DNA of 64,000 nucleotides from Anadara kagoshimensis (lineage: Eukaryota > Mollusca > Bivalvia > Arcoida > Arcidae): the NCBI GenBank assembly GCA_021292105.1, contig CM037874.1, positions 22,751,534 to 22,815,533 on the forward strand, in the 5' to 3' direction. Position numbers and translations under genes: made by a program. Below are positions 1 through 64,000 of the stretch, piece by piece. Under the pieces are notes generated by a model. It was not told the DNA's origin and ran no database searches. It worked only from the letters and a program-made list of their open reading frames with translations. Within the stretch, counting starts at the first letter, position 1. Every line of letters starts with the position of its first letter.

Positions 1-256
1 TGTAACGAGAGGCCAAGATAATCAAAAACAAACATGCCAATCCATGTCCGAATCACGATCCAGAAGCAAAGTAAAAACTTTGGAACTGACAAGTTAGGTT
101 AGACAATTGAACTTCCACCAAGGAAGTGAGCCCGGGTGCTCCGGAAGGGTAAGTACCTCTTGTTTAGCTAGCTACACCTGCCACGTGTGTAATAAGCTAC
201 AGATTCGGCACCAATTCGTTAGCTTAGTGTTAAATTGTCGACAGGTCTGTACTGTA
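1..256. mobile_element. Family-1 MITE interrupted by a retroelement 3' tail
   Basis: Bases 1-20 (TAACGAGAGGCCAAGAT) and 193-256 (GATTCGGCACCAATTCG to CTGTACTGTA) are the two sides of a family-1 MITE. Between them, about 21-190, sits a minus-strand copy of the retroelement tail that begins AAAACAAACATGCCAATCC. Confidence 0.7.
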
Positions 257-650
257 TATGCCACTTAGTACAGGAAACGACCTCATTTAACTATCAAGCG
301 TGATTAAAGCAACGCTAACATGTCTATTATCGCTGTAGTTATAATTAATGATCAGTATTCGCATCTGTTCAGGTTTAGATCTACATCTATTAAGCTTAGA
401 AACTTTCACAGTGTATATACACAATACCTTAAAGCTATCATACGCACCATTTGCATCGATTAAATTGGTTTATCGAATCTGACAAAACCTCAAGCGATGG
501 CGTTTTTTAAGAAGATATGTCTATAGCATTAAGTATTAAACACAGACGTAGCAGATACTAAGTATTGGGCATCAACACATATAGCATGAACATATTATAC
601 TAGGCCAACAGAAGTTTAATTTGTACAATGCCAACCACCATACTATAATT

Positions 651-1100
651 TATGGTGTTCTGTTAGGGTCATATATGCATGATCGCTCATTTACCAATTC
701 GATCAGAACGCGAAGAAGCAAAAGAGCGAAAACACAATGACGAAAAAGCGCAGATATGATAGCGACCAAAGGTACTCGTTCCTTGCCTTCGCAACTTCGC
801 TTCTTCTTGTTTTCGCAACATCAACACAGTATCTTCGCTTCTTCACGTTAACACAACCCTGCAACTTCGTTATCGTGTCTTGATTTCTTCGCAAAGAGCG
901 CAGATATGATGGCGAAGGAGCGATGGTACCGCAGATATGATGGCGAATGACCGAAGGTACTCGCTCCTTGCCTTCACAACTTCAGTTCTCCGCGTTATCG
1001 CAACATCGCCATCATGTCATCGCTCCTTTGCGTTATCGCAACTTCCAACCTTCGCATGTTTACGCTTCTTCGCGTTCAGATACACCTTGCAATCCTTTTT
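651..1100. mobile_element. Foldback-MITE-related segment inside tandem unit 1
   Basis: Starts with TATGGTGTTCTGTTAGGG and contains CAGAACGCGAAG and many GATATGATGGCGAAGG / CTTCGC repeats in both orientations. It ends near CTTCGCGTTCAGATACACC, so the right terminus is truncated compared with 55284-55579. Equivalent segments lie at about 2005-2440 and 3339-3770 in units 2 and 3. Confidence 0.7.
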
Positions 1101-1215
1101 TTTTTTTTTTTTTATATATATATATTTTTAAAAATACGTTTAAGAGAACACATTATTTTATATAACATTATTCATAAGCTCTACATTTTTACCTTACGTT
1201 TTATTTTTTCATCGC

Positions 1216-1216
<1 letters not shown>

Positions 1217-1257
<41 letters not shown>
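1217..1257. repeat. TG microsatellite in tandem unit 1
   Basis: About 20 TG repeats. Shorter or interrupted tracts occupy the same place in units 2 (about 2570-2591) and 3 (about 3905-3950). Confidence 0.95.
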
Positions 1258-1261
<4 letters not shown>

Positions 1262-4200
1262 ATATGTGCTTAACTTACATGTATAGGTTTGGATATTTGC
1301 TTTTGTCAAATGTACTTAAGCCCAATATTATTTTCACATTATAACACAAGAATATAAACACACAACAACAATAATGATAAGTTCTTTTTAAAAAAAAGTT
1401 CGCGATTAAAATACAGTAAAGTTTCGTTTGAAACACAATTTATATTTACAATCAAATTTAAACAAATAACATTGTGTCAAAATGATAAACTTACGATTAG
1501 ATATAAAATTATGAAGAACTATTTCCGTTTGACAAGTGTTTTGAATCCGGATACACAATGTATACTGTAAACATATTAGCTCTATCCAGTTAGAATTCAA
1601 TTGTCATACACATGTGCATTACATATAAATTAATCAAATTGTATTATTTATCGATTATACCGCGTTATCGATATGTCTATTATCGCTGTAGTTATAATTA
1701 ATGATCAGTATTCGCATCTGTTCAGGTTTAGATCTACATCTATTAAGCTTAGAAACTTTCACAGTGTATATACACAATACCTTAAAGCTATCATACGCAC
1801 CATTTGCATCGATTAAATTGGTTTATCGAATCTGACAAAACCTCAAGCGATGGCGTTTTTTAAGAAGATATGTCTATAGCATTAAGTATTAAACACAGAC
1901 GTAGCAGATACTAAGTATTGGGCATCAACACATATAGCATGAACATATTATACTAGGCCAACAGAAGTTTAATTTGTACAATGCCAACCACCATACTATA
2001 ATTTATGGTGTTCTGTTAGGGTCATATATGCATGATCGCTCATTTACCAATTCGATCAGAACGCGAAGAGCAAAGAGCGAAAACACAATGACGAAAAAGC
2101 GCAGATATGATAGCGACCAAAGGTACTCGTTCCTTGCCTTCGCAACTTCGCTTCTTCTTGTTTTCGCAACATCAACACAGTATCTTCGCTTCTTCACGTT
2201 AACACAACCCTGCAACTTCGTTATCGTGTCTTGATTTCTTCGCAAAGAGCGCAGATATGATGGCGAAGGAGCGATGGTACCGCAGATATGATGGCGAATG
2301 ACCGAAGGTACTCGCTCCTTGTCTTCACAACTTCAGTTCTCCGCGTTATCGCAACATCGCCATCATGTCATCGCTCCTTTGCGTTATCGCAACTTCCAAC
2401 CTTCGCATGTTTACGCTTCTTCGCGTTCAGATACACCTTGCAATCCTTTTTTTTTTTTTTTTTTTATATATATATTTTTCAAAATACGTTTAAGAGAACA
2501 CATTATTTTATATAACATTATTCATAAGCTCTACATTTTTACCTTACGTTTTATTTTTTTCATCGCGTGTGTGTGTGTGTGTGTGTGTGTGTTATTATAT
2601 GTGCTTAACTTACATGTATAGGTTTGGATATTTGCTTTTGTCAAATGTACTTAAGCCCAATATTATTTTCACATTATAACACAAGAATATAAACACACAA
2701 CAACAATAATGATAAGTTCTTTTTTAAAAAAAAGTTCGCGATTAAAATACAGTAAAGTTTCGTTTGAAACACAATTTATATTTACAATCAAATTTAAACA
2801 AATAACATTGTGTCAAAATGATAAACTTACGATTAGATATAAAATTATGAAGAACTATTTCCGTTTGACAAGTGTTTTGAATCCGGATACACAATGTATA
2901 CTGTAAACATATTAGCTCTATCCAGTTAGAATTCAATTGTCATACACATGTGCATTACATATAAATTAATCAAATTGTATTATTTATCGATTATACCGCG
3001 TTATCGATATGTCTATTATCGCTGTAGTTATAATTAATGATCAGTATTCGCATCTGTTCAGGTTTAGATCTACATCTATTAAGCTTAGAAACTTTCACAG
3101 TGTATATACACAATACCTTAAAGCTATCATACGCACCATTTGCATCGATTAAATTGGTTTATCGAATCTGACAAAACCTCAAGCGATGGCGTTTTTTAAG
3201 AAGATATGTCTATAGCATTAAGTATTAAACACAGACGTAGCAGATACTAAGTATTGGGCATCAACACATATAGCATGAACATATTATACTAGGCCAACAG
3301 AAGTTTAATTTGTACAATGCTAACCACCATACTATAATTTATGGTGTTCTGTAGGGTCATATATGCATGATCGCTCATTTACCAATTCGATCAGAACGCG
3401 AAGAAGCAAAAGAGCGAAAACACAATGACGAAAAAGCGCAGATATGATAGCGACCAAAGGTACTCGTTCCTTGCCTTCGCAACTTCGCTTCTTCTTGTTT
3501 TCGCAACATCAACACAGTATCTTCGCTTCTTCACGTTAACACAACCCTGCAACTTCGTTATCGTGTCTTGATTTCTTCGCAAAGAGCGCAGATATGATGG
3601 CGAAGGAGCGATGGTACCGCAGATATGATGGCGAATGACCGAAGGTACTCGCTCCTTGCCTTCACAACTTCAGTTCTCCGCGTTATCGCAACATCGCCAT
3701 CATGTCATCGCTCCTTTGCGTTATCGCAACTTCCAACCTTCGCATGTTTACGCTTCTTCGCGTTCAGATACACCTTGCAATCCTTTTTTTTTTTTTTTTT
3801 TTATATATATATATTTTAAAAATACGTTTAAGAGAACACATTATTTTATATAACATTATTCATAAGCTCTACATTTTTACCTTACGTTTTATTTTTTTCA
3901 TCGCGCGTGTGTGTGTGTGTGTGTGTGTGTTGTGTGTGTGTGTGTGTGTGTTATTATATGTGCTTAACTTACATGTATAGGTTTGGATATTTGCTTTTGT
4001 CAAATGTACTTAAGCCCAATATTATTTTCACATTATAACACAAGAATATAACACACAACAACAATAATGATAAGTTCTTTTTTAAAAAAAAGTTCGCGAT
4101 TAAAATACAGTAAAGTTTCGTTTGAAACACAATTTATATTTACAATCAAATTTAAACAAATAACATTGTGTCAAAATGATAACTTACGATTAGATATAAA

Positions 4201-4377
4201 ATTATGAAGAACTATTTCCGTTTGACAAGTGTTTTGAATCCGGATACACAATGTATACTGTAAACATATTAGCTCTATCCAGTTAGAATTCAATTGTCAT
4301 ACACATGTGCATTACATATAAATTAATTAAATTGTATTATTTTAGAGACAGTTTTCTTATAAAGCACATAAAACAGA

Positions 4378-4938
4378 ACCGACCTGTAGAAAGTTTAACA
4401 CTGTGCCATTTGATTCATCTTGGCTTTTTCGGTAAAATGCTCACTCCATAAGTGGGAGATACTTGGTTCAACCACGATCGGGTTGGATCCAAGGCTTGAA
4501 AGCGGGTAATGACTGTTCTTTCGCCAAGCATTCGGCAATAAGAAATGAAAGTCATGTTTTTTTCGGATGAAAACTTAAAATAATCGAGGTTCCGTGTCAC
4601 GGTAGGTTAAAAAACAATCCGGCTGAAAATGCTATTAGCGCAACGCACACGCAAAATGCCTGAACCTTAACCTATATCTGGCGACTTTTCGATAAAAGTG
4701 AAATATTCTTGACTGGGACGTTAAACACCATTACTTAACTCAACTCAAAAGTTCAACACTATGCTTTTGAGTACGTGCCGAATCGGCAGCTCGTCTTGGC
4801 TATATCTCGAGAGCTTTTCGGCAGCTATTTCAGTTGATTTTAATCAGCTGTTCTGTGACACGTTATCCAAATCTGAGCCACTGGGCAACTGGGCTTTGAT
4901 TCCTTTTCGTTGTTAATCTTTCGACAGGTCTGTACTGT
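4378..4938. mobile_element. Family-1 MITE split by SINE A
   Basis: The left end is GACCTGTAGAAAGTTTAACA near 4381. The right part runs 4749-4938 and ends TCGACAGGTCTGTACTGTA. A SINE A copy (about 4436-4740) separates them. Confidence 0.7.
4436..4740 (+). mobile_element. tRNA-derived SINE A copy
   Basis: Shares the SINE A body: CAAGGCTTGAAAGCGGGTAA, TCTTTCGCCAAGCATTCGG, GGTTCCGTGTCACGGTAGG, and the end TGACTGGGACGTTAAACACC. The tRNA-like head is degraded. Confidence 0.75.
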
Positions 4939-5322
4939 ACAGGTAAATCAGGAGCACCATTGAAACACGGCGTTTGTTTCCTCATAATAATTTTTTTTTA
5001 TTTCAAATGTGTAAAAAAAACCTTCTTAAGTTGACACAAAATGCATAATTATTATTTCCAAGAAAATGAGAATTTAAAAGTGTGAGCAACTTAAACTAAA
5101 CACCTTTGGCAATAAATGCGTTATATAATGGACATGCACGAGTGACTTTATTTATATTAAAATATTACTGGGTTACAACCCATTCATTTCTAATGTCAGA
5201 TGCACCTAACGCTATGTTAAATAACATAAAATTTAATATTTTATTATTCATAAGTATTAGTCATTGATTTAAAAATTAATTCATAAAATATTATTTTGAA
5301 TTTCAAAGGCCGACTTACCCTG

Positions 5323-5512
5323 TAGTAGTACAGACCTGACGAAAGTTTAAAACCTTAGCTAAGCAATTAGTGCCAAATCGGAATCGCATCTGTTAACAAT
5401 ATCTCGGTAAATTTTCGGCAGCATCTATCTATCTCCTGGCAGCGTTTCGATCACCAACTACCCATATATCAGCCACTTTTAGTACTGAACTCATCAGCTC
5501 AAAATAGCAGGT
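5323..5512. mobile_element. Family-1 MITE, right side lost
   Basis: Left terminus GTACAGACCTGACGAAAGTT, then the ATCTCGG / CAGCGTTTCG body. A SINE A copy begins where the right half should be. Confidence 0.65.
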
Positions 5513-5815
5513 ATGTTGCTCTCTTCGTAAGTGGGAGGTTGCAGAACGGAACCCCGACCGAGTCTGACCCAAGACTTGACAATTGGTAGTAACTTTTCTT
5601 TCGCCAAGCGGTCTGCATAATGAAATGAGAGTCATGGTTCTTTCGGATGGGACCTTAACATAAACGAGGTCCCATGTCACGGTAGGCGTGGCACGATACC
5701 CAGTTGTATAATGTCATCAGCGCAACGCACAGGCAAAATTTCTGTACCTCGCCTGTAGCTGGTGACGTCCCGATATAAGTGAAATATTCTGTACCAACTG
5801 AGCTACTTGGGAGTA
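5513..5815 (+). mobile_element. tRNA-derived SINE A copy
   Basis: Head GCTCTCTTCGTAAGTGGGAG, body CCAAGACTTGACAATTGG and TCTTTCGCCAAGCGGTCTG, end GATATAAGTGAAATATTC. The B-box is decayed. Confidence 0.75.
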
Positions 5816-6099
5816 GAACATCCTTTTATTGTTACTTCGTGATATGTCAGTCTGTAAATATAACGTATCCAAACACACGATACATTTATGGAAATACCAG
5901 ATTGAACTTTATATGCTACATAAACCATAATTGTATATAAAGTGAAATGTCCCCGAGCACCTGCATTGTGTATTCAACAATAATATTGTGACCCCCCCCC
6001 CCCCCCCTTGTCTCGGCCAATTTTACATCCTGGTGCATATCGGTCATCCAGAGGGAATTCAAGGCCGCGACTGAAAATTCAAACCTCAAACTTTGAAGT

Positions 6100-6330
6100 T
6101 ACAGTAAAGACCTGTTGAAAGTTTAACACTGAGTTAACAAAAAAAGATAGCCGCTCGGCTGCAGAGAGGCAAAGATATGGTACCAGTGGCCAAAAAGCTG
6201 CCAAGAGAGATATATATATAACAGCTGACTCAAATCGTTCGAGATACAGAGCTCTAACGAGGGACTAGAGAAAAAATGTCGGCATTAATTCGTTAGCCTA
6301 ATGTTAAATTTTCGATAGGTCTGTACTATA
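6100..6330. mobile_element. Family-1 MITE, near full length
   Basis: Begins TACAGTAAAGACCTG and ends AGGTCTGTACTATA, with inverted arms including AAAGTTTAACACTGAG and TTAGCCTAATGTTAAATTTT. The interior has GCCGAGAGATA-like short repeats. Confidence 0.8.
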
Positions 6331-6834
6331 TCTTGTGTACATGATTGTGTCAGGTCTAGAGATCCGCACATATCCAACATTTTTAAATTATAATCTTTCT
6401 AACGATAAACGAAAGATTATGGTATTTCATTACTTTTTCATCTTCTAACCCTTGTGAACTGTAGTTTTTTTTTTAAATATCTTTTGATATTGATAACGGC
6501 AATGGTCACTGCTGTGATCAATCTAACAAGGCGCTAACATATCGATATACGACCGCACTGTTGGCAACTGTTTAAATTTCTTTCATGACCATTTACTTAA
6601 CAAATGCAACTGAATTTTTTTAATCTCTACTGTATCACACGAAAATATGTCGACCTTCCCATTTGTCTGTTGTTGTTTGATGTTGAAAAAGTAATGTCCT
6701 TCCAAATTGTATGCAACTTGAAGTATAAATACTGTTAGATTCGTATAGTATTTCGTTGCGCATTTAGAAGGGGGATAAAACACTAAGAACTATATTGGAT
6801 AACGGGCTATTTTCTCGGTTTATTTCACATTATG

Positions 6835-6836
<2 letters not shown>

Positions 6837-6876
<40 letters not shown>

Positions 6877-6887
6877 GTGTGTGTGTC
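6837..6887. repeat. TG microsatellite
   Basis: (TG)n with one interruption. Confidence 0.95.
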
Positions 6888-7204
6888 GCCTGCAGAATCT
6901 GTAAGCTGTTTTGTTATTTCAACATTTGATAAGCTAACATACCAGCAAGTTTCATTTTGGCCGACACAAGACTACTTGTTTTTTTTCTGACGAGGGGATG
7001 TAGTATTTGTCATGAAATTAACATGTATTGCTGTCAAAGATTTTAAATGTTAATTTTTAGCTCTTCAATAATTATTACAATGAGTATTATTACATTAAAA
7101 GTTAATAATGACCAATACTGCCCAGTTATTTGTTGTAACAATTAAATTGAATTAAGCAGATGTTGCAAATCTCTTCTAAGCACACTTTCTTAATGATTTC
7201 TACT

Positions 7205-7450
7205 GCTTAAAGGACAAACGTATACACAAACTCCCATTCTCAGTATACTCAAACTCCCATTCTCAATAAACTTGGGTTTACAACGCTTAACAAAAGGCAA
7301 ACCCATATCATTTTACATTAGACTTGAATTTGCATCTTATAATGGAACAAGACGTATGCGCAAACCCCTTTCCCATAATACTTGAATTTGCATTGCTTAT
7401 GCATATGGAACAAGAAGCGTGCGCATACCCCTTCCCAAAAGATGGGGTTA
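7205..7450. repeat. Short diverged tandem repeats
   Basis: CAAACTCCCATTCTCA occurs twice (7228-7266), and the ~70-bp pair GAATTTGCAT...GGAACAAGA...CCCCTT occurs near 7326 and 7384. Confidence 0.65.
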
Positions 7451-8077
7451 TATTGCTTATTGATTATATTACAAACATCCCTCCCCTATAAATCTGGAGT
7501 TTAATTCCTGATCTATCAAGATGCATTCAGACGAATCCCGGTTTCCAAAGAGAAACGCAAGCACAAACCGCCCTCATGACACTCTCCCTGTGTATTTTTA
7601 ATTTGCGTTTTCTGTTAAGTATTTTGTAAGAAAATACTTTTATTCAAATCTGTGATGATAATTGTGTATTCCAGCCAGGTGAACTTTATCAAATCTATGA
7701 CTACGTACTGTGGTCATGGTTTACACATGGCTAGTAATATATATATAATATACATGTATATGTGCCAAAACTATAACCTCCTTCGACCAGATATAGCGAA
7801 CAGATATTATTAAAAAGTTGGCATTTTTGTAAATAATTTACTATTATCTTTCCGCCATATCTTTAGGTCAGTCGGTCAAGCGTTAGTGGTGGACAGGAGA
7901 ATTTACACTTTGTTTCAAAAGTAAAGCACGTGATTTAGAGACAAAATCATTTACGTTTATGAGAAATTATTGCTTTAGAGTTTAGAATGTGGTATTTTCC
8001 TCCTCTATTTCTTAACTGGCTTTCGTAAAATTGTGTTGTATGTGCTGTGTTGTAAATAATAAAATATTTCATAACAA

Positions 8078-8195
8078 GGTGTTCAGAGAACACTATCCTC
8101 CCGCAATGATGAACATCAGTGAATTCAAAACAAAGTGCTCAGTAAACACTGTCTTCCCGCAATGGTGAGAATCAGTGAATTTCAAACAAAGTGAA
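8078..8195. repeat. Tandem pair of ~60 bp
   Basis: ACAAGGTGTTCAGAGAACAC and ACAAAGTGCTCAGTAAACAC start two units, each containing TCCCGCAATG and ATCAGTGAATT. Confidence 0.7.
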
Positions 8196-8362
8196 GTAAG
8201 TTTTATGGACCACAGAATGCTGTATATTGCATAAATATTACACCAAATAAAAATTGTTGTATAAAATTGTTACATAAGAAATCATATACCAATCATCGCC
8301 ACAATAAATCAACCTACTAAATTTCAGCTCCAAGCTCAATCGGATGTTTCGAAACCAATTTA

Positions 8363-8381
8363 CCCCCCCCCCCCCCCCCCC
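8363..8381. repeat. Poly-C run
   Basis: Nineteen consecutive C. A similar run of about 16 lies at 5992-6007. Confidence 0.95.
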
Positions 8382-8607
8382 GACCTTGCCCTTTCGAAGT
8401 CGAGTTATAGAACCAGTGGTCTCAATACATGTTTGTGTGGTTGTCGTGTTTCTATTTATTTATTTATTTATTTATGATGACGGTCTTTCCTGGTTGCATT
8501 GTGTGGGTTTATATAAATATATATATCTAATCCCTGTGAAGGAACTAACGTCTCGAAACATTTAATTTATAGTTTATTCAATTGAACAATAAATACCCAA
8601 CACATAC

Positions 8608-8826
8608 GCAGTACAGACCTGTCGAAAGTTTAACACTAAGTTAACGAATAAGTGCCGAATCGGCAGCTCATGTAGGTCCCTATAATTGAACATCTTTTCG
8701 GTAGGTTGGACCTAAATCTCGGCAAATTTTCGGTCACTAGCTATCCATATCTCGGTCACTTTCCACACAAGCTTTGAGTCTAATTCGTAAGCTCAGTGTT
8801 AAACTTTCGTCAGGCCTGTGCCGTGT
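8608..8826. mobile_element. Family-1 MITE, near full length
   Basis: Left end CAGTACAGACCTGTCGAAAG, then AACGAATAAGTGCCGAATCG. The right end TTTCGTCAGGCCTGTGCCG is its inverse with a few mismatches. Confidence 0.8.
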
Positions 8827-9664
8827 ATAGCTGTATCAAAGTATCAAAGGTGAAACTTGAAATACCTTTTATAATCAAATCATCATTCGCACCTTGCCAT
8901 CACATCATTTGTTAACGAGATTATTGATTCCCAGTCTTTGTGGTATATTATTGTAACATCACTAACGAGTGCTAACAATACCCTTTATTACGTAACTACC
9001 TTATCAATGAAATTTATTTTAGGTCTATGTCACTGCAGTTGTGATATTATCAAACGGCTAAGTATGAAAAATTAATGAATTAAAACAAATTACGTCAATC
9101 CTCACCTTAAAATAATTATTGTAACATATAATAATACTGACTGTGGACCAATTAGAGTCGTTTTTAGTTTTAATTGGATTTTGGAATCATTCTAGTTCTG
9201 TCTTCTTCTTATTTATCATGTTAATATTTTATTTTTGACTGAGTACTGATTTTCTCATATTAAATGCATCGAGTAATTCGGGTTAGATTTGGCATTCAAA
9301 AATTTGAGCCAAAAAATTAACCGATTTTTTAAAATTTCGGAGCCAATGTTGAAAAGCCAGAAAAATCAAGAAATGACAACAATGCCTAAAATTTAATGTA
9401 GAACTTCTAATCTGCTGTATATATTGTTCCTGATTAACAGTGTAAGGGAAGCAATGGAGTCCCTTTTTGGGCTTTCGTTGCAAAAGTATAATTTCGCAAT
9501 AAGATCATTAAAAATAAAACGGTGCAAATAAATGTACTGTCCTTAGCTATAGCAACTAAGCAAAAGAGACACAATATCAACCACAATAACCAATGACATT
9601 CGAGAACTAATTTGGACTAACATTGGATATAAGTTTTACTTTTTCAACAATATGGTATTGTTAC

Positions 9665-9850
9665 AATACAAGAAGTGATCCTTCCGGAGCACCAGGTCCA
9701 ACTTTCCTGGTGGAAGTTCTCGTGTTTCATTTTTAATTTGCCAATCAATTTTTAAATATTTCACTTTGTTTTTTTTTTTTTTTTTGTTTTTTTTTTTTTT
9801 TTCACTGTGTTTTGGACATGGATTTGTATATTTATGTTTGATTAAATAAT
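9665..9850 (+). mobile_element. Retroelement 3' tail copy
   Basis: TCCTTCCGGAGCACCAGGTC, TTCCTGGTGGAAGTTCTCGT, then an expanded poly-T and TTTTGGACATGGATTTGTAT. Confidence 0.72.
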
Positions 9851-10063
9851 ATGTGAATACTGTCTGACCAGTCGATCACTTTTGACAGAAAAGAAAACCA
9901 GAGGTCCCAAGGTTAAATCGATATTTCTTAAACACGCCAACACACAATTTTTTCTTGACCAATAGCTACGACAGAAGTGAAAGTATAAAAACGTTTGCTT
10001 AAATTCTAATTGTCATCACAGCCTCAAAACAACATATAATAGGAAATAGTATTTGCATCTATT

Positions 10064-10334
10064 GTACAGTACAGGCCTGTCGAAAGTTTAATACTCGGCT
10101 AACGAAAAGCTCGGCTTCTGAGTGACCAGGTAAATATATAGCTAGCTAGTGGCTGAAAAGCTACCGAGAAATAGATAGCAATCTCCGAGCATATGTCTAG
10201 ATATAGCTGTCATGTGCTGATTTTGAATTTTTATTAAAATAATTCATGGCATAGCTAATGAGGGAAGCATTAATTTGTCGATTCGGCATTAATTTGCTAT
10301 CCAAGTGTTAAACTTCAGAAGGTCTGTACTGTAT
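10064..10334. mobile_element. Family-1 MITE, near full length
   Basis: Left end TACAGTACAGGCCTGTCGAA, right end CAGAAGGTCTGTACTGTA, TA at both borders. It lies about 430 bp downstream of the orphan FABP first exon at 10.8 kb. Confidence 0.82.
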
Positions 10335-10763
10335 AATGTAAGCGTATTTAATTTGACGCTGGATAGGAAATTTAGGCATATCCGCGAGGTTAAGTTTTCG
10401 CATTTTTGAAAGATGAACTTGAACACAAAAAACATAATATTATTTTCGCTTGGTATTAATTTTCGCGCAAAACAAACAACCGCGAAATAAGCGAAAATCA
10501 TGACACCGCGAAAATAAATACGTTTACAGTTTATGTGTAATAATGAAATACTTTGAAAGAAAAATTGTAAAAAAAAAAAAAGTACTGAATGAAGATCTAT
10601 ATCTAAATACAATGTTGTATACAGTATGCATGGGTTTTCATCTCAACGTTATCACATTTCCATTTTTATAATTTTGTTTCCGTGAAGCTATTTCCTGAAG
10701 GATTCTAAACAGACTAATAAATGTTAACAAGACTAAGAAAATCAATAATTTGTCAACACTTAC

Positions 10764-10851
10764 CTAACGCTTTAAGAAAATCGTCAAAATTTTCACTTCT
10801 GTCTAATTTCCATTTTCCACCTACGAGTCGCTTTATCTCATCCAAAGCCAT
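10764..10851 (-). CDS. Orphan FABP first exon (phase-1 donor)
   Basis: An 88-nt coding exon, ATG at 10851, donor GTAAGTG. It encodes MALDEIKRLVGGKWKLDRSE followed by NFDDFLKAL plus one nucleotide. A GTTATATAA box at 10931-10939 sits about 80 bp upstream of the start codon. This is the leftmost, and so the most transcription-downstream, of the FABP first exons. If it belongs to a working gene, the next exon must lie left of position 1, requiring an intron of more than 10.7 kb that crosses the 1.34 kb tandem array. Confidence 0.86.
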
Positions 10852-10928
10852 TATTATTGTGACTAACGACTCATACACTGATGGTTGATATTAAATAATA
10901 CACGTGGTTAAATGTACACACACTATCT

Positions 10929-10941
10929 AATTATATAACGA
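10929..10941 (-). promoter_or_regulatory. TATA box of the 10.8 kb FABP first exon
   Basis: Minus-strand GTTATATAA, about 80 bp upstream of the ATG at 10851. Confidence 0.5.
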
Positions 10942-11284
10942 AACTCTATATGTACAGATGTTTCTCAGTTCATTCATAAATAAATGGATATCATGTTATG
11001 ATGAACAACTCGACACATTCGTTGACAAAATACCATGTCTCTGTCTCTGTTAGTCTTTGTTTTTAAAGAAATGTCAAAAGTCAGACTCGTTATCCTCTGT
11101 CGAAGCGAGCGACAAGGACGAATGTTCCCTGTGGCTACGTTAACACCTACATACATAGATCTTAAGAAACTCTAGGTTCACTTCCATATATTAATGCTAT
11201 CTGTCCGTATGAATCTATAAACACTTACATATTCATTAACTGATAATCTAAATAGACAACAGAGGCTAGAGGTTCTGTAAGAAG

Positions 11285-11690
11285 GCAGTTCTTATAACAA
11301 CAAGAGGTCATGAGTTCGAACCCTAAAATATGTTTACGTCTTTAACATCACACACACACACACACACACACACACTGGAGGTAAGAGGTTTTCTAAGACA
11401 AGCGGTCATGAGTTCGAACTCTAAACGATGTTTAACCCTTGCACTTTGCATACTGACTACAGCGTTAAAAGTCACTAAAAAGTAGACACTTTTTACAACA
11501 AGAGGCCATGAGTTCGAACCCTAAACGATGTCTCCATTTTTTACAGTAAGCACTTTATATAGAGAGAGCATAATACATGACGACTTCGATATCCTATGTC
11601 ATATCGGAATGGAACCAAAATATAAGACAGAGGTAAGATATTGGCAGTTATTATAACAAGCGCTCATGAGTTCGAACCCTACATTAAATG
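11285..11690. repeat. Four dispersed tandem copies with B-box-like motif
   Basis: CATGAGTTCGAACCCTA-type motifs occur near 11308, 11405, 11508 and 11667. Each is preceded by AACAAG / ACAAGCG and a GAGGT...TAAGA segment. A CA microsatellite (11348-11375) lies between the first two. Confidence 0.7.
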
Positions 11691-11734
11691 TACATACTGA
11701 TACTCGGCTGGTACAATATCAGATCAAGGCCTTT

Positions 11735-11825
11735 AATAAATTTTCACCAGAAAGTGAGTCCTGGTGTTCCGGAAATTTAACTTCCTGTATTGTTAGCTAC
11801 ATGCACACCCCACCGTGTACCCTAT
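11735..11825 (-). mobile_element. Retroelement tail fragment, diverged
   Basis: TTCACCAGAAAGTGAGTCCT with GGTGTTCCGGAAATTTAACT and TGTTAGCTACATGC resembles the middle of the tail. Confidence 0.5.
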
Positions 11826-12534
11826 TTTTAACCTACGCTAATAAAATTCAAACATGCTTCTCGCACACACTTGTTCACAGTTGTTATATATATATATATA
11901 TATATTTCAGATGGTTGTTAAAAAAATGCCACAATGCACCATCATCGTAGTAAACCTTTTTGATTTACAAAACCTCTGTTCCGTTCGAGTACTTCCAATC
12001 ACAACAATCGTAATAAAATAGTTTCATAGGCTGATGTTAGAATGTGGTTGTCACAAGAACATTCTCCGTATTTTACTGTAGTTCATTTTTCGAGTACTGA
12101 AACCACAAAACTTCCTTTTTAAAATAAGTGTCATGGGTTAAATTTAGGTACACTTTAAAATTGAGTGGAAACCGTTTTGTCTTGTATGAAAATGAATTGA
12201 TTGCGTTTAAAATTCATAACACATTTAATATACTTTGTTGACACAAACTGCACTGTGATAATGTGTTTAAGAATCTCAGTCCCGAGTTCAGGTACAATAA
12301 TGTCATTGTTAACCAGCCCTCCGTCAATTTTCCGACGTTTAAAATCTATAATTATCTAATGTTAAATAGATGAAAATCATGGGAGCTTTCTTTTACTAGT
12401 AAATAAAGAACTTAATCACGGGGAAGGTGAGAGGAAGGTAATGAAATTATAACAAGGTTATGGGAAGTGCATTTCTAGTCATACTAATAGCACTGCGGAC
12501 CTGTCGACAGTTTAACACTGAACTAACGAAAAAG

Positions 12535-12934
12535 TTGGTTGGTTGGTTGCTTGGTTGGTTGGTTGAATGTTGCTTAACGTCGCATCAGCAATGTATCAAC
12601 TATATTTGCGACGATAACTATTTTATTAATCTCTATGGATTAATCTTTGAACAAATTCGTGTATGCATGTGAAGTGCGAGTGTGTTTTATGGCCTGCCTT
12701 GTACTAGCGCGCATTCAGGGCGGCTGTAACGTGCTAGCTCACAGAGTCATTGTACCGCAGACAGGTGTAACACTCCTCCAGTCACATGATACTGATGCCA
12801 GGTGAACCAGTAAAGGCCAACGGCAAGGAAAATTGACTTCCCCACAAGTAGTCTCAGCGGGGCTCGAACTCACAGCGGTGAGAGATCCTGGATTTGTAGA
12901 CTAGCGTCCTATCCATTAGGCCACCACGGTCTCT
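12535..12934 (-). mobile_element. tRNA-derived SINE B copy with exact target-site duplication
   Basis: On the minus strand the head is a tRNA-like segment: A-box GTGGCCTAATGGATAGGACG, B-box GTGAGTTCGAGCC. The 3' end is a CCAACCAACC-type tail. It is flanked by an exact 13-bp duplication ACTAACGAAAAAG at 12522-12534 and 12935-12947, as expected for LINE-assisted retroposition. Confidence 0.88.
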
Positions 12935-12989
12935 ACTAACGAAAAAGAATCGAAATTAGCCTGTCGAGTGACTAAAATATGGATAGATA

Positions 12990-13163
12990 CAGTCCAACCT
13001 GTCTTCAAGGCCACCTCCATATAGGGCAGGTAGAAAGTTTTGATTCATATTATATGAATCTGTCTATAAATGCCACCTATGCCCTTAAAGGCCACTTTTA
13101 CTGGAATACTGAAATATGTATATATATATATACAACAACTTCTATAGACAGGTTCGACTGTAG
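12990..13163. mobile_element. Family-2 palindromic MITE
   Basis: Left end CAGTCCAACCTGTCTTCAAG and right end TATAGACAGGTTCGACTG are inverses of each other. The interior holds further AAAGGCCAC / TTTATA repeats. Confidence 0.78.
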
Positions 13164-13347
13164 TAGTAAAGAATGCCGAATGGTATTTATAAAAATAGTG
13201 TTAAACATTCGACAGGTCTGTGCTTCAGTTTCTTTTGAACGTGGCGGAAACCACGTATGTTTGATTTTTTTTCTTTTTCAATGTTACTCTGTTTTAGTTT
13301 TATTTAATAGTGTAATTTGTATCGTTTTTAGGGAAAGCTATCAAATA

Positions 13348-13635
13348 TAGTACACATCTGACCGAAGTTTCAAGCTAGGGCAACAAAAAGGAGTCGAAAC
13401 TACGCTGCCAAATGACCGAGATATGGATAGCCAGTGTCCGAGAAGCTGTCGAGAGATAGATAACAGCTGCCAAAAAGCTGCCGAGAAAATTAACATCTGC
13501 CAAAAAGCTGCCGAGAGATAGATAGCAACTTCCAAAAACCTATCGATATATAACAAACGAGAGATCAAAATGAGTTTCCAATTCGGTATCAATTCTTGAA
13601 TTTAGTGTTAAATTTTCGACAAGTCTGTACTGTAT
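13348..13635. mobile_element. Family-1 MITE, full length
   Basis: About 288 bp, from GTACACATCTGACCGAAGTT to TTCGACAAGTCTGTACTGTA. The interior has three or four GCTGCCGAGAGATAGATA-type repeats, the same module that is greatly expanded at 45.4-46.0 kb in inverse orientation. Confidence 0.82.
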
Positions 13636-13639
13636 ATTA

Positions 13640-14125
13640 ACCTTAAAATTTACCTCAATGCACTCTCGTTAAAGAAATTTCGTTAAGGATTATGTAATTA
13701 TAAATCACGTCTTTATTAAAATACATACAGTGAACATTATAATATTCTTATTCAATCAGCCTATTTTAAAAGTTATTTTCACATGTACTCACTTTTCTAG
13801 TTTATCACAGTTTATTATGTAAAAAAAAGCGGTTGTTTTAAATTTATACGGTATTTTCCATTTAATAATTTATGATATCTTTGAAATTCATATAAGTTTG
13901 CTAGATACTTCAGTGAAGATGATGACTGTTATCATTTCAACTTTTCTAACCTCCATTGCAATTTGTTATCTCCCTTGCAATTTGTTATCTCCCTTGCAAG
14001 ATGATTTAAAGGTAGAGAACATCAACTCAAATATAAAGCAGTATCGATATCCAAAAATTAAATACACTATCATCATGTTTACGGAACAGCTACCAATTGA
14101 ATAGCAAACGAAGGATTTCAACATA
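13640..14125. other. No gene recognised
   Basis: Unique AT-rich sequence. A 19-bp unit TTGCAATTTGTTATCTCCC is duplicated near 13957-13996. Confidence 0.55.
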
Positions 14126-14127
14126 AA

Positions 14128-14226
14128 TTTAAAAACAAACATACTAGCCCATGTCCGAATCACAATTCAGAAGAAAAGTAAAAACTTAAAAACTGACAAG
14201 TTAGGCATCCTACAGGGAAGTGAGGT
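14128..14226 (-). mobile_element. Retroelement 3' tail copy
   Basis: AAAAACAAACATACTAGCCC, ATGTCCGAATCACAATTCAG, then a short remnant TACAGGGAAGTGAGG. Confidence 0.75.
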
Positions 14227-15014
14227 CTACATCAACAAATGGGATATAGGCAATGGTCATTAATTAACATAGACCAGTTGACAAATACAAACATCGAACT
14301 AGTATTAAAATGTCTTTAATGGAAACATTTACAAAGAACATCTATACAAGACATTTCAACCATCTTACATCAAATAGTAGACTTCCTTCAGAGATAAGCT
14401 TGTACAATATTACCTTATTGTTTTATTATAAATATATCCTCTATTAATGGTTGTTTTTAGTTTAAATTTCAAGCTATATGACAACGTATTTTACTTCAAT
14501 ATTTAAGTTCTTTTCTCTACAGACATGGGACGATGTATGTTTGTGATGGAGTCATTTAAGTATATAATGCATAGTGTGATTTAAGCTGCAAAATCATACT
14601 AAGTTATACAAAATGTCAGATCTGTTCCCTGTCACTGAAGATTCTGTGTTGACAGTTAAAGTCGTAATGTTATATTATTTACATATTTGATTGCTTTACC
14701 TTATAATTGATGCAGGTGTACTTACAATCCAAAATTAATAAGAATCACGTTCTTCAAAACAACGGAAGAAATATTTCTATTAAAAGGTTGTCACAATGGC
14801 AATTTAGCGCTTTGTTTCAGAAATTTCATCAGGAAATATTCACGTCTTACAATTGCAATTCAATTGTGCAAACAACAAATAGAACTTATAACCTACCCCC
14901 TATTTGTGTTTTTCATAATTTGTTATTGAGAAGTATGATGTCTCTGTATCCAAAATTATCATGGCTATATTAGACCTCCCATAATGTCATATTTGTTTTC
15001 TCTGAATTTTGGTT

Positions 15015-15152
15015 ACACATGTGTCGCTAGCTAAACAGGAAGCAATCGTCTAGCTTCCTAGTCGAATTGCATGTGTTGCAAGGTTTGAAATTTTTAACTT
15101 TGTTTTTGAGATTGTTATTTTGACATTGACTGGTATGTTTATTTTTGATTAA
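15015..15152 (+). mobile_element. Retroelement 3' tail copy adjoining the RT relic
   Basis: CGCTAGCTAAACAGGAAGCA through TGACTGGTATGTTTATTTTT. It faces away from the minus-strand RT relic at 15.2-16.6 kb, so the two are separate insertions. Confidence 0.65.
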
Positions 15153-15274
15153 TAAAAGTATAAATTAAAGAACCTGATTGAGGCTAAATGTATGATAAAC
15201 CTTTTTTGAATAAAACTGAAGATTGCCCTTTTGGGACTTTGTTTTGGAATTGTTGTTAAAGGTAGTACATTTAG

Positions 15275-15330
15275 AAGAACTTACGGAGCGAGTACTCTAC
15301 CAACGGAGCTACCACAGTGGTTTCTATCAA
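15275..15330 (-). mobile_element. SINE A head fragment
   Basis: The minus-strand reading CCACTGTGGTAGCTCCGTTG then GTAGAGTACTCGCTCCGTAA matches the A-box end of SINE A. The rest is absent. Confidence 0.55.
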
Positions 15331-16090
15331 TGTATGGATGTTTCTGTAGCTTAGTAACCCCATACAAATAGGACAAGTATAGTTCTTCCTCTCATGACTT
15401 CATACCTAAAGACACACGGGCTCCTCTTTCTATGGAAGTACTCTTTGATAAAACTTAGGTCTAGTATTTGTTAGATTCTCTGATATACTATCCAAACCAA
15501 TCCCTCCAGATAGAATCTCTTGCAAACAGGATTAACCTTGTTGGAAGCGTTATCCGAATGCTCAGATCTTACTTTAGGTTAATCAGTGAGATTGTAGTCC
15601 TTGAGTCCTTAAATAGATATAGTACTCATAGGACCTTTAGGTTTGAAAATCAATCATTTAATAAAAGTCATATCTACCTTTATCCAGTATAAGATATTAC
15701 ACTCAGCTCCACAAAGAATTTTGACAACCGTCTATCAAGCTCTTCAACAGAATCGTTAATATTTCTGAGCCTACTTGTACTGTATTAGTAGTCATTATAA
15801 TTGAGTGTTCTCAATTATATTTAGATCGCCATTCACCAATTTTGTCATATAGCTTCAAATGTATCATTCAAGGTTGAATTCATAATTGATGTTAATTCCC
15901 AACTATGAAGCAGAACTTGCAGATCCATTCGTTCTTTTTATTCAAAGCTCACTAGGATAGATAACATATACATAGCCTCCAAATGATTATGATTATTAAG
16001 AAATAGAAAATCGTTTATGTATCTGTATTTGGAGTTGAATGCTTTAGCGACAGTCTACTCGCCAGATTTTACAAAGTTTTGAATAATTTC

Positions 16091-16577
16091 TGCTTCATAC
16101 AAGTAAAGAAAAGAAAAGAAACAAATCAGAAAGCACCGTTTGATACAAGGCTGATAGTTAGAACATTGTAATTACCATCAACAACAAATATGTTCGGTAT
16201 CAAATACTCCAACATATTGTTGATGGTACTAGTATCCTAAACGTGAATCTATATTGTGCTTGGCAAAATTACCAGAATCCCTATCCAGTACTAGATACTT
16301 TTATATGGAATTAACAATGAAATAATGAAAAGACAATAGTTTATTTTAGATGTTCTTTCAATTTAGAATTAGGGATAGTGATGTAAAATGTAGAAAAATC
16401 AAAAGTCTTTAAACTTTTTTACAGATTGCTTCATACAAGTAAAGAAAAGAAAAGAAACAAATCAGAAAGCACCGTTTGATACAAGGCTGATAGTTAGAAC
16501 ATTGTATTACCATTCACAACAAATATGTTCGGTATCAAATACTCCAACATATTGTTGATGGTACTAGTATCCTAAAC
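16091..16577. repeat. Near-identical 151-bp direct repeat
   Basis: Copies 16091-16242 and 16427-16577 (TGCTTCATACAAGTAAAGAA ... GTACTAGTATCCTAAAC) differ by only a few bases and are separated by about 185 bp. The duplicated segment is part of the RT relic. Confidence 0.9.
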
Positions 16578-16713
16578 ATTTATGGACAGGTGGCTTTTAT
16601 ATACAGGGTCAAATAATATGAATACAGAACAATTGGGATACAATTTTACTGGCCTTTATAAGCATGCAGGTGACCCTTATATAGAGATGGTCTTTAAGAC
16701 AGGCTGGACCGTG
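16577..16713. mobile_element. Family-2 MITE, degraded
   Basis: TGGACAGGTGGCTTTTATAT, then CTGGCCTTTATAAGC and the end AAGACAGGCTGGACCGTG. It lies directly against the second copy of the 151-bp direct repeat. Confidence 0.6.
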
Positions 16714-16714
16714 T

Positions 16715-18584
16715 TTTAAATCATGTCGTCACAAAATGTTATACAAACTATTTGAATGATATTTCAAATGTCTGTTTACATTCACATTATTTCAACCAAT
16801 CAGAATTGTAATGAATAGTTTTTGGAGTGACAACAATTTATAAATATATGACATTACATATGACCACAATAAATTACCACCTACAAATAATTATAATTAT
16901 GTTTAAAGTGTCATGAATATCCGACAGTACGCAGTCAATGAAAAATGCTAATTAGCATTTAATACCTTCTTTTATTGTTTTTAAATACCCTTTAGCTTTT
17001 ATGGATGGGTTCCTATGACCTAACACTGTGTGGCCAGCCAAAGTTAAAGTTGACATTAAAGTTAGTAAAATTAATTACATCTACTTCCCGTAAAGTAGCA
17101 CTACCATTTCAACATACTGTTACAGTTATTCCAAATTTTATCTAAAATGTTAATTGTTGTGGATTGTGACAGAAATATAACCAAAAATAGCTATTTAAAA
17201 AAAACAAATTATCTTCTTTATTATCTGTAAAATTATTTTCTAGTTCAGTTATTTATCATAAATATAAAGCCCTAGATACTTTTTTTTTTTAAATGCATTT
17301 ATTCCTGTGTTACATTATGAATTTATTAACGTTTTTTGTAAAATTATGTTTTCTTATATTTCTTGAACCATGAATTTAAAATCAACATTATTTTTTAATT
17401 GAATACATGAATTCTCACATTCAAAAAATTGAGAAAAGTTATTACCCCTTGAAATCAATTATTTTATTAACTGATAATCTTTAATTTTTATCAAACCATA
17501 CGCTTATGTTATACATACCGGTCCATATTAATATCACAATCCAAAACTCGTGGACTTCCGCAAGGCAAGAGAGACCGGGCGCTCCGAAAGGGCAAGCACC
17601 TCATGTTATGACTAGCGTCCCTTATTTGAAAGATGATATTAAAATGATATTATAAACAAATAGTTGTACATTTATACGCAAACCAATTGTAGCGATTGTA
17701 GTTGGCTAATAATTTCAACTGTAAGTAATTAATCAATTTTTTTAAAATTAACAAGCTATTTTATATGTTTGTCACTTATATAATCTTAACTTATAACAAT
17801 TAGATACTTTTTTCCTGTATGAGGGTTCAGATATATACAAATAAACAATATGCATTGTATCGAGGTTAGTTTAAAGTTAGTGCTGTACCAAGCAAACATA
17901 CTATAATAATTTTTTTCAATTTTTTTAAAAAGTTTTTTCGGAATAAGTGCTTGAATGACCATGTCCAATTTCACAAATTTCTTCTTGATTAAGATTTCGA
18001 ATGACAAAAAAGATTCAGAACATCGTCGATCTGTAATATATTCAGAAGTTTAATGTTTCATTTTGAAGATCATTTGATGCTTGTGAAATTTCTACTCTAT
18101 TTGTAGACATTTTTCATTTGCATTACCATACATATTGTTAAAACTGTTTCACCATTTTAAATAACTACGATGTAATAAACTTTACGAGGATAATATGCAT
18201 ATGTTACTTTACTACAAATAAAATACTAGAATACTGATGTTACAAGCATGGATTATATTAGCGATAAAATGTTCTGCTTACTAATTTTTCTTTTAAAATA
18301 CGAAGCTTACTCAAAATATTGAATGAAACTGGTCCCCAGTACACGTAAACTTTGTGACTCTATCCCGTAAGATGAACATGTGCCGGTACACAAAAACTTC
18401 CAGTGATTTTTAAACTAAACAAGACTTTTTAAAGAAAACATTCAACCGAATAAGCATCTTGATTCATGATTTAATAATTATGCAACATTGTACGGTCTAA
18501 ACAATAACTTTTTTCATAACCATGAAAAATCACATTAACTAAGTATGTAAACCGTTGATAGATATTAACTTTACGATCACTTAC
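16715..18584. other. No gene recognised
   Basis: Very AT-rich intergenic or intronic sequence with only a retroelement tail fragment near 17.5 kb. Confidence 0.55.
17530..17612 (-). mobile_element. Retroelement tail fragment
   Basis: AATCCAAAACTCGTGGACTT, then GAGACCGGGCGCTCCGAAAG and GGCAAGCACCTCATG. Confidence 0.6.
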
Positions 18585-18672
18585 CTATTTCTTTTAAAAA
18601 GTCATCAAAATTTTCACTTCTATCTAATTTCCATTTACCTCCTAATTGCGACTCCACGTCGGCTATTGCCAT
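18585..18672 (-). CDS. Orphan FABP first exon (phase-1 donor)
   Basis: An 88-nt coding exon, ATG at 18672, donor GTAAGTG. It encodes MAIADVESQLGGKWKLDRSE followed by NFDDFLKEI plus one nucleotide, in the iLBP signature pattern. A TTTATAAAG box lies at 18746-18755 and a CCAAT motif at about 18777-18785, in the same order and spacing as in the 22.6 kb module. No matching exon 2, 3 or 4 was found to its left in the window. Encoded region: strand A and most of helix I of the FABP portal. Confidence 0.86.
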
Positions 18673-18744
18673 ATTTCATTATAACAACAAAACACGATTA
18701 AGTATTACACAAAATATGAATATCAACAACTTTGTATTCTGAGT

Positions 18745-18786
18745 TCTTTATAAACATAATGTTATGTTACAAAATAACCAATAGGA
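18745..18786 (-). promoter_or_regulatory. TATA and CCAAT block of the 18.6 kb FABP first exon
   Basis: Minus-strand TTTATAAAG at 18746-18755, with plus-strand AACCAATAG at about 18777-18785. Same layout as at 22.7 kb, including the intervening AACATAA-like sequence. Confidence 0.55.
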
Positions 18787-18935
18787 TAGTCCGAAATTCC
18801 AAGATTAGCATCATAATATACTCCCTGGCTATAGTTATACAATAAGACTTAGTATAAAATCCATAAATTCATAAATGAAACTGTTAGTATTTGTCTTTGG
18901 CATCATGAACGGATAAGAGCATCACTCTTAAACGT

Positions 18936-19000
18936 TTTGGATTTTTTATTTATTTTTATTTATTTTTTTATTTTTTTATTTTTTTTTTTTTTTTTTTTTT
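18936..19000. repeat. T-rich tract
   Basis: TTTATTTTT repeats ending in a long poly-T. Other poly-T runs are at about 9769-9803 and 47789-47815. Confidence 0.9.
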
Positions 19001-19006
19001 GCATTT

Positions 19007-19115
19007 TAAATAAAAACAAACATACTAATCCATGTCCGAATCACCAATCCAGAAGCAAAGTAAAAACTTTGAAACTGACAAGTTAGGTAAGACACGTGAA
19101 CTTCCACCAGGGAAG
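19007..19115 (-). mobile_element. Retroelement 3' tail copy
   Basis: AAAAACAAACATACTAATCC to GTGAACTTCCACCAGGGAAG, with the rest truncated. It follows a poly-T rich tract (18936-19000). Confidence 0.8.
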
Positions 19116-19374
19116 TAAAACAGAGGATCTGTAATTGTAGAAGTGTTAATACCGTTAACTCTTCCATAAGAGGACTTTAGTCACTTTATACAACGATGCA
19201 TGCTGCTTACACATAAACTGTTGATCCAGACATATTTCAAATTCAGGTTTATTAAGGCCCTAAAAAGTTTTATAGCCGTCATATTATTTATAATATTATG
19301 TACCTTGTAGAAAATGATCCTGGATATATTTGACGTATAAAAGCCCCAAACACCGTACAATATATTTAGCGTAA

Positions 19375-19512
19375 GAGGAGCTTACCCTTCCGGAGCTAAA
19401 AGTCTCAATTCCCGATGAGAGTTCACGAAGTTAACCTAATTAGCCAGTTTCAAAAACTTTCTTTAGTTTTGGATTGTAATTTGACATGGATTGGTATGTT
19501 TGTTTTTTATTT
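19375..19512 (+). mobile_element. Retroelement 3' tail copy
   Basis: GAGCTTACCCTTCCGGAGCT, then GTTAACCTAATTAGCCAGTT and ACATGGATTGGTATGTTTG. Confidence 0.72.
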
Positions 19513-19764
19513 CAACGCAGTTTTGTAATACAACATTGTTTACCCAATCAATTGAAGTTATTAGAATATTGATAGAGATTTCTGATTCTGTATTCCAAAA
19601 AATAATATTGATGAGTTGTTTTTAGTAATAGGTTAGATCAATTTACACGTGCCCCATTTTGTATTTTTCGCATAATTGACATTCCGTAAGCGAAAATTGC
19701 CCTAAGAATACTCCTATATATTATGCAGATCACATATTGTGAATGCAATACTTGTAGTCTCTTA

Positions 19765-19992
19765 TTATCAGGATTGCCCTGGTTATGTTTGACGTTCCAT
19801 AGTCCCATGTTTCTTCCACTCAATTTTGATCGCACATGTGGCGGGTGTATCTTGGTACACAGGAACTGCTTGCCCTTCCGGAGAACCTAACCTCACTTTC
19901 CTGGTGAAAGTTCACTTGTCAGTTTCAAAGGTTTAACTTTTCTTCTTGATAATGATTCGGGCATTGATAAGTATGCTTGTTTTTTTTTTATT
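19765..19992 (+). mobile_element. Retroelement 3' tail copy with the end of the coding region
   Basis: Contains CAGGATTGCCCTGGTTATGT and TTGACGTTCCATAGTCCC, the plus-strand equivalent of the coding end seen at 42.2 kb. The tail follows to GATAAGTATGCTTG. Confidence 0.78.
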
Positions 19993-19994
19993 AA

Positions 19995-22025
19995 AACAAG
20001 GCTTTGTGTATTTTTACAATTTTAAAAACTGTTGATTATTTCACTTTTATTACCATTATTGTATAACCCAATGTTGATGCTTCAAAAATACAATGCATAA
20101 CAAAAATGAAAATCTCAAATCTTTAACATCAGGACCCTTTTTGCCTACGGCTGGTCATATATCAATAAAAACAATAATCATACAGACTTATATGAATAAT
20201 ATATTAAATGATAAATATATTTGCATTGGGCCTTGTCTGTCCTTTTCCATTTCCAAGAAAAATTAATTAAGACAATATTGAACAATTGTCTTTATTTATA
20301 CATCATACTTATATAATGATTTCCAAATCTGGAAGCATAGATAATGTAATATTCCTAACAAAGGTAAAGCGTAAGTAGAGTTGATAGAAAGAAAGACCAC
20401 TCCTATGTTCCAGAGTGAGAACATGCAACTATTGGTAATGTAAATAATTTGTTGGACGATCAATTTGAATGATATTGATAATTTATTTGTCATTAGTGGA
20501 AACTATATTTACTCAGTCAATGGAGTTTATTGTATAATAGGCATCATTTGAATAGTGAATGCAAGTCGGTATTATATAATGTAACGAATGTTATTCGGAA
20601 TCACAGTCATATGTCATTCACAAAAATTAATGAAGTTGGTTTCTCTGAAATTTAAAAAAAACCTTCAGCTATTAACATCTGAATACGAATAAGACGAATG
20701 CAAATTAAAGAGAGTTTACAAAAGAAAAACAAATTGAGTCCTAGCCAGCTCATCTGATAGCTTCGTCTATTCCATAAATTAGAGTTCTAGGTTTCTTAAT
20801 ATCCATTAGACATTTCTTAAAGCTTGAAATAAAGTAAAGTTTAGCTAAACATATGGTTGTACGTTGCAATAGGCAGTGCGGGCATCTCAAACATGTCAGA
20901 GAAAAACGAACGCAAGGAATAAACAAGACATGAAAGAGTATATATTGTCTTAGAAAATAAGTAAATTATTTGTAAATGAGAAATTTTTTTTAGCAATTAA
21001 CAAAACAGTCTCAGACACACACTAAACATAGAAGCAAGCATAAAACCCAAACATGTTAAAAAGCGAAACGAAAAAGCAAATAGCGTATGAAACCTGTTTA
21101 AAAATTATTTCAATTATTTTTATTGGTCACATTCTGGTATTTTTTCACGAAAAAAACTTTTGATGCCATTTGTTATAATTGTTATATATAAACATGTGTA
21201 TTATTTTTCTTACACATAAGGATTGCCAAACCTTTGTTAATTAATGAAAATATTAAAAAAATAAATTGATTTGTAAAACAATGTTTTTCTTTTTGTTATG
21301 TAAAAAAGAAAAAGAAAATAATAGTGCATTCGTTTATAAAAACATAAAACGTGTATATTAGACCTGTGTTCGATTTTCTATGGAATGCTTGTTTAGTTAC
21401 ATTTAGATTGGTGTGGTGACCAGTAATAAATCCCAATTAAATAGATTATGTATTAACAATAACAACCCGATGATAATGCAAAATGTTTGATATTATTGGT
21501 ATCTTGAAAATAAAGCGTGAAACTTTGCCAATGTTTACATTCACATTGCATTGTGATTTGAATATGAACTGTTATGATTTGTTTTATTAAAAGTCTTAGA
21601 TTTAAACCATCTATCTTTAAACGGTTTCCTCTTAAGACACTTTTTTTTATCTAGGAATAACACATAAATTATTTTACAACTGCATTTCACATGGTGTCAA
21701 AGGCAGCTTTATGTTCTCATGCACTTGAACTCTAAATTGATATACCAGATTACAACCCACGTCGATAAAAGCGCTATATCTCCTTATATGTTTTTGATCC
21801 ATATGTAGCCAATCAAAACAGTTTTACCTATAAAACGTTTTATTAACATTTCATTTTATTCTATTTTATTGTATAGGGAACCATATTTAAAATTTGATAA
21901 GTGTTTGTTCAAGCAATTGCTGTGTCTCTTAGCGCAAATTTGAAAAAAATAATGTTTCGTTTTAGATATGATCTCTTAAATGTAGCTTTGACATTGACAA
22001 TACCCAATAAATATGGCACAAAACT
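19995..22025. other. No gene recognised
   Basis: AT-rich sequence between orphan FABP first exons. I searched it for FABP exon 2-4 motifs on both strands and saw none. Confidence 0.55.
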
Positions 22026-22030
22026 TAAAA

Positions 22031-22355
22031 GGGAGACCGGGTGCTCCACATGATCAATAATGCAAACACGTGTTTAATATACATTTGCACATTAAACATT
22101 CTGATCTTAAATAAATACGTGCTGTAGATGAAATTCCATATAATCGTTACATTTCAGACTACTACCAGTACGTATTTTTTTAGAATGTTAAATATATAAA
22201 TGTATATTAAACACATGTTTGCATTTGATAATCATGTCGAGCACCCGGTCTCCCTTCCATATTGGACCTTCACTTTAAAAGTTTTACTTTATTTATTTTA
22301 AAATTTCTACTTTGCTTTTTGGATTGTGATTGGAACATGGACCAATATATTTGTG
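22031..22355. mobile_element. Hairpin with retroelement-tail arms plus tail copy
   Basis: Inverted arms GGGAGACCGGGTGCTCC (22031) and GAGCACCCGGTCTCCC (to 22254) continue inward through AATGCAAACACGTGTTTAAT and its inverse, about 75 bp each. To the right, a plus-strand retroelement tail continues to GGACCAATATATTTGTG. Confidence 0.72.
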
Positions 22356-22563
22356 ATTGTTTCTTTAAGGAACTTATATCTTGTCCCATTGTTTTTGTTC
22401 AGTACTTGATAACCTTTTAACTATTTATCTATAAAATGTTTAGTAAGATTTTGTTATGTTGTGGAAATTGCATTATGAATAGCATTACCTCGAAGTAGCT
22501 AACAACCAAATAAATATAAAATAAAGACAATAACAAAACATTAATAAATGAAACATAACTCAC

Positions 22564-22651
22564 CTATTTCTTTTAAAAATTCATCAAAATTTTCACTTCT
22601 TTCTAGTTTCCATTTACCTCCTATTTGTGTCTGCACATCTGTGTTCGCCAT
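22564..22651 (-). CDS. Orphan FABP first exon (phase-1 donor)
   Basis: An 88-nt coding exon, ATG at 22651, donor GTGAGT. It encodes MANTDVQTQIGGKWKLERSE followed by NFDEFLKEI and one extra nucleotide. It is very similar to the exon at 18585-18672, and upstream sequence is shared too: TATA-like AT-rich boxes at about 22734-22765 and a CCAAT motif at about 22783-22791. That makes it a duplicated promoter-plus-exon module. An intact reading frame, start codon and splice donor argue against old pseudogene decay. No exon 2-4 partner was seen downstream (leftward) within the window. Confidence 0.85.
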
Positions 22652-22731
22652 ATTTCATAATAACCTCTAAGTTATCCGTTAAACTAAACACAATCGGCTT
22701 AACACAAAATTCAATATCAAAAACTTATGAA

Positions 22732-22792
22732 AATATCTATATATACTTAGTTCTTAATAAATATGATTTTATGTTGCCAATTAACCAATAGT
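22732..22792 (-). promoter_or_regulatory. TATA and CCAAT block of the 22.6 kb FABP first exon
   Basis: Two AT-rich TATA candidates (minus-strand GTATATATAG and TATTTATTAAG) and a CCAAT box on the plus strand at about 22783-22791. The block aligns with the one upstream of the 18.6 kb exon. Confidence 0.5.
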
Positions 22793-22799
22793 AAGCTCC

Positions 22800-24345
22800 A
22801 ATTTGTTGATCATCATTTCATATGTTAATACACCCACATCCACAATAGAAATGCTCGCTATACAACCTCATTTATAATGTTTCGTAATAGTGCTTGAATT
22901 CCACGACAAATGAAACATCACTTTTTAGTGTCTATGTCTGGTTTATACAACTTTAAGTATGTGTAGTTACATTGTTAATCATATGTGATTTATTAAATGA
23001 AACAGAAATATTGATTACCATGCGTTTTGTCATTTATTGCTCGGTCAATGAAATATGGATTCTACTTGGAATTTTAACGTTATTGTAGTTTGTGTGTTTG
23101 AGAAGTGGAGAGATAGAGAGAGGGGGAGGAAAAGGAGGCATATTGCACTATATATAGTCTAATCACAAATGCACTTTTATAAGAAACAGTATAGGAAAGC
23201 ATAGCCTTAATATATACCAACAATTATAATCTTAAGAACACTTATTCTTATTTCATTCATATATATTTATCTTCCAGGTCATTAATATCATTGCGAAATA
23301 CATATTATGCAGTTCAAAGCAGCTATATGTATTTTTTATTTGAAAAGGCTATGCGCTATTTGGCCCTTCCCGGCACCACAATTTTAATATTTCTTGGAAG
23401 AGCGGAATATCTATGAATTTGCGACAAACACATTGCTAATTATACAAATGATACAATCCATAAAAGTTTTACTAAAAAATCTTTTCAACTGTCGTCATAT
23501 ATTGCTAAAGTATAGAGTGTTTGTCCAATTTCGAAATATTAATGTTTTTCGTTACAACTTTTCAAAATAAACTATGAGCGCGGTCATGCTACAAAAAAGA
23601 TATTTTAATTGTAAAGTAATGCTTAATAAAGGAATTCCATGTTATAATAGTTTTGTGGAGTGCGACTGCGCTCAAAGTTTAATTTTAAAAAAACGACAGA
23701 AAATTTGTCTAATGAAGTTGGAAAATAAGGGATAACGCAAATTACACGTTACTTCATCTTGTTGTATGACTTGGATATGGATTGGTATATTTGTTTTTGT
23801 TTCTTATAATTTATTACTTTATTGTTTATATATATATAAGCTCATTTATCTGCATATTGTTTCTGATGAAAGATTGAACAACAGTAGAAGTCACTCTGGT
23901 AATAAGTGCAGACTAACATACTTTGAACACTTTTCTATTTGTTCCTATCTAAACGATGAGGGTAATATTAATAAAAGAACAGCAGTTAAAGTCAGTCTTG
24001 TAATACAAAAAGACTCGCATACTTTGAACATTTTTCGTTCGTACCTATCTAAACGTTTACGGCTACATTAATACAAACATAAACTGCAAATACATATGTA
24101 TATAGTGACTTATTCCATTAACACACACATTAAATGCTGCTATAAATTCCTGTAAATCAACATAGAGAGGTTTATAACTATATTTAAATGCTGTTCTTGT
24201 TTTATTGTTGAATAGAAAATTAGCATTATGTACCTACTGTGTGTTTATTTTCGTGGCGTTAAATTTTGCCGTTCTTAGAATAAATACCATTTTAAAAAAA
24301 AACTATCACTTATACCTACATCACAGTATTGTTGATAAGTTTGAC
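22800..24345. other. No gene recognised
   Basis: AT-rich. A diverged retroelement tail end (ATATGGATTGGTATATTTGT) lies near 23775, and AACATTTTTCGT / GAACACTTTTCTA-type segments are duplicated near 23925 and 24025. Confidence 0.5.
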
Positions 24346-24349
24346 TATA

Positions 24350-24580
24350 CGTCTCTGTGTCCTGGATTGCCCTGGATATATTTGACGTCCCATAGTTCCT
24401 TTCACACAATTTTGATTACCCACGTGGCGGGTGAAGCTAGCTAAACAGGAGGTGTTTTAAGTTTCCCGAGCACCCGGCCTCACTTGTAAGTTCACGTGTC
24501 TAACCTGAATTGTCAGTTCCAAAGTTTTTACTTTGTTTCTGGACTGTGATTCGGACATGGATTAGTATGTTTGTTTTTTT
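24350..24580 (+). mobile_element. Retroelement 3' tail copy with the end of the coding region
   Basis: GATTGCCCTGGATATATTTG then ACGTCCCATAGTTCC, CACGTGGCGGGTGAAGC, CCCGAGCACCCGGCCTCAC and the tail end ATGGATTAGTATGTTTG. Confidence 0.82.
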
Positions 24581-25113
24581 ATTATTACTAATACATAAAT
24601 ACTATATAAATTCTATGATAAATCTGTGATTTATTATTTCAGTTTTACTCAGGTTAATAATATATTATAATACTTTGTAAAATCTGTTTCGTTGAGATGT
24701 AAAATTGCGTGTCAGGGTGCCCACGAAAATACAAAAAATTAGGACAACTTAAGTAGTAATAAAGAGTATACAGTTATTGTATGTGTTTGTATTAGGCAAT
24801 AGATTAAGACATTTACCGACGGTTATATAAACCTGTTACCGTTTGTGATACTAATGTTTATTCAATTAGAGACTTACTCGAGAGTGTTTTAGTAATACAT
24901 GGATTTTCTTGTCAGTAGTTTATTACATTGCTGTAAGTATTTGATTCTATATGATAATATAATGCTATGAAAGGGGCGAGGCGTCAAGTCACTTGTAGCT
25001 AGACACTTGTTTGAGTTTTATTAAAAATTCACCATGACTTACGAGATTAATAACTCCAATCAAACCGGAGATTACAGTTTTTATCAGATTTTATATAGTA
25101 TGACATATGATAA

Positions 25114-25390
25114 GTCAAATACAGATACATCAATCCATGTGTCCAACTCACAATGCAAAAGCAAAGAAAAAACTAACATATCAATCCATATCCAAATCAT
25201 AATCCAAAAGCAACGAAAAAACAAATATACCAAATCCATGTCCAAATCACAATCCAAAAGCAAATTGTAAACTACAAATAAGTTTAAACACATGAAGATT
25301 CAATGTGTACTTTTATCGGGGAAGTGGGGACGGATGCTCCTGAAGCGTAAGCACCTCTTGTTTAGTTAAACCCCCCCCCACGTTTGTGAT
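25114..25390 (-). mobile_element. Retroelement 3' tail with a triplicated end
   Basis: The terminal ~45 bp (ATCAATCCATGTCC...CAAAAGC) occurs three times in a row between 25114 and 25266. The rest of the tail follows, including CGGATGCTCCTGAAGCG. Confidence 0.75.
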
Positions 25391-25844
25391 CAAAATTGAA
25401 AATGATAGCAATCGTTATTTGTGTTGATCAGACAAATACTAAGTATATACTATATAGCTGAAAATTTCTTTACGTAAACAAACGACAAAAATTGCATGTT
25501 TTATGTATGAATTGAGTTCATAACTCCTCTTTCACAATCAAAGAAATTTCTTTTAACTCTCCATCACAACACTGTTTTATTAAAATAAACAAAACAAAAC
25601 AGCTATGAGCAACAGATATATAAAATGTAGTACTTTAAAGTTTTTTCCGCGTGCGATAAAATTTCGCGAGTACAAAACATTCGCGCACTTGTTTTTGAAA
25701 ATATGCTAAATATTCTGCTAAAGTCCATATCGCAAAAGTGAATAATCGCGAAATCACTTTGAATAGAGAAAAGCAAAAGTGAAATATCCGCGAATAAAAG
25801 TTTAAGTTATAGTTAAGGTCCATCATATCCGTTGACAGACAAAT

Positions 25845-25965
25845 TAGAAACAAGCATACCTATCAATGTCTAAACTAAAATCTCAAAGCAAAGTTAAAAC
25901 GTTCACCAGGGAAGTGTGACCGGGTGCTCCGGAAGTGCGGTAGCTACATCCGCCACTTGTGTAAC
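25845..25965 (-). mobile_element. Retroelement 3' tail copy
   Basis: AAACAAGCATACCTATCAAT, then CACCAGGGAAGTGTGACCGG and GTGCTCCGGAAGTGCGGTAG. It ends about 75 bp before the 38-bp satellite begins. Confidence 0.72.
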
Positions 25966-26038
25966 TATTAACATGAAACTGACTTGTCATTTATGATCAA
26001 CTATTGATAATTGATAATACTAGTACTTATCCCTGGAG

Positions 26039-29000
26039 CACATATAACTTGTATCAATGAGGTGTTAGTTAAGGCAGATATATAACTTGTATCAATGAGG
26101 TGTTAGTTAAGGCAGATATATAACTTGTATCAATGAGGTGTTAGATTAGACAGACATATAACTTGTATCAATGAGGTGTTAGTTAAGGCAGATATATAAC
26201 TTGTATCAATGAGGTGTTAGTTAAGGCAGATATATAACTTGTATCAATGAGGGGTTAGTTAAGGCAGACATATAACTTGTATCAATGAGGTGTTAGTTAA
26301 GGCAGATATATAACTTGTATCAATGAGGTGTTAGTTAAGGCAGATATATAACTTGTATCAATGAGGGGTTAGTTAAGGCAGATATATAACTTGTATCAAT
26401 GAGGGGTTAGTTAAGGTAGATATATAACTTGTATCAATGAGGTGTTAGTTAAGGCAGACATATAACTTGTATCAATGAGGTGTTAGTTAAGGCAGATATA
26501 TAACTTGTATCAATGAGGTGTTAGTTAAGGCAGATATATAACTTGTATCAATGAGGTGTTAGTTAAGGCAGATATATAACTTGTATCAATGAGGTGTTAG
26601 ATAAGACAGACATATAACTTGTATCAATGAGGTGTTAGTTAAGGCAGATATATAACTTGTATCAATGAGGTGTTAGTTAAGGCAGATATATAACTTGTAT
26701 CAATGAGGGGTTAGTTAAGGCAGACATATAACTTGTATCAATGAGGTGTTAGTTAAGGCAGATATATAACTTGTATCAATGAGGTGTTAGTTAAGGCAGA
26801 TATATAACTTGTATCAATGAGGTGTTAGTTAAGGCAGATATATAACTTGTATCAATGAGGGGTTAGTTAAGGCAGATATATAACTTGTATCAATGAGGGG
26901 TTAGTTAAGGTAGATATATAACTTGTATCAATGAGGTGTTAGTTAAGGCAGACATATAACTTGTATCAATGAGGTGTTAGTTAAGGCAGATATATAACTT
27001 GTATCAATGAGGTGTTAGTTAAGGCAGATATATAACTTGTATCAATGAGGGGTTAGTTCAGGCAGATATAAAACTTGTATCAATGAGGGGTTAGTTCAGG
27101 CAGATATATAACTTGTATCAATGAGGTGTTAGTTAAGGCAGATATATAACTTGTATCAATGAGGTGTTAGTTAAGGCAGATATATAACTTGTATCAATGA
27201 GGTGTTAGTTAAGGCAGATATATAACTTGTATCAATGAGGTGTTAGTTAAGGCAGATATATAACTTGTATCAATGAGGTGTTAGTTAAGGCAGACATATA
27301 ACTTGTATCAATGAGGTGACAGTTAAGGCAGACATATAACTTGTATCAATGAGGTGTTAGTTAAGGCAGATATATAACTTGTATCAATGAGGTGTTAGTT
27401 AAGGCAGATATATAACTGGTATCAATTAGGTGTTAGTTAAGGCAGATATATAACTTGTATCAATGAGGTGTTAGTTAAGGCAGACATATAACTTGTATCA
27501 ATGAGGTGTTAGTTAAGGTAGATATATAACTTGTATCAATGAGGTGTTAGTTAAGGCAGATATATAACTTGTATCAATGAGGTGTTAGTTAAGGCAGATA
27601 TATAACTTGTATCAATGAGGTGACAGTTAAGGCAGATATATAACTTGTATCAATGAGGTGACAGTTAAGGCAGACATATAACTTGTATCAATGAGGTGAC
27701 AGTTAAGGCAGACATATAACTTGTATCAATGAGGTGTTAGTTAAGGCAGATATATAAGTTGTATCAATGAGGTGTTAGTTAAGGTAGATATATAACTTGT
27801 ATCAATGAGGTGTTAGTTAAGGCAGATATATAACTTGTATCAATGAGGTGTTAGTTAAGGCAGATATATAACTGGTATCAATGAGGTGTTAGTTAAGGCA
27901 GATATATAACTGGTATCAATGAGGTGTTAGTTAAGGCAGATATATAACTGGTATCAATGAGGTGTTAGTTAAGGCAGATATATAACTGGTATCAATGAGG
28001 TGTTAGTTAAGGCAGATATATAACTGGTATCAATGAGGTGTTAGTTAAGGCAGATATATAACTTGTATCAATGAGGTGTTAGTTAAGGCAGATATATAAC
28101 TTGTATCAATGAGGTGTTAGTTAAGGCAGATATATAACTTGTATCAATGAGGTGTTAGTTAAGGCAGATATATAACTTGTATCAATGAGGTGTTAGTTAA
28201 GGCAGATATATAACTTGTATCAATGAGGTGTTAGTTAAGGCAGATATATAACTTGTATCAATGAGGTGTTAGTTAAGGCAGATATATAACTTGTATCAAT
28301 GAGGTGTTAGTTAAGGCAGATATATAACTTGTATCAATGAGGTGTTAGTTAAGGCAGATATATAACTTGTATCAATGAGGTGTTAGTTAAGGCAGATATA
28401 TAACTTGTATCAATGAGGTGTTAGTTAAGGCAGATATATAACTTGTATCAATGAGGTGTTAGTTAAGGCAGATATATAACTTGTATCAATGAGGGGTTAG
28501 TTAAGGCAGATATATAACTTGTATCAATGAGGGGTTAGTTAAGGCAGATATATAACTTGTATCAATGAGGGGTTAGTTAAGGCAGATATATAACTTGTAT
28601 CAATGAGGGGTTAGTTAAGGCAGATATATAACTTGTATAAATGAGGTGTTAGATAAGGCAGATATATAACTTGTATCAATGAGGGGTTAGTTAAGGCAGA
28701 TATATAACTTGTATCAATGAGGTGTTAGTTAAGGCAGACATATAACTTGTATCAATGAGGTGTTAGTTAAGGCAGATATATAACTTGTATCAATGTGGTG
28801 TTAGTTAAGGCAGATATATAACTTGTATCAATGAGGTGTTAGATAAGGCAGATATATAACTTGTATCAATGAGGTGTTAGATAAGGCAGATATATAACTG
28901 GTATCAATGAGGTGTTAGTTAAGGCAGACATATAACTGGTATCAATGAGGTGTTAGTTAAGGCAGACATATAACTTGTATCAATGAGGTGTTAGTTAAGG

Positions 29001-30445
29001 CAGACATATAACTTGTATCAATGAGGTGTTAGTTAAGGCAGAAATATAACTTGTATCAATGTGGTGTTAGTTAAGGCAGATATATAACTTGTATCAATGA
29101 GGTGTTAGTTAAGGCAGACATATAACTTGTATCAATGAGGTGTTAGTTAAGACAGACATATAACTTGTATCAATGAGGTGTTAGTTAAGGCAGACATATA
29201 ACTTGTATCAATGAGGTGTTAGTTAAGACAGACATATAACTTGTATCAATGAGGTGTTAGTTAAGGTAGACATATAACTTGTATCAATGAGGTGTTAGTT
29301 AAGGTAGACATATAACTTGTATCAATGAGGTGTTAGTTAAGGTAGACATATAACTTGTATCAATGAGGTGTTAGTTAAGGTAGACATATAACTTGTATCA
29401 ATGAGGTGTTAGTTAAGGCAGATATATAACTTGTATCAATGAGGTGTTAGTTAAGGCAGATATATAACTTGTATCAATGAGGTGTTAGTTAAGGCAGATA
29501 TATAACTTGTATCAATGAGGTGTTAGTTTAGGCATATATATAACTTGTATCAATGAGGTGTTAGTTAAGGCAGACATATAACTTGTATCAATGTGATGTT
29601 AGTTAAGGCAGATATATAACTTGTATCAATGAGATGTTAGTTAAGGCATATATATAACTTGTATCAATGAGGTGTTAGTTAAGGCAGATATATAACTTGT
29701 ATCAATGAGGTGTTAGTTAAGGCAGACATATAACTTGTATCAATGAGGTGACAGTTAAGGCAGATATATAACTTGTATCAATGTGGTGTTAGTTAAGGCA
29801 GATATATAACTTGTATCAATGAGGTGTTAGTTAAGGCAGACATATAACTTGTATCAATGAGGTGACAGTTAAGGCAGATATATAACTTGTATCAATGAGG
29901 TGTTAGTTAAGGCATACATATAACTTGTATCAATGAGATGTTAGTTAAGGCAGACATATAACTTGTATCAATGAGGTGTTAGTTAAGGCATACATATAAC
30001 TTGTATTAATGAGGTGTTAGTTAAGGCAGACATATAACTTTTATCAATGTGGTGACAGTTAAGGCAGATATATAACTTGTATCAATGAGGTGTTAGTTAA
30101 GACAGACATATAACTTGTATCAATGAGGTGACAGTTAAGGCAGATATATAACTTGTATCAATGAGGTGTTAGTTAAGGTAGATATATAGCTTGTATTAAT
30201 GAGGTGTTAGTTAAGACAGACATATAACTTGTATCAATGAGGTGACAGTTAAGGCAGATATATAACTTGTATCAATGAGGTGTTAGTTAAGGTAGATATA
30301 TAACTTGTATCAATGAGGTGTTAGTTAAGGCAGACATATAACTTGTATCAATGTGGTGTTAGTTAAGACAGAAATATAACTTGTATCAATGTGGTGTTAG
30401 TTAAGGAAGACATATAACTGGTATCAATGAGGTGTTAGTAAAGGC
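26039..30445. repeat. 38-bp satellite array, about 116 copies
   Basis: Uninterrupted tandem array with a period of 38 bp. The core is ATAACTTGTATCAATGAGGT followed by GTTAGTTAAGGCAGATAT. Variant units (GGGG for GGTG, GACAGTTAAG for GTTAGTTAAG, GACAGACATA, GGTAGATATA, ACTGGTATC) are not random: a run of about 12 variants from ~26145 is repeated from ~26599. All six frames contain stops, so it is not coding. It lies between the FABP first exons at 22.6 and 33.9 kb. Confidence 0.97.
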
Positions 30446-30607
30446 AAAAACGTGTTAATGAGATTAGGATTTTTAGAATTATTTGTAAATAACTAACAAT
30501 ACCACAAAAAGATAGTTTCATCTTATTATTCTTGTGTAATTTAATACTTAATTAGCTCGCGTTATCACGATAGTATGGACAGTGTGAATCAAGGTTAATT
30601 TTTTAAC

Positions 30608-30760
30608 CATTGCCTATAAGTTTTGTTCAGTCTATTTAGAAATAACTTGAAAGAAAACTGTGTACTTTGCATTAATCCTACGTAGCGGGTTTATGGAAAA
30701 AAGTACACAGTCTTCATTCAAGTCATTTCTCAATAGACTGAACCAAAACTAAAGGCAATG
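30608..30760. repeat. Long hairpin next to the satellite
   Basis: Arm 30608-30669 (CATTGCCTATAAGTTTTGTT ... GAAAACTGTGTAC) pairs with arm 30702-30760 (GTACACAGTCTTCATTCAAG ... CTAAAGGCAATG), about 60 bp at roughly 85-90% by eye, with a 32-bp loop. Confidence 0.82.
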
Positions 30761-31019
30761 CTTATGATTTAATTGCATAAATAAAGAGACCAAAGAACAA
30801 GGTACTATGCTAAAAGTTCAAAGAAATTGCTTCATTGTGAACAACAATGAAATGTACACAGGAAATCATAAAATAATCATAACTGTTTAGCCAATCAAAA
30901 TGTGTAAAAACGCAGTGGGCAAGTCCTGTTAAAAACATGTCGATAAGGAAATAACTAGCTTTTAGCAAATCAGAATGTGTGAAAATGGTAAAATTTAGTT
31001 ATTGTAAATTTTCCTTGAT

Positions 31020-31145
31020 TTCACCTACCTTTAGATTTCCAAACCTTATTGTTCAGTATACATTTTCATATCGAATTTAAAACTCTCTCAATTTAAACAG
31101 ATCACAAAATTCGTGTCAATATGGATTAGCATGTTTGGTTTTGAT
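31020..31145 (+). mobile_element. Retroelement tail fragment, diverged
   Basis: CACAAAATTCGTGTCAATAT then GGATTAGCATGTTTGGTTTT matches only the extreme end of the tail. Confidence 0.5.
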
Positions 31146-31399
31146 TTTTAAGGTAATACCTCAGTGTAAGATATTGTTAATTTGCATTTTCACACCGACT
31201 GATAACACTGGACAGAAGCAGATACGTCCCCACTCTACAGCTCTGAGGACTTTGGTGTGTTTGTAGTCACTAATCAAACTACCAATTCATGTCCAAATTA
31301 CAATCGTTAAGTCTTTTTCCATTTGTCCGAGGTGGATATAGCTAGGAGGTGCCATCGACAAAATGTTAGAATTTTTATAGACAACATATTGTAATATAA

Positions 31400-31700
31400 T
31401 TTTCAAACAAACCTATAAACCAATGGACACAATCTGTGTGTGCTGATTTGTACATTTTATTGTATGAAGCAAAATTTATGCAGAACCTTGTTAATCTGGA
31501 GAAAAGGCTCTCACTAAATCATTCAACTCTGCATACAGATATACAGAAGACGTTGTCCTACATTTGTCATATATCATGCTTCATATTTGTAATTATACCT
31601 CCAATACGACGCCCATGAAATACTACAATTGCAGCTGCATAACAAACGTGATTTCTATGGTCAACTTCCCTTATCTATGCAGCAATATACCTGCTCTTCT
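31400..31700 (+). pseudogene. Second reverse-transcriptase relic
   Basis: CADLYILLYEAKFMQNL near 31437-31490 is the same pre-palm segment as in the 15-16 kb relic. KRDFY lies at about 31644-31658 and VNFPYLCSNIPA at 31660-31695, which match the segment normally downstream of the YIDD motif. The palm motif itself is lost, so the fragment has an internal deletion and frame changes. Confidence 0.65.
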
Positions 31701-32089
31701 GATTATGGTGCATTTTATTTACAGTTAATAGAAACTGTTATAGTAGAGCTTGTTCGCACAATGGGAATAAAGAGAAAAGATACTTACAAATAAACGGTTG
31801 ACACATGAATATTGCAACCCAAGACTTCTATTACATAAATATATATAAACGGAGCATGAACATGTGCAAGATATGTCTTTTCATGAAAGAATGAAGGGAA
31901 CAATACTATTCAATAGAAAAACGATCAGATATATTTTTGACTTCAAGTTTTAAAGAACTATCATCGAAAACAAGGTAATTAAAGCATTTTGATAAAAAAA
32001 AACACTTATAATTTTAATTTATATTTCTAATTGTCTTCCAGAGGACATCCTCTTGGATATTAGGCAGATGAAAGTTCCAATTGTTTGAC

Positions 32090-32265
32090 AATATGGCTTA
32101 AAACTAAACACACCATTTTATATTTGAATTACAACTCAAAAACAAGGTAAAAACTTTGTAAACTGGCAAATTAAGTTAAACGCGTGAAATAACACTGGAA
32201 TAGTAAGATTAAATGTTCCGGAAAGATAACCGGTTTAGCTAGCTGCGCCCCGTCACGTGTAAATT
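32090..32265 (-). mobile_element. Retroelement 3' tail copy
   Basis: AAACACACCATTTTATATTT, AACTGGCAAATTAAGTTAAA, CGCGTGAAAT, then TTAGCTAGCTGCGCCCCGTC. Confidence 0.65.
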
Positions 32266-33900
32266 CGAATTTAAAAATGATAAGTCTATGGAAAAGCTTA
32301 GAAATGTTAAATATATCTATACTTATGTACGAACAATACTAGTATTGTGTTGACGACAATTACTTTCTGGGGGTCAAGATAAGCTTAGACTTTCAATGAT
32401 TTATTTTTAAGCAGCTTGTTTTGTTTTTAATAGTTCCATTAGTGAGGAAAAGCTCTACTCTACCGTATCGGGTTATTTATGGTTAAATCTGTTTTAATTT
32501 TGCAGCAGAAGCCGTCCGTTTCGGAAGAGTTTCAAGTACAAATACAAGGAACATACAAGCATAAGAATAAACATCAGAACCGGATAGTGCATGTACAATG
32601 ATATTTCAAATAGATGAAAAACAATTAAAAGCATTCACTTTGCAACAATCAATGCAACAAGGAATAAGAAAAATAAAATTAAGAAACTACCAAAGAAATA
32701 CTGAAAATATATAGGAACACGAATTTGAAGAGGTTTGGTTGAATACATATCCTATTCAGTTGTTATCATCCTTAAGCGGGCGTTCAACCCATTTGTTAAG
32801 TCTATAGAAAAAGATTGATGATAAACCGCAAAATGTTCTACATTTGAAAAAATCTAGCTCATGACAAAGAAGGGTTTCTAATAAGATTTCATTCATTAAT
32901 TCCTAAGTGATTTAAGGTTGACCCATCATTTATTCCTTCCAAAGATAAAAATCAGATTGCAAAGAAAAATGTAAATAATATCGTAGGTTCCATAGGTAGG
33001 TCGTTCTTTTTATTTTATCCTGTATCATATTTAAAAAGTTTCTCAACATGAAGCATGGAATTTATTCACAACTTTGAGAACATGATAACAATAATAATAT
33101 GGGATGTGAATTTAATATACCAGGAAACAGTACAGAATTTGTAAGATGTTCCTTGTATTTCTTATATGATTCACCAAACGATGTTCAATTTAATGTAAAA
33201 ATTTAGAAGGTATAGGTAATTGTTACCATGGTTTTGTTTTGCTCTACTTTTCGACTACTTTAGTCAGTATATATTTTACTACAACCATGAACTGTGTTGC
33301 TTGACGTTACAAAATAATTTTAAATGCCATTCGTTTTAAATTGTTGAAATGTTCCAAAATGTACAGCACTACACACACACTACTAATACCGTTGGTTTTA
33401 TTTGAGGTGTTCATCAAAATGATCAATGCGGAATCTTTAACACGCATAAAAGTACTCAACAATGTTTTTCAATTTTTAAAATTTCTTTATCTTATTTTTA
33501 AATATCAATTATTTACTAACTTGAATTGTTAACATAAAACTAATTAAATAAATTCTAAAATGTATGAATGACTTTTCTAATTTATCTGTATTTCTTGAAA
33601 TTAAGTTAACAATTTTATTCGTTAACACTAAACCATTTACTAAACACATTTGTATATTATTATATTATTATTTATCATTATAATAATTGAAAATTTGTTG
33701 AAAACCAAGAAAACTAAATTCAATAGAGAGTATTACAGGTCAATGTAACCTGACTTACAAATTCTTGACCCTGCATTGATTTTTCGCTTTATTAGCATGT
33801 CTGAAATCTCAAAGGGAGTTCAAAATTAGTTTACGGGGACTGGGTCAATGCGATGTTATCTAATCTGCAATCATGTTAAGATGGTGTAAAAGAGAATAAC
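32266..33900. other. No gene recognised
   Basis: AT-rich sequence downstream of the 33.9 kb FABP exon. No exon 2-like sequence is visible. Confidence 0.55.
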
Positions 33901-33906
33901 ACTCAC

Positions 33907-33994
33907 CTAACTCTTCAAGAAAACTTTCAAAATTTTCACTTGTTTCTAGTTTCCATTCACCACAAAGTTTTGCTTCAATTTCGGATAGTGCCAT
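33907..33994 (-). CDS. Orphan FABP first exon (phase-1 donor)
   Basis: An 88-nt coding exon starting at ATG (33994) and ending at a GTGAGT donor. It encodes 29 codons plus one nucleotide. The peptide begins MALSEIEAKLCGEWKLETSE and continues NFESFLEEL, matching the iLBP N-terminal signature (G-x-W-x-L, four residues, N-F-[DE]). Length and phase match the other FABP first exons in the window. A TATTTATAAG box lies at about 34075-34086, some 80-90 bp upstream of the ATG. No FABP exon 2, 3 or 4 was found between here and position 1. This is the most divergent of the five first exons, with Cys-Gly-Glu before the Trp instead of Gly-Gly-Lys. It may be an alternative first exon of a gene to the left or a relic of a partial duplication. 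Confidence 0.85.
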
Positions 33995-34073
33995 TTTAGG
34001 AATTCCAAAAATTGAATCTTCAACGCCGATATAATTCTATGATTGAGAAGAGACTTAGAATTGGCTTATAAAT

Positions 34074-34087
34074 ATCGATATAATTAT
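34074..34087 (-). promoter_or_regulatory. TATA box of the 33.9 kb FABP first exon
   Basis: Minus-strand TATTTATAAG, about 80-90 bp upstream of the ATG at 33994. Confidence 0.55.
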
Positions 34088-34099
34088 GATAAATAATCC

Positions 34100-36360
34100 G
34101 GTTAAAAGACACTCGACGGGATAATTATTCAGCCATTTATTCATCAATTATTGTGATAATTCATTCTACATTGTTATTGTGTTCAAACGAAAGCCAAACA
34201 GAATTAAATATTCACTCAGCGGACAGTATTTACATTGAAGCAACAATTGCATATCCATTTAAACAAAGGATTGGATTGGTTATGCCTGATTATGAGATTA
34301 GATGGCACTGTAAACATGAATTAAACGTAACTGTGGGCGAGGCTTGTAGCAGGAAATGTTTTTTTTTCTTCTAGTGATTTAAGCTTCTGAACTTTGATAA
34401 AGTAATAAGCACTTTACAACATGTTACAGAACAAGTGAACCAGAAATCTATAGGATTACAATTTATACTACAACTTATTTGAGAATAAGTATCCAGTGTA
34501 TTGTATTCATAAAAAGCATTAAACCTAATACTACAATAAAAAACATCTATTTACTTCTATAGGATTAAAGTATTGACGTTGTACTTGTTCTTTTCAGAGC
34601 GGCCTGGTACAAATCAGCAAAGTAACATGGTCACGTCGTCTACAATGTAAACTTGAGAAATGCATGCAAGTTATTTGAAAAAAAAATTATTTGTATTTTA
34701 ACTATTCTTAAGCAACGTAAAACATTTTGCAAAAAAACCATAAGTGTATAAGACTTTATATGACTATTTCTCAATAGCAAGAACTAGTGTTGCATATAAT
34801 AAACAATATTTGCAAGCGTGTTTCTTCTAAGTTTGAACATTAATATTGTACCGTATTGCCATTTACAAATCTTAAATTCAAATTTTCAAATCAACTTATA
34901 TAGTGTAACAAGCTTCTACTATATCATTACAATAGTTTACTCTTGTTGTTAACTATGTTGCTGTCAAACCAGAATTATTCTCCTTTTAACGCACCGTATG
35001 TCGTATAATTAATTATTATGATGTGTTCTCTTTTATTATATAATTCTAAATCTCTGCTGGTAATCGTTTCGCCGAGGATATCACAAACTCGGTAGACAAT
35101 GCTATTGTCTAAATTTAGTTAAAATCTGAAAATCCTCAAAAACTAAGGTATACTCCCTCTTATCTTTGGTTCAATATATTTAAGTCTTTTAGATTTTTTA
35201 AACCCCTTGAAAATTTTAGGTTGCGCAATTTTGGTCTAAACATTGATAAGGAATTATATTGCGGCCGTCTAGTGCTGTAAAATTGACACTGGTTTAATAT
35301 GCACAAGCGATTAGAAACTCATTTGTATCGAATATCTTGCTTTTGCATACCAAATAGCACAGATATTTTTCAGTATTGCTTTGATAACATTGAATAAAAA
35401 TCGGAACAAATGTGATCTCAAGATGAGCCTCATACTTCTTGTTTATTAAGAGTGTCTTGAACACCGTTGAGTATCTCAGTTATCGTAGCAAATTCAGAAC
35501 AGGTGTGTTATTTTGAAGCATTTTAGTCACCGGTATAACACGTTTCTACATAATACGTTGTTAGCAATGTTACAGGCAACGTGGAACCTGAATGGACTTT
35601 TAGAACATATTCTTTGCGGAAAAGCTACTCCAAAAAATTGAATATTGTTTGGCATTGGGGTTGTTGTTAAACATGTAAGGAGCAATATAGAAGACAAGTG
35701 ATTTTATACAGTGTCCTCAACCGTATACGATCCTACATAACAATTCAGTACCGTGAACATTGATTGGTCAGTATTAACAATGTAAGATGCCAATTAGAAT
35801 TAGAAGATGCATGATTTTGGAGCATTTTGTTTTGACATCACAGCGTTTTATTTGAATTATTTAAATTGTATAGACAAACAACTTGAACTTGTCCGTTTGA
35901 CCTTTTATTTAAATATTTATCATGGACCAAGTATATCTATGTATAGGGAGCACAGGTGTTTATTTTGTATACATCATGAGATATACTCACCTCATAGAAT
36001 AATGTGTGCACTGTGTTTGTATTAACTTGGAACTTGACACTACCCATGTATTGAATGAATCCCCCTATATGAATATATTTAATAAAGGGTCAAGTGGACA
36101 GGTCAATGTTGTTTTGCCTATACTTCGTCATTATTTGAATGAGACTATGCAAAATATGTTGTTGTTGTTATAGCAATGCGATAGTAATTTTGGAAGAAAT
36201 AGCATCTAACTACTCAATTCGAATTTCATACATAAACCTGTAAGTGTTTTGGTTATGAGAAAAAAAACATAATTGGCTTGCATAGTAACTGACAAAAGAT
36301 CAGCGTCTTCAACCAAACTGGAGCTGATTGGTTAACTTTTTCCCATAGCACTACATTACT
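34100..36360. other. No gene recognised
   Basis: AT-rich unique-looking sequence upstream of the 33.9 kb FABP promoter. A 73-codon open frame at 34153-34374 has no recognisable motif. Confidence 0.5.
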
Positions 36361-36364
36361 GGTC

Positions 36365-36490
36365 ATGATATGAACACTCGGCTTCACTTCCATAGTGGAA
36401 GTTCAAGTTTGAACCTAACTTCCGGGTTTTCAAAGATTTTATTTTGCTTTTAATATTGTGATTTGAAAATGGACTGGTGTATAATGTGTT
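36365..36490 (+). mobile_element. Retroelement 3' tail copy
   Basis: ACTCGGCTTCACTTCCATAG, GTGGAAGTTCAAGTTTGAAC and GAAAATGGACTGGTGTATAA. Confidence 0.65.
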
Positions 36491-36584
36491 CGATAAAAAG
36501 AAAAAAGATAAATATTTTATAAGAATGCACGATGCAAGCAGGTAAAAAAATCAAAAGTAAACGGTATTTACGAACGAACCTATC

Positions 36585-36905
36585 CTTAAGACAGAAAATT
36601 TATTTGAGTAATATTGTTTAACGTCTCAATCAAGAATATTTCACTCGTATCGAGACGCCACCAGTAAAAAAGCGAAGGTGCAGAAATTTTTCCTGTGTGT
36701 TGTGATGTCATTATACAACAGGGTTCTTTATCGCACCACGCATACCATGACATGGGGCCTCTATCATACGAAAGAACCGTTACTTTTATTTCTAAATGTT
36801 GAGTGCTTGGCGAAAGAACAGTCACTACCCATTTTCAAGACTTAGATCAAACCCAGCCGAGGAGCGAAACCACGACCTTCCACTTACGGAGAGATCATCC
36901 TACCG
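36585..36905 (-). mobile_element. tRNA-derived SINE A copy
   Basis: The minus-strand reading has a degraded head, then the body GTGACTGTTCTTTCGCCAAG, CATGTCATGGTATGCGTGG, and the end GATACGAGTGAAATATTC followed by TTGAGACGTTAAAC. Confidence 0.78.
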
Positions 36906-37877
36906 TCTGAAATACCGGTAATATGGTCTTTACAGGAGAATAGACTATCCAACATTATATGAGCATTTATCTATATTCTTTAACAAATGTAATTTAATAC
37001 ATTTCAGTACATATATATCATATTTTTCTAGAAATTTAATCAAAAGTATCGCTTTTCTCTCTATGAAATACAAACACTTCCAGCTGAGTATTAGCCAAAC
37101 AGGAAGTCATGTGAACTCCCCATCGGGTACAAAACGATTGTTGTAATTCATCAATTACGGCTTATAAACGCGTCATTGTTATAAAATTCCTCGGGTGATT
37201 TTCTTTCAAGCCGTATCGATTTCCAATTCCGTTTCCAGTTTCATATGTTACTATTTACAATCTGCCTCTGCACTATGTTTGTTCACAGTTGTTCAAACAC
37301 ATGAAAGTTATGAGGCGAATGACATTCAAGTTTATTCATATTGATAAGGAAATCAATTTTGATATCATAAAATGTTTGAACAATTTTTGAGACCATGGTT
37401 TATGGTAAAATCATATTACAATGTTTAAATATCTCTAAACATTCTATATAAAAACAGATTTAAGTTTAAAAGTTGCTCTCGTTTAGGCTATATATTTAAA
37501 AAATGATTGTGATTTTTACCACGACAAACAGAATTTAATGCGTTCAAGTTTGCTATGAAATTTAAAAAAATAATTCAATATTAGCATTGTATATTATGAT
37601 TCGTGTTTGTTGTAATAATCTAATGTTGTTCGCTAAGGCTTTTTCTCCAAAACTAAGCTATACATATATTCCCACAAGCAAAGTTTCCATTAGAATTTTT
37701 GGTTAAATACATTTTGGTCCTTTGGGTATTTTTTCACCCTTCAAAATAGAGTTTGTTCTTACACTTGTTGTCCAAGCACTACTGATGAATTGTATTCCGA
37801 AACAACTTTTTAGTGCTGTAAACATTAACAATAATATAATATGCAATTATTGTACGCATTTGGTCTCTTTCTATTCT

Positions 37878-38085
37878 GCATTTCTTTGCTGTAAGAAGTT
37901 GATTTCATTCGTTCCTACTTTTCTTTGTTGCAAGCATTAGATTTCACCCACTACGAATATTCTTTGTTGCAAGCATTTGATTTCGTTTCTTACTTTTCTT
38001 TATTGTAAGCCTTTGATTTCGTTCGTCACGACTTTTCTTCTTTTTGTTGTTGTAAGAATTTGATTGCATAAGTTACGATTTTTTA
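37878..38085. repeat. Degenerate ~48-bp tandem repeat, about five units
   Basis: TTCTTTGTTGCAAGCATTTG and ATTTCGTTCGT...ACTTT recur with drift. No coding potential is evident. Confidence 0.75.
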
Positions 38086-38095
38086 AACATCCATT

Positions 38096-38142
38096 TGGTT
38101 GCGTTAGTTTAGTGTCAAATTTTCTACAGCACTGTACTGTTA
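38096..38142. mobile_element. Family-1 MITE, right-end fragment
   Basis: GTTAGTTTAGTGTCAAATTT followed by CTACAGCACTGTACTG matches the family-1 right end. Confidence 0.55.
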
Positions 38143-38644
38143 AAGGCAGTTTTAGTCTTTTAGTTTCACGAATTAATGCAATGTTGACTTTGGTATTTGT
38201 ATTACCGATACACATTTATTTTGCTTCATTATGAAGTCCCCAACCTGTCTATGTCATTAAACGACAAGGACACATGTACTTTTTCAATGCATTTTCTGGC
38301 GATTTGCCATGTGTTAAAATTACATATACAATATGTAATTAGCTCTTAACTATTATGATTTATTGAGTTATCATTAAATATAATCATTTTTATTAATTGT
38401 AAGGACTAAATAATCGAATACATGTTAAAACACATTACGTAACATAAATATGGCTGTAGAGAGTCTGCGTCTTTTCAATTTCATTAAGACGTTTACCAAT
38501 ATGTATTAGAAGTTGGGGCACTATGCCAAACCTAAACAACAGCCAGTAATTACCAAATGCAGTTTTTCATAGATGGACAAAGTTTACAAAAACAACATAA
38601 TTTTTCTCTTGTGATGGTTTTATTGGGAAGTTTCTAATGAACTA

Positions 38645-38780
38645 CTCCGTCTTATCTTGATCAGTGTCGCTTCCCTGGTGGAAGTTTACGTGTCTTACTT
38701 AAATTGACAGTTACAAAGCGTTAACTTTGTTTTAGATTGTGTTTTGGATATGGGTTGATCAGTTCGTTTTTCATCTTATA
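38645..38780 (+). mobile_element. Retroelement 3' tail copy
   Basis: GCTTCCCTGGTGGAAGTTTA, CGTGTCTTACTTAAATTGAC and GGATATGGGTTGATCAGTTC. Confidence 0.7.
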
Positions 38781-39301
38781 GGCGTGCCTTTTCAATCGAA
38801 GTGACATAACCAAAAAGCTGCTTCAGCCACTGTCAGGGCGTAACACATATACTTAATATGAACTTTGAATAAAAATATTGTAGCCTTGTTGATGAATTTA
38901 TTGCACTTATTTCAGACCAGATGATTAATCTATCTTAATTTACCAGTCGAAACTAATTATAAGATTAAAGAACAGTTTATCACATGGTTACTAAAACTGC
39001 TTTTCAAATCAATGACATTCCAAAATTAACACGAACAATTTAATGCGATAGTCACGTTTTGCATGTAATGCGAAAGAGAAAATTAACGCATTTAGTAAGT
39101 CAAATGATTTCTGGATGTTCAGTGTTATCAATAACCGTTTTGTTCGTCCAAAATGTTTGTTTTTTGTAACATGACAAAAGATTGTATATTTTGTAATAGT
39201 AAATAATCTGTTTTTCAATTTCAAAGAACCGATTCAAGTTCATGATAATACCACCAAACAATACAAAGAAAACATAAGCAGATATTAGCGTTGTTTGTTA
39301 C

Positions 39302-39592
39302 AGTGAATAAGTCTTTATTCCCATAGAAAATCAAATAAACATTAATAAAGTTAGATATTTGTTCACTTACTTGTGCCTAGTTGTAACTGAAAATGCCATT
39401 GTCATGTAGTATTTCTGTTGACGTTATGGGGATTTTACATGGCGAAAATGACGATGTTTACACCGGAAGTTATGACCTTGGTGACTTTGTATGCCATATG
39501 CGCAACAGGAGCCGCCATGCGGATGCGCACACAAATTTATTGTTACGACTAGGTATAAGTAAGTGAAAAATATCAATCTTTATTCAAGTTTA
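39302..39592. mobile_element. Palindromic element with mirrored GTAAGTG arms
   Basis: Left arm 39350-39387 (TTTGTTCACTTACTTGTGCC, TAGTTGTAAC) is the inverse of right arm 39542-39577 (GTTACGACTAGGTATAAGTA, AGTGAAAAATATC), with outlying AGTCTTTATTC / CTTTATTCAAG pieces. The 150-bp centre is relatively GC-rich, with ACACCGGAAGTTATGACC and GAGCCGCCATGCGG. Confidence 0.6.
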
Positions 39593-39879
39593 TTTATTAC
39601 TTATGAAAATAAAGAATATTTTACTGTCACAAACAGAGTAGTTCCAACAGTAAGATCAATGTTTATGTACAGACACTCCAGCAAATAAAGCCCTAGACAA
39701 TTAGTGGTACGTAAATCAGCACATTAAAAAATTACACTTAACAACCCTGACAAACAATAAACCAAACAACCCCTGCCTTTATATGCAACAGTTACATATA
39801 ATGTTTTATTTTTCAAAAATTAATTTTCAGAAAAGAAATATATGCTCGCAGTCAAGATATATGCAATATGTCGTTTCTA

Positions 39880-39960
39880 ACCTAACTTGTCAGTTCCAAA
39901 GTTTTTACTTTGCTTCTGGATTGTGATTCGGACATAGGTTAGTATGTTTGTTTTTGATTA
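39880..39960 (+). mobile_element. Retroelement 3' tail copy, short
   Basis: CTAACCTAACTTGTCAGTTC then CAAAGTTTTTACTTTGCTTC and GGTTAGTATGTTTGTTTTTG. Confidence 0.8.
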
Positions 39961-40259
39961 GATATTGACATTATATATATTATTTTAATTTTCTGAATGA
40001 AATATTCAAACGTTTCTAACATCATATTATCATTCAGAAAATGCAAAAAATTGTATAACATGACACCATGAAAACGCGTTAAAATTACTATAAAAAGCGA
40101 AATTAAAACATATAAAATATATAATGAGGCAATAAAATGAATTGTAATTGCATATTATACCAGTCGTCATCGTTAATATTACAGCTCGGAATACAATTAT
40201 GACGCCCACGAAAGGATTCTAGATTGTGATTTGGACATGTTTTTGTATGGGTTTTTTTT

Positions 40260-41940
40260 AATTAATTACAACAACATACAGTTTACATTAAAATAATTGC
40301 AGTTATGAAAGGTACTCCCAACATGTTATAAACAGCATTGTTATTGGCTCTTTTTGGTAAAGGATGTCTTCGGAAAATATAAGGAAATGACCCATAGGAA
40401 AAATTCATGCGAGTCAAAATTTACATCATTTAAATATTGGTTAAATTTACTTTTTATCTTTAGAATAAGATTCATTTTAAAATGTCATGTCAATAAAAAT
40501 ATCCCTGGTAACAGAGAAGTATTACTTATTCTATATGCAAATAGTGATTCTATTCAGAAATGGTAATTTTTCATACATTTGACCTCATATATATTGCAAT
40601 TTCATAATGATGGCAGGCCTGCCCGTAAACGAAACAGACATTAAAATGTAGACAATTTATTTAGTTTTCAGTGACTTAAAGATTATCCACGGGCATGACT
40701 GCCATCATGGTAAAAAATTGAAAAACACTTAAAAACTAAACCGTGCCCATTATCCGTCACTCTTATATCAAAGCGTATACTCACTTTATCTAAGCTTCGA
40801 TAGCTCAGCGGTAAAGTATGCGGTCTATTTATTTGAAACCTAATGCTATTATTTTAATGCGCGGGTTCGAATCTCAAACATTTTGCACGTGATTTTGTTT
40901 TTGGTTTTTAGTCTTTTTTCGTATTTTCAAAACGTTCAAGATGATTTCAATTACATTTAACTCAATTGTGAGTTTAAATCTATTTTTTCGACTGAAGTGT
41001 TAATATTAAAGTAAGTTGTATTAGCATCGATATATGTATATCATAAGGCAAAGCAAAGTGAAAGTCTCGTATAAGATACGTCGTCTCAACAACGTGCTTA
41101 TTGTTGTATTTACAATAAAAGAGTATCAAAAATGGCTGTCGTGTTGGTTTTAAATTGCAAAAACGGATTGAAAATGTGTCTGGAATATCAGTTGACAGTT
41201 GTCAGTCACATGTATGTGATAAATTTTGGAGACAATTATTAATTCGTTCTATTATTTCGTAAACGATGTTACTGATGATTTATACTACACTGTTAAGGGT
41301 GGAGGGTAGATCTTTGGACGAGTTGTCATAAACAGTGTACTTCTGGCGGATACATGACTTCATTATAAGATTAACCGCTGGATTATCAGTCAAAAATACT
41401 TCACTTATATACAGAATAGAAACCAGTAGCTATTGTCGAACTTACAAAACAATACAACAATGCAATGCAGATGGTCATGTCATACTTATTTCATCATGGT
41501 CTTTGGTGATTTTTATTATTCAGGTTCTAATAAAATACTCTTTCCATTAAAATATTTATTATACAACCACTTGCTTTTATTACGGATTTCAGTAACCTGA
41601 AAGATTATATCCGACTTAGTGACAGAAAACACTATTTTACTTTATAGTGGCCTCATACAGGTAAAAATATCATCGGGTATTCCCATCATTCGATGAATAT
41701 TCCTGTGGGTCGATTGCTCGAAGAAACCGTATACATTTTTTTGACTTCCAGGTATTTTCTGACATAATCAATAAAAGTAAAAAAAAAAAAAAAGATCAGA
41801 TTTCTACTAATTGTTGATGTAAGATTTGTACATGAATGAATATGTTTTTGCTAAAATAATACAACAATTTAAAGGAACATTATTCAGTTCATAAAGTCCA
41901 AAAATAATACTAACGATAGTTAAATCTACTATTTTGAGGC
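40260..41940. other. No protein gene recognised
   Basis: Contains the tRNA-like sequence at 40.8 kb. Short open frames lack motifs. Confidence 0.5.
40795..40885 (+). other. tRNA-like sequence with pol III A and B boxes
   Basis: GCTTCGATAGCTCAGCGGTA is a good A-box context and GCGCGGGTTCGAATCTC a good B-box, 45 bp apart. The acceptor and T-stem sides do not pair convincingly, so this is a tRNA pseudogene or SINE head rather than a tRNA gene. Confidence 0.5.
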
Positions 41941-41947
41941 ATACTGT

Positions 41948-42403
41948 GATAAAAAAACAAACATACTAATCCATGTCCGAATCACAATCAAGAAGCAAAG
42001 TAAAAACTTTGGAATTGACAAGTCAGATTAGACACGTGCACTTTCACTAGGGAAGTGAGGCCGGGAGCTCTGGAAGGGTAATCACCTCCTGTTAAGCTAG
42101 CCAAATCCGCCACGTGTGTAATCAAAATTGTGTGAAATGAACATTAAACTATGGGACGTCAAATATATCCAGGGCAATCCTGGACACAGAGACATCAAAC
42201 TTACCACAAATACTGTGATGACGGTCATTAAACTTTTTGAGGGCCTTGATAAGCCTAGGCTTGCAATATCCCTGAGTCAACAATTTATTTGCAAGCAGCC
42301 TACTTCGTTGTACAAACCCCCGTAGTGGGAACAAGCTCGACCATAGCATATTAATAGGGAAACAAATACACCTTAAGCAGGAGAAGCAGGTATATTGCTG
42401 CAT
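41948..42403 (-). mobile_element. Retroelement 3' end with C-terminal RT coding remnant
   Basis: Read on the minus strand: an open frame from 42403 to 42149 carries QQYTCFSC, then GGFVQRSRLLANKLLTQGY, CKPRLIKALKKFNDRHH and the end DIFDVP before a stop. The common ~150 bp tail follows, through CACGTGTGTAATC to CCATGTCCGAATCAC and ending near 41948. This copy physically links the abundant tail repeat to the RT element. Confidence 0.8.
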
Positions 42404-44385
42404 ATAAAAGGAAAGTTATCAATAGAAACAGTGAAGTCATCACGTTTGTCATAAAGTTTCAAATGTAGCCTTTCGTTGGCGTCATAATTCAGGTTTAAGT
42501 CTCAATATGACACAGAAATTGAGGAATCAGTCGTATCTTTAACCTCTTCCACTAGACAATGAATTCGTTCCATAAGTCTGAAACAGCGCTACAGTAATAA
42601 AATCTATGTTCTATGGAATCAATGGTATTAATGGTATATTCTCAACAGTAACAAAGTGGTGAATCCAATTTTCATATTAAAAAGAAGTGTTTGATGAGAA
42701 ATAATACTATTTAGAAGTTTAAATTGAAATTCTTGAAGTTTTGTTTCCACACAACATTGTAAAGGTATCGTTAAATGCTTTTAAAGTTTTAAAAGATAGG
42801 AACAAATTTTAAATACACGTTGATTCTAATTTTTAATTATCAATAAAAGTCCAGCAAATCTCTAACAAATACATTTTTATATTGATATTCTTTTTGTGTA
42901 ATGATAATGTAAGTGTATTTCTATTAAGATAGGGCTTGTTAGAATTCAACACTTTTTAATTCCAAGGCTGTGGAATGCTGGATCTTGAACCCGAACTTGA
43001 TCACGAGTTTCTTTGTTCTCGATTACATATGATGTCAAACACAGAGAGTAATATGCTTATCTGTAGCGTACTGACTCTTGAAAGCTAATAACTGAAAATC
43101 GCATCGAGTGTGCACTGGTACAAATCGGACGATAAAACCAATCTCACGAATACACAAAATGTTCATAACATTACTCCATAGAGATGTACAACTTTGACCT
43201 CATCTCCAATAGCTGAAACATTGCTGATGCGACGTAAAACAAACAACATAATGTATATTGCTTTGTTTTCATTGTTTTGCAGTTTGACGATGACTAGTGT
43301 ATTCGCGATGTCATATTTCCGCTGTCTTATCTGATTAAAGGAAAACGACTCTAGTAAGATCAATAGACTGGTATTACCAATGTATTTTAGCGGGAATACG
43401 CAGGTCTGCGAATATAGCCAAAATAAAACCACGGCGAAATATAAACATTATACAATATACATAGTAAAATTGGTGGCATAATTCATGACCCTGCCAAAAT
43501 GTATTATGAAAAATATCTAGCAAAAGTACCCTCTTCTATACAACATCATTCAGAAATGCGTTAGGTTTGATAAAAATCATGTAAAATGTTTTGTTTGAAA
43601 CCCAAATTATTATTCCGTGTCTACCACATACAGCTTTGTATAATTAGTTGCAGGTATGAAAAAGTACTCAAAAAATGTTATAAACATCATTCACATTTGG
43701 CTCTTGTGTTATCTAATTTGTTTCACAAAAATGTAAGTTTTATTAATTAAAAACAGTATGAATGATAATTTAATTGTGGTCGTACACACGCATCAGGCCC
43801 CAATTTCACAATAATTTCTTAACTAAGATTTTCTTCAACTTACATCGGGCAAATATATTTTCCAGTTTTTTTTTAAAGAGAGAATTAATTTTCAAACATG
43901 ATTTTCCGAAAAATCTAATATTTCAACTACTTTTCGGAAAATAACACTAAAAGAACCCCCTTTTGGTTACTGTTGACCTTTAGCTTAAATTTGCCTAACC
44001 TAAATTTAGTTATTTTTGGCAAAACTAAATGCAAGTGCTACAAACCAGAAACGATTTGAAAAATCTTGATACTTTTGTTGATTTTAAAGGCATTCATGCA
44101 ATTAGGTGTCTTTTTGAAGATCACTTCTATCTTAAAACATTTTTAATTGTTTTTTTTAATGTTTAATAGTTGTTCTCAATACATGTATATGCTCAATGCA
44201 ATTTATGTTACAGAAAATTTTACTTAAGGAATGGTTGTGAAAACGGGTCCAGGCTAGTTATTTTTCCCAAATTAGAAACTTAAAAGAATTTCTTTGTTCT
44301 CAAACAAACACGATCTCATACACTGAGTTTTGTTGAAGCTAGATCGAACTAGGTACTATTATATATTTTATATTTAATTGGTGGC
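42404..44385. other. No gene recognised
   Basis: AT-rich 3' flank of the complete FABP gene. An open frame on the minus strand near 43.2-43.4 kb has no family signature. Confidence 0.5.
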
Positions 44386-44387
44386 TC

Positions 44388-44520
44388 CGAACATGTTTGA
44401 AACTATTTGGGTAACTTGAAATTATTTGAATTATTAATTTAGAATCGGTGTCGTAAAGGAATTGTCGGCTCCAGGCATGTTTGAAACTATTTTAGTAACT
44501 TGAAAAAAATAATTAAAACT
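44388..44520. repeat. Tandem pair of ~80 bp downstream of the FABP poly(A) signal
   Basis: GGCTCCGAACATGTTTGAAA and GGCTCCAGGCATGTTTGAAA, each followed by CTATTT...GTAACTTGAA. Confidence 0.6.
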
Positions 44521-44546
44521 GAGTCTACGTATAGGCTATTTACAAT

Positions 44547-44557
44547 TTTATTTTATT
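44547..44557 (-). terminator. Polyadenylation signal of the complete FABP gene
   Basis: Two overlapping minus-strand AATAAA hexamers about 235 bp downstream of the TGA at 44791-44793. Confidence 0.5.
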
Positions 44558-44790
44558 GCATCTTTCCTATCTGACTGCGTATAAGTAATGACTTGGCTAC
44601 ATTATGCTATTTACTGGTCGGACGAAAATACTGTTCAACATCGCTCTTCATGATTTACAAGTCTTTGTAACTGTTACTTGTGACATACACAAGCTATTCA
44701 TTAGCCTTCACCTAAATATATCAACACACTTAATCGATCAATAACCATATTGTCCACAGTGTTCAGCCACCTATGTTTAACTCTCGGCAT

Positions 44791-47700
44791 TCAACTTTGT
44801 ACTCTTTTAAACCATCTTTTACACACGACGTCACCAATGTATATTGTCTGAAAAAATAAAAATTGTGGTATGTTGCTCATTATAAAAAATCAATGTGGGG
44901 TCCAGTGTGGTCTAACGCAATGCGCTTACTGACCTCAGTACTTCTAACCGCAAAGAATTGGGAGTGTTTTGTATAACATTATGTTTGACTTTATATTACT
45001 TTAATTTTTGCAAAATATGACAATAAACAATGACGTCTGCAAAAAGCCAACAAGCAAAAATACATCGTGCATCGATGCATTTTTATACCACTGGTTATAA
45101 TGACAAACTGGTACTCTGGTATTCAACGATGTGGCTCCAGCACATTTAGGAACTCATCAATAATACTAAATTCATAAAGTTCCACAGAATACATATTTTT
45201 TACAATCGTTTAGCAAATAGCATTTAACTATGCATTTCATGTACAGTGTAGACCTGTCGAACGTTTAACAATGCGTATCGAAGCTCGGTTACGGAATGGT
45301 TTAGATATTTATAGCTAGTGACCGAAAAACTGCCGAACACAGACCTGTAGAAAATTGTACACTAAGCTAAGGAATTAGTCAATTGGGCAGCTCATTAGCC
45401 CTCGTTAGTTATATATCGATAGCTTTTCGTCAGCTGTCATCTATATCTCAGCAGCGTTTCGGCTACTACCTATCTATATGTCAGCAGCGTTTCAGCCACT
45501 ACCTATCCAGCAGCGTTTCAGCCACTACCTATCTATATGTCAGCAGCGTTTCAGCCACTACCTATCTATATGTCAGCAGCGTTTCAGCCACTACCTATCC
45601 AGCAGCGTTTCGGCTACTACCTATCTATATGTCAGCAGCGTTTCAGCCACTACCTATCCAGCAGCGTTTCAGCCACTACCTATCCAGCAGCGTTTCGGCT
45701 ACTACCTATCTATATGTCAGCAGCGTTTCAGCCACTACCTATCCAGCAGCGTTTAAGCCACTACCTATCAATATGCCAGCAGCGTTTCAGCCACTACCTA
45801 TCTATATGTCAGCAGCGTTTCAGCCACTACCTATCTATATGTCAGCAGCGTTTCAGCCACTACCTATCTGTATTTCAGCAGCGTTTCGGCCATTACCTAT
45901 CTATATGTCAGCAGCGTTTCAGCCACTACCTATCTGTATTTCAGCAGCGTTTCGGCCATTACCTATCTATATCTCAGCCACTCGACAGCCAAGCTTTGAT
46001 TTCTTTTCGTTACCCTAGTATTAAACTTTCAACAGGTCTGTATACGAACTGTATATAAAACTGGTTATAGATCTTACCATCAACAGTTCGTCTCCTACAA
46101 TTTCCCTGTAAACAGTTTGTGGTTTAAGTTTTGATGAGGAATCCAGTGGTTCTTGGTGTAACTTTAGTTTACCGTCCTCCATTATGAATTTAGCCTTCAA
46201 TAAAAAGGTACATTCCACATTAAACCAATGCATGATATTAAGTATAACCATTTAAGAATATAAGAATTATGCTCGCTCCGTAAGTGGGAGGTCGTGGGTT
46301 CGAACCCTGACTGTGTCTGACACAAGACTTGAAATTACTCCTTGATGGAAGTTCACATGTCTAACCTAACTTGTCAGTTTCAAAGTTTTTAAGTTTTAAT
46401 TTTGCTTCTGGATTGTGATTCAGACATTGATTAGTATGTTTGTTTTTGATATACATTTGACATTCGATTCCTTAAATACCTACCTAAGGGAAATTATTTT
46501 ACAAGCATAAGCATGTACTTCGGTTTCTAAGTGCCAAACTAGTTGTTCGTTTGTGAAATAGAACGTTATTTATCGGTTATGGATGACCTGCGTAGAGAAT
46601 TTTCATGTAACAAGCGAGATAACTCTCATCCCATAATTTAGCAACAAACGTGTAGCATTATATATATAATAATTTGATCAGCTACTCATTTGACATACAT
46701 ATTAAAATTATTTATTTATTTATTTATCAATTTTATTTTTGTTTGTTAAATGAAATTGAATTTATTAAAATTAAGATTTTTTTTTTTAAAAACCCGTAAA
46801 AAACATGCCAAAATCCGATATAAATCTGCTCTTATATAACAATTTAACAGTTACCTTAAGTTTGTGACCATCGGTTTCTTTTTCAAATTCTTCATCTAGT
46901 TTGAATATTTCATTGGTCGTTCTGAAACCAGCATTCGTGTCAATGTGTACTTTACCGTCATCGGCAATACTTATAGTTACAACAGGTGAAGCAGCACTCG
47001 CCATCTTACGTAAAACAAAATTCACACCTGGAAGGAAAATTTTACGTATGATTTTTTTAATTAATTTGTACAGTATATCAAACAGCACAGACCTTTCGAA
47101 AGTTAAACACTAAGCTAAAGAATCGGTGCCGAATCCGAGCAGCTCATCTCGGTCCCTCGGTCATATCTCCACAGAATTTCGATAGCTGCAACCTATAGCT
47201 GCATGTATCTCTAGCTTTTCGGTAACTAGCTACCCACGTCTCGGTCACTCGACAGCCGAATTTTGGCTCCATTTCGTTGCTCTGTGTTAAAGTTTTAACA
47301 GGCTTGAAATGTATTTTTAAAAAATGAGCAGTAACAGATAGGTCGAAAGTTTAACACTGAGGTATTAAAATAATTCGAAACTCGGTTACTGAATGACCGT
47401 GATCGATATAGATAGCTCGTGATCACGGAAAAGCTGACAAAGATAGATATCAGCTGCCGAAAAGATGTCGAGATATAGCTAACAAGAGGCCAATATCGTT
47501 AGCTTATTGTCAACCTTTCATCAGTAGACATCAATTTATTTATTACTACCATCGTGTCAGTTACCCATAAGAGGTGAGTCAGTGCTTACTCTCTTAATGA
47601 AATGTGTTTTTCAATTTCCTTTAACATAAACAACCATTGAACTGTCTAGAAATGGCGTTTATACAGCTTCGATTGCCGTGCAAAGCAACCCGAATAACGC

Positions 47701-48183
47701 ACGCTAGTAATGATTAGTTTGCTTCGCAGGCAATGATAGCTCTCGCTATAAACACCATTCAAGTTCAATTGTTATATAAACATTTCTCTTTCTTTTTTTT
47801 TTTTTTTTTTTTTTTAAATCTTAAAATAAATTAAAAAACACTGTCCTGTACGTATGACATGCAGTTTCAATCGATGGAACAGCCAATCTATGACGTCATG
47901 CGTTAGGGCAAAAGCAGGAAAGGAGTGACGTCATTTTAGCAAATGTAATTATTGGCCTATAATTATATTTTGTCTCAAAACAGAGTTTCATAAATGTAAA
48001 TATCATACAATGAATAACCCTAGATACATAATCCATCACCATGTTATTTTAGATTTAACAGTATGTGATCTTATAATTATCCCGGCCATACGTATTTATT
48101 TACATATAAAATACCCGTAGAATCACAAACATGGTTGCAAACCGGTTTATATTTTTTATATTTATCCATATACTCTCTCTCTA

Positions 48184-48256
<73 letters not shown>

Positions 48257-48719
48257 GTATTAATTCATATTATAGTTTTCGCTTGGAACATGCATTTTCG
48301 TCCTATACTCTTTTTGGCGAGAACGCAAAACGCCAATATTCATTTCAAATAGGCCTATGTAATACTTGTCATACATTGTCATCTAGTTCCCATTATTCCT
48401 CAAGCTTAAGGCTTCTTTTGTTTGTCATCGTCGAACTTGGGGTCAAAAATTAGAATAGAAGACAGACGTAAAGCTAATTATTAGACCGTATAATTTTACT
48501 ATATGTTTATAAATACACATGTTTTTGATGTTTTATAAGATTAAACAAGTTCAACAAGTTACTGTATTTCTGTATAAATTTATAATTAATCGAAACGATT
48601 ACGTAACGTAGGTTTGTTTGGTCAGTTCATTCAGTGTGTGTGTGTGATCGCCCGGGGGTTCTGTTCGTGTGTGCGTGTATCGTTCTGTTTTCTTGTGTGT
48701 GTGTGCATGTGTCGTTCTG

Positions 48720-48769
<50 letters not shown>

Positions 48770-49137
48770 GTGTTATTTCAGTAACCATTTTTTGCAAAAC
48801 AGATATGCACGACATGGCCTTCCCTCAATCGTGGCATCGCTACTGATTACAATATCTGAAAAATGAAACTGTGATAGTAAAAATATCCAACAATGAATGT
48901 GAAATAATAATATAAATCTATTAAGTTGATAACATATAGTCCCGGGCCAAGAGTAAGATTACCAAATTAAAATTCACATAAATATATGTTTTTGTTTTCA
49001 CGGCAAAATTTGTAATATTCCTATACATATATCATATAATATATTCAGTACTTACCGATCTCCCGCAAAAAACTATCAAAATTTTCACTTCTGTCTAATT
49101 TCCATTTTCCCACAAACTTTGTCTTCAATTCTTCCAT
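44791..49137 (-). CDS. Fatty-acid-binding protein (iLBP family), complete four-exon gene
   Basis: Cytosolic lipid-carrier beta-barrel protein. Exons in coding order: 49056-49137 (82 nt), 46855-47027 (173 nt), 46078-46194 (117 nt), 44791-44847 (57 nt including TGA). Together they encode 142 aa. All introns are GT-AG, with phases 1, 0 and 0. Exon 1 carries the family signature GKWKLDRSENFDSFL (residues 10-24), covering strand A and helix I. The 173-nt second exon with a phase-1 start is the classical FABP gene structure. Exon 3 holds TVYREIVGDELL and exon 4 GDVVCKRWFKRV. The carboxylate-binding arginines are therefore expected at R115 and R135, but the usual R-x-Tyr end is R-W-Phe here. Exon 3 is 117 nt, longer than the ~102 nt usual in vertebrate paralogs. 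A TATA box lies about 75 bp upstream of the ATG and overlapping AATAAA signals lie at 44547-44557. Introns 1 and 3 contain family-1 MITEs. The ligand cannot be inferred. Confidence 0.93.
45242..46042. mobile_element. Family-1 MITE pair with internally expanded minisatellite
   Basis: A first MITE left end starts at about 45242 (TACAGTGTAGACCTG). It runs into a second copy starting near 45340 (ACAGACCTGTAGAAAATTG) that ends with TTTCAACAGGTCTGTATACG near 46042. The interior is a tandem expansion of CAGCAGCGTTTCAGCCACTA with ACCTATCTATATGT or ACCTATC linkers. The element sits in intron 3 of the complete FABP gene, ending about 35 bp from the exon-3 donor. Confidence 0.8.
45447..45985. repeat. 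Minisatellite of mixed 24- and 36-bp units
   Basis: About 17 units alternate between a short form (CAGCAGCGTTTCAGCCACTA plus CCTATC) and a longer form that also has TATATGT or TGTATTT. Long open frames here (up to 211 codons) are by-products of units whose lengths are multiples of three. They encode only repetitive QQRFSHYLSI-like peptides. Confidence 0.9.
46265..46345 (+). mobile_element. SINE A head fragment joined to a retroelement tail
   Basis: GCTCGCTCCGTAAGTGGGAG with B-box TCGTGGGTTCGAACCC and CACAAGACTTGAAATTAC, then a direct switch into the retroelement tail (CTTGATGGAAGTTCACATG). It lies about 70 bp upstream of FABP exon 3 in transcript sense, within intron 2. Confidence 0.7.
46335..46452 (+). 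mobile_element. Retroelement 3' tail copy in FABP intron 2
   Basis: GATGGAAGTTCACATGTCTA, ACCTAACTTGTCAGTTTC and the end TTAGTATGTTTGTTTTTGAT. It is fused at its left to a SINE A head. Confidence 0.8.
47085..47312. mobile_element. Family-1 MITE in intron 1 of the complete FABP gene
   Basis: Left end CAGCACAGACCTTTCGAAAG and inverse right end AAAGTTTTAACAGGCTTG. It begins about 60 bp upstream of exon 2 in transcript sense. Confidence 0.78.
47330..47528. mobile_element. Second family-1 MITE in the same intron
   Basis: Starts CAGTAACAGATAGGTCGAAA and ends TTGTCAACCTTTCATCAGTAG. Interior has AGCTGCCGAAAAGATGTCG. Confidence 0.72.
48172..48254. repeat. CT then CA compound microsatellite
   Basis: (CT)n followed directly by (CA)n, upstream of exon 2 in intron 1 of the complete FABP gene. 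Confidence 0.95.
48632..48770. repeat. GT-rich and CT microsatellite near FABP exon 1
   Basis: TGTGTGTG tracts (48635-48710) then a (TC)n run (48719-48769), about 290 bp downstream of the exon-1 donor. Open frames here are low-complexity artefacts. Confidence 0.93.
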
Positions 49138-49207
49138 GATCAAAACAATATATACCTTAAATAACGGAAAATGTTTATGTATATACGACGTATGCGTGTA
49201 CTTTTAC

Positions 49208-49224
49208 AGTGTATATATAAATTA
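49208..49224 (-). promoter_or_regulatory. TATA box of the complete FABP gene
   Basis: On the minus strand this reads AATTTATATATACAC, about 75 bp upstream of the ATG at 49137. That would place the cap site roughly 30 bp downstream, near 49180. Confidence 0.6.
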
Positions 49225-49229
49225 AGACG

Positions 49230-51640
49230 GCTCCCGTGACATAAAATGAACGTCGGTCACAGTCAAGTGAGTCAGATTTAGAGGGGACACTTATTTTCTG
49301 ATTGACAGCTTAAATCATCACTGCAATAACCTGCTTGTACCCCCCAAGGACATATGTCGTGTTAGTGTAGGGCATATGTACATATACATGTTCATATGCC
49401 AATGGCGATATATATATATACGTATTTTAATACCAGTAATACAGAATGTCACTATTTGAAGATAAACATAACGGGGTTCGCCGCTGTACCAAGGGATCAA
49501 CACCCATTAAAGTTTTTGTGGGATGCTTTATATATTTTTTCCTATCAATACAGCTCCGTTTGCCATGACTAAAGATGTCTGGTCGCTCTCTATTAATATG
49601 GTGTACTAGACTAGATGTATATCTCTACAATCATATATATATGTACAATGTACATATACATAGATGTTAAAAGGACTGGATTCTATATATGTTTGCAATA
49701 TAAGGTACAATAGCTATGACTTGGCTTAATTCCATCTCTCTTGGTGGAGAATTGGGCCAATTATCTTTTCTCTCCAGTCATCCTTATTATTCGCTAGTGT
49801 GGCTGCCTCTCCCCATGTCTTCAACCCTAGATATTCCCTTTTCCATTTTATTTTCCTACACCAGGTCTCTTTTTTTATCGTCCACTTTTTCTCTTTCCTT
49901 CAGCTGGTTGTCATGTTAAAGCGGTCCTTGGATGTTCGGCGTTATTCATCCGCAATACATGACCAAATGTTTTATAATAGCTATACTTCGATAATGATTG
50001 GGTAAATTGCAGTAAATTACGGTAAATGAATAAGGCCATGCAGAAAAAAAATCCATGTGCGCACGTAGAACTATTACGCGCCCACGTGGACGTCTTTACG
50101 TGCGGCACGTGGAATTTTTGCATGTCCTCATTCAGCCACCGAAGTAATTTCAGTGAATGAGAATATGTTGTGGTTTCCGACAGGAAATTTCCATACAATC
50201 AAAATGTATGACGATAAAGAATTAATAAGTTAGAACTTAAGACCCACATCAATAAATTCTGATAACAGTATTACGTGATAATTCATTTTTGAATGTGTTT
50301 ATTTATCAAAAATGCATATGACTTCAAATAACGCTTTCACGGTTTGAATTCAAATATTATACTGTTATAATGGGGAATTCTGCTCAAATTTAAATGATTA
50401 AAATACAACATACAAAATTCACTCTATTTTCACTAACTTTTAATCGGAAAATCGACCCGGAGTATCCAGTGGTCACCTCCAGTCTGACGCTAAAAACAAA
50501 TTCAAAAATAAACAACACTATCAAATTAATAGCATTGTATCTGGTGTACTTAATACATGCACATAGCTATTAGTGACAATTACCGGGAAATCCGGAACAG
50601 AAATAAAGGTCGAAAATCAAATATTGAGTAATTAATCTGTAAGAAACCATACAGACTAGTTAAGGAATCGTTAATTAGTCAACCATCTAAACATGTTCAT
50701 AACTCTGAATTTTTTACAGTCACACAAACACTAACATAACAGTCAATGCTCAAATAAAAATCCCCAAAACAAAATAAAACTTTTGAAAACTGGCAAATTA
50801 AGTTAAACACGTGAACCTCCAAGTGAGACTGGGTGTCTGTCTGTCTTTCTGTCGATGTAAAATCGTGTCTGGGAGGTATTTGGCTATCAAGGGACAGTTC
50901 TAGTTTTATAACGGTTTTAAGCATGATATTCTAAATAAGGTGCACATGTACTTTCTATATTGATTTGATCCAATACCTGGATACCCATGGATCCGTGACA
51001 CATATATATCAATTTAATTTCAGATTTAAGTAAATCTAACATCTTTATAAAAACGTTATTTCATCTGCAATCCACACCCGACTGAATTGTAACTGAAAAG
51101 TACATAATACGCCATATGGTTATTGTAACCAGTGAAAGCATTTGTCATGACATCGCGGGAACTAACAGCATTAGGTGTTCAAACTTTTAAGCATAAAATT
51201 ATTGCCTAATCATATGAAAATTGAATTAAATAGATATTCGATTAACTAGATTTAGATGAGGCATCCTAAAGAAAGTTCATGTTAATCCTCACCTATTTGT
51301 TGATTTATTTCTATGACAATTTTGTATCTGTTCATACCTGTATTTTTGACAAAACGTTTAGCTTTGAAAATCTAAAATAAAATATTATCCATGGACGTTA
51401 CATATGAAAGACTGGTGGTAATTTTGAGGTATTTTCAATTATTTTACAATATTTACACTTTGTTTATACAATTATCTAATTTTAGATTCAATTTTAGATT
51501 TCGGCTAACTAATTGAATTTATTGTAATTTATAATTATATATGTTTTTAACTTTGTAAAATATTATTTTTAGTATGATCGTCTATGGCAGACTGAAATTC
51601 TCTTTAAAATGATAATCATTCTGATAGGATACAACGCATA
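49230..51640. other. Upstream region of the complete FABP gene, no other gene recognised
   Basis: Unique-looking sequence between the FABP promoter and the methyltransferase. It includes a cluster of ACGTG motifs at about 50055-50115. Confidence 0.5.
50755..50832 (-). mobile_element. Retroelement tail fragment
   Basis: AATAAAAATCCCCAAAACAA, TTGAAAACTGGCAAATTAAG, TTAAACACGTGAACCTCCA. Confidence 0.6.
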
Positions 51641-51642
51641 CC

Positions 51643-51643
<1 letters not shown>

Positions 51644-51687
<44 letters not shown>
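51644..51687. repeat. CA microsatellite
   Basis: About 22 CA repeats. Confidence 0.95.
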
Positions 51688-51688
<1 letters not shown>

Positions 51689-51779
51689 TTAGACGCTAAC
51701 TTCCTTCTGCGAAGGTTCTCGTGTACACGAGTTTACCCGTATTTATGGGTCACGACCAGTGGTGTACAGCGCTCGTATG

Positions 51780-51842
51780 GGTAATAGCGCCTCTAGTCGG
51801 GATAATGGCGCCTCTAATCGGGATAATGGCGCCCCTCACCGC
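51780..51842. repeat. 21-bp repeat, three copies
   Basis: GGATAATGGCGCCTCTAATC-type units in tandem, GC-rich in an AT-rich setting. A perfect 14-bp palindrome CTCGTGTACACGAG lies just upstream, near 51718-51731. Confidence 0.75.
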
Positions 51843-51949
51843 CTAGGTTCGATGATTCTCTTGTGGTAAAGGTTGTTAGTTGACTTGCAAAAGCTAAAGG
51901 CTGACGGTTTTATACAGGTATTTCGGTTCCCTCGATAGCAATGACCTAC

Positions 51950-52014
51950 TGGATATAACGACAACTTTTACTGATTCCCTTGGATGGCCTCTATAGACAG
52001 ATTTGACTGTATTT
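51950..52014. mobile_element. Family-2 MITE right-end fragment
   Basis: TTTTACTGATTCCCTTGGAT followed by GGCCTCTATAGACAGATTTG and ACTGTA. It abuts a family-1 MITE fragment just upstream of the methyltransferase gene. Confidence 0.6.
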
Positions 52015-52147
52015 CGATAGCCCGGCTTCGACTCGTTTTCGTTACCCAGTGTTAAACTTCTAACAGGTCCGTACTGTATATTATTAAATTATTATGAATA
52101 TATCTTGATTGATGTCTTATTACAGGAAATACATTTAATGTGAGATA
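52010..52147 (+). promoter_or_regulatory. Region immediately upstream of the methyltransferase start, MITE-derived
   Basis: The right end of a family-1 MITE (GTGTTAAAC then a CTGTACTGTA end, to about 52080) lies about 70 bp upstream of the ATG, preceded by the right end of a family-2 MITE. A TTATTACAG acceptor-like site near 52116-52124 could be the 3' splice site of an upstream non-coding exon. No clear TATA box is assigned. Confidence 0.4.
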
Positions 52148-54667
52148 ATGGAGGAAACCCAGGATTATGTAAATAACTTTGATCCAGAATGGTACTTAAG
52201 TACATATTACGGGGAAAATATAGAAAATCGAACTAAATTTGCATTAGACTGCTTTCACGAAGCTTTTCAATCCGGTAAGAATTGTGTTCCTTGTAAAATC
52301 TGGAGGCGTCCAGCATTTTTTAATACAAATTTTTCATATAATTATGCTAAATATTCCCAAATGACCTCAAAGCCAGGTTAATGGTATCTACAACAAGTGA
52401 AGTTACACTGTAGAGTGGTTTAACTGCAACTTATATTTATTTCAAATAACACTGGAAAGCATGTAGCCAGAAGTCCATTACACGATTCTTAAAGTCTGTA
52501 AAGAAAGTAAATCACAAAATTTTCACAATTGTATTTGCGCGAATATCTAATTAACTTTGATATTAATCACTTGCATTTCAACTGGCTGTCAACCCGAGTT
52601 GAGTTGAGTAATGGTGTTTAACGTCCTTGTCAAGAATATTTGACTTATATCGAGACGTCGTAATCAATGGGCGAAGGCGCAGAAATTTTGCCTGTGTGAT
52701 GCGCTGATGGCATTATACAGTAGTTTATTGTGCCACGCCAACCGTGACATGGGGCTTCGTTTATTTGGTGTTTCCATCCGAAAGAACAGTGTCTTTCATT
52801 CGTAATGCCGCTTGAGTACTTGGCGAAAGAACAGTCATTACCCTTTTTCAAGCCTTGGGTCAGAGTCGGTCGGGGTTCGAACCCACAACCTACCACTTAC
52901 GGAGCGAGCGATCTACCAACTGAGCTACCGCAGTGATCGCTGTCAACCGACCACAAGAAAATAAAAGTACTTCAATAACTTGGTATGTTCGATTTTTCGC
53001 AAAAACTAACTCACACGAAAACTTTCCAGATTTACAGTGTGTTATAACAACAAACTTTATTTATATCAGGAAAAATGGCTGGTGGTCGACTGCTGGATAT
53101 AGGGACCGGACCTATCATACACTCAGTCATCAGTGCTAGTCGTCATGTAGATGAGATTTACCTCAGCGATATATCGTCTTGTAATCTAGATGTATTGAAA
53201 TCATGGCTCAACAGAGAACGAAATTACTCATCAAGTACAACAGAACATGTTCTGAAACTGGAACACAGCAGGTAAGTAGCATGTATAGCCAATTCAACAA
53301 TGTAAGATTCAGACACAAAAATACCGGTCCATGTTCAAATAACAACTTAAAAAGCAAAGCAAAACTTTAGAAATTGTAAAGTTAATTTAAACATGTACAC
53401 TTCAACCAGGCCGGGTGCTATATTTGTCAAAAGTGTATCGGAATATAATGTACTTGAACCGCGACGCAAGTATATAATGTTAGAAGCCTTTTAAATCCTA
53501 ATTTGGACTGACATCAGAAATAATGACAAACAAAATGACAAATTTACTTTCCATATTTCAACTAAGCAATTGGCTGAAAAAGATGGTATTCACAGTTTAC
53601 GGTTGTAGCTAGCTATATACAGGTTCTTGTCCTTCTCGATCAGCCGGCAGAATTCCACGTGTGTTCACTTACTAAATAGCAATTTTTCAAAGTTTTTATT
53701 TTGCTTTTTAGATTGCAAATATTTCAATGTCAAAGGCTAATGTGTACTACTGTTGTTATCATGAATGTTTTTTCTCCACTTATACTAGTATTCTCACAGA
53801 GTCCGCGGTAGCTTAATGGATAAGACGTCAGTCTACAATTCCAGTGTCTCTCACCGTTGTGAGTTTGAGTCCCGCTCAAACCATATGTGGGAAAGTAAAT
53901 TTTCCTTGCCGTTGGCTTTTACTGGTTCACCATTTGTCAGTATAATGTGGGAGTGGTACGTTTGTCTAAGGCGTACTGACTCTGTGAGCTAGCACCTTAA
54001 GCAACATTCAACCAACCAACCACATATTGTACATTGTATGTCTGTTTGAAACCTAATATACCACCTCCAGTGGTTTTTGAGCGTAATAAATTTGGTTTGA
54101 TTGACCAACCAATCAACCAATCCACTTATATTCTTTTGCATTTGAATTAGACATTAGCCTTGTTTTGATTTGTTTTAATTGTGCCAATGTATTTACTTAC
54201 TATCCCTATTTTTCAGAGAATCTGTAACGGACAGAAATGAGCAGATTAGGAATAAAGTTAAAGGTATAATTCCAATAAATATAAAGTCTGCAATGCCTTT
54301 TCAAAATTTTGAAGGAAAGAGCCCAGATACATATGATGTCATCACAACTTGTTTATGTCTAGAAACATGTGCCCAGGATTACCAAGAATATGAAGCCATG
54401 GTAGAAAACATAGGGCGATTATTAAAAGATGGCGGATACCTTCTAGCATTCGGCCATCTTGACGGAGACTGGTTCGTCAACGGATGTTATAAATTCAAAT
54501 CTTTGTTTCCGGTTAAACATAAAATCCAGGAAGTATATAAAGAAAATAATTTTGAGATCGTTTCATGGAAAGAGTTCAAAGCTAATGGATATGCTGTGCC
54601 ACCGGAATTCAAATTTTTCACCAATTCCACAAACTATTTTTTCATGATAGCTAAGAAATCTAAATGA
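52148..54667 (+). CDS. NNMT/PNMT/INMT-family SAM-dependent methyltransferase, three exons
   Basis: Small-molecule N-methyltransferase that uses S-adenosylmethionine. Exons: 52148-52274 (127 nt), 53070-53271 (202 nt), 54217-54667 (451 nt including TGA). The total is 780 nt, 259 aa, close to the ~264 aa of the family. Introns are GT-AG, phases 1 and 2. The N-terminal stretch YVNNFDPEWYLSTYYG (residues 7-22) follows the family pattern Y...F.P..YL..Y. Motif I LLDIGTGP is at residues 50-57, split across the first junction only at the preceding Gly. The acidic cofactor-side residue is expected near D76 (LSDISSCNLDVLKSWL). Exon 3 carries TTCLCLETC and the motif GRLLKDGGYLLAFG. Substrate (nicotinamide, an aryl- or indole-amine, or another) cannot be decided. 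Intron 1 contains a minus-strand SINE; intron 2 contains a retroelement tail and a plus-strand SINE. AATAAA lies at 54672-54677. Confidence 0.92.
52595..52940 (-). mobile_element. tRNA-derived SINE A copy inside methyltransferase intron 1
   Basis: Minus-strand head ACTGCGGTAGCTCAGTTGGT (A-box) and GGTTGTGGGTTCGAACCCC (B-box), then the SINE A body, ending GACGTTAAACACCATTACTC. This is one of the two copies with the best-preserved pol III promoter boxes. Confidence 0.88.
53300..53425 (-). mobile_element. Retroelement tail copy in methyltransferase intron 2
   Basis: CAGACACAAAAATACCGGTC then CATGTTCAAATAACAACTTA and TTCAACCAGGCCGGGTGC. Confidence 0.6.
53802..54021 (+). mobile_element. tRNA-derived SINE B copy in methyltransferase intron 2
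   Basis: Head GTCCGCGGTAGCTTAATGGA (A-box) and GTTGTGAGTTTGAGTCCCG (B-box), then TTTTCCTTGCCGTTGGCTTT and the tail ACATTCAACCAACCAACC. Same family as 12535-12934, in the opposite orientation. Confidence 0.85.
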
Positions 54668-54671
54668 AACC

Positions 54672-54677
54672 AATAAA
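54672..54677 (+). terminator. Polyadenylation signal of the methyltransferase gene
   Basis: AATAAA begins five bases after the stop codon. It is unusually close, so another downstream signal may be the one used. Confidence 0.35.
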
Positions 54678-55283
54678 ACAAAATATTGTTTGAAGGGGCT
54701 CCAAACTGAATTTTATGGTTAATTTGCAACAGTAGCAGCAGCAGTGTAACTATGGCTCGAATGTAATTTTCAATGAGAAAAAGTCATGAAAATACTGGAA
54801 AAGAATATTGTTTACAATTATCAAAACTGCCAATAGTAGCTGATCACTTAGTTGGCAAAGTCATGCTATTTTGGAAATACTTAGTACAAAAATACCATAT
54901 GCTACTTCCTCAACGTTAGTATTACCCCGCTTGAACACAGCATTAGACAAATGGGGAATCTTGAAAAGTTGCTGTTTTTAATGTTCAAAGTTTTAAGTTT
55001 TTTTTTTTATGAAATAAGACGTCCAAAAGTAGCACCCGGTATTCTTGCTTAAATAAGTATTTCCAAAGTATCATGTAGCGGCTGGAATCTATTGATGAAG
55101 AAAAGATGCAAAGTGTTGCTGATTTCACGGTAACTGTTGAGTTAATTTTGCATTCCAAATTCAATTTACCTGATGAGGATGTTAGCTGTTCTTAATGTCA
55201 AACATGTCAAGAGAAGTGACTTAAAATGGACCTTCAGAGCAATATATTGCTTACAGCTGTACATTTATATAAGCATACCGAAC

Positions 55284-55579
55284 TATGGTGTTCTGTTAAA
55301 GCCAAATTGGCATTATTGCTCCTTCGCTCATTCGACCTGAACGCGAAGATACGATGGCGAAGGAGCTAAGTTGAGAAGATACGATGGTGAAGTTATGATG
55401 ATGAAGGAGCGAAGTTGTGAAGTTTTGTAGGCAAAGGAGCGATAGTACTATATCTCCTTCGCTATCGTACCTTCGCCATCGCATCTTTACAACTTCGCTC
55501 CTTCGCCATCGTATCTTCGCAACTTCGCGTTCAGACCGAAAGATCGATAATGCCAATTTGACCCTTACAGAACACCATA
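55284..55579. mobile_element. Foldback MITE with TGGTGTTCTGT termini
   Basis: A 296-bp palindromic element. The left end TATGGTGTTCTGTTAAAGCC is matched in inverse at the right end (ACAGAACACCATA). The inverted arms continue through AAATTGGCATTAT and the GAACGCGAAG block, more than 60 bp with mismatches. Both ends are flanked by TA, fitting a TA target-site duplication as in Tc1/mariner-type MITEs. The interior is made of short GCGAAGGAG / CTCCTTCGC repeats. It carries no transposase. Confidence 0.85.
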
Positions 55580-55639
55580 CCACACTGTTATTGTAATAAT
55601 ACCTCAATTTTTATATCATACGACGATTTTATCATTAAG

Positions 55640-56104
55640 TTTTGTTTTGTTGTCTTGTGTAGATAAAATAAGCCATTGTGAACATTTCTGTGAAAACAAT
55701 TTTTTTCAAAAAATGGACATAGAATTTAATAGGTGGGATTGCGGTACAAAAGGAAGCCATACCATTTTCTTGAAGGGTGTAAACTACTTCAGTATTTGGG
55801 CGTACACCATACTGATTTTATATTATGTTATATCCTACCAGAGAGGAATGTGTCACTGAATAACTTTGACGTTGACAACAACCAATGCAACCAAGAACAT
55901 GACATAATACAAGGCAATGGTAGAAACAGTAAAACAAAAGAGGAAAAGAACAGAGTTATTAATGGTTGGAACAGTTTACCAAGTCCAGTAGTTTTAGTAC
56001 CAACATTAAACAGTTTCAAAAGCAGGCTAAATAAATACTGGAAATATATGGACATTAAGTTGAATCCTGGCTTTATTCCTTGTAATCCATACAGTTTTAT
56101 GTAG
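55640..56104 (+). mobile_element. Non-LTR retrotransposon (LINE) ORF2 C-terminal fragment
   Basis: The frame ending at the stop 56102-56104 contains RVINGWNSLPSPVVLVPTLN followed by SFKSRLNKYWK. This is the conserved end of many animal LINE reverse-transcriptase proteins (pattern WNSLP..VV.....N.FK.RLD..W). Upstream, LLQYLGVHHTDF, LPERNVSL and NNFDVDN resemble the preceding region with a frame switch. Only about 100 residues remain, without RT catalytic motifs, so the copy is 5'-truncated and dead. The clade is unresolved. Confidence 0.7.
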
Positions 56105-57058
56105 ACACTAGAAATATTTAACCAAGCCAAAAAAGTACTGTATTTTATAGTAAATTACCACACAGCAAGCAAAAAAGTTATTAAATAACATTAAGGTCGG
56201 TCAATACAAGCTCTAAGCTTTCCTTGGACCGGCATCCTGTAAGTTAAGCAAGAGAAATAGATATTGGACCACGTACCATAAAATTTCCTACTTTGAAAGG
56301 ACAATGTCCATTGGTGTAGCTATGGTGCTATTGGGGGTCCCAATCATCCTACTTATGCAAAGAAAGAGATATTCTAATTCATATATTTTTTAATGTTTAC
56401 AAAACAATACATATCAAAAATAAACTTATACAACATCATAATTATCTTCATGCTGTATACTTCTGTCTATATCATCGTGTTTGTAACACTTATTTTAGAG
56501 AAATTTCAGTATCTGAATCAATGTTGATATTATTAATCTACTTCATTCATGTCTTAACTGAAAGTCACTATGTGCTTCTTGAATTTCCATAGATTTTCCA
56601 ACATGTGTGAAATACATATAGCGGTAACATTAATATAACGCAAAGAAACAAGCGTCTTGCGAATCCATTACATTTTATACAAACATTTTCCAAAAAATAA
56701 GTTACAAACTCGGTGACATCGACAGTACACTAATATTAAACATTTAGAGACATCAAATTAACTTGGACATAATGATTCATCCATTTAGAATAATGTTGTT
56801 CTTTCTGTCATATACAATTTTTAAAATTTTGTTTTTAAATACATTCAAAATATACATTGTCATACCATTTTGGAATGTATGTAAATAATTAAATTTAAAA
56901 AAATAGTATATGACACTTTTATGTCAGATTTCAAAATTTACATGTCATTTTCATTTTTTTGAGAAGTCCAAGTTTGCTTTAACATATTATGTCTGCAGTA
57001 TACTAGTAATGCCCAGGTTCTGGATCTTGAACTGTGATATGTAACTGATGGTCATTCT

Positions 57059-60000
57059 TTACCCTTCTAGTCTCTTGAAGTAACGTTTACAAACCACGTC
57101 TCCACAATATATCGTCTACAAAATGTAAAACATGAATTATGAACTTAAAGAATCACGTGTTGCTCAGGTGACTTAAGCATCTACATGTATTCTTCAAAAC
57201 ATGATCAGAAACTGCGCTTAAAGAAGCTTAACTGGCCAGGTTACTTGGGCACCTTGTCCATTAAAACATGAACCAAAAACTACACAATTGGACATGGCCG
57301 TTTACGCTGACCACGATGTAATATGTTTCTATTTCGTACAGATTATTTTTATTGATAACAACTTATGGGGCGACACTGGAAACTCAGGTGGCTTCAAACG
57401 ACGGAGCACGATGCTACCGTACTCTGTAAAGACAAGCTTGATTTATCATGAATAATTATATTATTATATGTTGCATATCTACAGAGATAACAGATTATTG
57501 TACCAATTTTCATCTAAATCCATCAAGCTGTTTCCGAGATCTGCTTCAGCATAGTAGGTATTGATAGAATAATAATAACAAGAAGAAGAAGAAACAGAAC
57601 GAAAACAATATGATTCCCCACCTTTGGTGGTGGGGAATCATAAAAATATAATTTAACAAGAACTCATTATATAAGTACTGGCAGGTCAATTGGTATGGAC
57701 ATAGTCCTTCAAAATGGAATAAAACCTTCATGATTTGACGCCTATTACACTTACGCTCAGATCAAGATACTTCGAAAGGACCTTCCCTAGAAAAGAAATT
57801 CGATTAGCTATGCCTAGGTCATATCAGAAATGTCAGGTCGTGGGTTCGATCCCCGACCGCGCCTGACCCAAGACTTGAAAGTGGGTAGTGACTGTTCTTT
57901 CGCCAAGCACTCGGCATTACGAAATGAAAGTTACGGTCTTTCGGATGGGAACTTAAAATAAACGAGGTTCCGTGTCACAGTGGACTTGGCACGATAAAGA
58001 ACCCTGCTGTATTATGCCATCAGCACAAGCACAGGCAAATTCTGAACCTTCGCCTATAGCTGGCGAAGTCTCGATATAAGTGAAATATTCTTGACTGGGA
58101 CGTTAAACACCATTACTCAACTCAACTCGAACACCACTCGGGGGTATTAGCGTGAGAAAATACTAGTATTCAGTTTACTTGCCCAATATATCTGAGTGTT
58201 AAGTAAAGAATTATATTTTACTAAATGTAAATTTTAAAATATAATATGTGTGCAAACGTTCATTGTAAATTTGTATTCCGGTCTGTTTTGTACGGAACAA
58301 GTACGGTGACATGGCTGTGTAAATAAAATATTTCGTAATTTCGACAAAATATTTTGCATATTCGATATACCTGCAATATTTGCATATATGGCAATTATTC
58401 ACAATAGTCATATCCTATATTCGCAAAAATGAGTTTTCTGATTTTCGAAATACTTTTTTGAAAATACGAAATAACTTTTTAAAAATACACATGTCACTTT
58501 ACGGGTTCCGTAGTTGGGTTATTTCAAAACTCGTGTTATGTATCAAGTGTATTTTTTTTACGTACAATGAACATTGAAGCACTTATTCTATTTATGTCTT
58601 TTTTAAACAATTATCCTTTAGACCTTTCATTATCCAGTTAGTAGGTCAGAAAATAGAACGGTGATATTTTTTAAAATAACATTAATCTGATATGTAATTC
58701 GTATTCAGATTTTAAAAGGTGAATATACAGTTTAGTGTAACTCACAGCAAATTGTAAACTATGTAAACTGCTTGTAATTTTTTACTTCACATAAATGTCC
58801 AAAATGGGTTGATTTTTGTTATTTTAGGCTTGTCCAAGCTTTTTTTGGATGATAAGCATTGCAGGAAACTGTAGGTAGGGGCGACCCAATCACTCTTTAC
58901 CTACTCTGCTTATCATTCAACAAAGCATATATTATTATTATTCATTCATTTATTAATTTATTTTCTCATTTAATTGTATTTATATATTTATTGTTATTCT
59001 GTTATTCTTTATATAATAAAAGAAAAATTCCAGTCCTTCCTAGTTTGAATTCATACAAAATAGGAAATTATAACGTAAGAGTTCCTTTTGTACCCCACTC
59101 ATTACATTCTATGTAAAAATTTTGAAATTTTTTTGTTCACAGAAATGTTCAAAATTGTTTGAATCTGTCATTTTAAGACTTTTTTCAGTCAAAATTAAAA
59201 TATTTAGTGGAGGGTACAAATGGAACTCTTTCCTATTATTATTTTCACCCCAAAAATAGAAATGTCAATCTAGATGACATCTTCAATCAAACCGGATATT
59301 TTGGAACCGCGAGTCTGATCCATGAAACATTTGTCAAAACCCATTAAAATTCAACAGTTTAATTTTGTTTGCAGATTGTGTCTTGGTCTTGGTCGTTTTG
59401 TCTATTGCGTAGTATTTTTATCTACAATTGGTGACCAAGTGCTCTAAAGCAACGCCTGCGGATAAACATTGCATATCGCTGCCTAGGTTCAAATCCCACT
59501 CTGGCAGGTACTTATGTGTGAATGTTTTCAGTTTCATGGGTTTCTGTGGGTAGTCCGGTTTTCTCCATCATCCAAAAACTGACCGCCCCGATATAAATGA
59601 AAGAATTTCGACTGGGGTGTAATCCTTGACTACTACAGTCCAACCTGCCTTAAAGGCCACCTCACCTGCTTTAAAAGGTTAGTAGAAACGTATCCCAGTT
59701 GTTCTTTAATAATATTATTTGAACCTGTATATAAAGGTCACCTGCCCATAAAGCCCACTTTTACTGGTTCCCTTGGGTGGCCTTTATAGACAGGTTTGGC
59801 TGTATTTTTCAGTCTATACAAACCAGTAGTAATTCCTCTCCTAGTATCTCCCTGTATACTGTTTGAGGCTTGAGTTTGGCAGCTGGGTCTACAGGTGTGT
59901 TCACAATCTTTATTTTACCATCTTCAAATGTTGCAGTTGCCTTGAAAAAAACAAAGAACGTTTACCTGAGTCATTTAATTTCAGCCGTTGTCTCAATCAG

Positions 60001-61147
60001 AGCAACAGATTTAATTGCTACATATCGTTTAGCGAGCTAGACAGGAGATGCTTACCTTTCCGGAGCACACGGTCTCATTTCCTCGGTGGAAGTTAAGTAA
60101 AAACTGTCAAATTAAATTAAATACATGAACTTCCGCCAGAGAGGTGACGCTGAGTACTGCTCCGGAAGGGTAATCACCTCGTGCCTAGCTGGCTACACCC
60201 GCCACGTGCGAAATAAAATAATAGAAAAAGGGAAATAACATTATTGGATGTCAGTGGCGTAGCTAGCAAAAATTGATCTGCACGCCGTGCAATTAATGAT
60301 TATGAGAATTTACGATGCGAGTGCCGAAGGCACGAATGATCTAGGGGGTCCGGGAACATGCCCCCCGGAAAAAAATCGTCGATGTGAAATTGTGTAATCT
60401 AGTGGCATTTCAGAAAAAAATTGTGCGATCTGATGACATTTAATACTGTGAATGATAAAAAATTAAAATTGATATAAAATTAATTACTTGCGTTTGAACA
60501 CCCGCAGGTTACACAAGAATCATTATGATTTTTAAACATTTACATTTTATTCTATGGTTCCATTTGGTTGGCTTTGAACAGTCCAATATTCTGCCTTTTC
60601 AGTCAGGATTTTTATTTTTTTGTTTTGGCATTACATGTATCATTATACACAGTCAGTGTTGCAGGGTCTGGATAGCTCAGCCCAAAATGCTGTGAAAGGA
60701 ACATAGAACTATGGTACGTCAAATATATCCAGAGCAATCCTGGACACAGAGACGTTAAACTTATCAACAATACTGTGATGACGGCCATAAAACTTTTTGA
60801 GGGCCTTGATAAGCCTAGGCTTGCAATATCCCTGAGTCAACAATTTATTTACAAGCAGTCTGCTTCGTTGTACAAAGTCCCCGTTGTGGAAACAAGCTCT
60901 ACCATAGCGTATTAATTGGGAAACAAATACACAATAAGCAGCAGAATCGGGTATATTGCTGCATAGAAACTAACCTTTAATTTGTTACCGTCCATTTCTT
61001 TGTCGTATTCCTCATCAAACTTGAACATATCAATCTGATCTTTAATACCAATATGCATTGCTATCTTAACTTTAGCACCCTCCTCAATAGTGATGTCCAT
61101 GACCGGCCTTGCAAGGGAGGCTATCTTTCTTAAAGCGAAATTGACAC
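57059..61147 (-). CDS. Fatty-acid-binding protein (iLBP family), exons 2-4; exon 1 outside the window
   Basis: Second FABP gene, read from exon 2 (60975-61147, 173 nt), exon 3 (59824-59940, 117 nt) and exon 4 (57059-57115, 57 nt with TAA). These are the same exon lengths and phases as in the complete gene to its left. Exon 2 opens with GVNFALRKIASLARPV and ends DKEMDGNKLK. Exon 3 has KLKPQTVYREILGEELLL and exon 4 GDVVCKRYFKRL. The exon-3 donor is a weak GTTTGT. The arginine pair is conserved, and Phe again replaces the usual Tyr in the R-x-Y motif. No first exon with the WKL...ENF signature was found between 61148 and 64000, so intron 1 is at least 2.8 kb and exon 1 probably lies further right. 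Intron 3 holds a family-2 MITE ending about 20 bp from the exon-3 donor, and a tRNA-like SINE. Confidence 0.88.
57609..57642. repeat. Perfect 14-bp stem hairpin
   Basis: TATGATTCCCCACC, a 6-nt TTTGGT loop, then GGTGGGGAATCATA. It follows an AATAATAATAACAAGAAGAAG tract and TTTTCATCTAAATCCATCAA, which look like the end of a dispersed repeat. Confidence 0.85.
57805..58128 (+). mobile_element. tRNA-derived SINE A copy in intron 3 of the right FABP gene
   Basis: B-box GTCGTGGGTTCGATCCCC, then CCAAGACTTGAAAGTGGGT, TTTCGCCAAGCACTCGGCAT and the end GACTGGGACGTTAAACACC. The A-box end is degraded. Confidence 0.83.
58130..59425. other. FABP intron 3 sequence, no exon recognised
   Basis: Diverged direct repeat: AAATGTCCAAAATGGGTTGA near 58793 and AAATGTTCAAAATTGTTTGA near 59142. 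A nearby inverted pair is AGAGTTCCTTTTGTACCC / GGGTACAAATGGAACTCT. Confidence 0.5.
59430..59622 (+). mobile_element. tRNA-Leu-like SINE (third SINE type)
   Basis: GTGACCAAGTGCTCTAAAGC resembles a Leu-type A-box region and CCTAGGTTCAAATCCCA a B-box. A non-tRNA body follows (GGGTAGTCCGGTTTTCTCCA, GATATAAATGAAAGAATTTC). There is only one clear copy here. Confidence 0.65.
59634..59803. mobile_element. Family-2 MITE, full length, in intron 3 of the right FABP gene
   Basis: Left end TACAGTCCAACCTGCCTTAA and right end TATAGACAGGTTTGGCTGTA form an inverted pair bordered by TA. Internal AAAGGTCACC and GGTGGCCTTTATA repeats are also inverted. The element ends about 20 bp from the exon-3 donor. Confidence 0.82.
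60030..60215. mobile_element. Inverted pair of retroelement tail fragments
   Basis: A plus-strand piece (GGAGATGCTTACCTTTCCGG to CGGTGGAAGTT) is followed at about 60095 by a minus-strand piece (AAAAACTGTCAAATTAAATT to CTACACCCGCCACGTGC), forming an imperfect palindrome. Confidence 0.65.
60252..60440 (+). mobile_element. hAT-like non-autonomous element, left end
   Basis: Begins CAGTGGCGTAGCTAGC, a typical hAT-type terminus. The GC-rich stretches GAGTGCCGAAGGCACGA and GGGGGTCCGGGAACATGCCC follow. No matching right terminus was found, so the extent is approximate. Confidence 0.55.
60690..60962 (-). mobile_element. C-terminal coding end of the same retroelement
   Basis: Highly similar to 42149-42403 (shared GGGCCTTGATAAGCCTAGGC, CAATATCCCTGAGTCAACAA). 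It abuts exon 2 of the right FABP gene, lying in its intron 2. The frame is interrupted compared with the 42 kb copy. Confidence 0.75.
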
Positions 61148-61263
61148 CTGGAATAAAAGTCAATAGTAGTGAAGTAATTATTAACCACACCACTGGTCAC
61201 AATGGCATCTTTAAATCAAGTACTCGTTAAAAAGTGGAAGGGTTTTTTTTTTAATTATTTCTG

Positions 61264-62086
61264 CAGTACAAAGTGTCGAAAGTTTAACACTAAGCTAACG
61301 AATTGGTGCGGAATCGGCGGCTAATCTCATTACCTATACAGTACAGGCTGTCGAGGGTTAACGCTTGAAGGAATTAGTGTCGTGTCGACATGTAGCTCAT
61401 CTCGGCTCGTCGTAAGCTCGAGACACCTCAGCTGATGCTATTTATCTCTCGATAATCACTAGCTATTCATATCTCGGCCATTCGGCATCAGAGCCTGGGC
61501 TGCTTTTTCTCACACCTGTTTTATTCATGCGGGATTTCCTTGTCTCACCCTAGGATTGAGATAGGCTACACGCTGAATTTCCCGCGTAGTTATACCTGCT
61601 CTGGATTTATCGATGAGAGGACGTAATGAGTTAAGAAAAGGTGCCGTGTCACTACCAACAAAAAAACAAACGCGTAAACAAAATGGTTCTCAAAATTTGA
61701 TTCATTTATCAAAACAGCTGTCAATAAATTGAAATTGATACAAAAGTACAACCGATTCAATAATGCAAACGACTTTTTTAAGACAAGTACACATGTAGTT
61801 CTTAAGACATTTACATCCTGAACATTTACGTATTCATACGCCTGAATAAACAGTTGTTAAAGCTTTTCATGGATGGTGTAAGCAAAAAGAATCAATCACT
61901 GCTGCTCATATGAGATAGGGAAATCTAAGCCCTCGGTCTTATATATTTGGTCCAGAACTCGGCAAGCCTTGTTCTTAAAAAATATATAAGACCTTGGGTT
62001 GAGATTTTCCTATCTCTTATGACCAGTAGCGATATATTCCATTAATCTTAGCTAAGTGTTAAAATTTTGATAGGTCTGTACTGTAT
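61264..62086. mobile_element. Family-1 MITE fragments interrupted by other repeats
   Basis: Left ends at 61264 (GCAGTACAAAGTGTCGAAAG) and about 61338 (CAGTACAGGCTGTCGAGGG), body to about 61490. A right end TAGGTCTGTACTGTA lies at about 62070-62086. The intervening sequence includes the hairpin element at 61898-62031. Confidence 0.6.
61898..62031. mobile_element. Short hairpin element inserted in a family-1 MITE
   Basis: Left CACTGCTGCTCATATGAGAT...AGGGAAATCTAAGCCC and right AGATTTTCCTATCTC...TTATGACCAGTAGC are inverses over about 55 bp, including GGTCTTATATATTT. Confidence 0.72.
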
Positions 62087-62089
62087 GTC

Positions 62090-62202
62090 AGCAGTTGCTA
62101 TTTGTCTCGGTCACTATACCTACCACTATTTCGTCCACTCAGGAGACAGACATCGACTCCTTTTCGTTAGTTTAGTGTTTCGACAGGTCTGTACTGTATT
62201 TG
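62090..62202. mobile_element. Family-1 MITE right half
   Basis: Body TCTCGGTCACTATACCTACC, then CTCCTTTTCGTTAGTTTAGT and the end TCGACAGGTCTGTACTGTA. Confidence 0.65.
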
Positions 62203-62206
62203 TGGT

Positions 62207-62518
62207 TGTACCACTGCGGTAGCTCAATTGGTAGAGTGCTCGCTCCGTAAATGGGAGGCCGTGGGTTCGAGTCTCGACTGGGTCTGACCCAAGACTTGAA
62301 ATAGAATAGTGACTATTCTTTCGCCAAGCACTCGGTATTATGAAATGAAAGTCGCGTTTCTTTCGAATGGGAGCTTAAAATAAACGAGGCCCCGTGTAAC
62401 GGTGGGCTTGGCACGATAAAGAACCCTGCTGTACAATACCATTAGCGCAACGCACAGGCAAAATTTCGCACTTTCGCCTATAGCTGGCGACGTCTGGATA
62501 TAAGTGAAATATTCTTTC
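62207..62518 (+). mobile_element. tRNA-derived SINE A copy, best preserved
   Basis: Starts ACCACTGCGGTAGCTCAATT with A-box TAGCTCAATTGGTAGAG and B-box GTGGGTTCGAGTC, followed by the conserved body and GATATAAGTGAAATATTC. The terminal GGGACGTTAAACACC seen in other copies is missing. Confidence 0.88.
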
Positions 62519-62581
62519 ATTTGTTGTTACTTGTTCTTATTTTCATTGGCTATATTGCTATTGAAAATCAATTTCTTCTAT

Positions 62582-62595
62582 CACACACACACACA

Positions 62596-62642
<47 letters not shown>
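62582..62642. repeat. CA then CT compound microsatellite
   Basis: Short (CA)n followed by a long (CT)n, directly right of a SINE A copy. Confidence 0.95.
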
Positions 62643-62644
<2 letters not shown>

Positions 62645-62984
62645 GTCAACAAGTTTGAAGTAACCTTTCACATGCAAATTAGATTTTGATAGAATAAATT
62701 CTCATCTTTTCCTTTTTTTAACATCTATAGCTATATTTAACATTAATATAGCGTACACTATCCTAGTGCTAATTGTGTTTAAATGATCGAATTCATTAAA
62801 TTGTTTTTGTCATATTTTCTCCTTTGCATACCCTCACTACGATTTTTTTCGAAAAAAAATCCATGTATTATTTCATATTCAATAACCTTTGCCATATACA
62901 ACTGTCATCAATTAAGTAAGCTTTCAGGTATATATCAAAGATTAATGGTGCTCTGATGTACAACGTGAATAAAAACATTTTATA

Positions 62985-63152
62985 TTAAAGGTCACCTCTA
63001 TATAAGGGCCACCTGTTTATAAAGGCCAACAGAATTGTATCCCAATTGCTCTTTGTTCATGTTGTTTGAACCTGTATCTAAAGTCCACCTGTCTACAAAG
63101 AACACTTTCACTGGTTCTATTGGGTGACCTTTATACACAGGTTTGACTGTAA
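62985..63152. mobile_element. Family-2 MITE, left terminus decayed
   Basis: TTAAAGGTCACCTCTATATA, then AATTGTATCCCAATTGCTC and the end TACACAGGTTTGACTGTA. Confidence 0.7.
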
Positions 63153-63503
63153 TATATATAATGGCTGCAATGTTAATTGGACATATGATGTGTGACCTGT
63201 CCGTTTGACCTTTAAATTTAGTATTCAAACAGACATATTCATGGTGAATTCAGGGGCTATATAAAGTTTATATTTAGGATAGATAATAGCAATACTGGGT
63301 ACCGTGTGAAACATGCTTTCGTACCTAAATCACACAGCCTAATATTGGCCCAATCTAATATTCAAATTAAAGGTCAAACGGTCAGGTCAATACACTATAC
63401 CAACCAACCAAGGTCTACCTGACTAGAGAGATGGCGTGGGAGCTGGGATTGAAATAGGAGCTTTATTAATGTTCATGCTGGCATGATTAAAATGGGATTT
63501 TTT

Positions 63504-63617
63504 TTGCTTGAATCCAGTTTGTTCTTTATATATTGTTTTAAGCTGTATATAAAGGCCACCTGCCCATAAAGGCCACTTTACTGGTTCCCTTGGGTGGCCT
63601 TTATATACAGGTTTGAC
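63504..63617. mobile_element. Family-2 MITE, partial
   Basis: AAAGGCCACCTGCCCATAAA and GGTTCCCTTGGGTGGCCTTT, with the right end TATACAGGTTTGACAT. The extreme left terminus is missing. Confidence 0.68.
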
Positions 63618-63885
63618 ATTTATATATAATATTGGCCTATCACGTGATAACATAACACAATTACCATTGCCAACCTGATAAAAAGCCATATAACATGTAC
63701 ATATAAAATCCACCCACAGAACCTAAGCAATATAGACTGTGTATAGGCAAGTGGTCCTTTTGGGTTAACATATGGAGAAATGTGTGTTTTACAACAGTGG
63801 TCTTAATGGATAGGTTCGTCCACTAGAGGTGGTCACTTAAGCAGTTTTTCTAATTAGCATTAAATTACTGGCTGCAAAAGTGATA

Positions 63886-64000
63886 TATACAGTACAGACC
63901 TGTCCAAAGTTTAACACTGAGTTGACAAAATGGAGCCAGACCCGGTTGCTAAATTATCGATACACGGCTAACAAGTAACCGAAAACCTGCCGGAATACAG
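63886..64000. mobile_element. Family-1 MITE cut by the window edge
   Basis: TACAGTACAGACCTGTCCAA opens the element. The body continues with ACCGAAAACCTGCCGGAA to the last base. Confidence 0.8.

Follow-up and report, generated by a model that had tools for sequence, protein, structure and literature searches.

A putative array of four alternative first exons in an iLBP gene of the bivalve Anadara kagoshimensis

We propose, with a probability of roughly 80%, that a single iLBP gene of the FABP/CRABP type in Anadara kagoshimensis carries a variable-first-exon array, in which four exons with promoters of their own are alternately spliced to one set of exons 2-4. Each of the four coding first exons would have a proximal promoter and would be joined, one at a time, across introns of 41-64 kb to the constant exons 2-4, giving four proteins of 141 aa. 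Promoter choice would then determine the time and place of the gene's activity, as well as which version of the N-terminal helix is made and, when exon d is used, the charge of helix I. Four versions of the protein are thereby probably available to the animal, and from the sequence we infer promoter activity, the actual junctions and any functional difference between the isoforms. The array was likely built by repeated duplication of promoter plus exon 1. An earlier note on this DNA had set such serial partial duplication against its preferred reading, alternative first exons feeding shared exons 2-4; the preferred reading is supported by the exon organisation described below, and duplication is better taken as the likely origin of the array than as a rival to it.

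The window, that is, the whole stretch of 64,000 nt analysed (C18:22,751,534-22,815,533), was supplemented with 80 kb of left flank, and 194 kb containing 0 N was scanned in total. Four FABP/iLBP first exons, a to d, stand in tandem over 23 kb of the minus strand, all at the coordinates given earlier and with ATG, core motif and phase-1 GT donor intact. They are similar, share one frame and have the same length of 88 nt, as expected of a variable-first-exon cluster. The exon-1 profile comprised 49 sequences (46 homologues, the neighbouring genes A and B, and isoform a, with exons b, c and d left out), and it scored the four exons at 41-58 bits, against about 4 bits for the next-best match in the 194 kb or in the reversed control.

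In the left flank, 41 kb past the nearest first exon, a single exon 2-3-4 set was found on the same strand, in the correct order and in phase, where shared exons had been predicted to lie. A leftward search for an exon 2 of 173 nt had been suggested; the FABP exon 2 is there, with a length of 170 nt. Any of the four first exons plus the shared exons makes 426 nt with matching phases and AG/GT sites and no premature stop, and translates into a 141-aa protein. The coding parts of 88, 170, 114 and 54 nt follow the four-exon, three-intron plan of FABP/CRABP genes, with splice sites predicted from sequence. Across the 194 kb, the profile scan recovered six first exons and three each of exons 2, 3 and 4, all at 28 bits or more, while the next matches reached at most 4.1 bits and the reversed-sequence control at most 5.8 bits. 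Genes A and B each have exons in a 1:1:1:1 ratio, and the array gene has 4:1:1:1. The predicted introns of 41-64 kb are long for a gene this small, which counts against the array reading. All coordinates are collected in Table 1.

Table 1 Features of the array gene and its neighbours. Positions are those of the window; in negative positions, 0 is the base left of position 1.
Feature	Position	Strand	Details
First exon d (MALSEIEAKLCGEWKLETSENFESFLEEL+G)	33907..33994	-	donor GTGAGT; 41 bits; would need an intron of 64.4 kb to shared exon 2
First exon b (MANTDVQTQIGGKWKLERSENFDEFLKEI+G)	22564..22651	-	donor GTGAGT; 49 bits; intron would be 53.1 kb
First exon c (MAIADVESQLGGKWKLDRSENFDDFLKEI+G)	18585..18672	-	donor GTAAGT; 54 bits; intron would be 49.1 kb
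First exon a (MALDEIKRLVGGKWKLDRSENFDDFLKAL+G)	10764..10851	-	donor GTAAGT; 58 bits; intron would be 41.3 kb
Presumed common intron 1, in-window part	1..10763	-	leads to shared exons outside the window
Shared exon 2, 170 nt	-30676..-30507 (C18:22720857-22721026)	-	91 bits
Shared exon 3, 114 nt	-33111..-32998 (C18:22718422-22718535)	-	63 bits
Shared exon 4 + stop, 54 nt	-39198..-39145 (C18:22712335-22712388)	-	28 bits
TATA-like TATATAA	10931..10937	-	begins 86 bp before the ATG of exon a
TATA-like TATAAA	18747..18752	-	begins 80 bp before the ATG of exon c
TATA-like TATATATA	22738..22745	-	begins 94 bp before the ATG of exon b
Weak TATA-like TATAAG	34065..34070	-	begins 76 bp before the ATG of exon d
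Gene B, complete iLBP gene	44791..49137	-	coding exons 49056-49137, 46855-47027, 46078-46194, 44791-44847
Gene A, in-window part	57065..64000	-	exons 2-4 near 61148-60975, 59940-59824, 57115-57065; exon 1 outside window, 64485-64572

A TATA box had been claimed upstream of all four exons. The motif TATAWA is present at a (-86), c (-80) and b (-94), that is, in three of the four upstream regions, as it is in 19% of random windows, and d has only TATAAG (-76). A looser pattern, chosen after d had been seen, matches all four regions and 24% of random windows. Because random windows of this AT-rich DNA match so often, and because gene A has no TATA match in the same upstream range, the boxes are only suggestive as candidate promoter elements. 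Exons b and c are 72% identical over 239 bp (-140 to +96 of b). Besides this pair, no promoter region shared among a-d was found by alignment at matched offsets; other flanking matches between first exons occur at unmatched offsets and are repeat-like in appearance. Upstream 9-mers shared with one mismatch allowed numbered 20, which is not significant (4 of 60 random sets were equal or better).

Comparison among the first exons suggests that they are maintained. Whole-exon pN/pS is 0.26-0.54, below 1 in all six pairs, with one-sided Fisher p < 0.05 in five of these non-independent pairs; for residues 1-10 alone it rises to as much as 1.16 (a/b). According to a neutral simulation, the chance that all four exons would still be intact is about 6e-5 if each branch has 0.25 substitutions per site, and 0.012 if it has 0.1. 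Judged on these patterns, the first exons look maintained rather than dead, which bears on the alternative that exon a (10851), the one closest to the shared exons, is the sole real first exon, with b, c and d as non-functional remnants left by partial duplication. We consider this alternative unlikely. In its favour, exon a alone has a cross-species spliced model: in Tegillarca granosa KUTeg_009794 (P0021, a partial model), a counterpart of exon a (28/29 aa) is joined to counterparts of exons 2-3, the junction being that of an annotator's gene model. Among the 67 proteins returned by homology searches, none combines exon b, c or d with the shared exons, and the best matches to exons c and d are 22/29 and 19/29. 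Exon d is also the most divergent of the four (41 bits; pN/pS up to 0.54). However, in all four exons the ATG, reading frame, length and core motif are kept and the donor is good; at the divergence observed, neutral decay would probably have disrupted them.

One protein, P0056, matches exon b at 29/29 residues and then reads on into the intron, and is therefore genomic or unspliced. Its intron reading differs from this locus by an indel and 5/35 codons for the first cluster copy, and by 8/35 codons for the second copy described below. We do not take P0056 as clear cross-species conservation of exon b, since its intron nearly matches and it may come from a near relative or be a divergent allele. 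Against the reading of leftover exons just discussed, its contrast of 0/29 with 5/35 differences is weak evidence for conservation of exon b.

We also weighed the reading that a-d each belong to a gene of their own with four exons, and that the assembler lost or collapsed the three later ones. Tandem whole-gene duplication does occur here, since genes A and B are complete with four exons, and the cluster is present twice on one chromosome, which may reflect imperfect haplotype handling. The second copy lies at C18:12.03-12.14 Mb and the doubled region extends over at least 155 kb; the copy is 97.4-97.7% identical to the first in three places, near -51 to -48 kb, near -44 to -42 kb, where the alignment covered about 1,950 of 3,001 bases, and near +100.7 to +104.7 kb. 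From a 4-kb piece expected near -68 kb, only a 146-base repeat-like stretch matched in this comparison. One DNA query for the extent of the second copy matched a repeat, with 40 out of 18,844 candidates scored, and was uninformative. Nevertheless, the second copy has the same exons in the same order, and its four first exons show one difference, a silent one, in 352 nt; it may be the other haplotype and hence not fully independent. A whole-genome protein search with isoform a returned two exon 2s at 95-97% identity, one per cluster copy, and the remaining exon-2-type matches were at most 41% identical. In this search a close set is found genome-wide in the second copy only, no close orphan exon 2 set appeared elsewhere, and the constant downstream set in reach is single, as in variable-first-exon clusters. 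Within the window, neither tblastn with 29 homologues (best 30 places) nor exon profiles allowed to run through stops (best 12 per exon) gave any exon 2, 3 or 4 to the left of 44.7 kb, and no relic between the first exons appears among these matches. A stretch at 31126-31043 was considered as an exon-2 relic and set aside (tblastn E 0.26, two internal stops, not among the best 12 exon-2 profile matches). With 0 N in the 194 kb, we regard loss or collapse in assembly as very improbable. Two statements of the earlier note bear on this point: that exons 2-4 are absent between and to the left of the first exons in the window, which both searches uphold, and that a separate set for each first exon would speak against sharing, and such sets were found neither in the 194 kb nor in the whole-genome search with isoform a. 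Rfam families gave no match in the window at gathering cut-offs.

Gene B, the complete gene already recognised at 44.8-49.1 kb, does lie upstream of all four first exons, as does gene A; both are thus placed so that their exons 2-4 are out of cis reach of the array. Exon 2 of gene B is 173 nt. Gene A is a second four-exon iLBP gene, in addition to the one named before. There is only the slightest chance that the array exons also join these neighbours' exons by read-through or trans-splicing and the array is not one gene's: phase 1 is common to all six first exons (a-d, A and B, that of gene A taken from its translation) and in two models, P0002 of T. granosa and P0030 of C. virginica, exons of neighbouring iLBP genes are fused, but such fused models are most simply annotation errors, and the shared set lies downstream of all four first exons in the right order.

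If the array is alternately spliced as we propose, the predicted a-d proteins differ solely in residues 1-29. It had been suggested that isoforms would differ in strand A and helix I, the portal region. The differences instead fall mostly in residues 3-10, which form an N-terminal helix in the modelled structure of an orthologue; among a, b and c, most of strand A and helix I is conserved, and exon d differs in helix I as well. Net charge of the exon-1 peptide ranges from 0 (a) to -6 (d). Residues 27, 36 and 37 of the protein match the triad K21/R30/K31 that serves nuclear import in FABP4, and the equivalent triad of CRABP-II. Shared exon 2 encodes R36 and K37, and the first exon encodes residue 27, with lysine in a, b and c and glutamate in d. 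It is a tentative and rather doubtful idea that promoter choice might switch the protein's destination, producing import-competent and import-incompetent carriers with differing membrane contact from one gene. Family membership is indicated by PF00061, with 52 bits for gene B (cut-off 23) and 51.6 bits for the orthologue P0031, and by the ten-stranded barrel with a helix-turn-helix lid typical of FABP/CRABP proteins. Against solved structures, isoform a gave a best E of 2e-22 (FABP isoform B) and isoform d one of 6e-20 (CRABP-II).

The proposed organisation resembles the vertebrate UGT1, GCNT2, UGT2A and clustered protocadherin genes as portrayed in the sections of PMC1885805 drawn on here: similar first exons, nearly equal in length and frame and arisen by duplication, stand in tandem ahead of one constant 3' set. 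Unlike in those clusters, the variable exon here has 88 nt and 29 residues and is not a whole domain, the gene is that of a cytosolic lipid carrier in a mollusc, and promoters and junctions are predicted. The same sections call the UGT1, GCNT2 and UGT2A organisations vertebrate-specific. If our reading is true, a UGT1-like solution exists in a mollusc lipid-carrier gene, and such an arrangement can evolve in animals other than vertebrates and in genes whose variable exon is very short.

Invertebrate iLBP diversity has been credited to gene duplication plus some splicing (parts of PMC3796463 and PMC5399370). The likeness to invertebrate FABP genes is that splicing makes diversity; the types differ, being exon skipping, intron retention and spliced-leader trans-splicing in the portions of PMC3796463 used, where alternative splicing of the Lottia gigantea FABP is given as 'No'. 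In bivalves, duplicated exons that share other exons are supported by transcripts, and CgiLBP4 and CgiLBP1A are genes sharing exons; these are recent exon-mixing duplicates or cases of alternative exon 3, and a first-exon array with a single constant set is not described in the corresponding parts of PMC5399370. Among the papers listed in searches of the open-access literature, we found no report of alternative first exons in a mollusc iLBP gene, only this looser exon sharing in bivalve iLBPs. Isoforms that differ in 29 residues, the nuclear-import position included, would make it possible to test the roles of helix I and the N-terminal helix in an iLBP. Genes of this kind can be split or fused in annotation, as the T. 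granosa and C. virginica models illustrate with one partial and two fused. Other bivalve CRABP-like proteins (P0034-P0036, P0038 and P0039, CRABP2-like; P0042 and P0045, CRABP1-like) are 59-74% identical to isoform a over the protein, with identity spanning the exon 1/2 boundary. Five of these seven, with one representative protein each, are named 'isoform X1' or 'X2'.

The sequence analyzed here indicates that the alternative-first-exon array is real and probably functional. The four minus-strand FABP/iLBP first exons (a to d) described in the earlier note were all recovered, each 88 nt long with an ATG, an open frame and a phase-1 donor (GTAAGT or GTGAGT). The note had seen no exon 2, 3 or 4 between them or to their left, and tblastn, queried with the exons of gene B (the complete neighboring gene) and with 29 homologues, likewise detected none in the part of the window below 44.7 kb. 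Sequence beyond the window bears out the note's main inference, that all four feed one set of exons 2-4 lying left of position 1. For this purpose 80 kb on the left and 50 kb on the right of the window (C18:22,751,534-22,815,533) were added (194 kb in total, 0 N), and each of the three predicted exons was found there by a single tblastn match on the same strand. The same search identified gene A as a second complete gene. Joined to the shared exons, every first exon yields a 426-nt frame free of premature stops, and the predicted first introns for a, c, b and d are 41.3, 49.1, 53.1 and 64.4 kb long.

Positions of iLBP exons in and around the window (window coordinates, with 0 the base left of position 1)
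Feature	Position	Strand	Remark
Exon a	10764-10851	minus	first exon
Exon c	18585-18672	minus	first exon
Exon b	22564-22651	minus	first exon
Exon d	33907-33994	minus	first exon
Shared exon 2	-30507	same as first exons	tblastn, single match
Shared exon 3	-32998	same as first exons	tblastn, single match
Shared exon 4	-39145	same as first exons	tblastn, single match
Gene B	44791-49137	minus	complete gene
Gene A exons 2, 3, 4	near 61.1, 59.9, 57.1 kb		second complete gene; tblastn
Gene A exon 1	64572		just beyond window edge; tblastn

The exon inventory was also taken with per-exon profile HMMs, scanned on six-frame translations of the 194 kb with stops read through and with the reversed sequence as control. 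The profiles were built from 49 sequences (the 46 of 67 homologues with a length of 130-146 aa, together with gene A, gene B and isoform a, which would join exon a to the shared exons), so that the exons of these three match partly by construction, while exons b, c and d were excluded; they detected six first exons (41-61 bits), three exon 2s (74-91 bits), three exon 3s (57-63 bits) and three exon 4s (28-35 bits). The next-best matches scored no higher than 4.1 bits in the real sequence and 5.8 bits in the reversed control. The resulting 6:3:3:3 therefore resolves into 1:1:1:1 for gene A, 1:1:1:1 for gene B and 4:1:1:1 for the gene studied.

Several repeats and other elements lie around these exons. 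The presumed intron between exons d and b holds a 38-bp satellite array (26042-30446, ~116 copies, 96% matches), and at ~900-3950 a 31-bp doublet plus GT tracts recurs three times ~1.35 kb apart, which suggests tandem triplication. Intron 3 of gene B contains a minisatellite with 33-, 59- and 92-bp periods (45439-45978), and two plus-strand stretches of the NNMT/PNMT/TEMT methyltransferase family (PF01234; 53102-53263 and 54179-54664, 36 and 68 bits) lie between genes A and B. C18:22671534-22674033 belongs to a high-copy repeat that occurs across the genome in many copies of ~94% identity and has an inverted internal match.

Additional sets of exons 2-4 elsewhere were sought across the genome (1.115 Gb, 36 contigs) by a protein search with isoform a; every one of its 33 first-look candidates was scored, which left 31 matches with E values up to 10. 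Genome-wide, 95-97% identity was reached by only two exon 2s, that of the present cluster and that of a second cluster copy at C18:12.03-12.14 Mb; the remaining exon-2-type matches, including those of genes A and B in both copies, did not exceed 41% identity, and no further set close to the shared one appeared in this search. Because its first-look step was loose, hidden sets would be excluded well, if not absolutely.

The cluster thus occurs twice on C18 (~12.02-12.18 Mb and 22.70-22.86 Mb), with identical exon order and ~97.4-99.6% identity in the pieces compared. The best aligned stretches of seven pieces were 97.8-99.6% identical, essentially full length in five, with 445 of 601 bases aligned for the exon 3 piece and 400 of 701 for the exon 4 piece; of the 690 coding nt one differs, at a codon third position in exon a, and the change is silent. 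Three of four further pieces, between -51 kb and +104.7 kb, matched at 97.4-97.7% (one over ~1,950 of 3,001 bases), and the fourth, expected near -68 kb, had no match. This fits either an uncollapsed second haplotype or a recent large duplication, and the two assembled sequences sharing this anatomy may be non-independent.

Whole-exon pN/pS was 0.26 for a/c, 0.29 for b/c, 0.39 for a/d, 0.44 for a/b, 0.45 for c/d and 0.54 for b/d, with one-sided Fisher p values, computed on rounded counts from pairs that share branches and are not independent, of 4e-5, 0.018, 0.006, 0.020, 0.034 and 0.084, respectively. By part, with few sites, it ranged over 0.29-1.16 for residues 1-10 and 0.08-0.90 for residues 11-29. 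In a selection-free simulation that starts from the present exons and gives each 0.25 substitutions per site, roughly half of the 0.49 synonymous distance between b and c (the closest pair), a single exon stayed intact in 8-9% of cases and all four in ~6e-5; at 0.1 substitutions per site the latter figure was 0.012.

The TATA boxes reported earlier for all four exons held as TATAWA for a, b and c (-86, -94 and -80 from the ATG), while d has only TATAAG at -76. The background per 80-bp window was 19% under this strict pattern and 24% under a loose one picked after exon d's site had been seen. Gene B has a match in the same range and gene A none. Similarity between promoter regions was confined to b/c (72% over 239 bp), and no significant motif was common to the four upstream regions. 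Judged from the anatomy, each first exon likely has a separate putative promoter.

Among named proteins, those most similar to gene B and to exons of the shared gene belong to an ark clam, Tegillarca granosa (P0002 and P0021), so that the DNA probably comes from a related ark clam. P0021 (KUTeg_009794, partial), an annotator's gene model, joins a counterpart of exon a (28/29) to counterparts of exons 2 and 3. Among the 67 proteins found, representatives of 90% identity clusters inside which isoforms could sit hidden, no spliced protein carried exon b, c or d, and the best matches were 29/29 for b (P0056), 22/29 for c and 19/29 for d. P0056 continues past exon b into an intron resembling ours; it is genomic or unspliced and counts as weak evidence. 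The models of P0002 and of P0030 (C. virginica) fuse exons of apparently neighboring iLBP genes; in P0030 the orthologue of shared exons 2-4 is merged with an upstream-type iLBP, which suggests that the gene order is old.

The nuclear signal of FABP4 consists of K21, where helix 1 ends, together with R30 and K31 of helix 2 (PMC4540411). In an alignment with CRABP-II, ungapped here, K27, R36 and K37 of isoform a fall on chain residues 20, 29 and 30, with the same spacing of nine as in FABP4. The first exon supplies residue 27, which is K in a, b and c and E in d, and shared exon 2 supplies R36 and K37. PMC5399370 gives E/R/K as the FABP2 pattern and remarks that the triad may not be the sole relevant feature. 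The 29-aa first-exon pieces carry net charges of 0 (a), -2 (b), -3 (c) and -6 (d). Hypothetically, promoter choice could switch nuclear import or membrane contact.

Several first exons share later exons in insect UGT genes, so first-exon arrays are probably not unknown among invertebrates. The anatomy here matches the structural features of the UGT1 and GCNT2 variable-first-exon clusters as set out in PMC1885805, where that type is called vertebrate-specific. No mollusc iLBP with such an array was found among the open-access literature matches listed. Bivalve iLBP genes with shared exons have already been reported in C. gigas, and therefore exon sharing is not new in this family, while the available part of that report describes no array in which four first exons serve a single constant set (PMC5399370).
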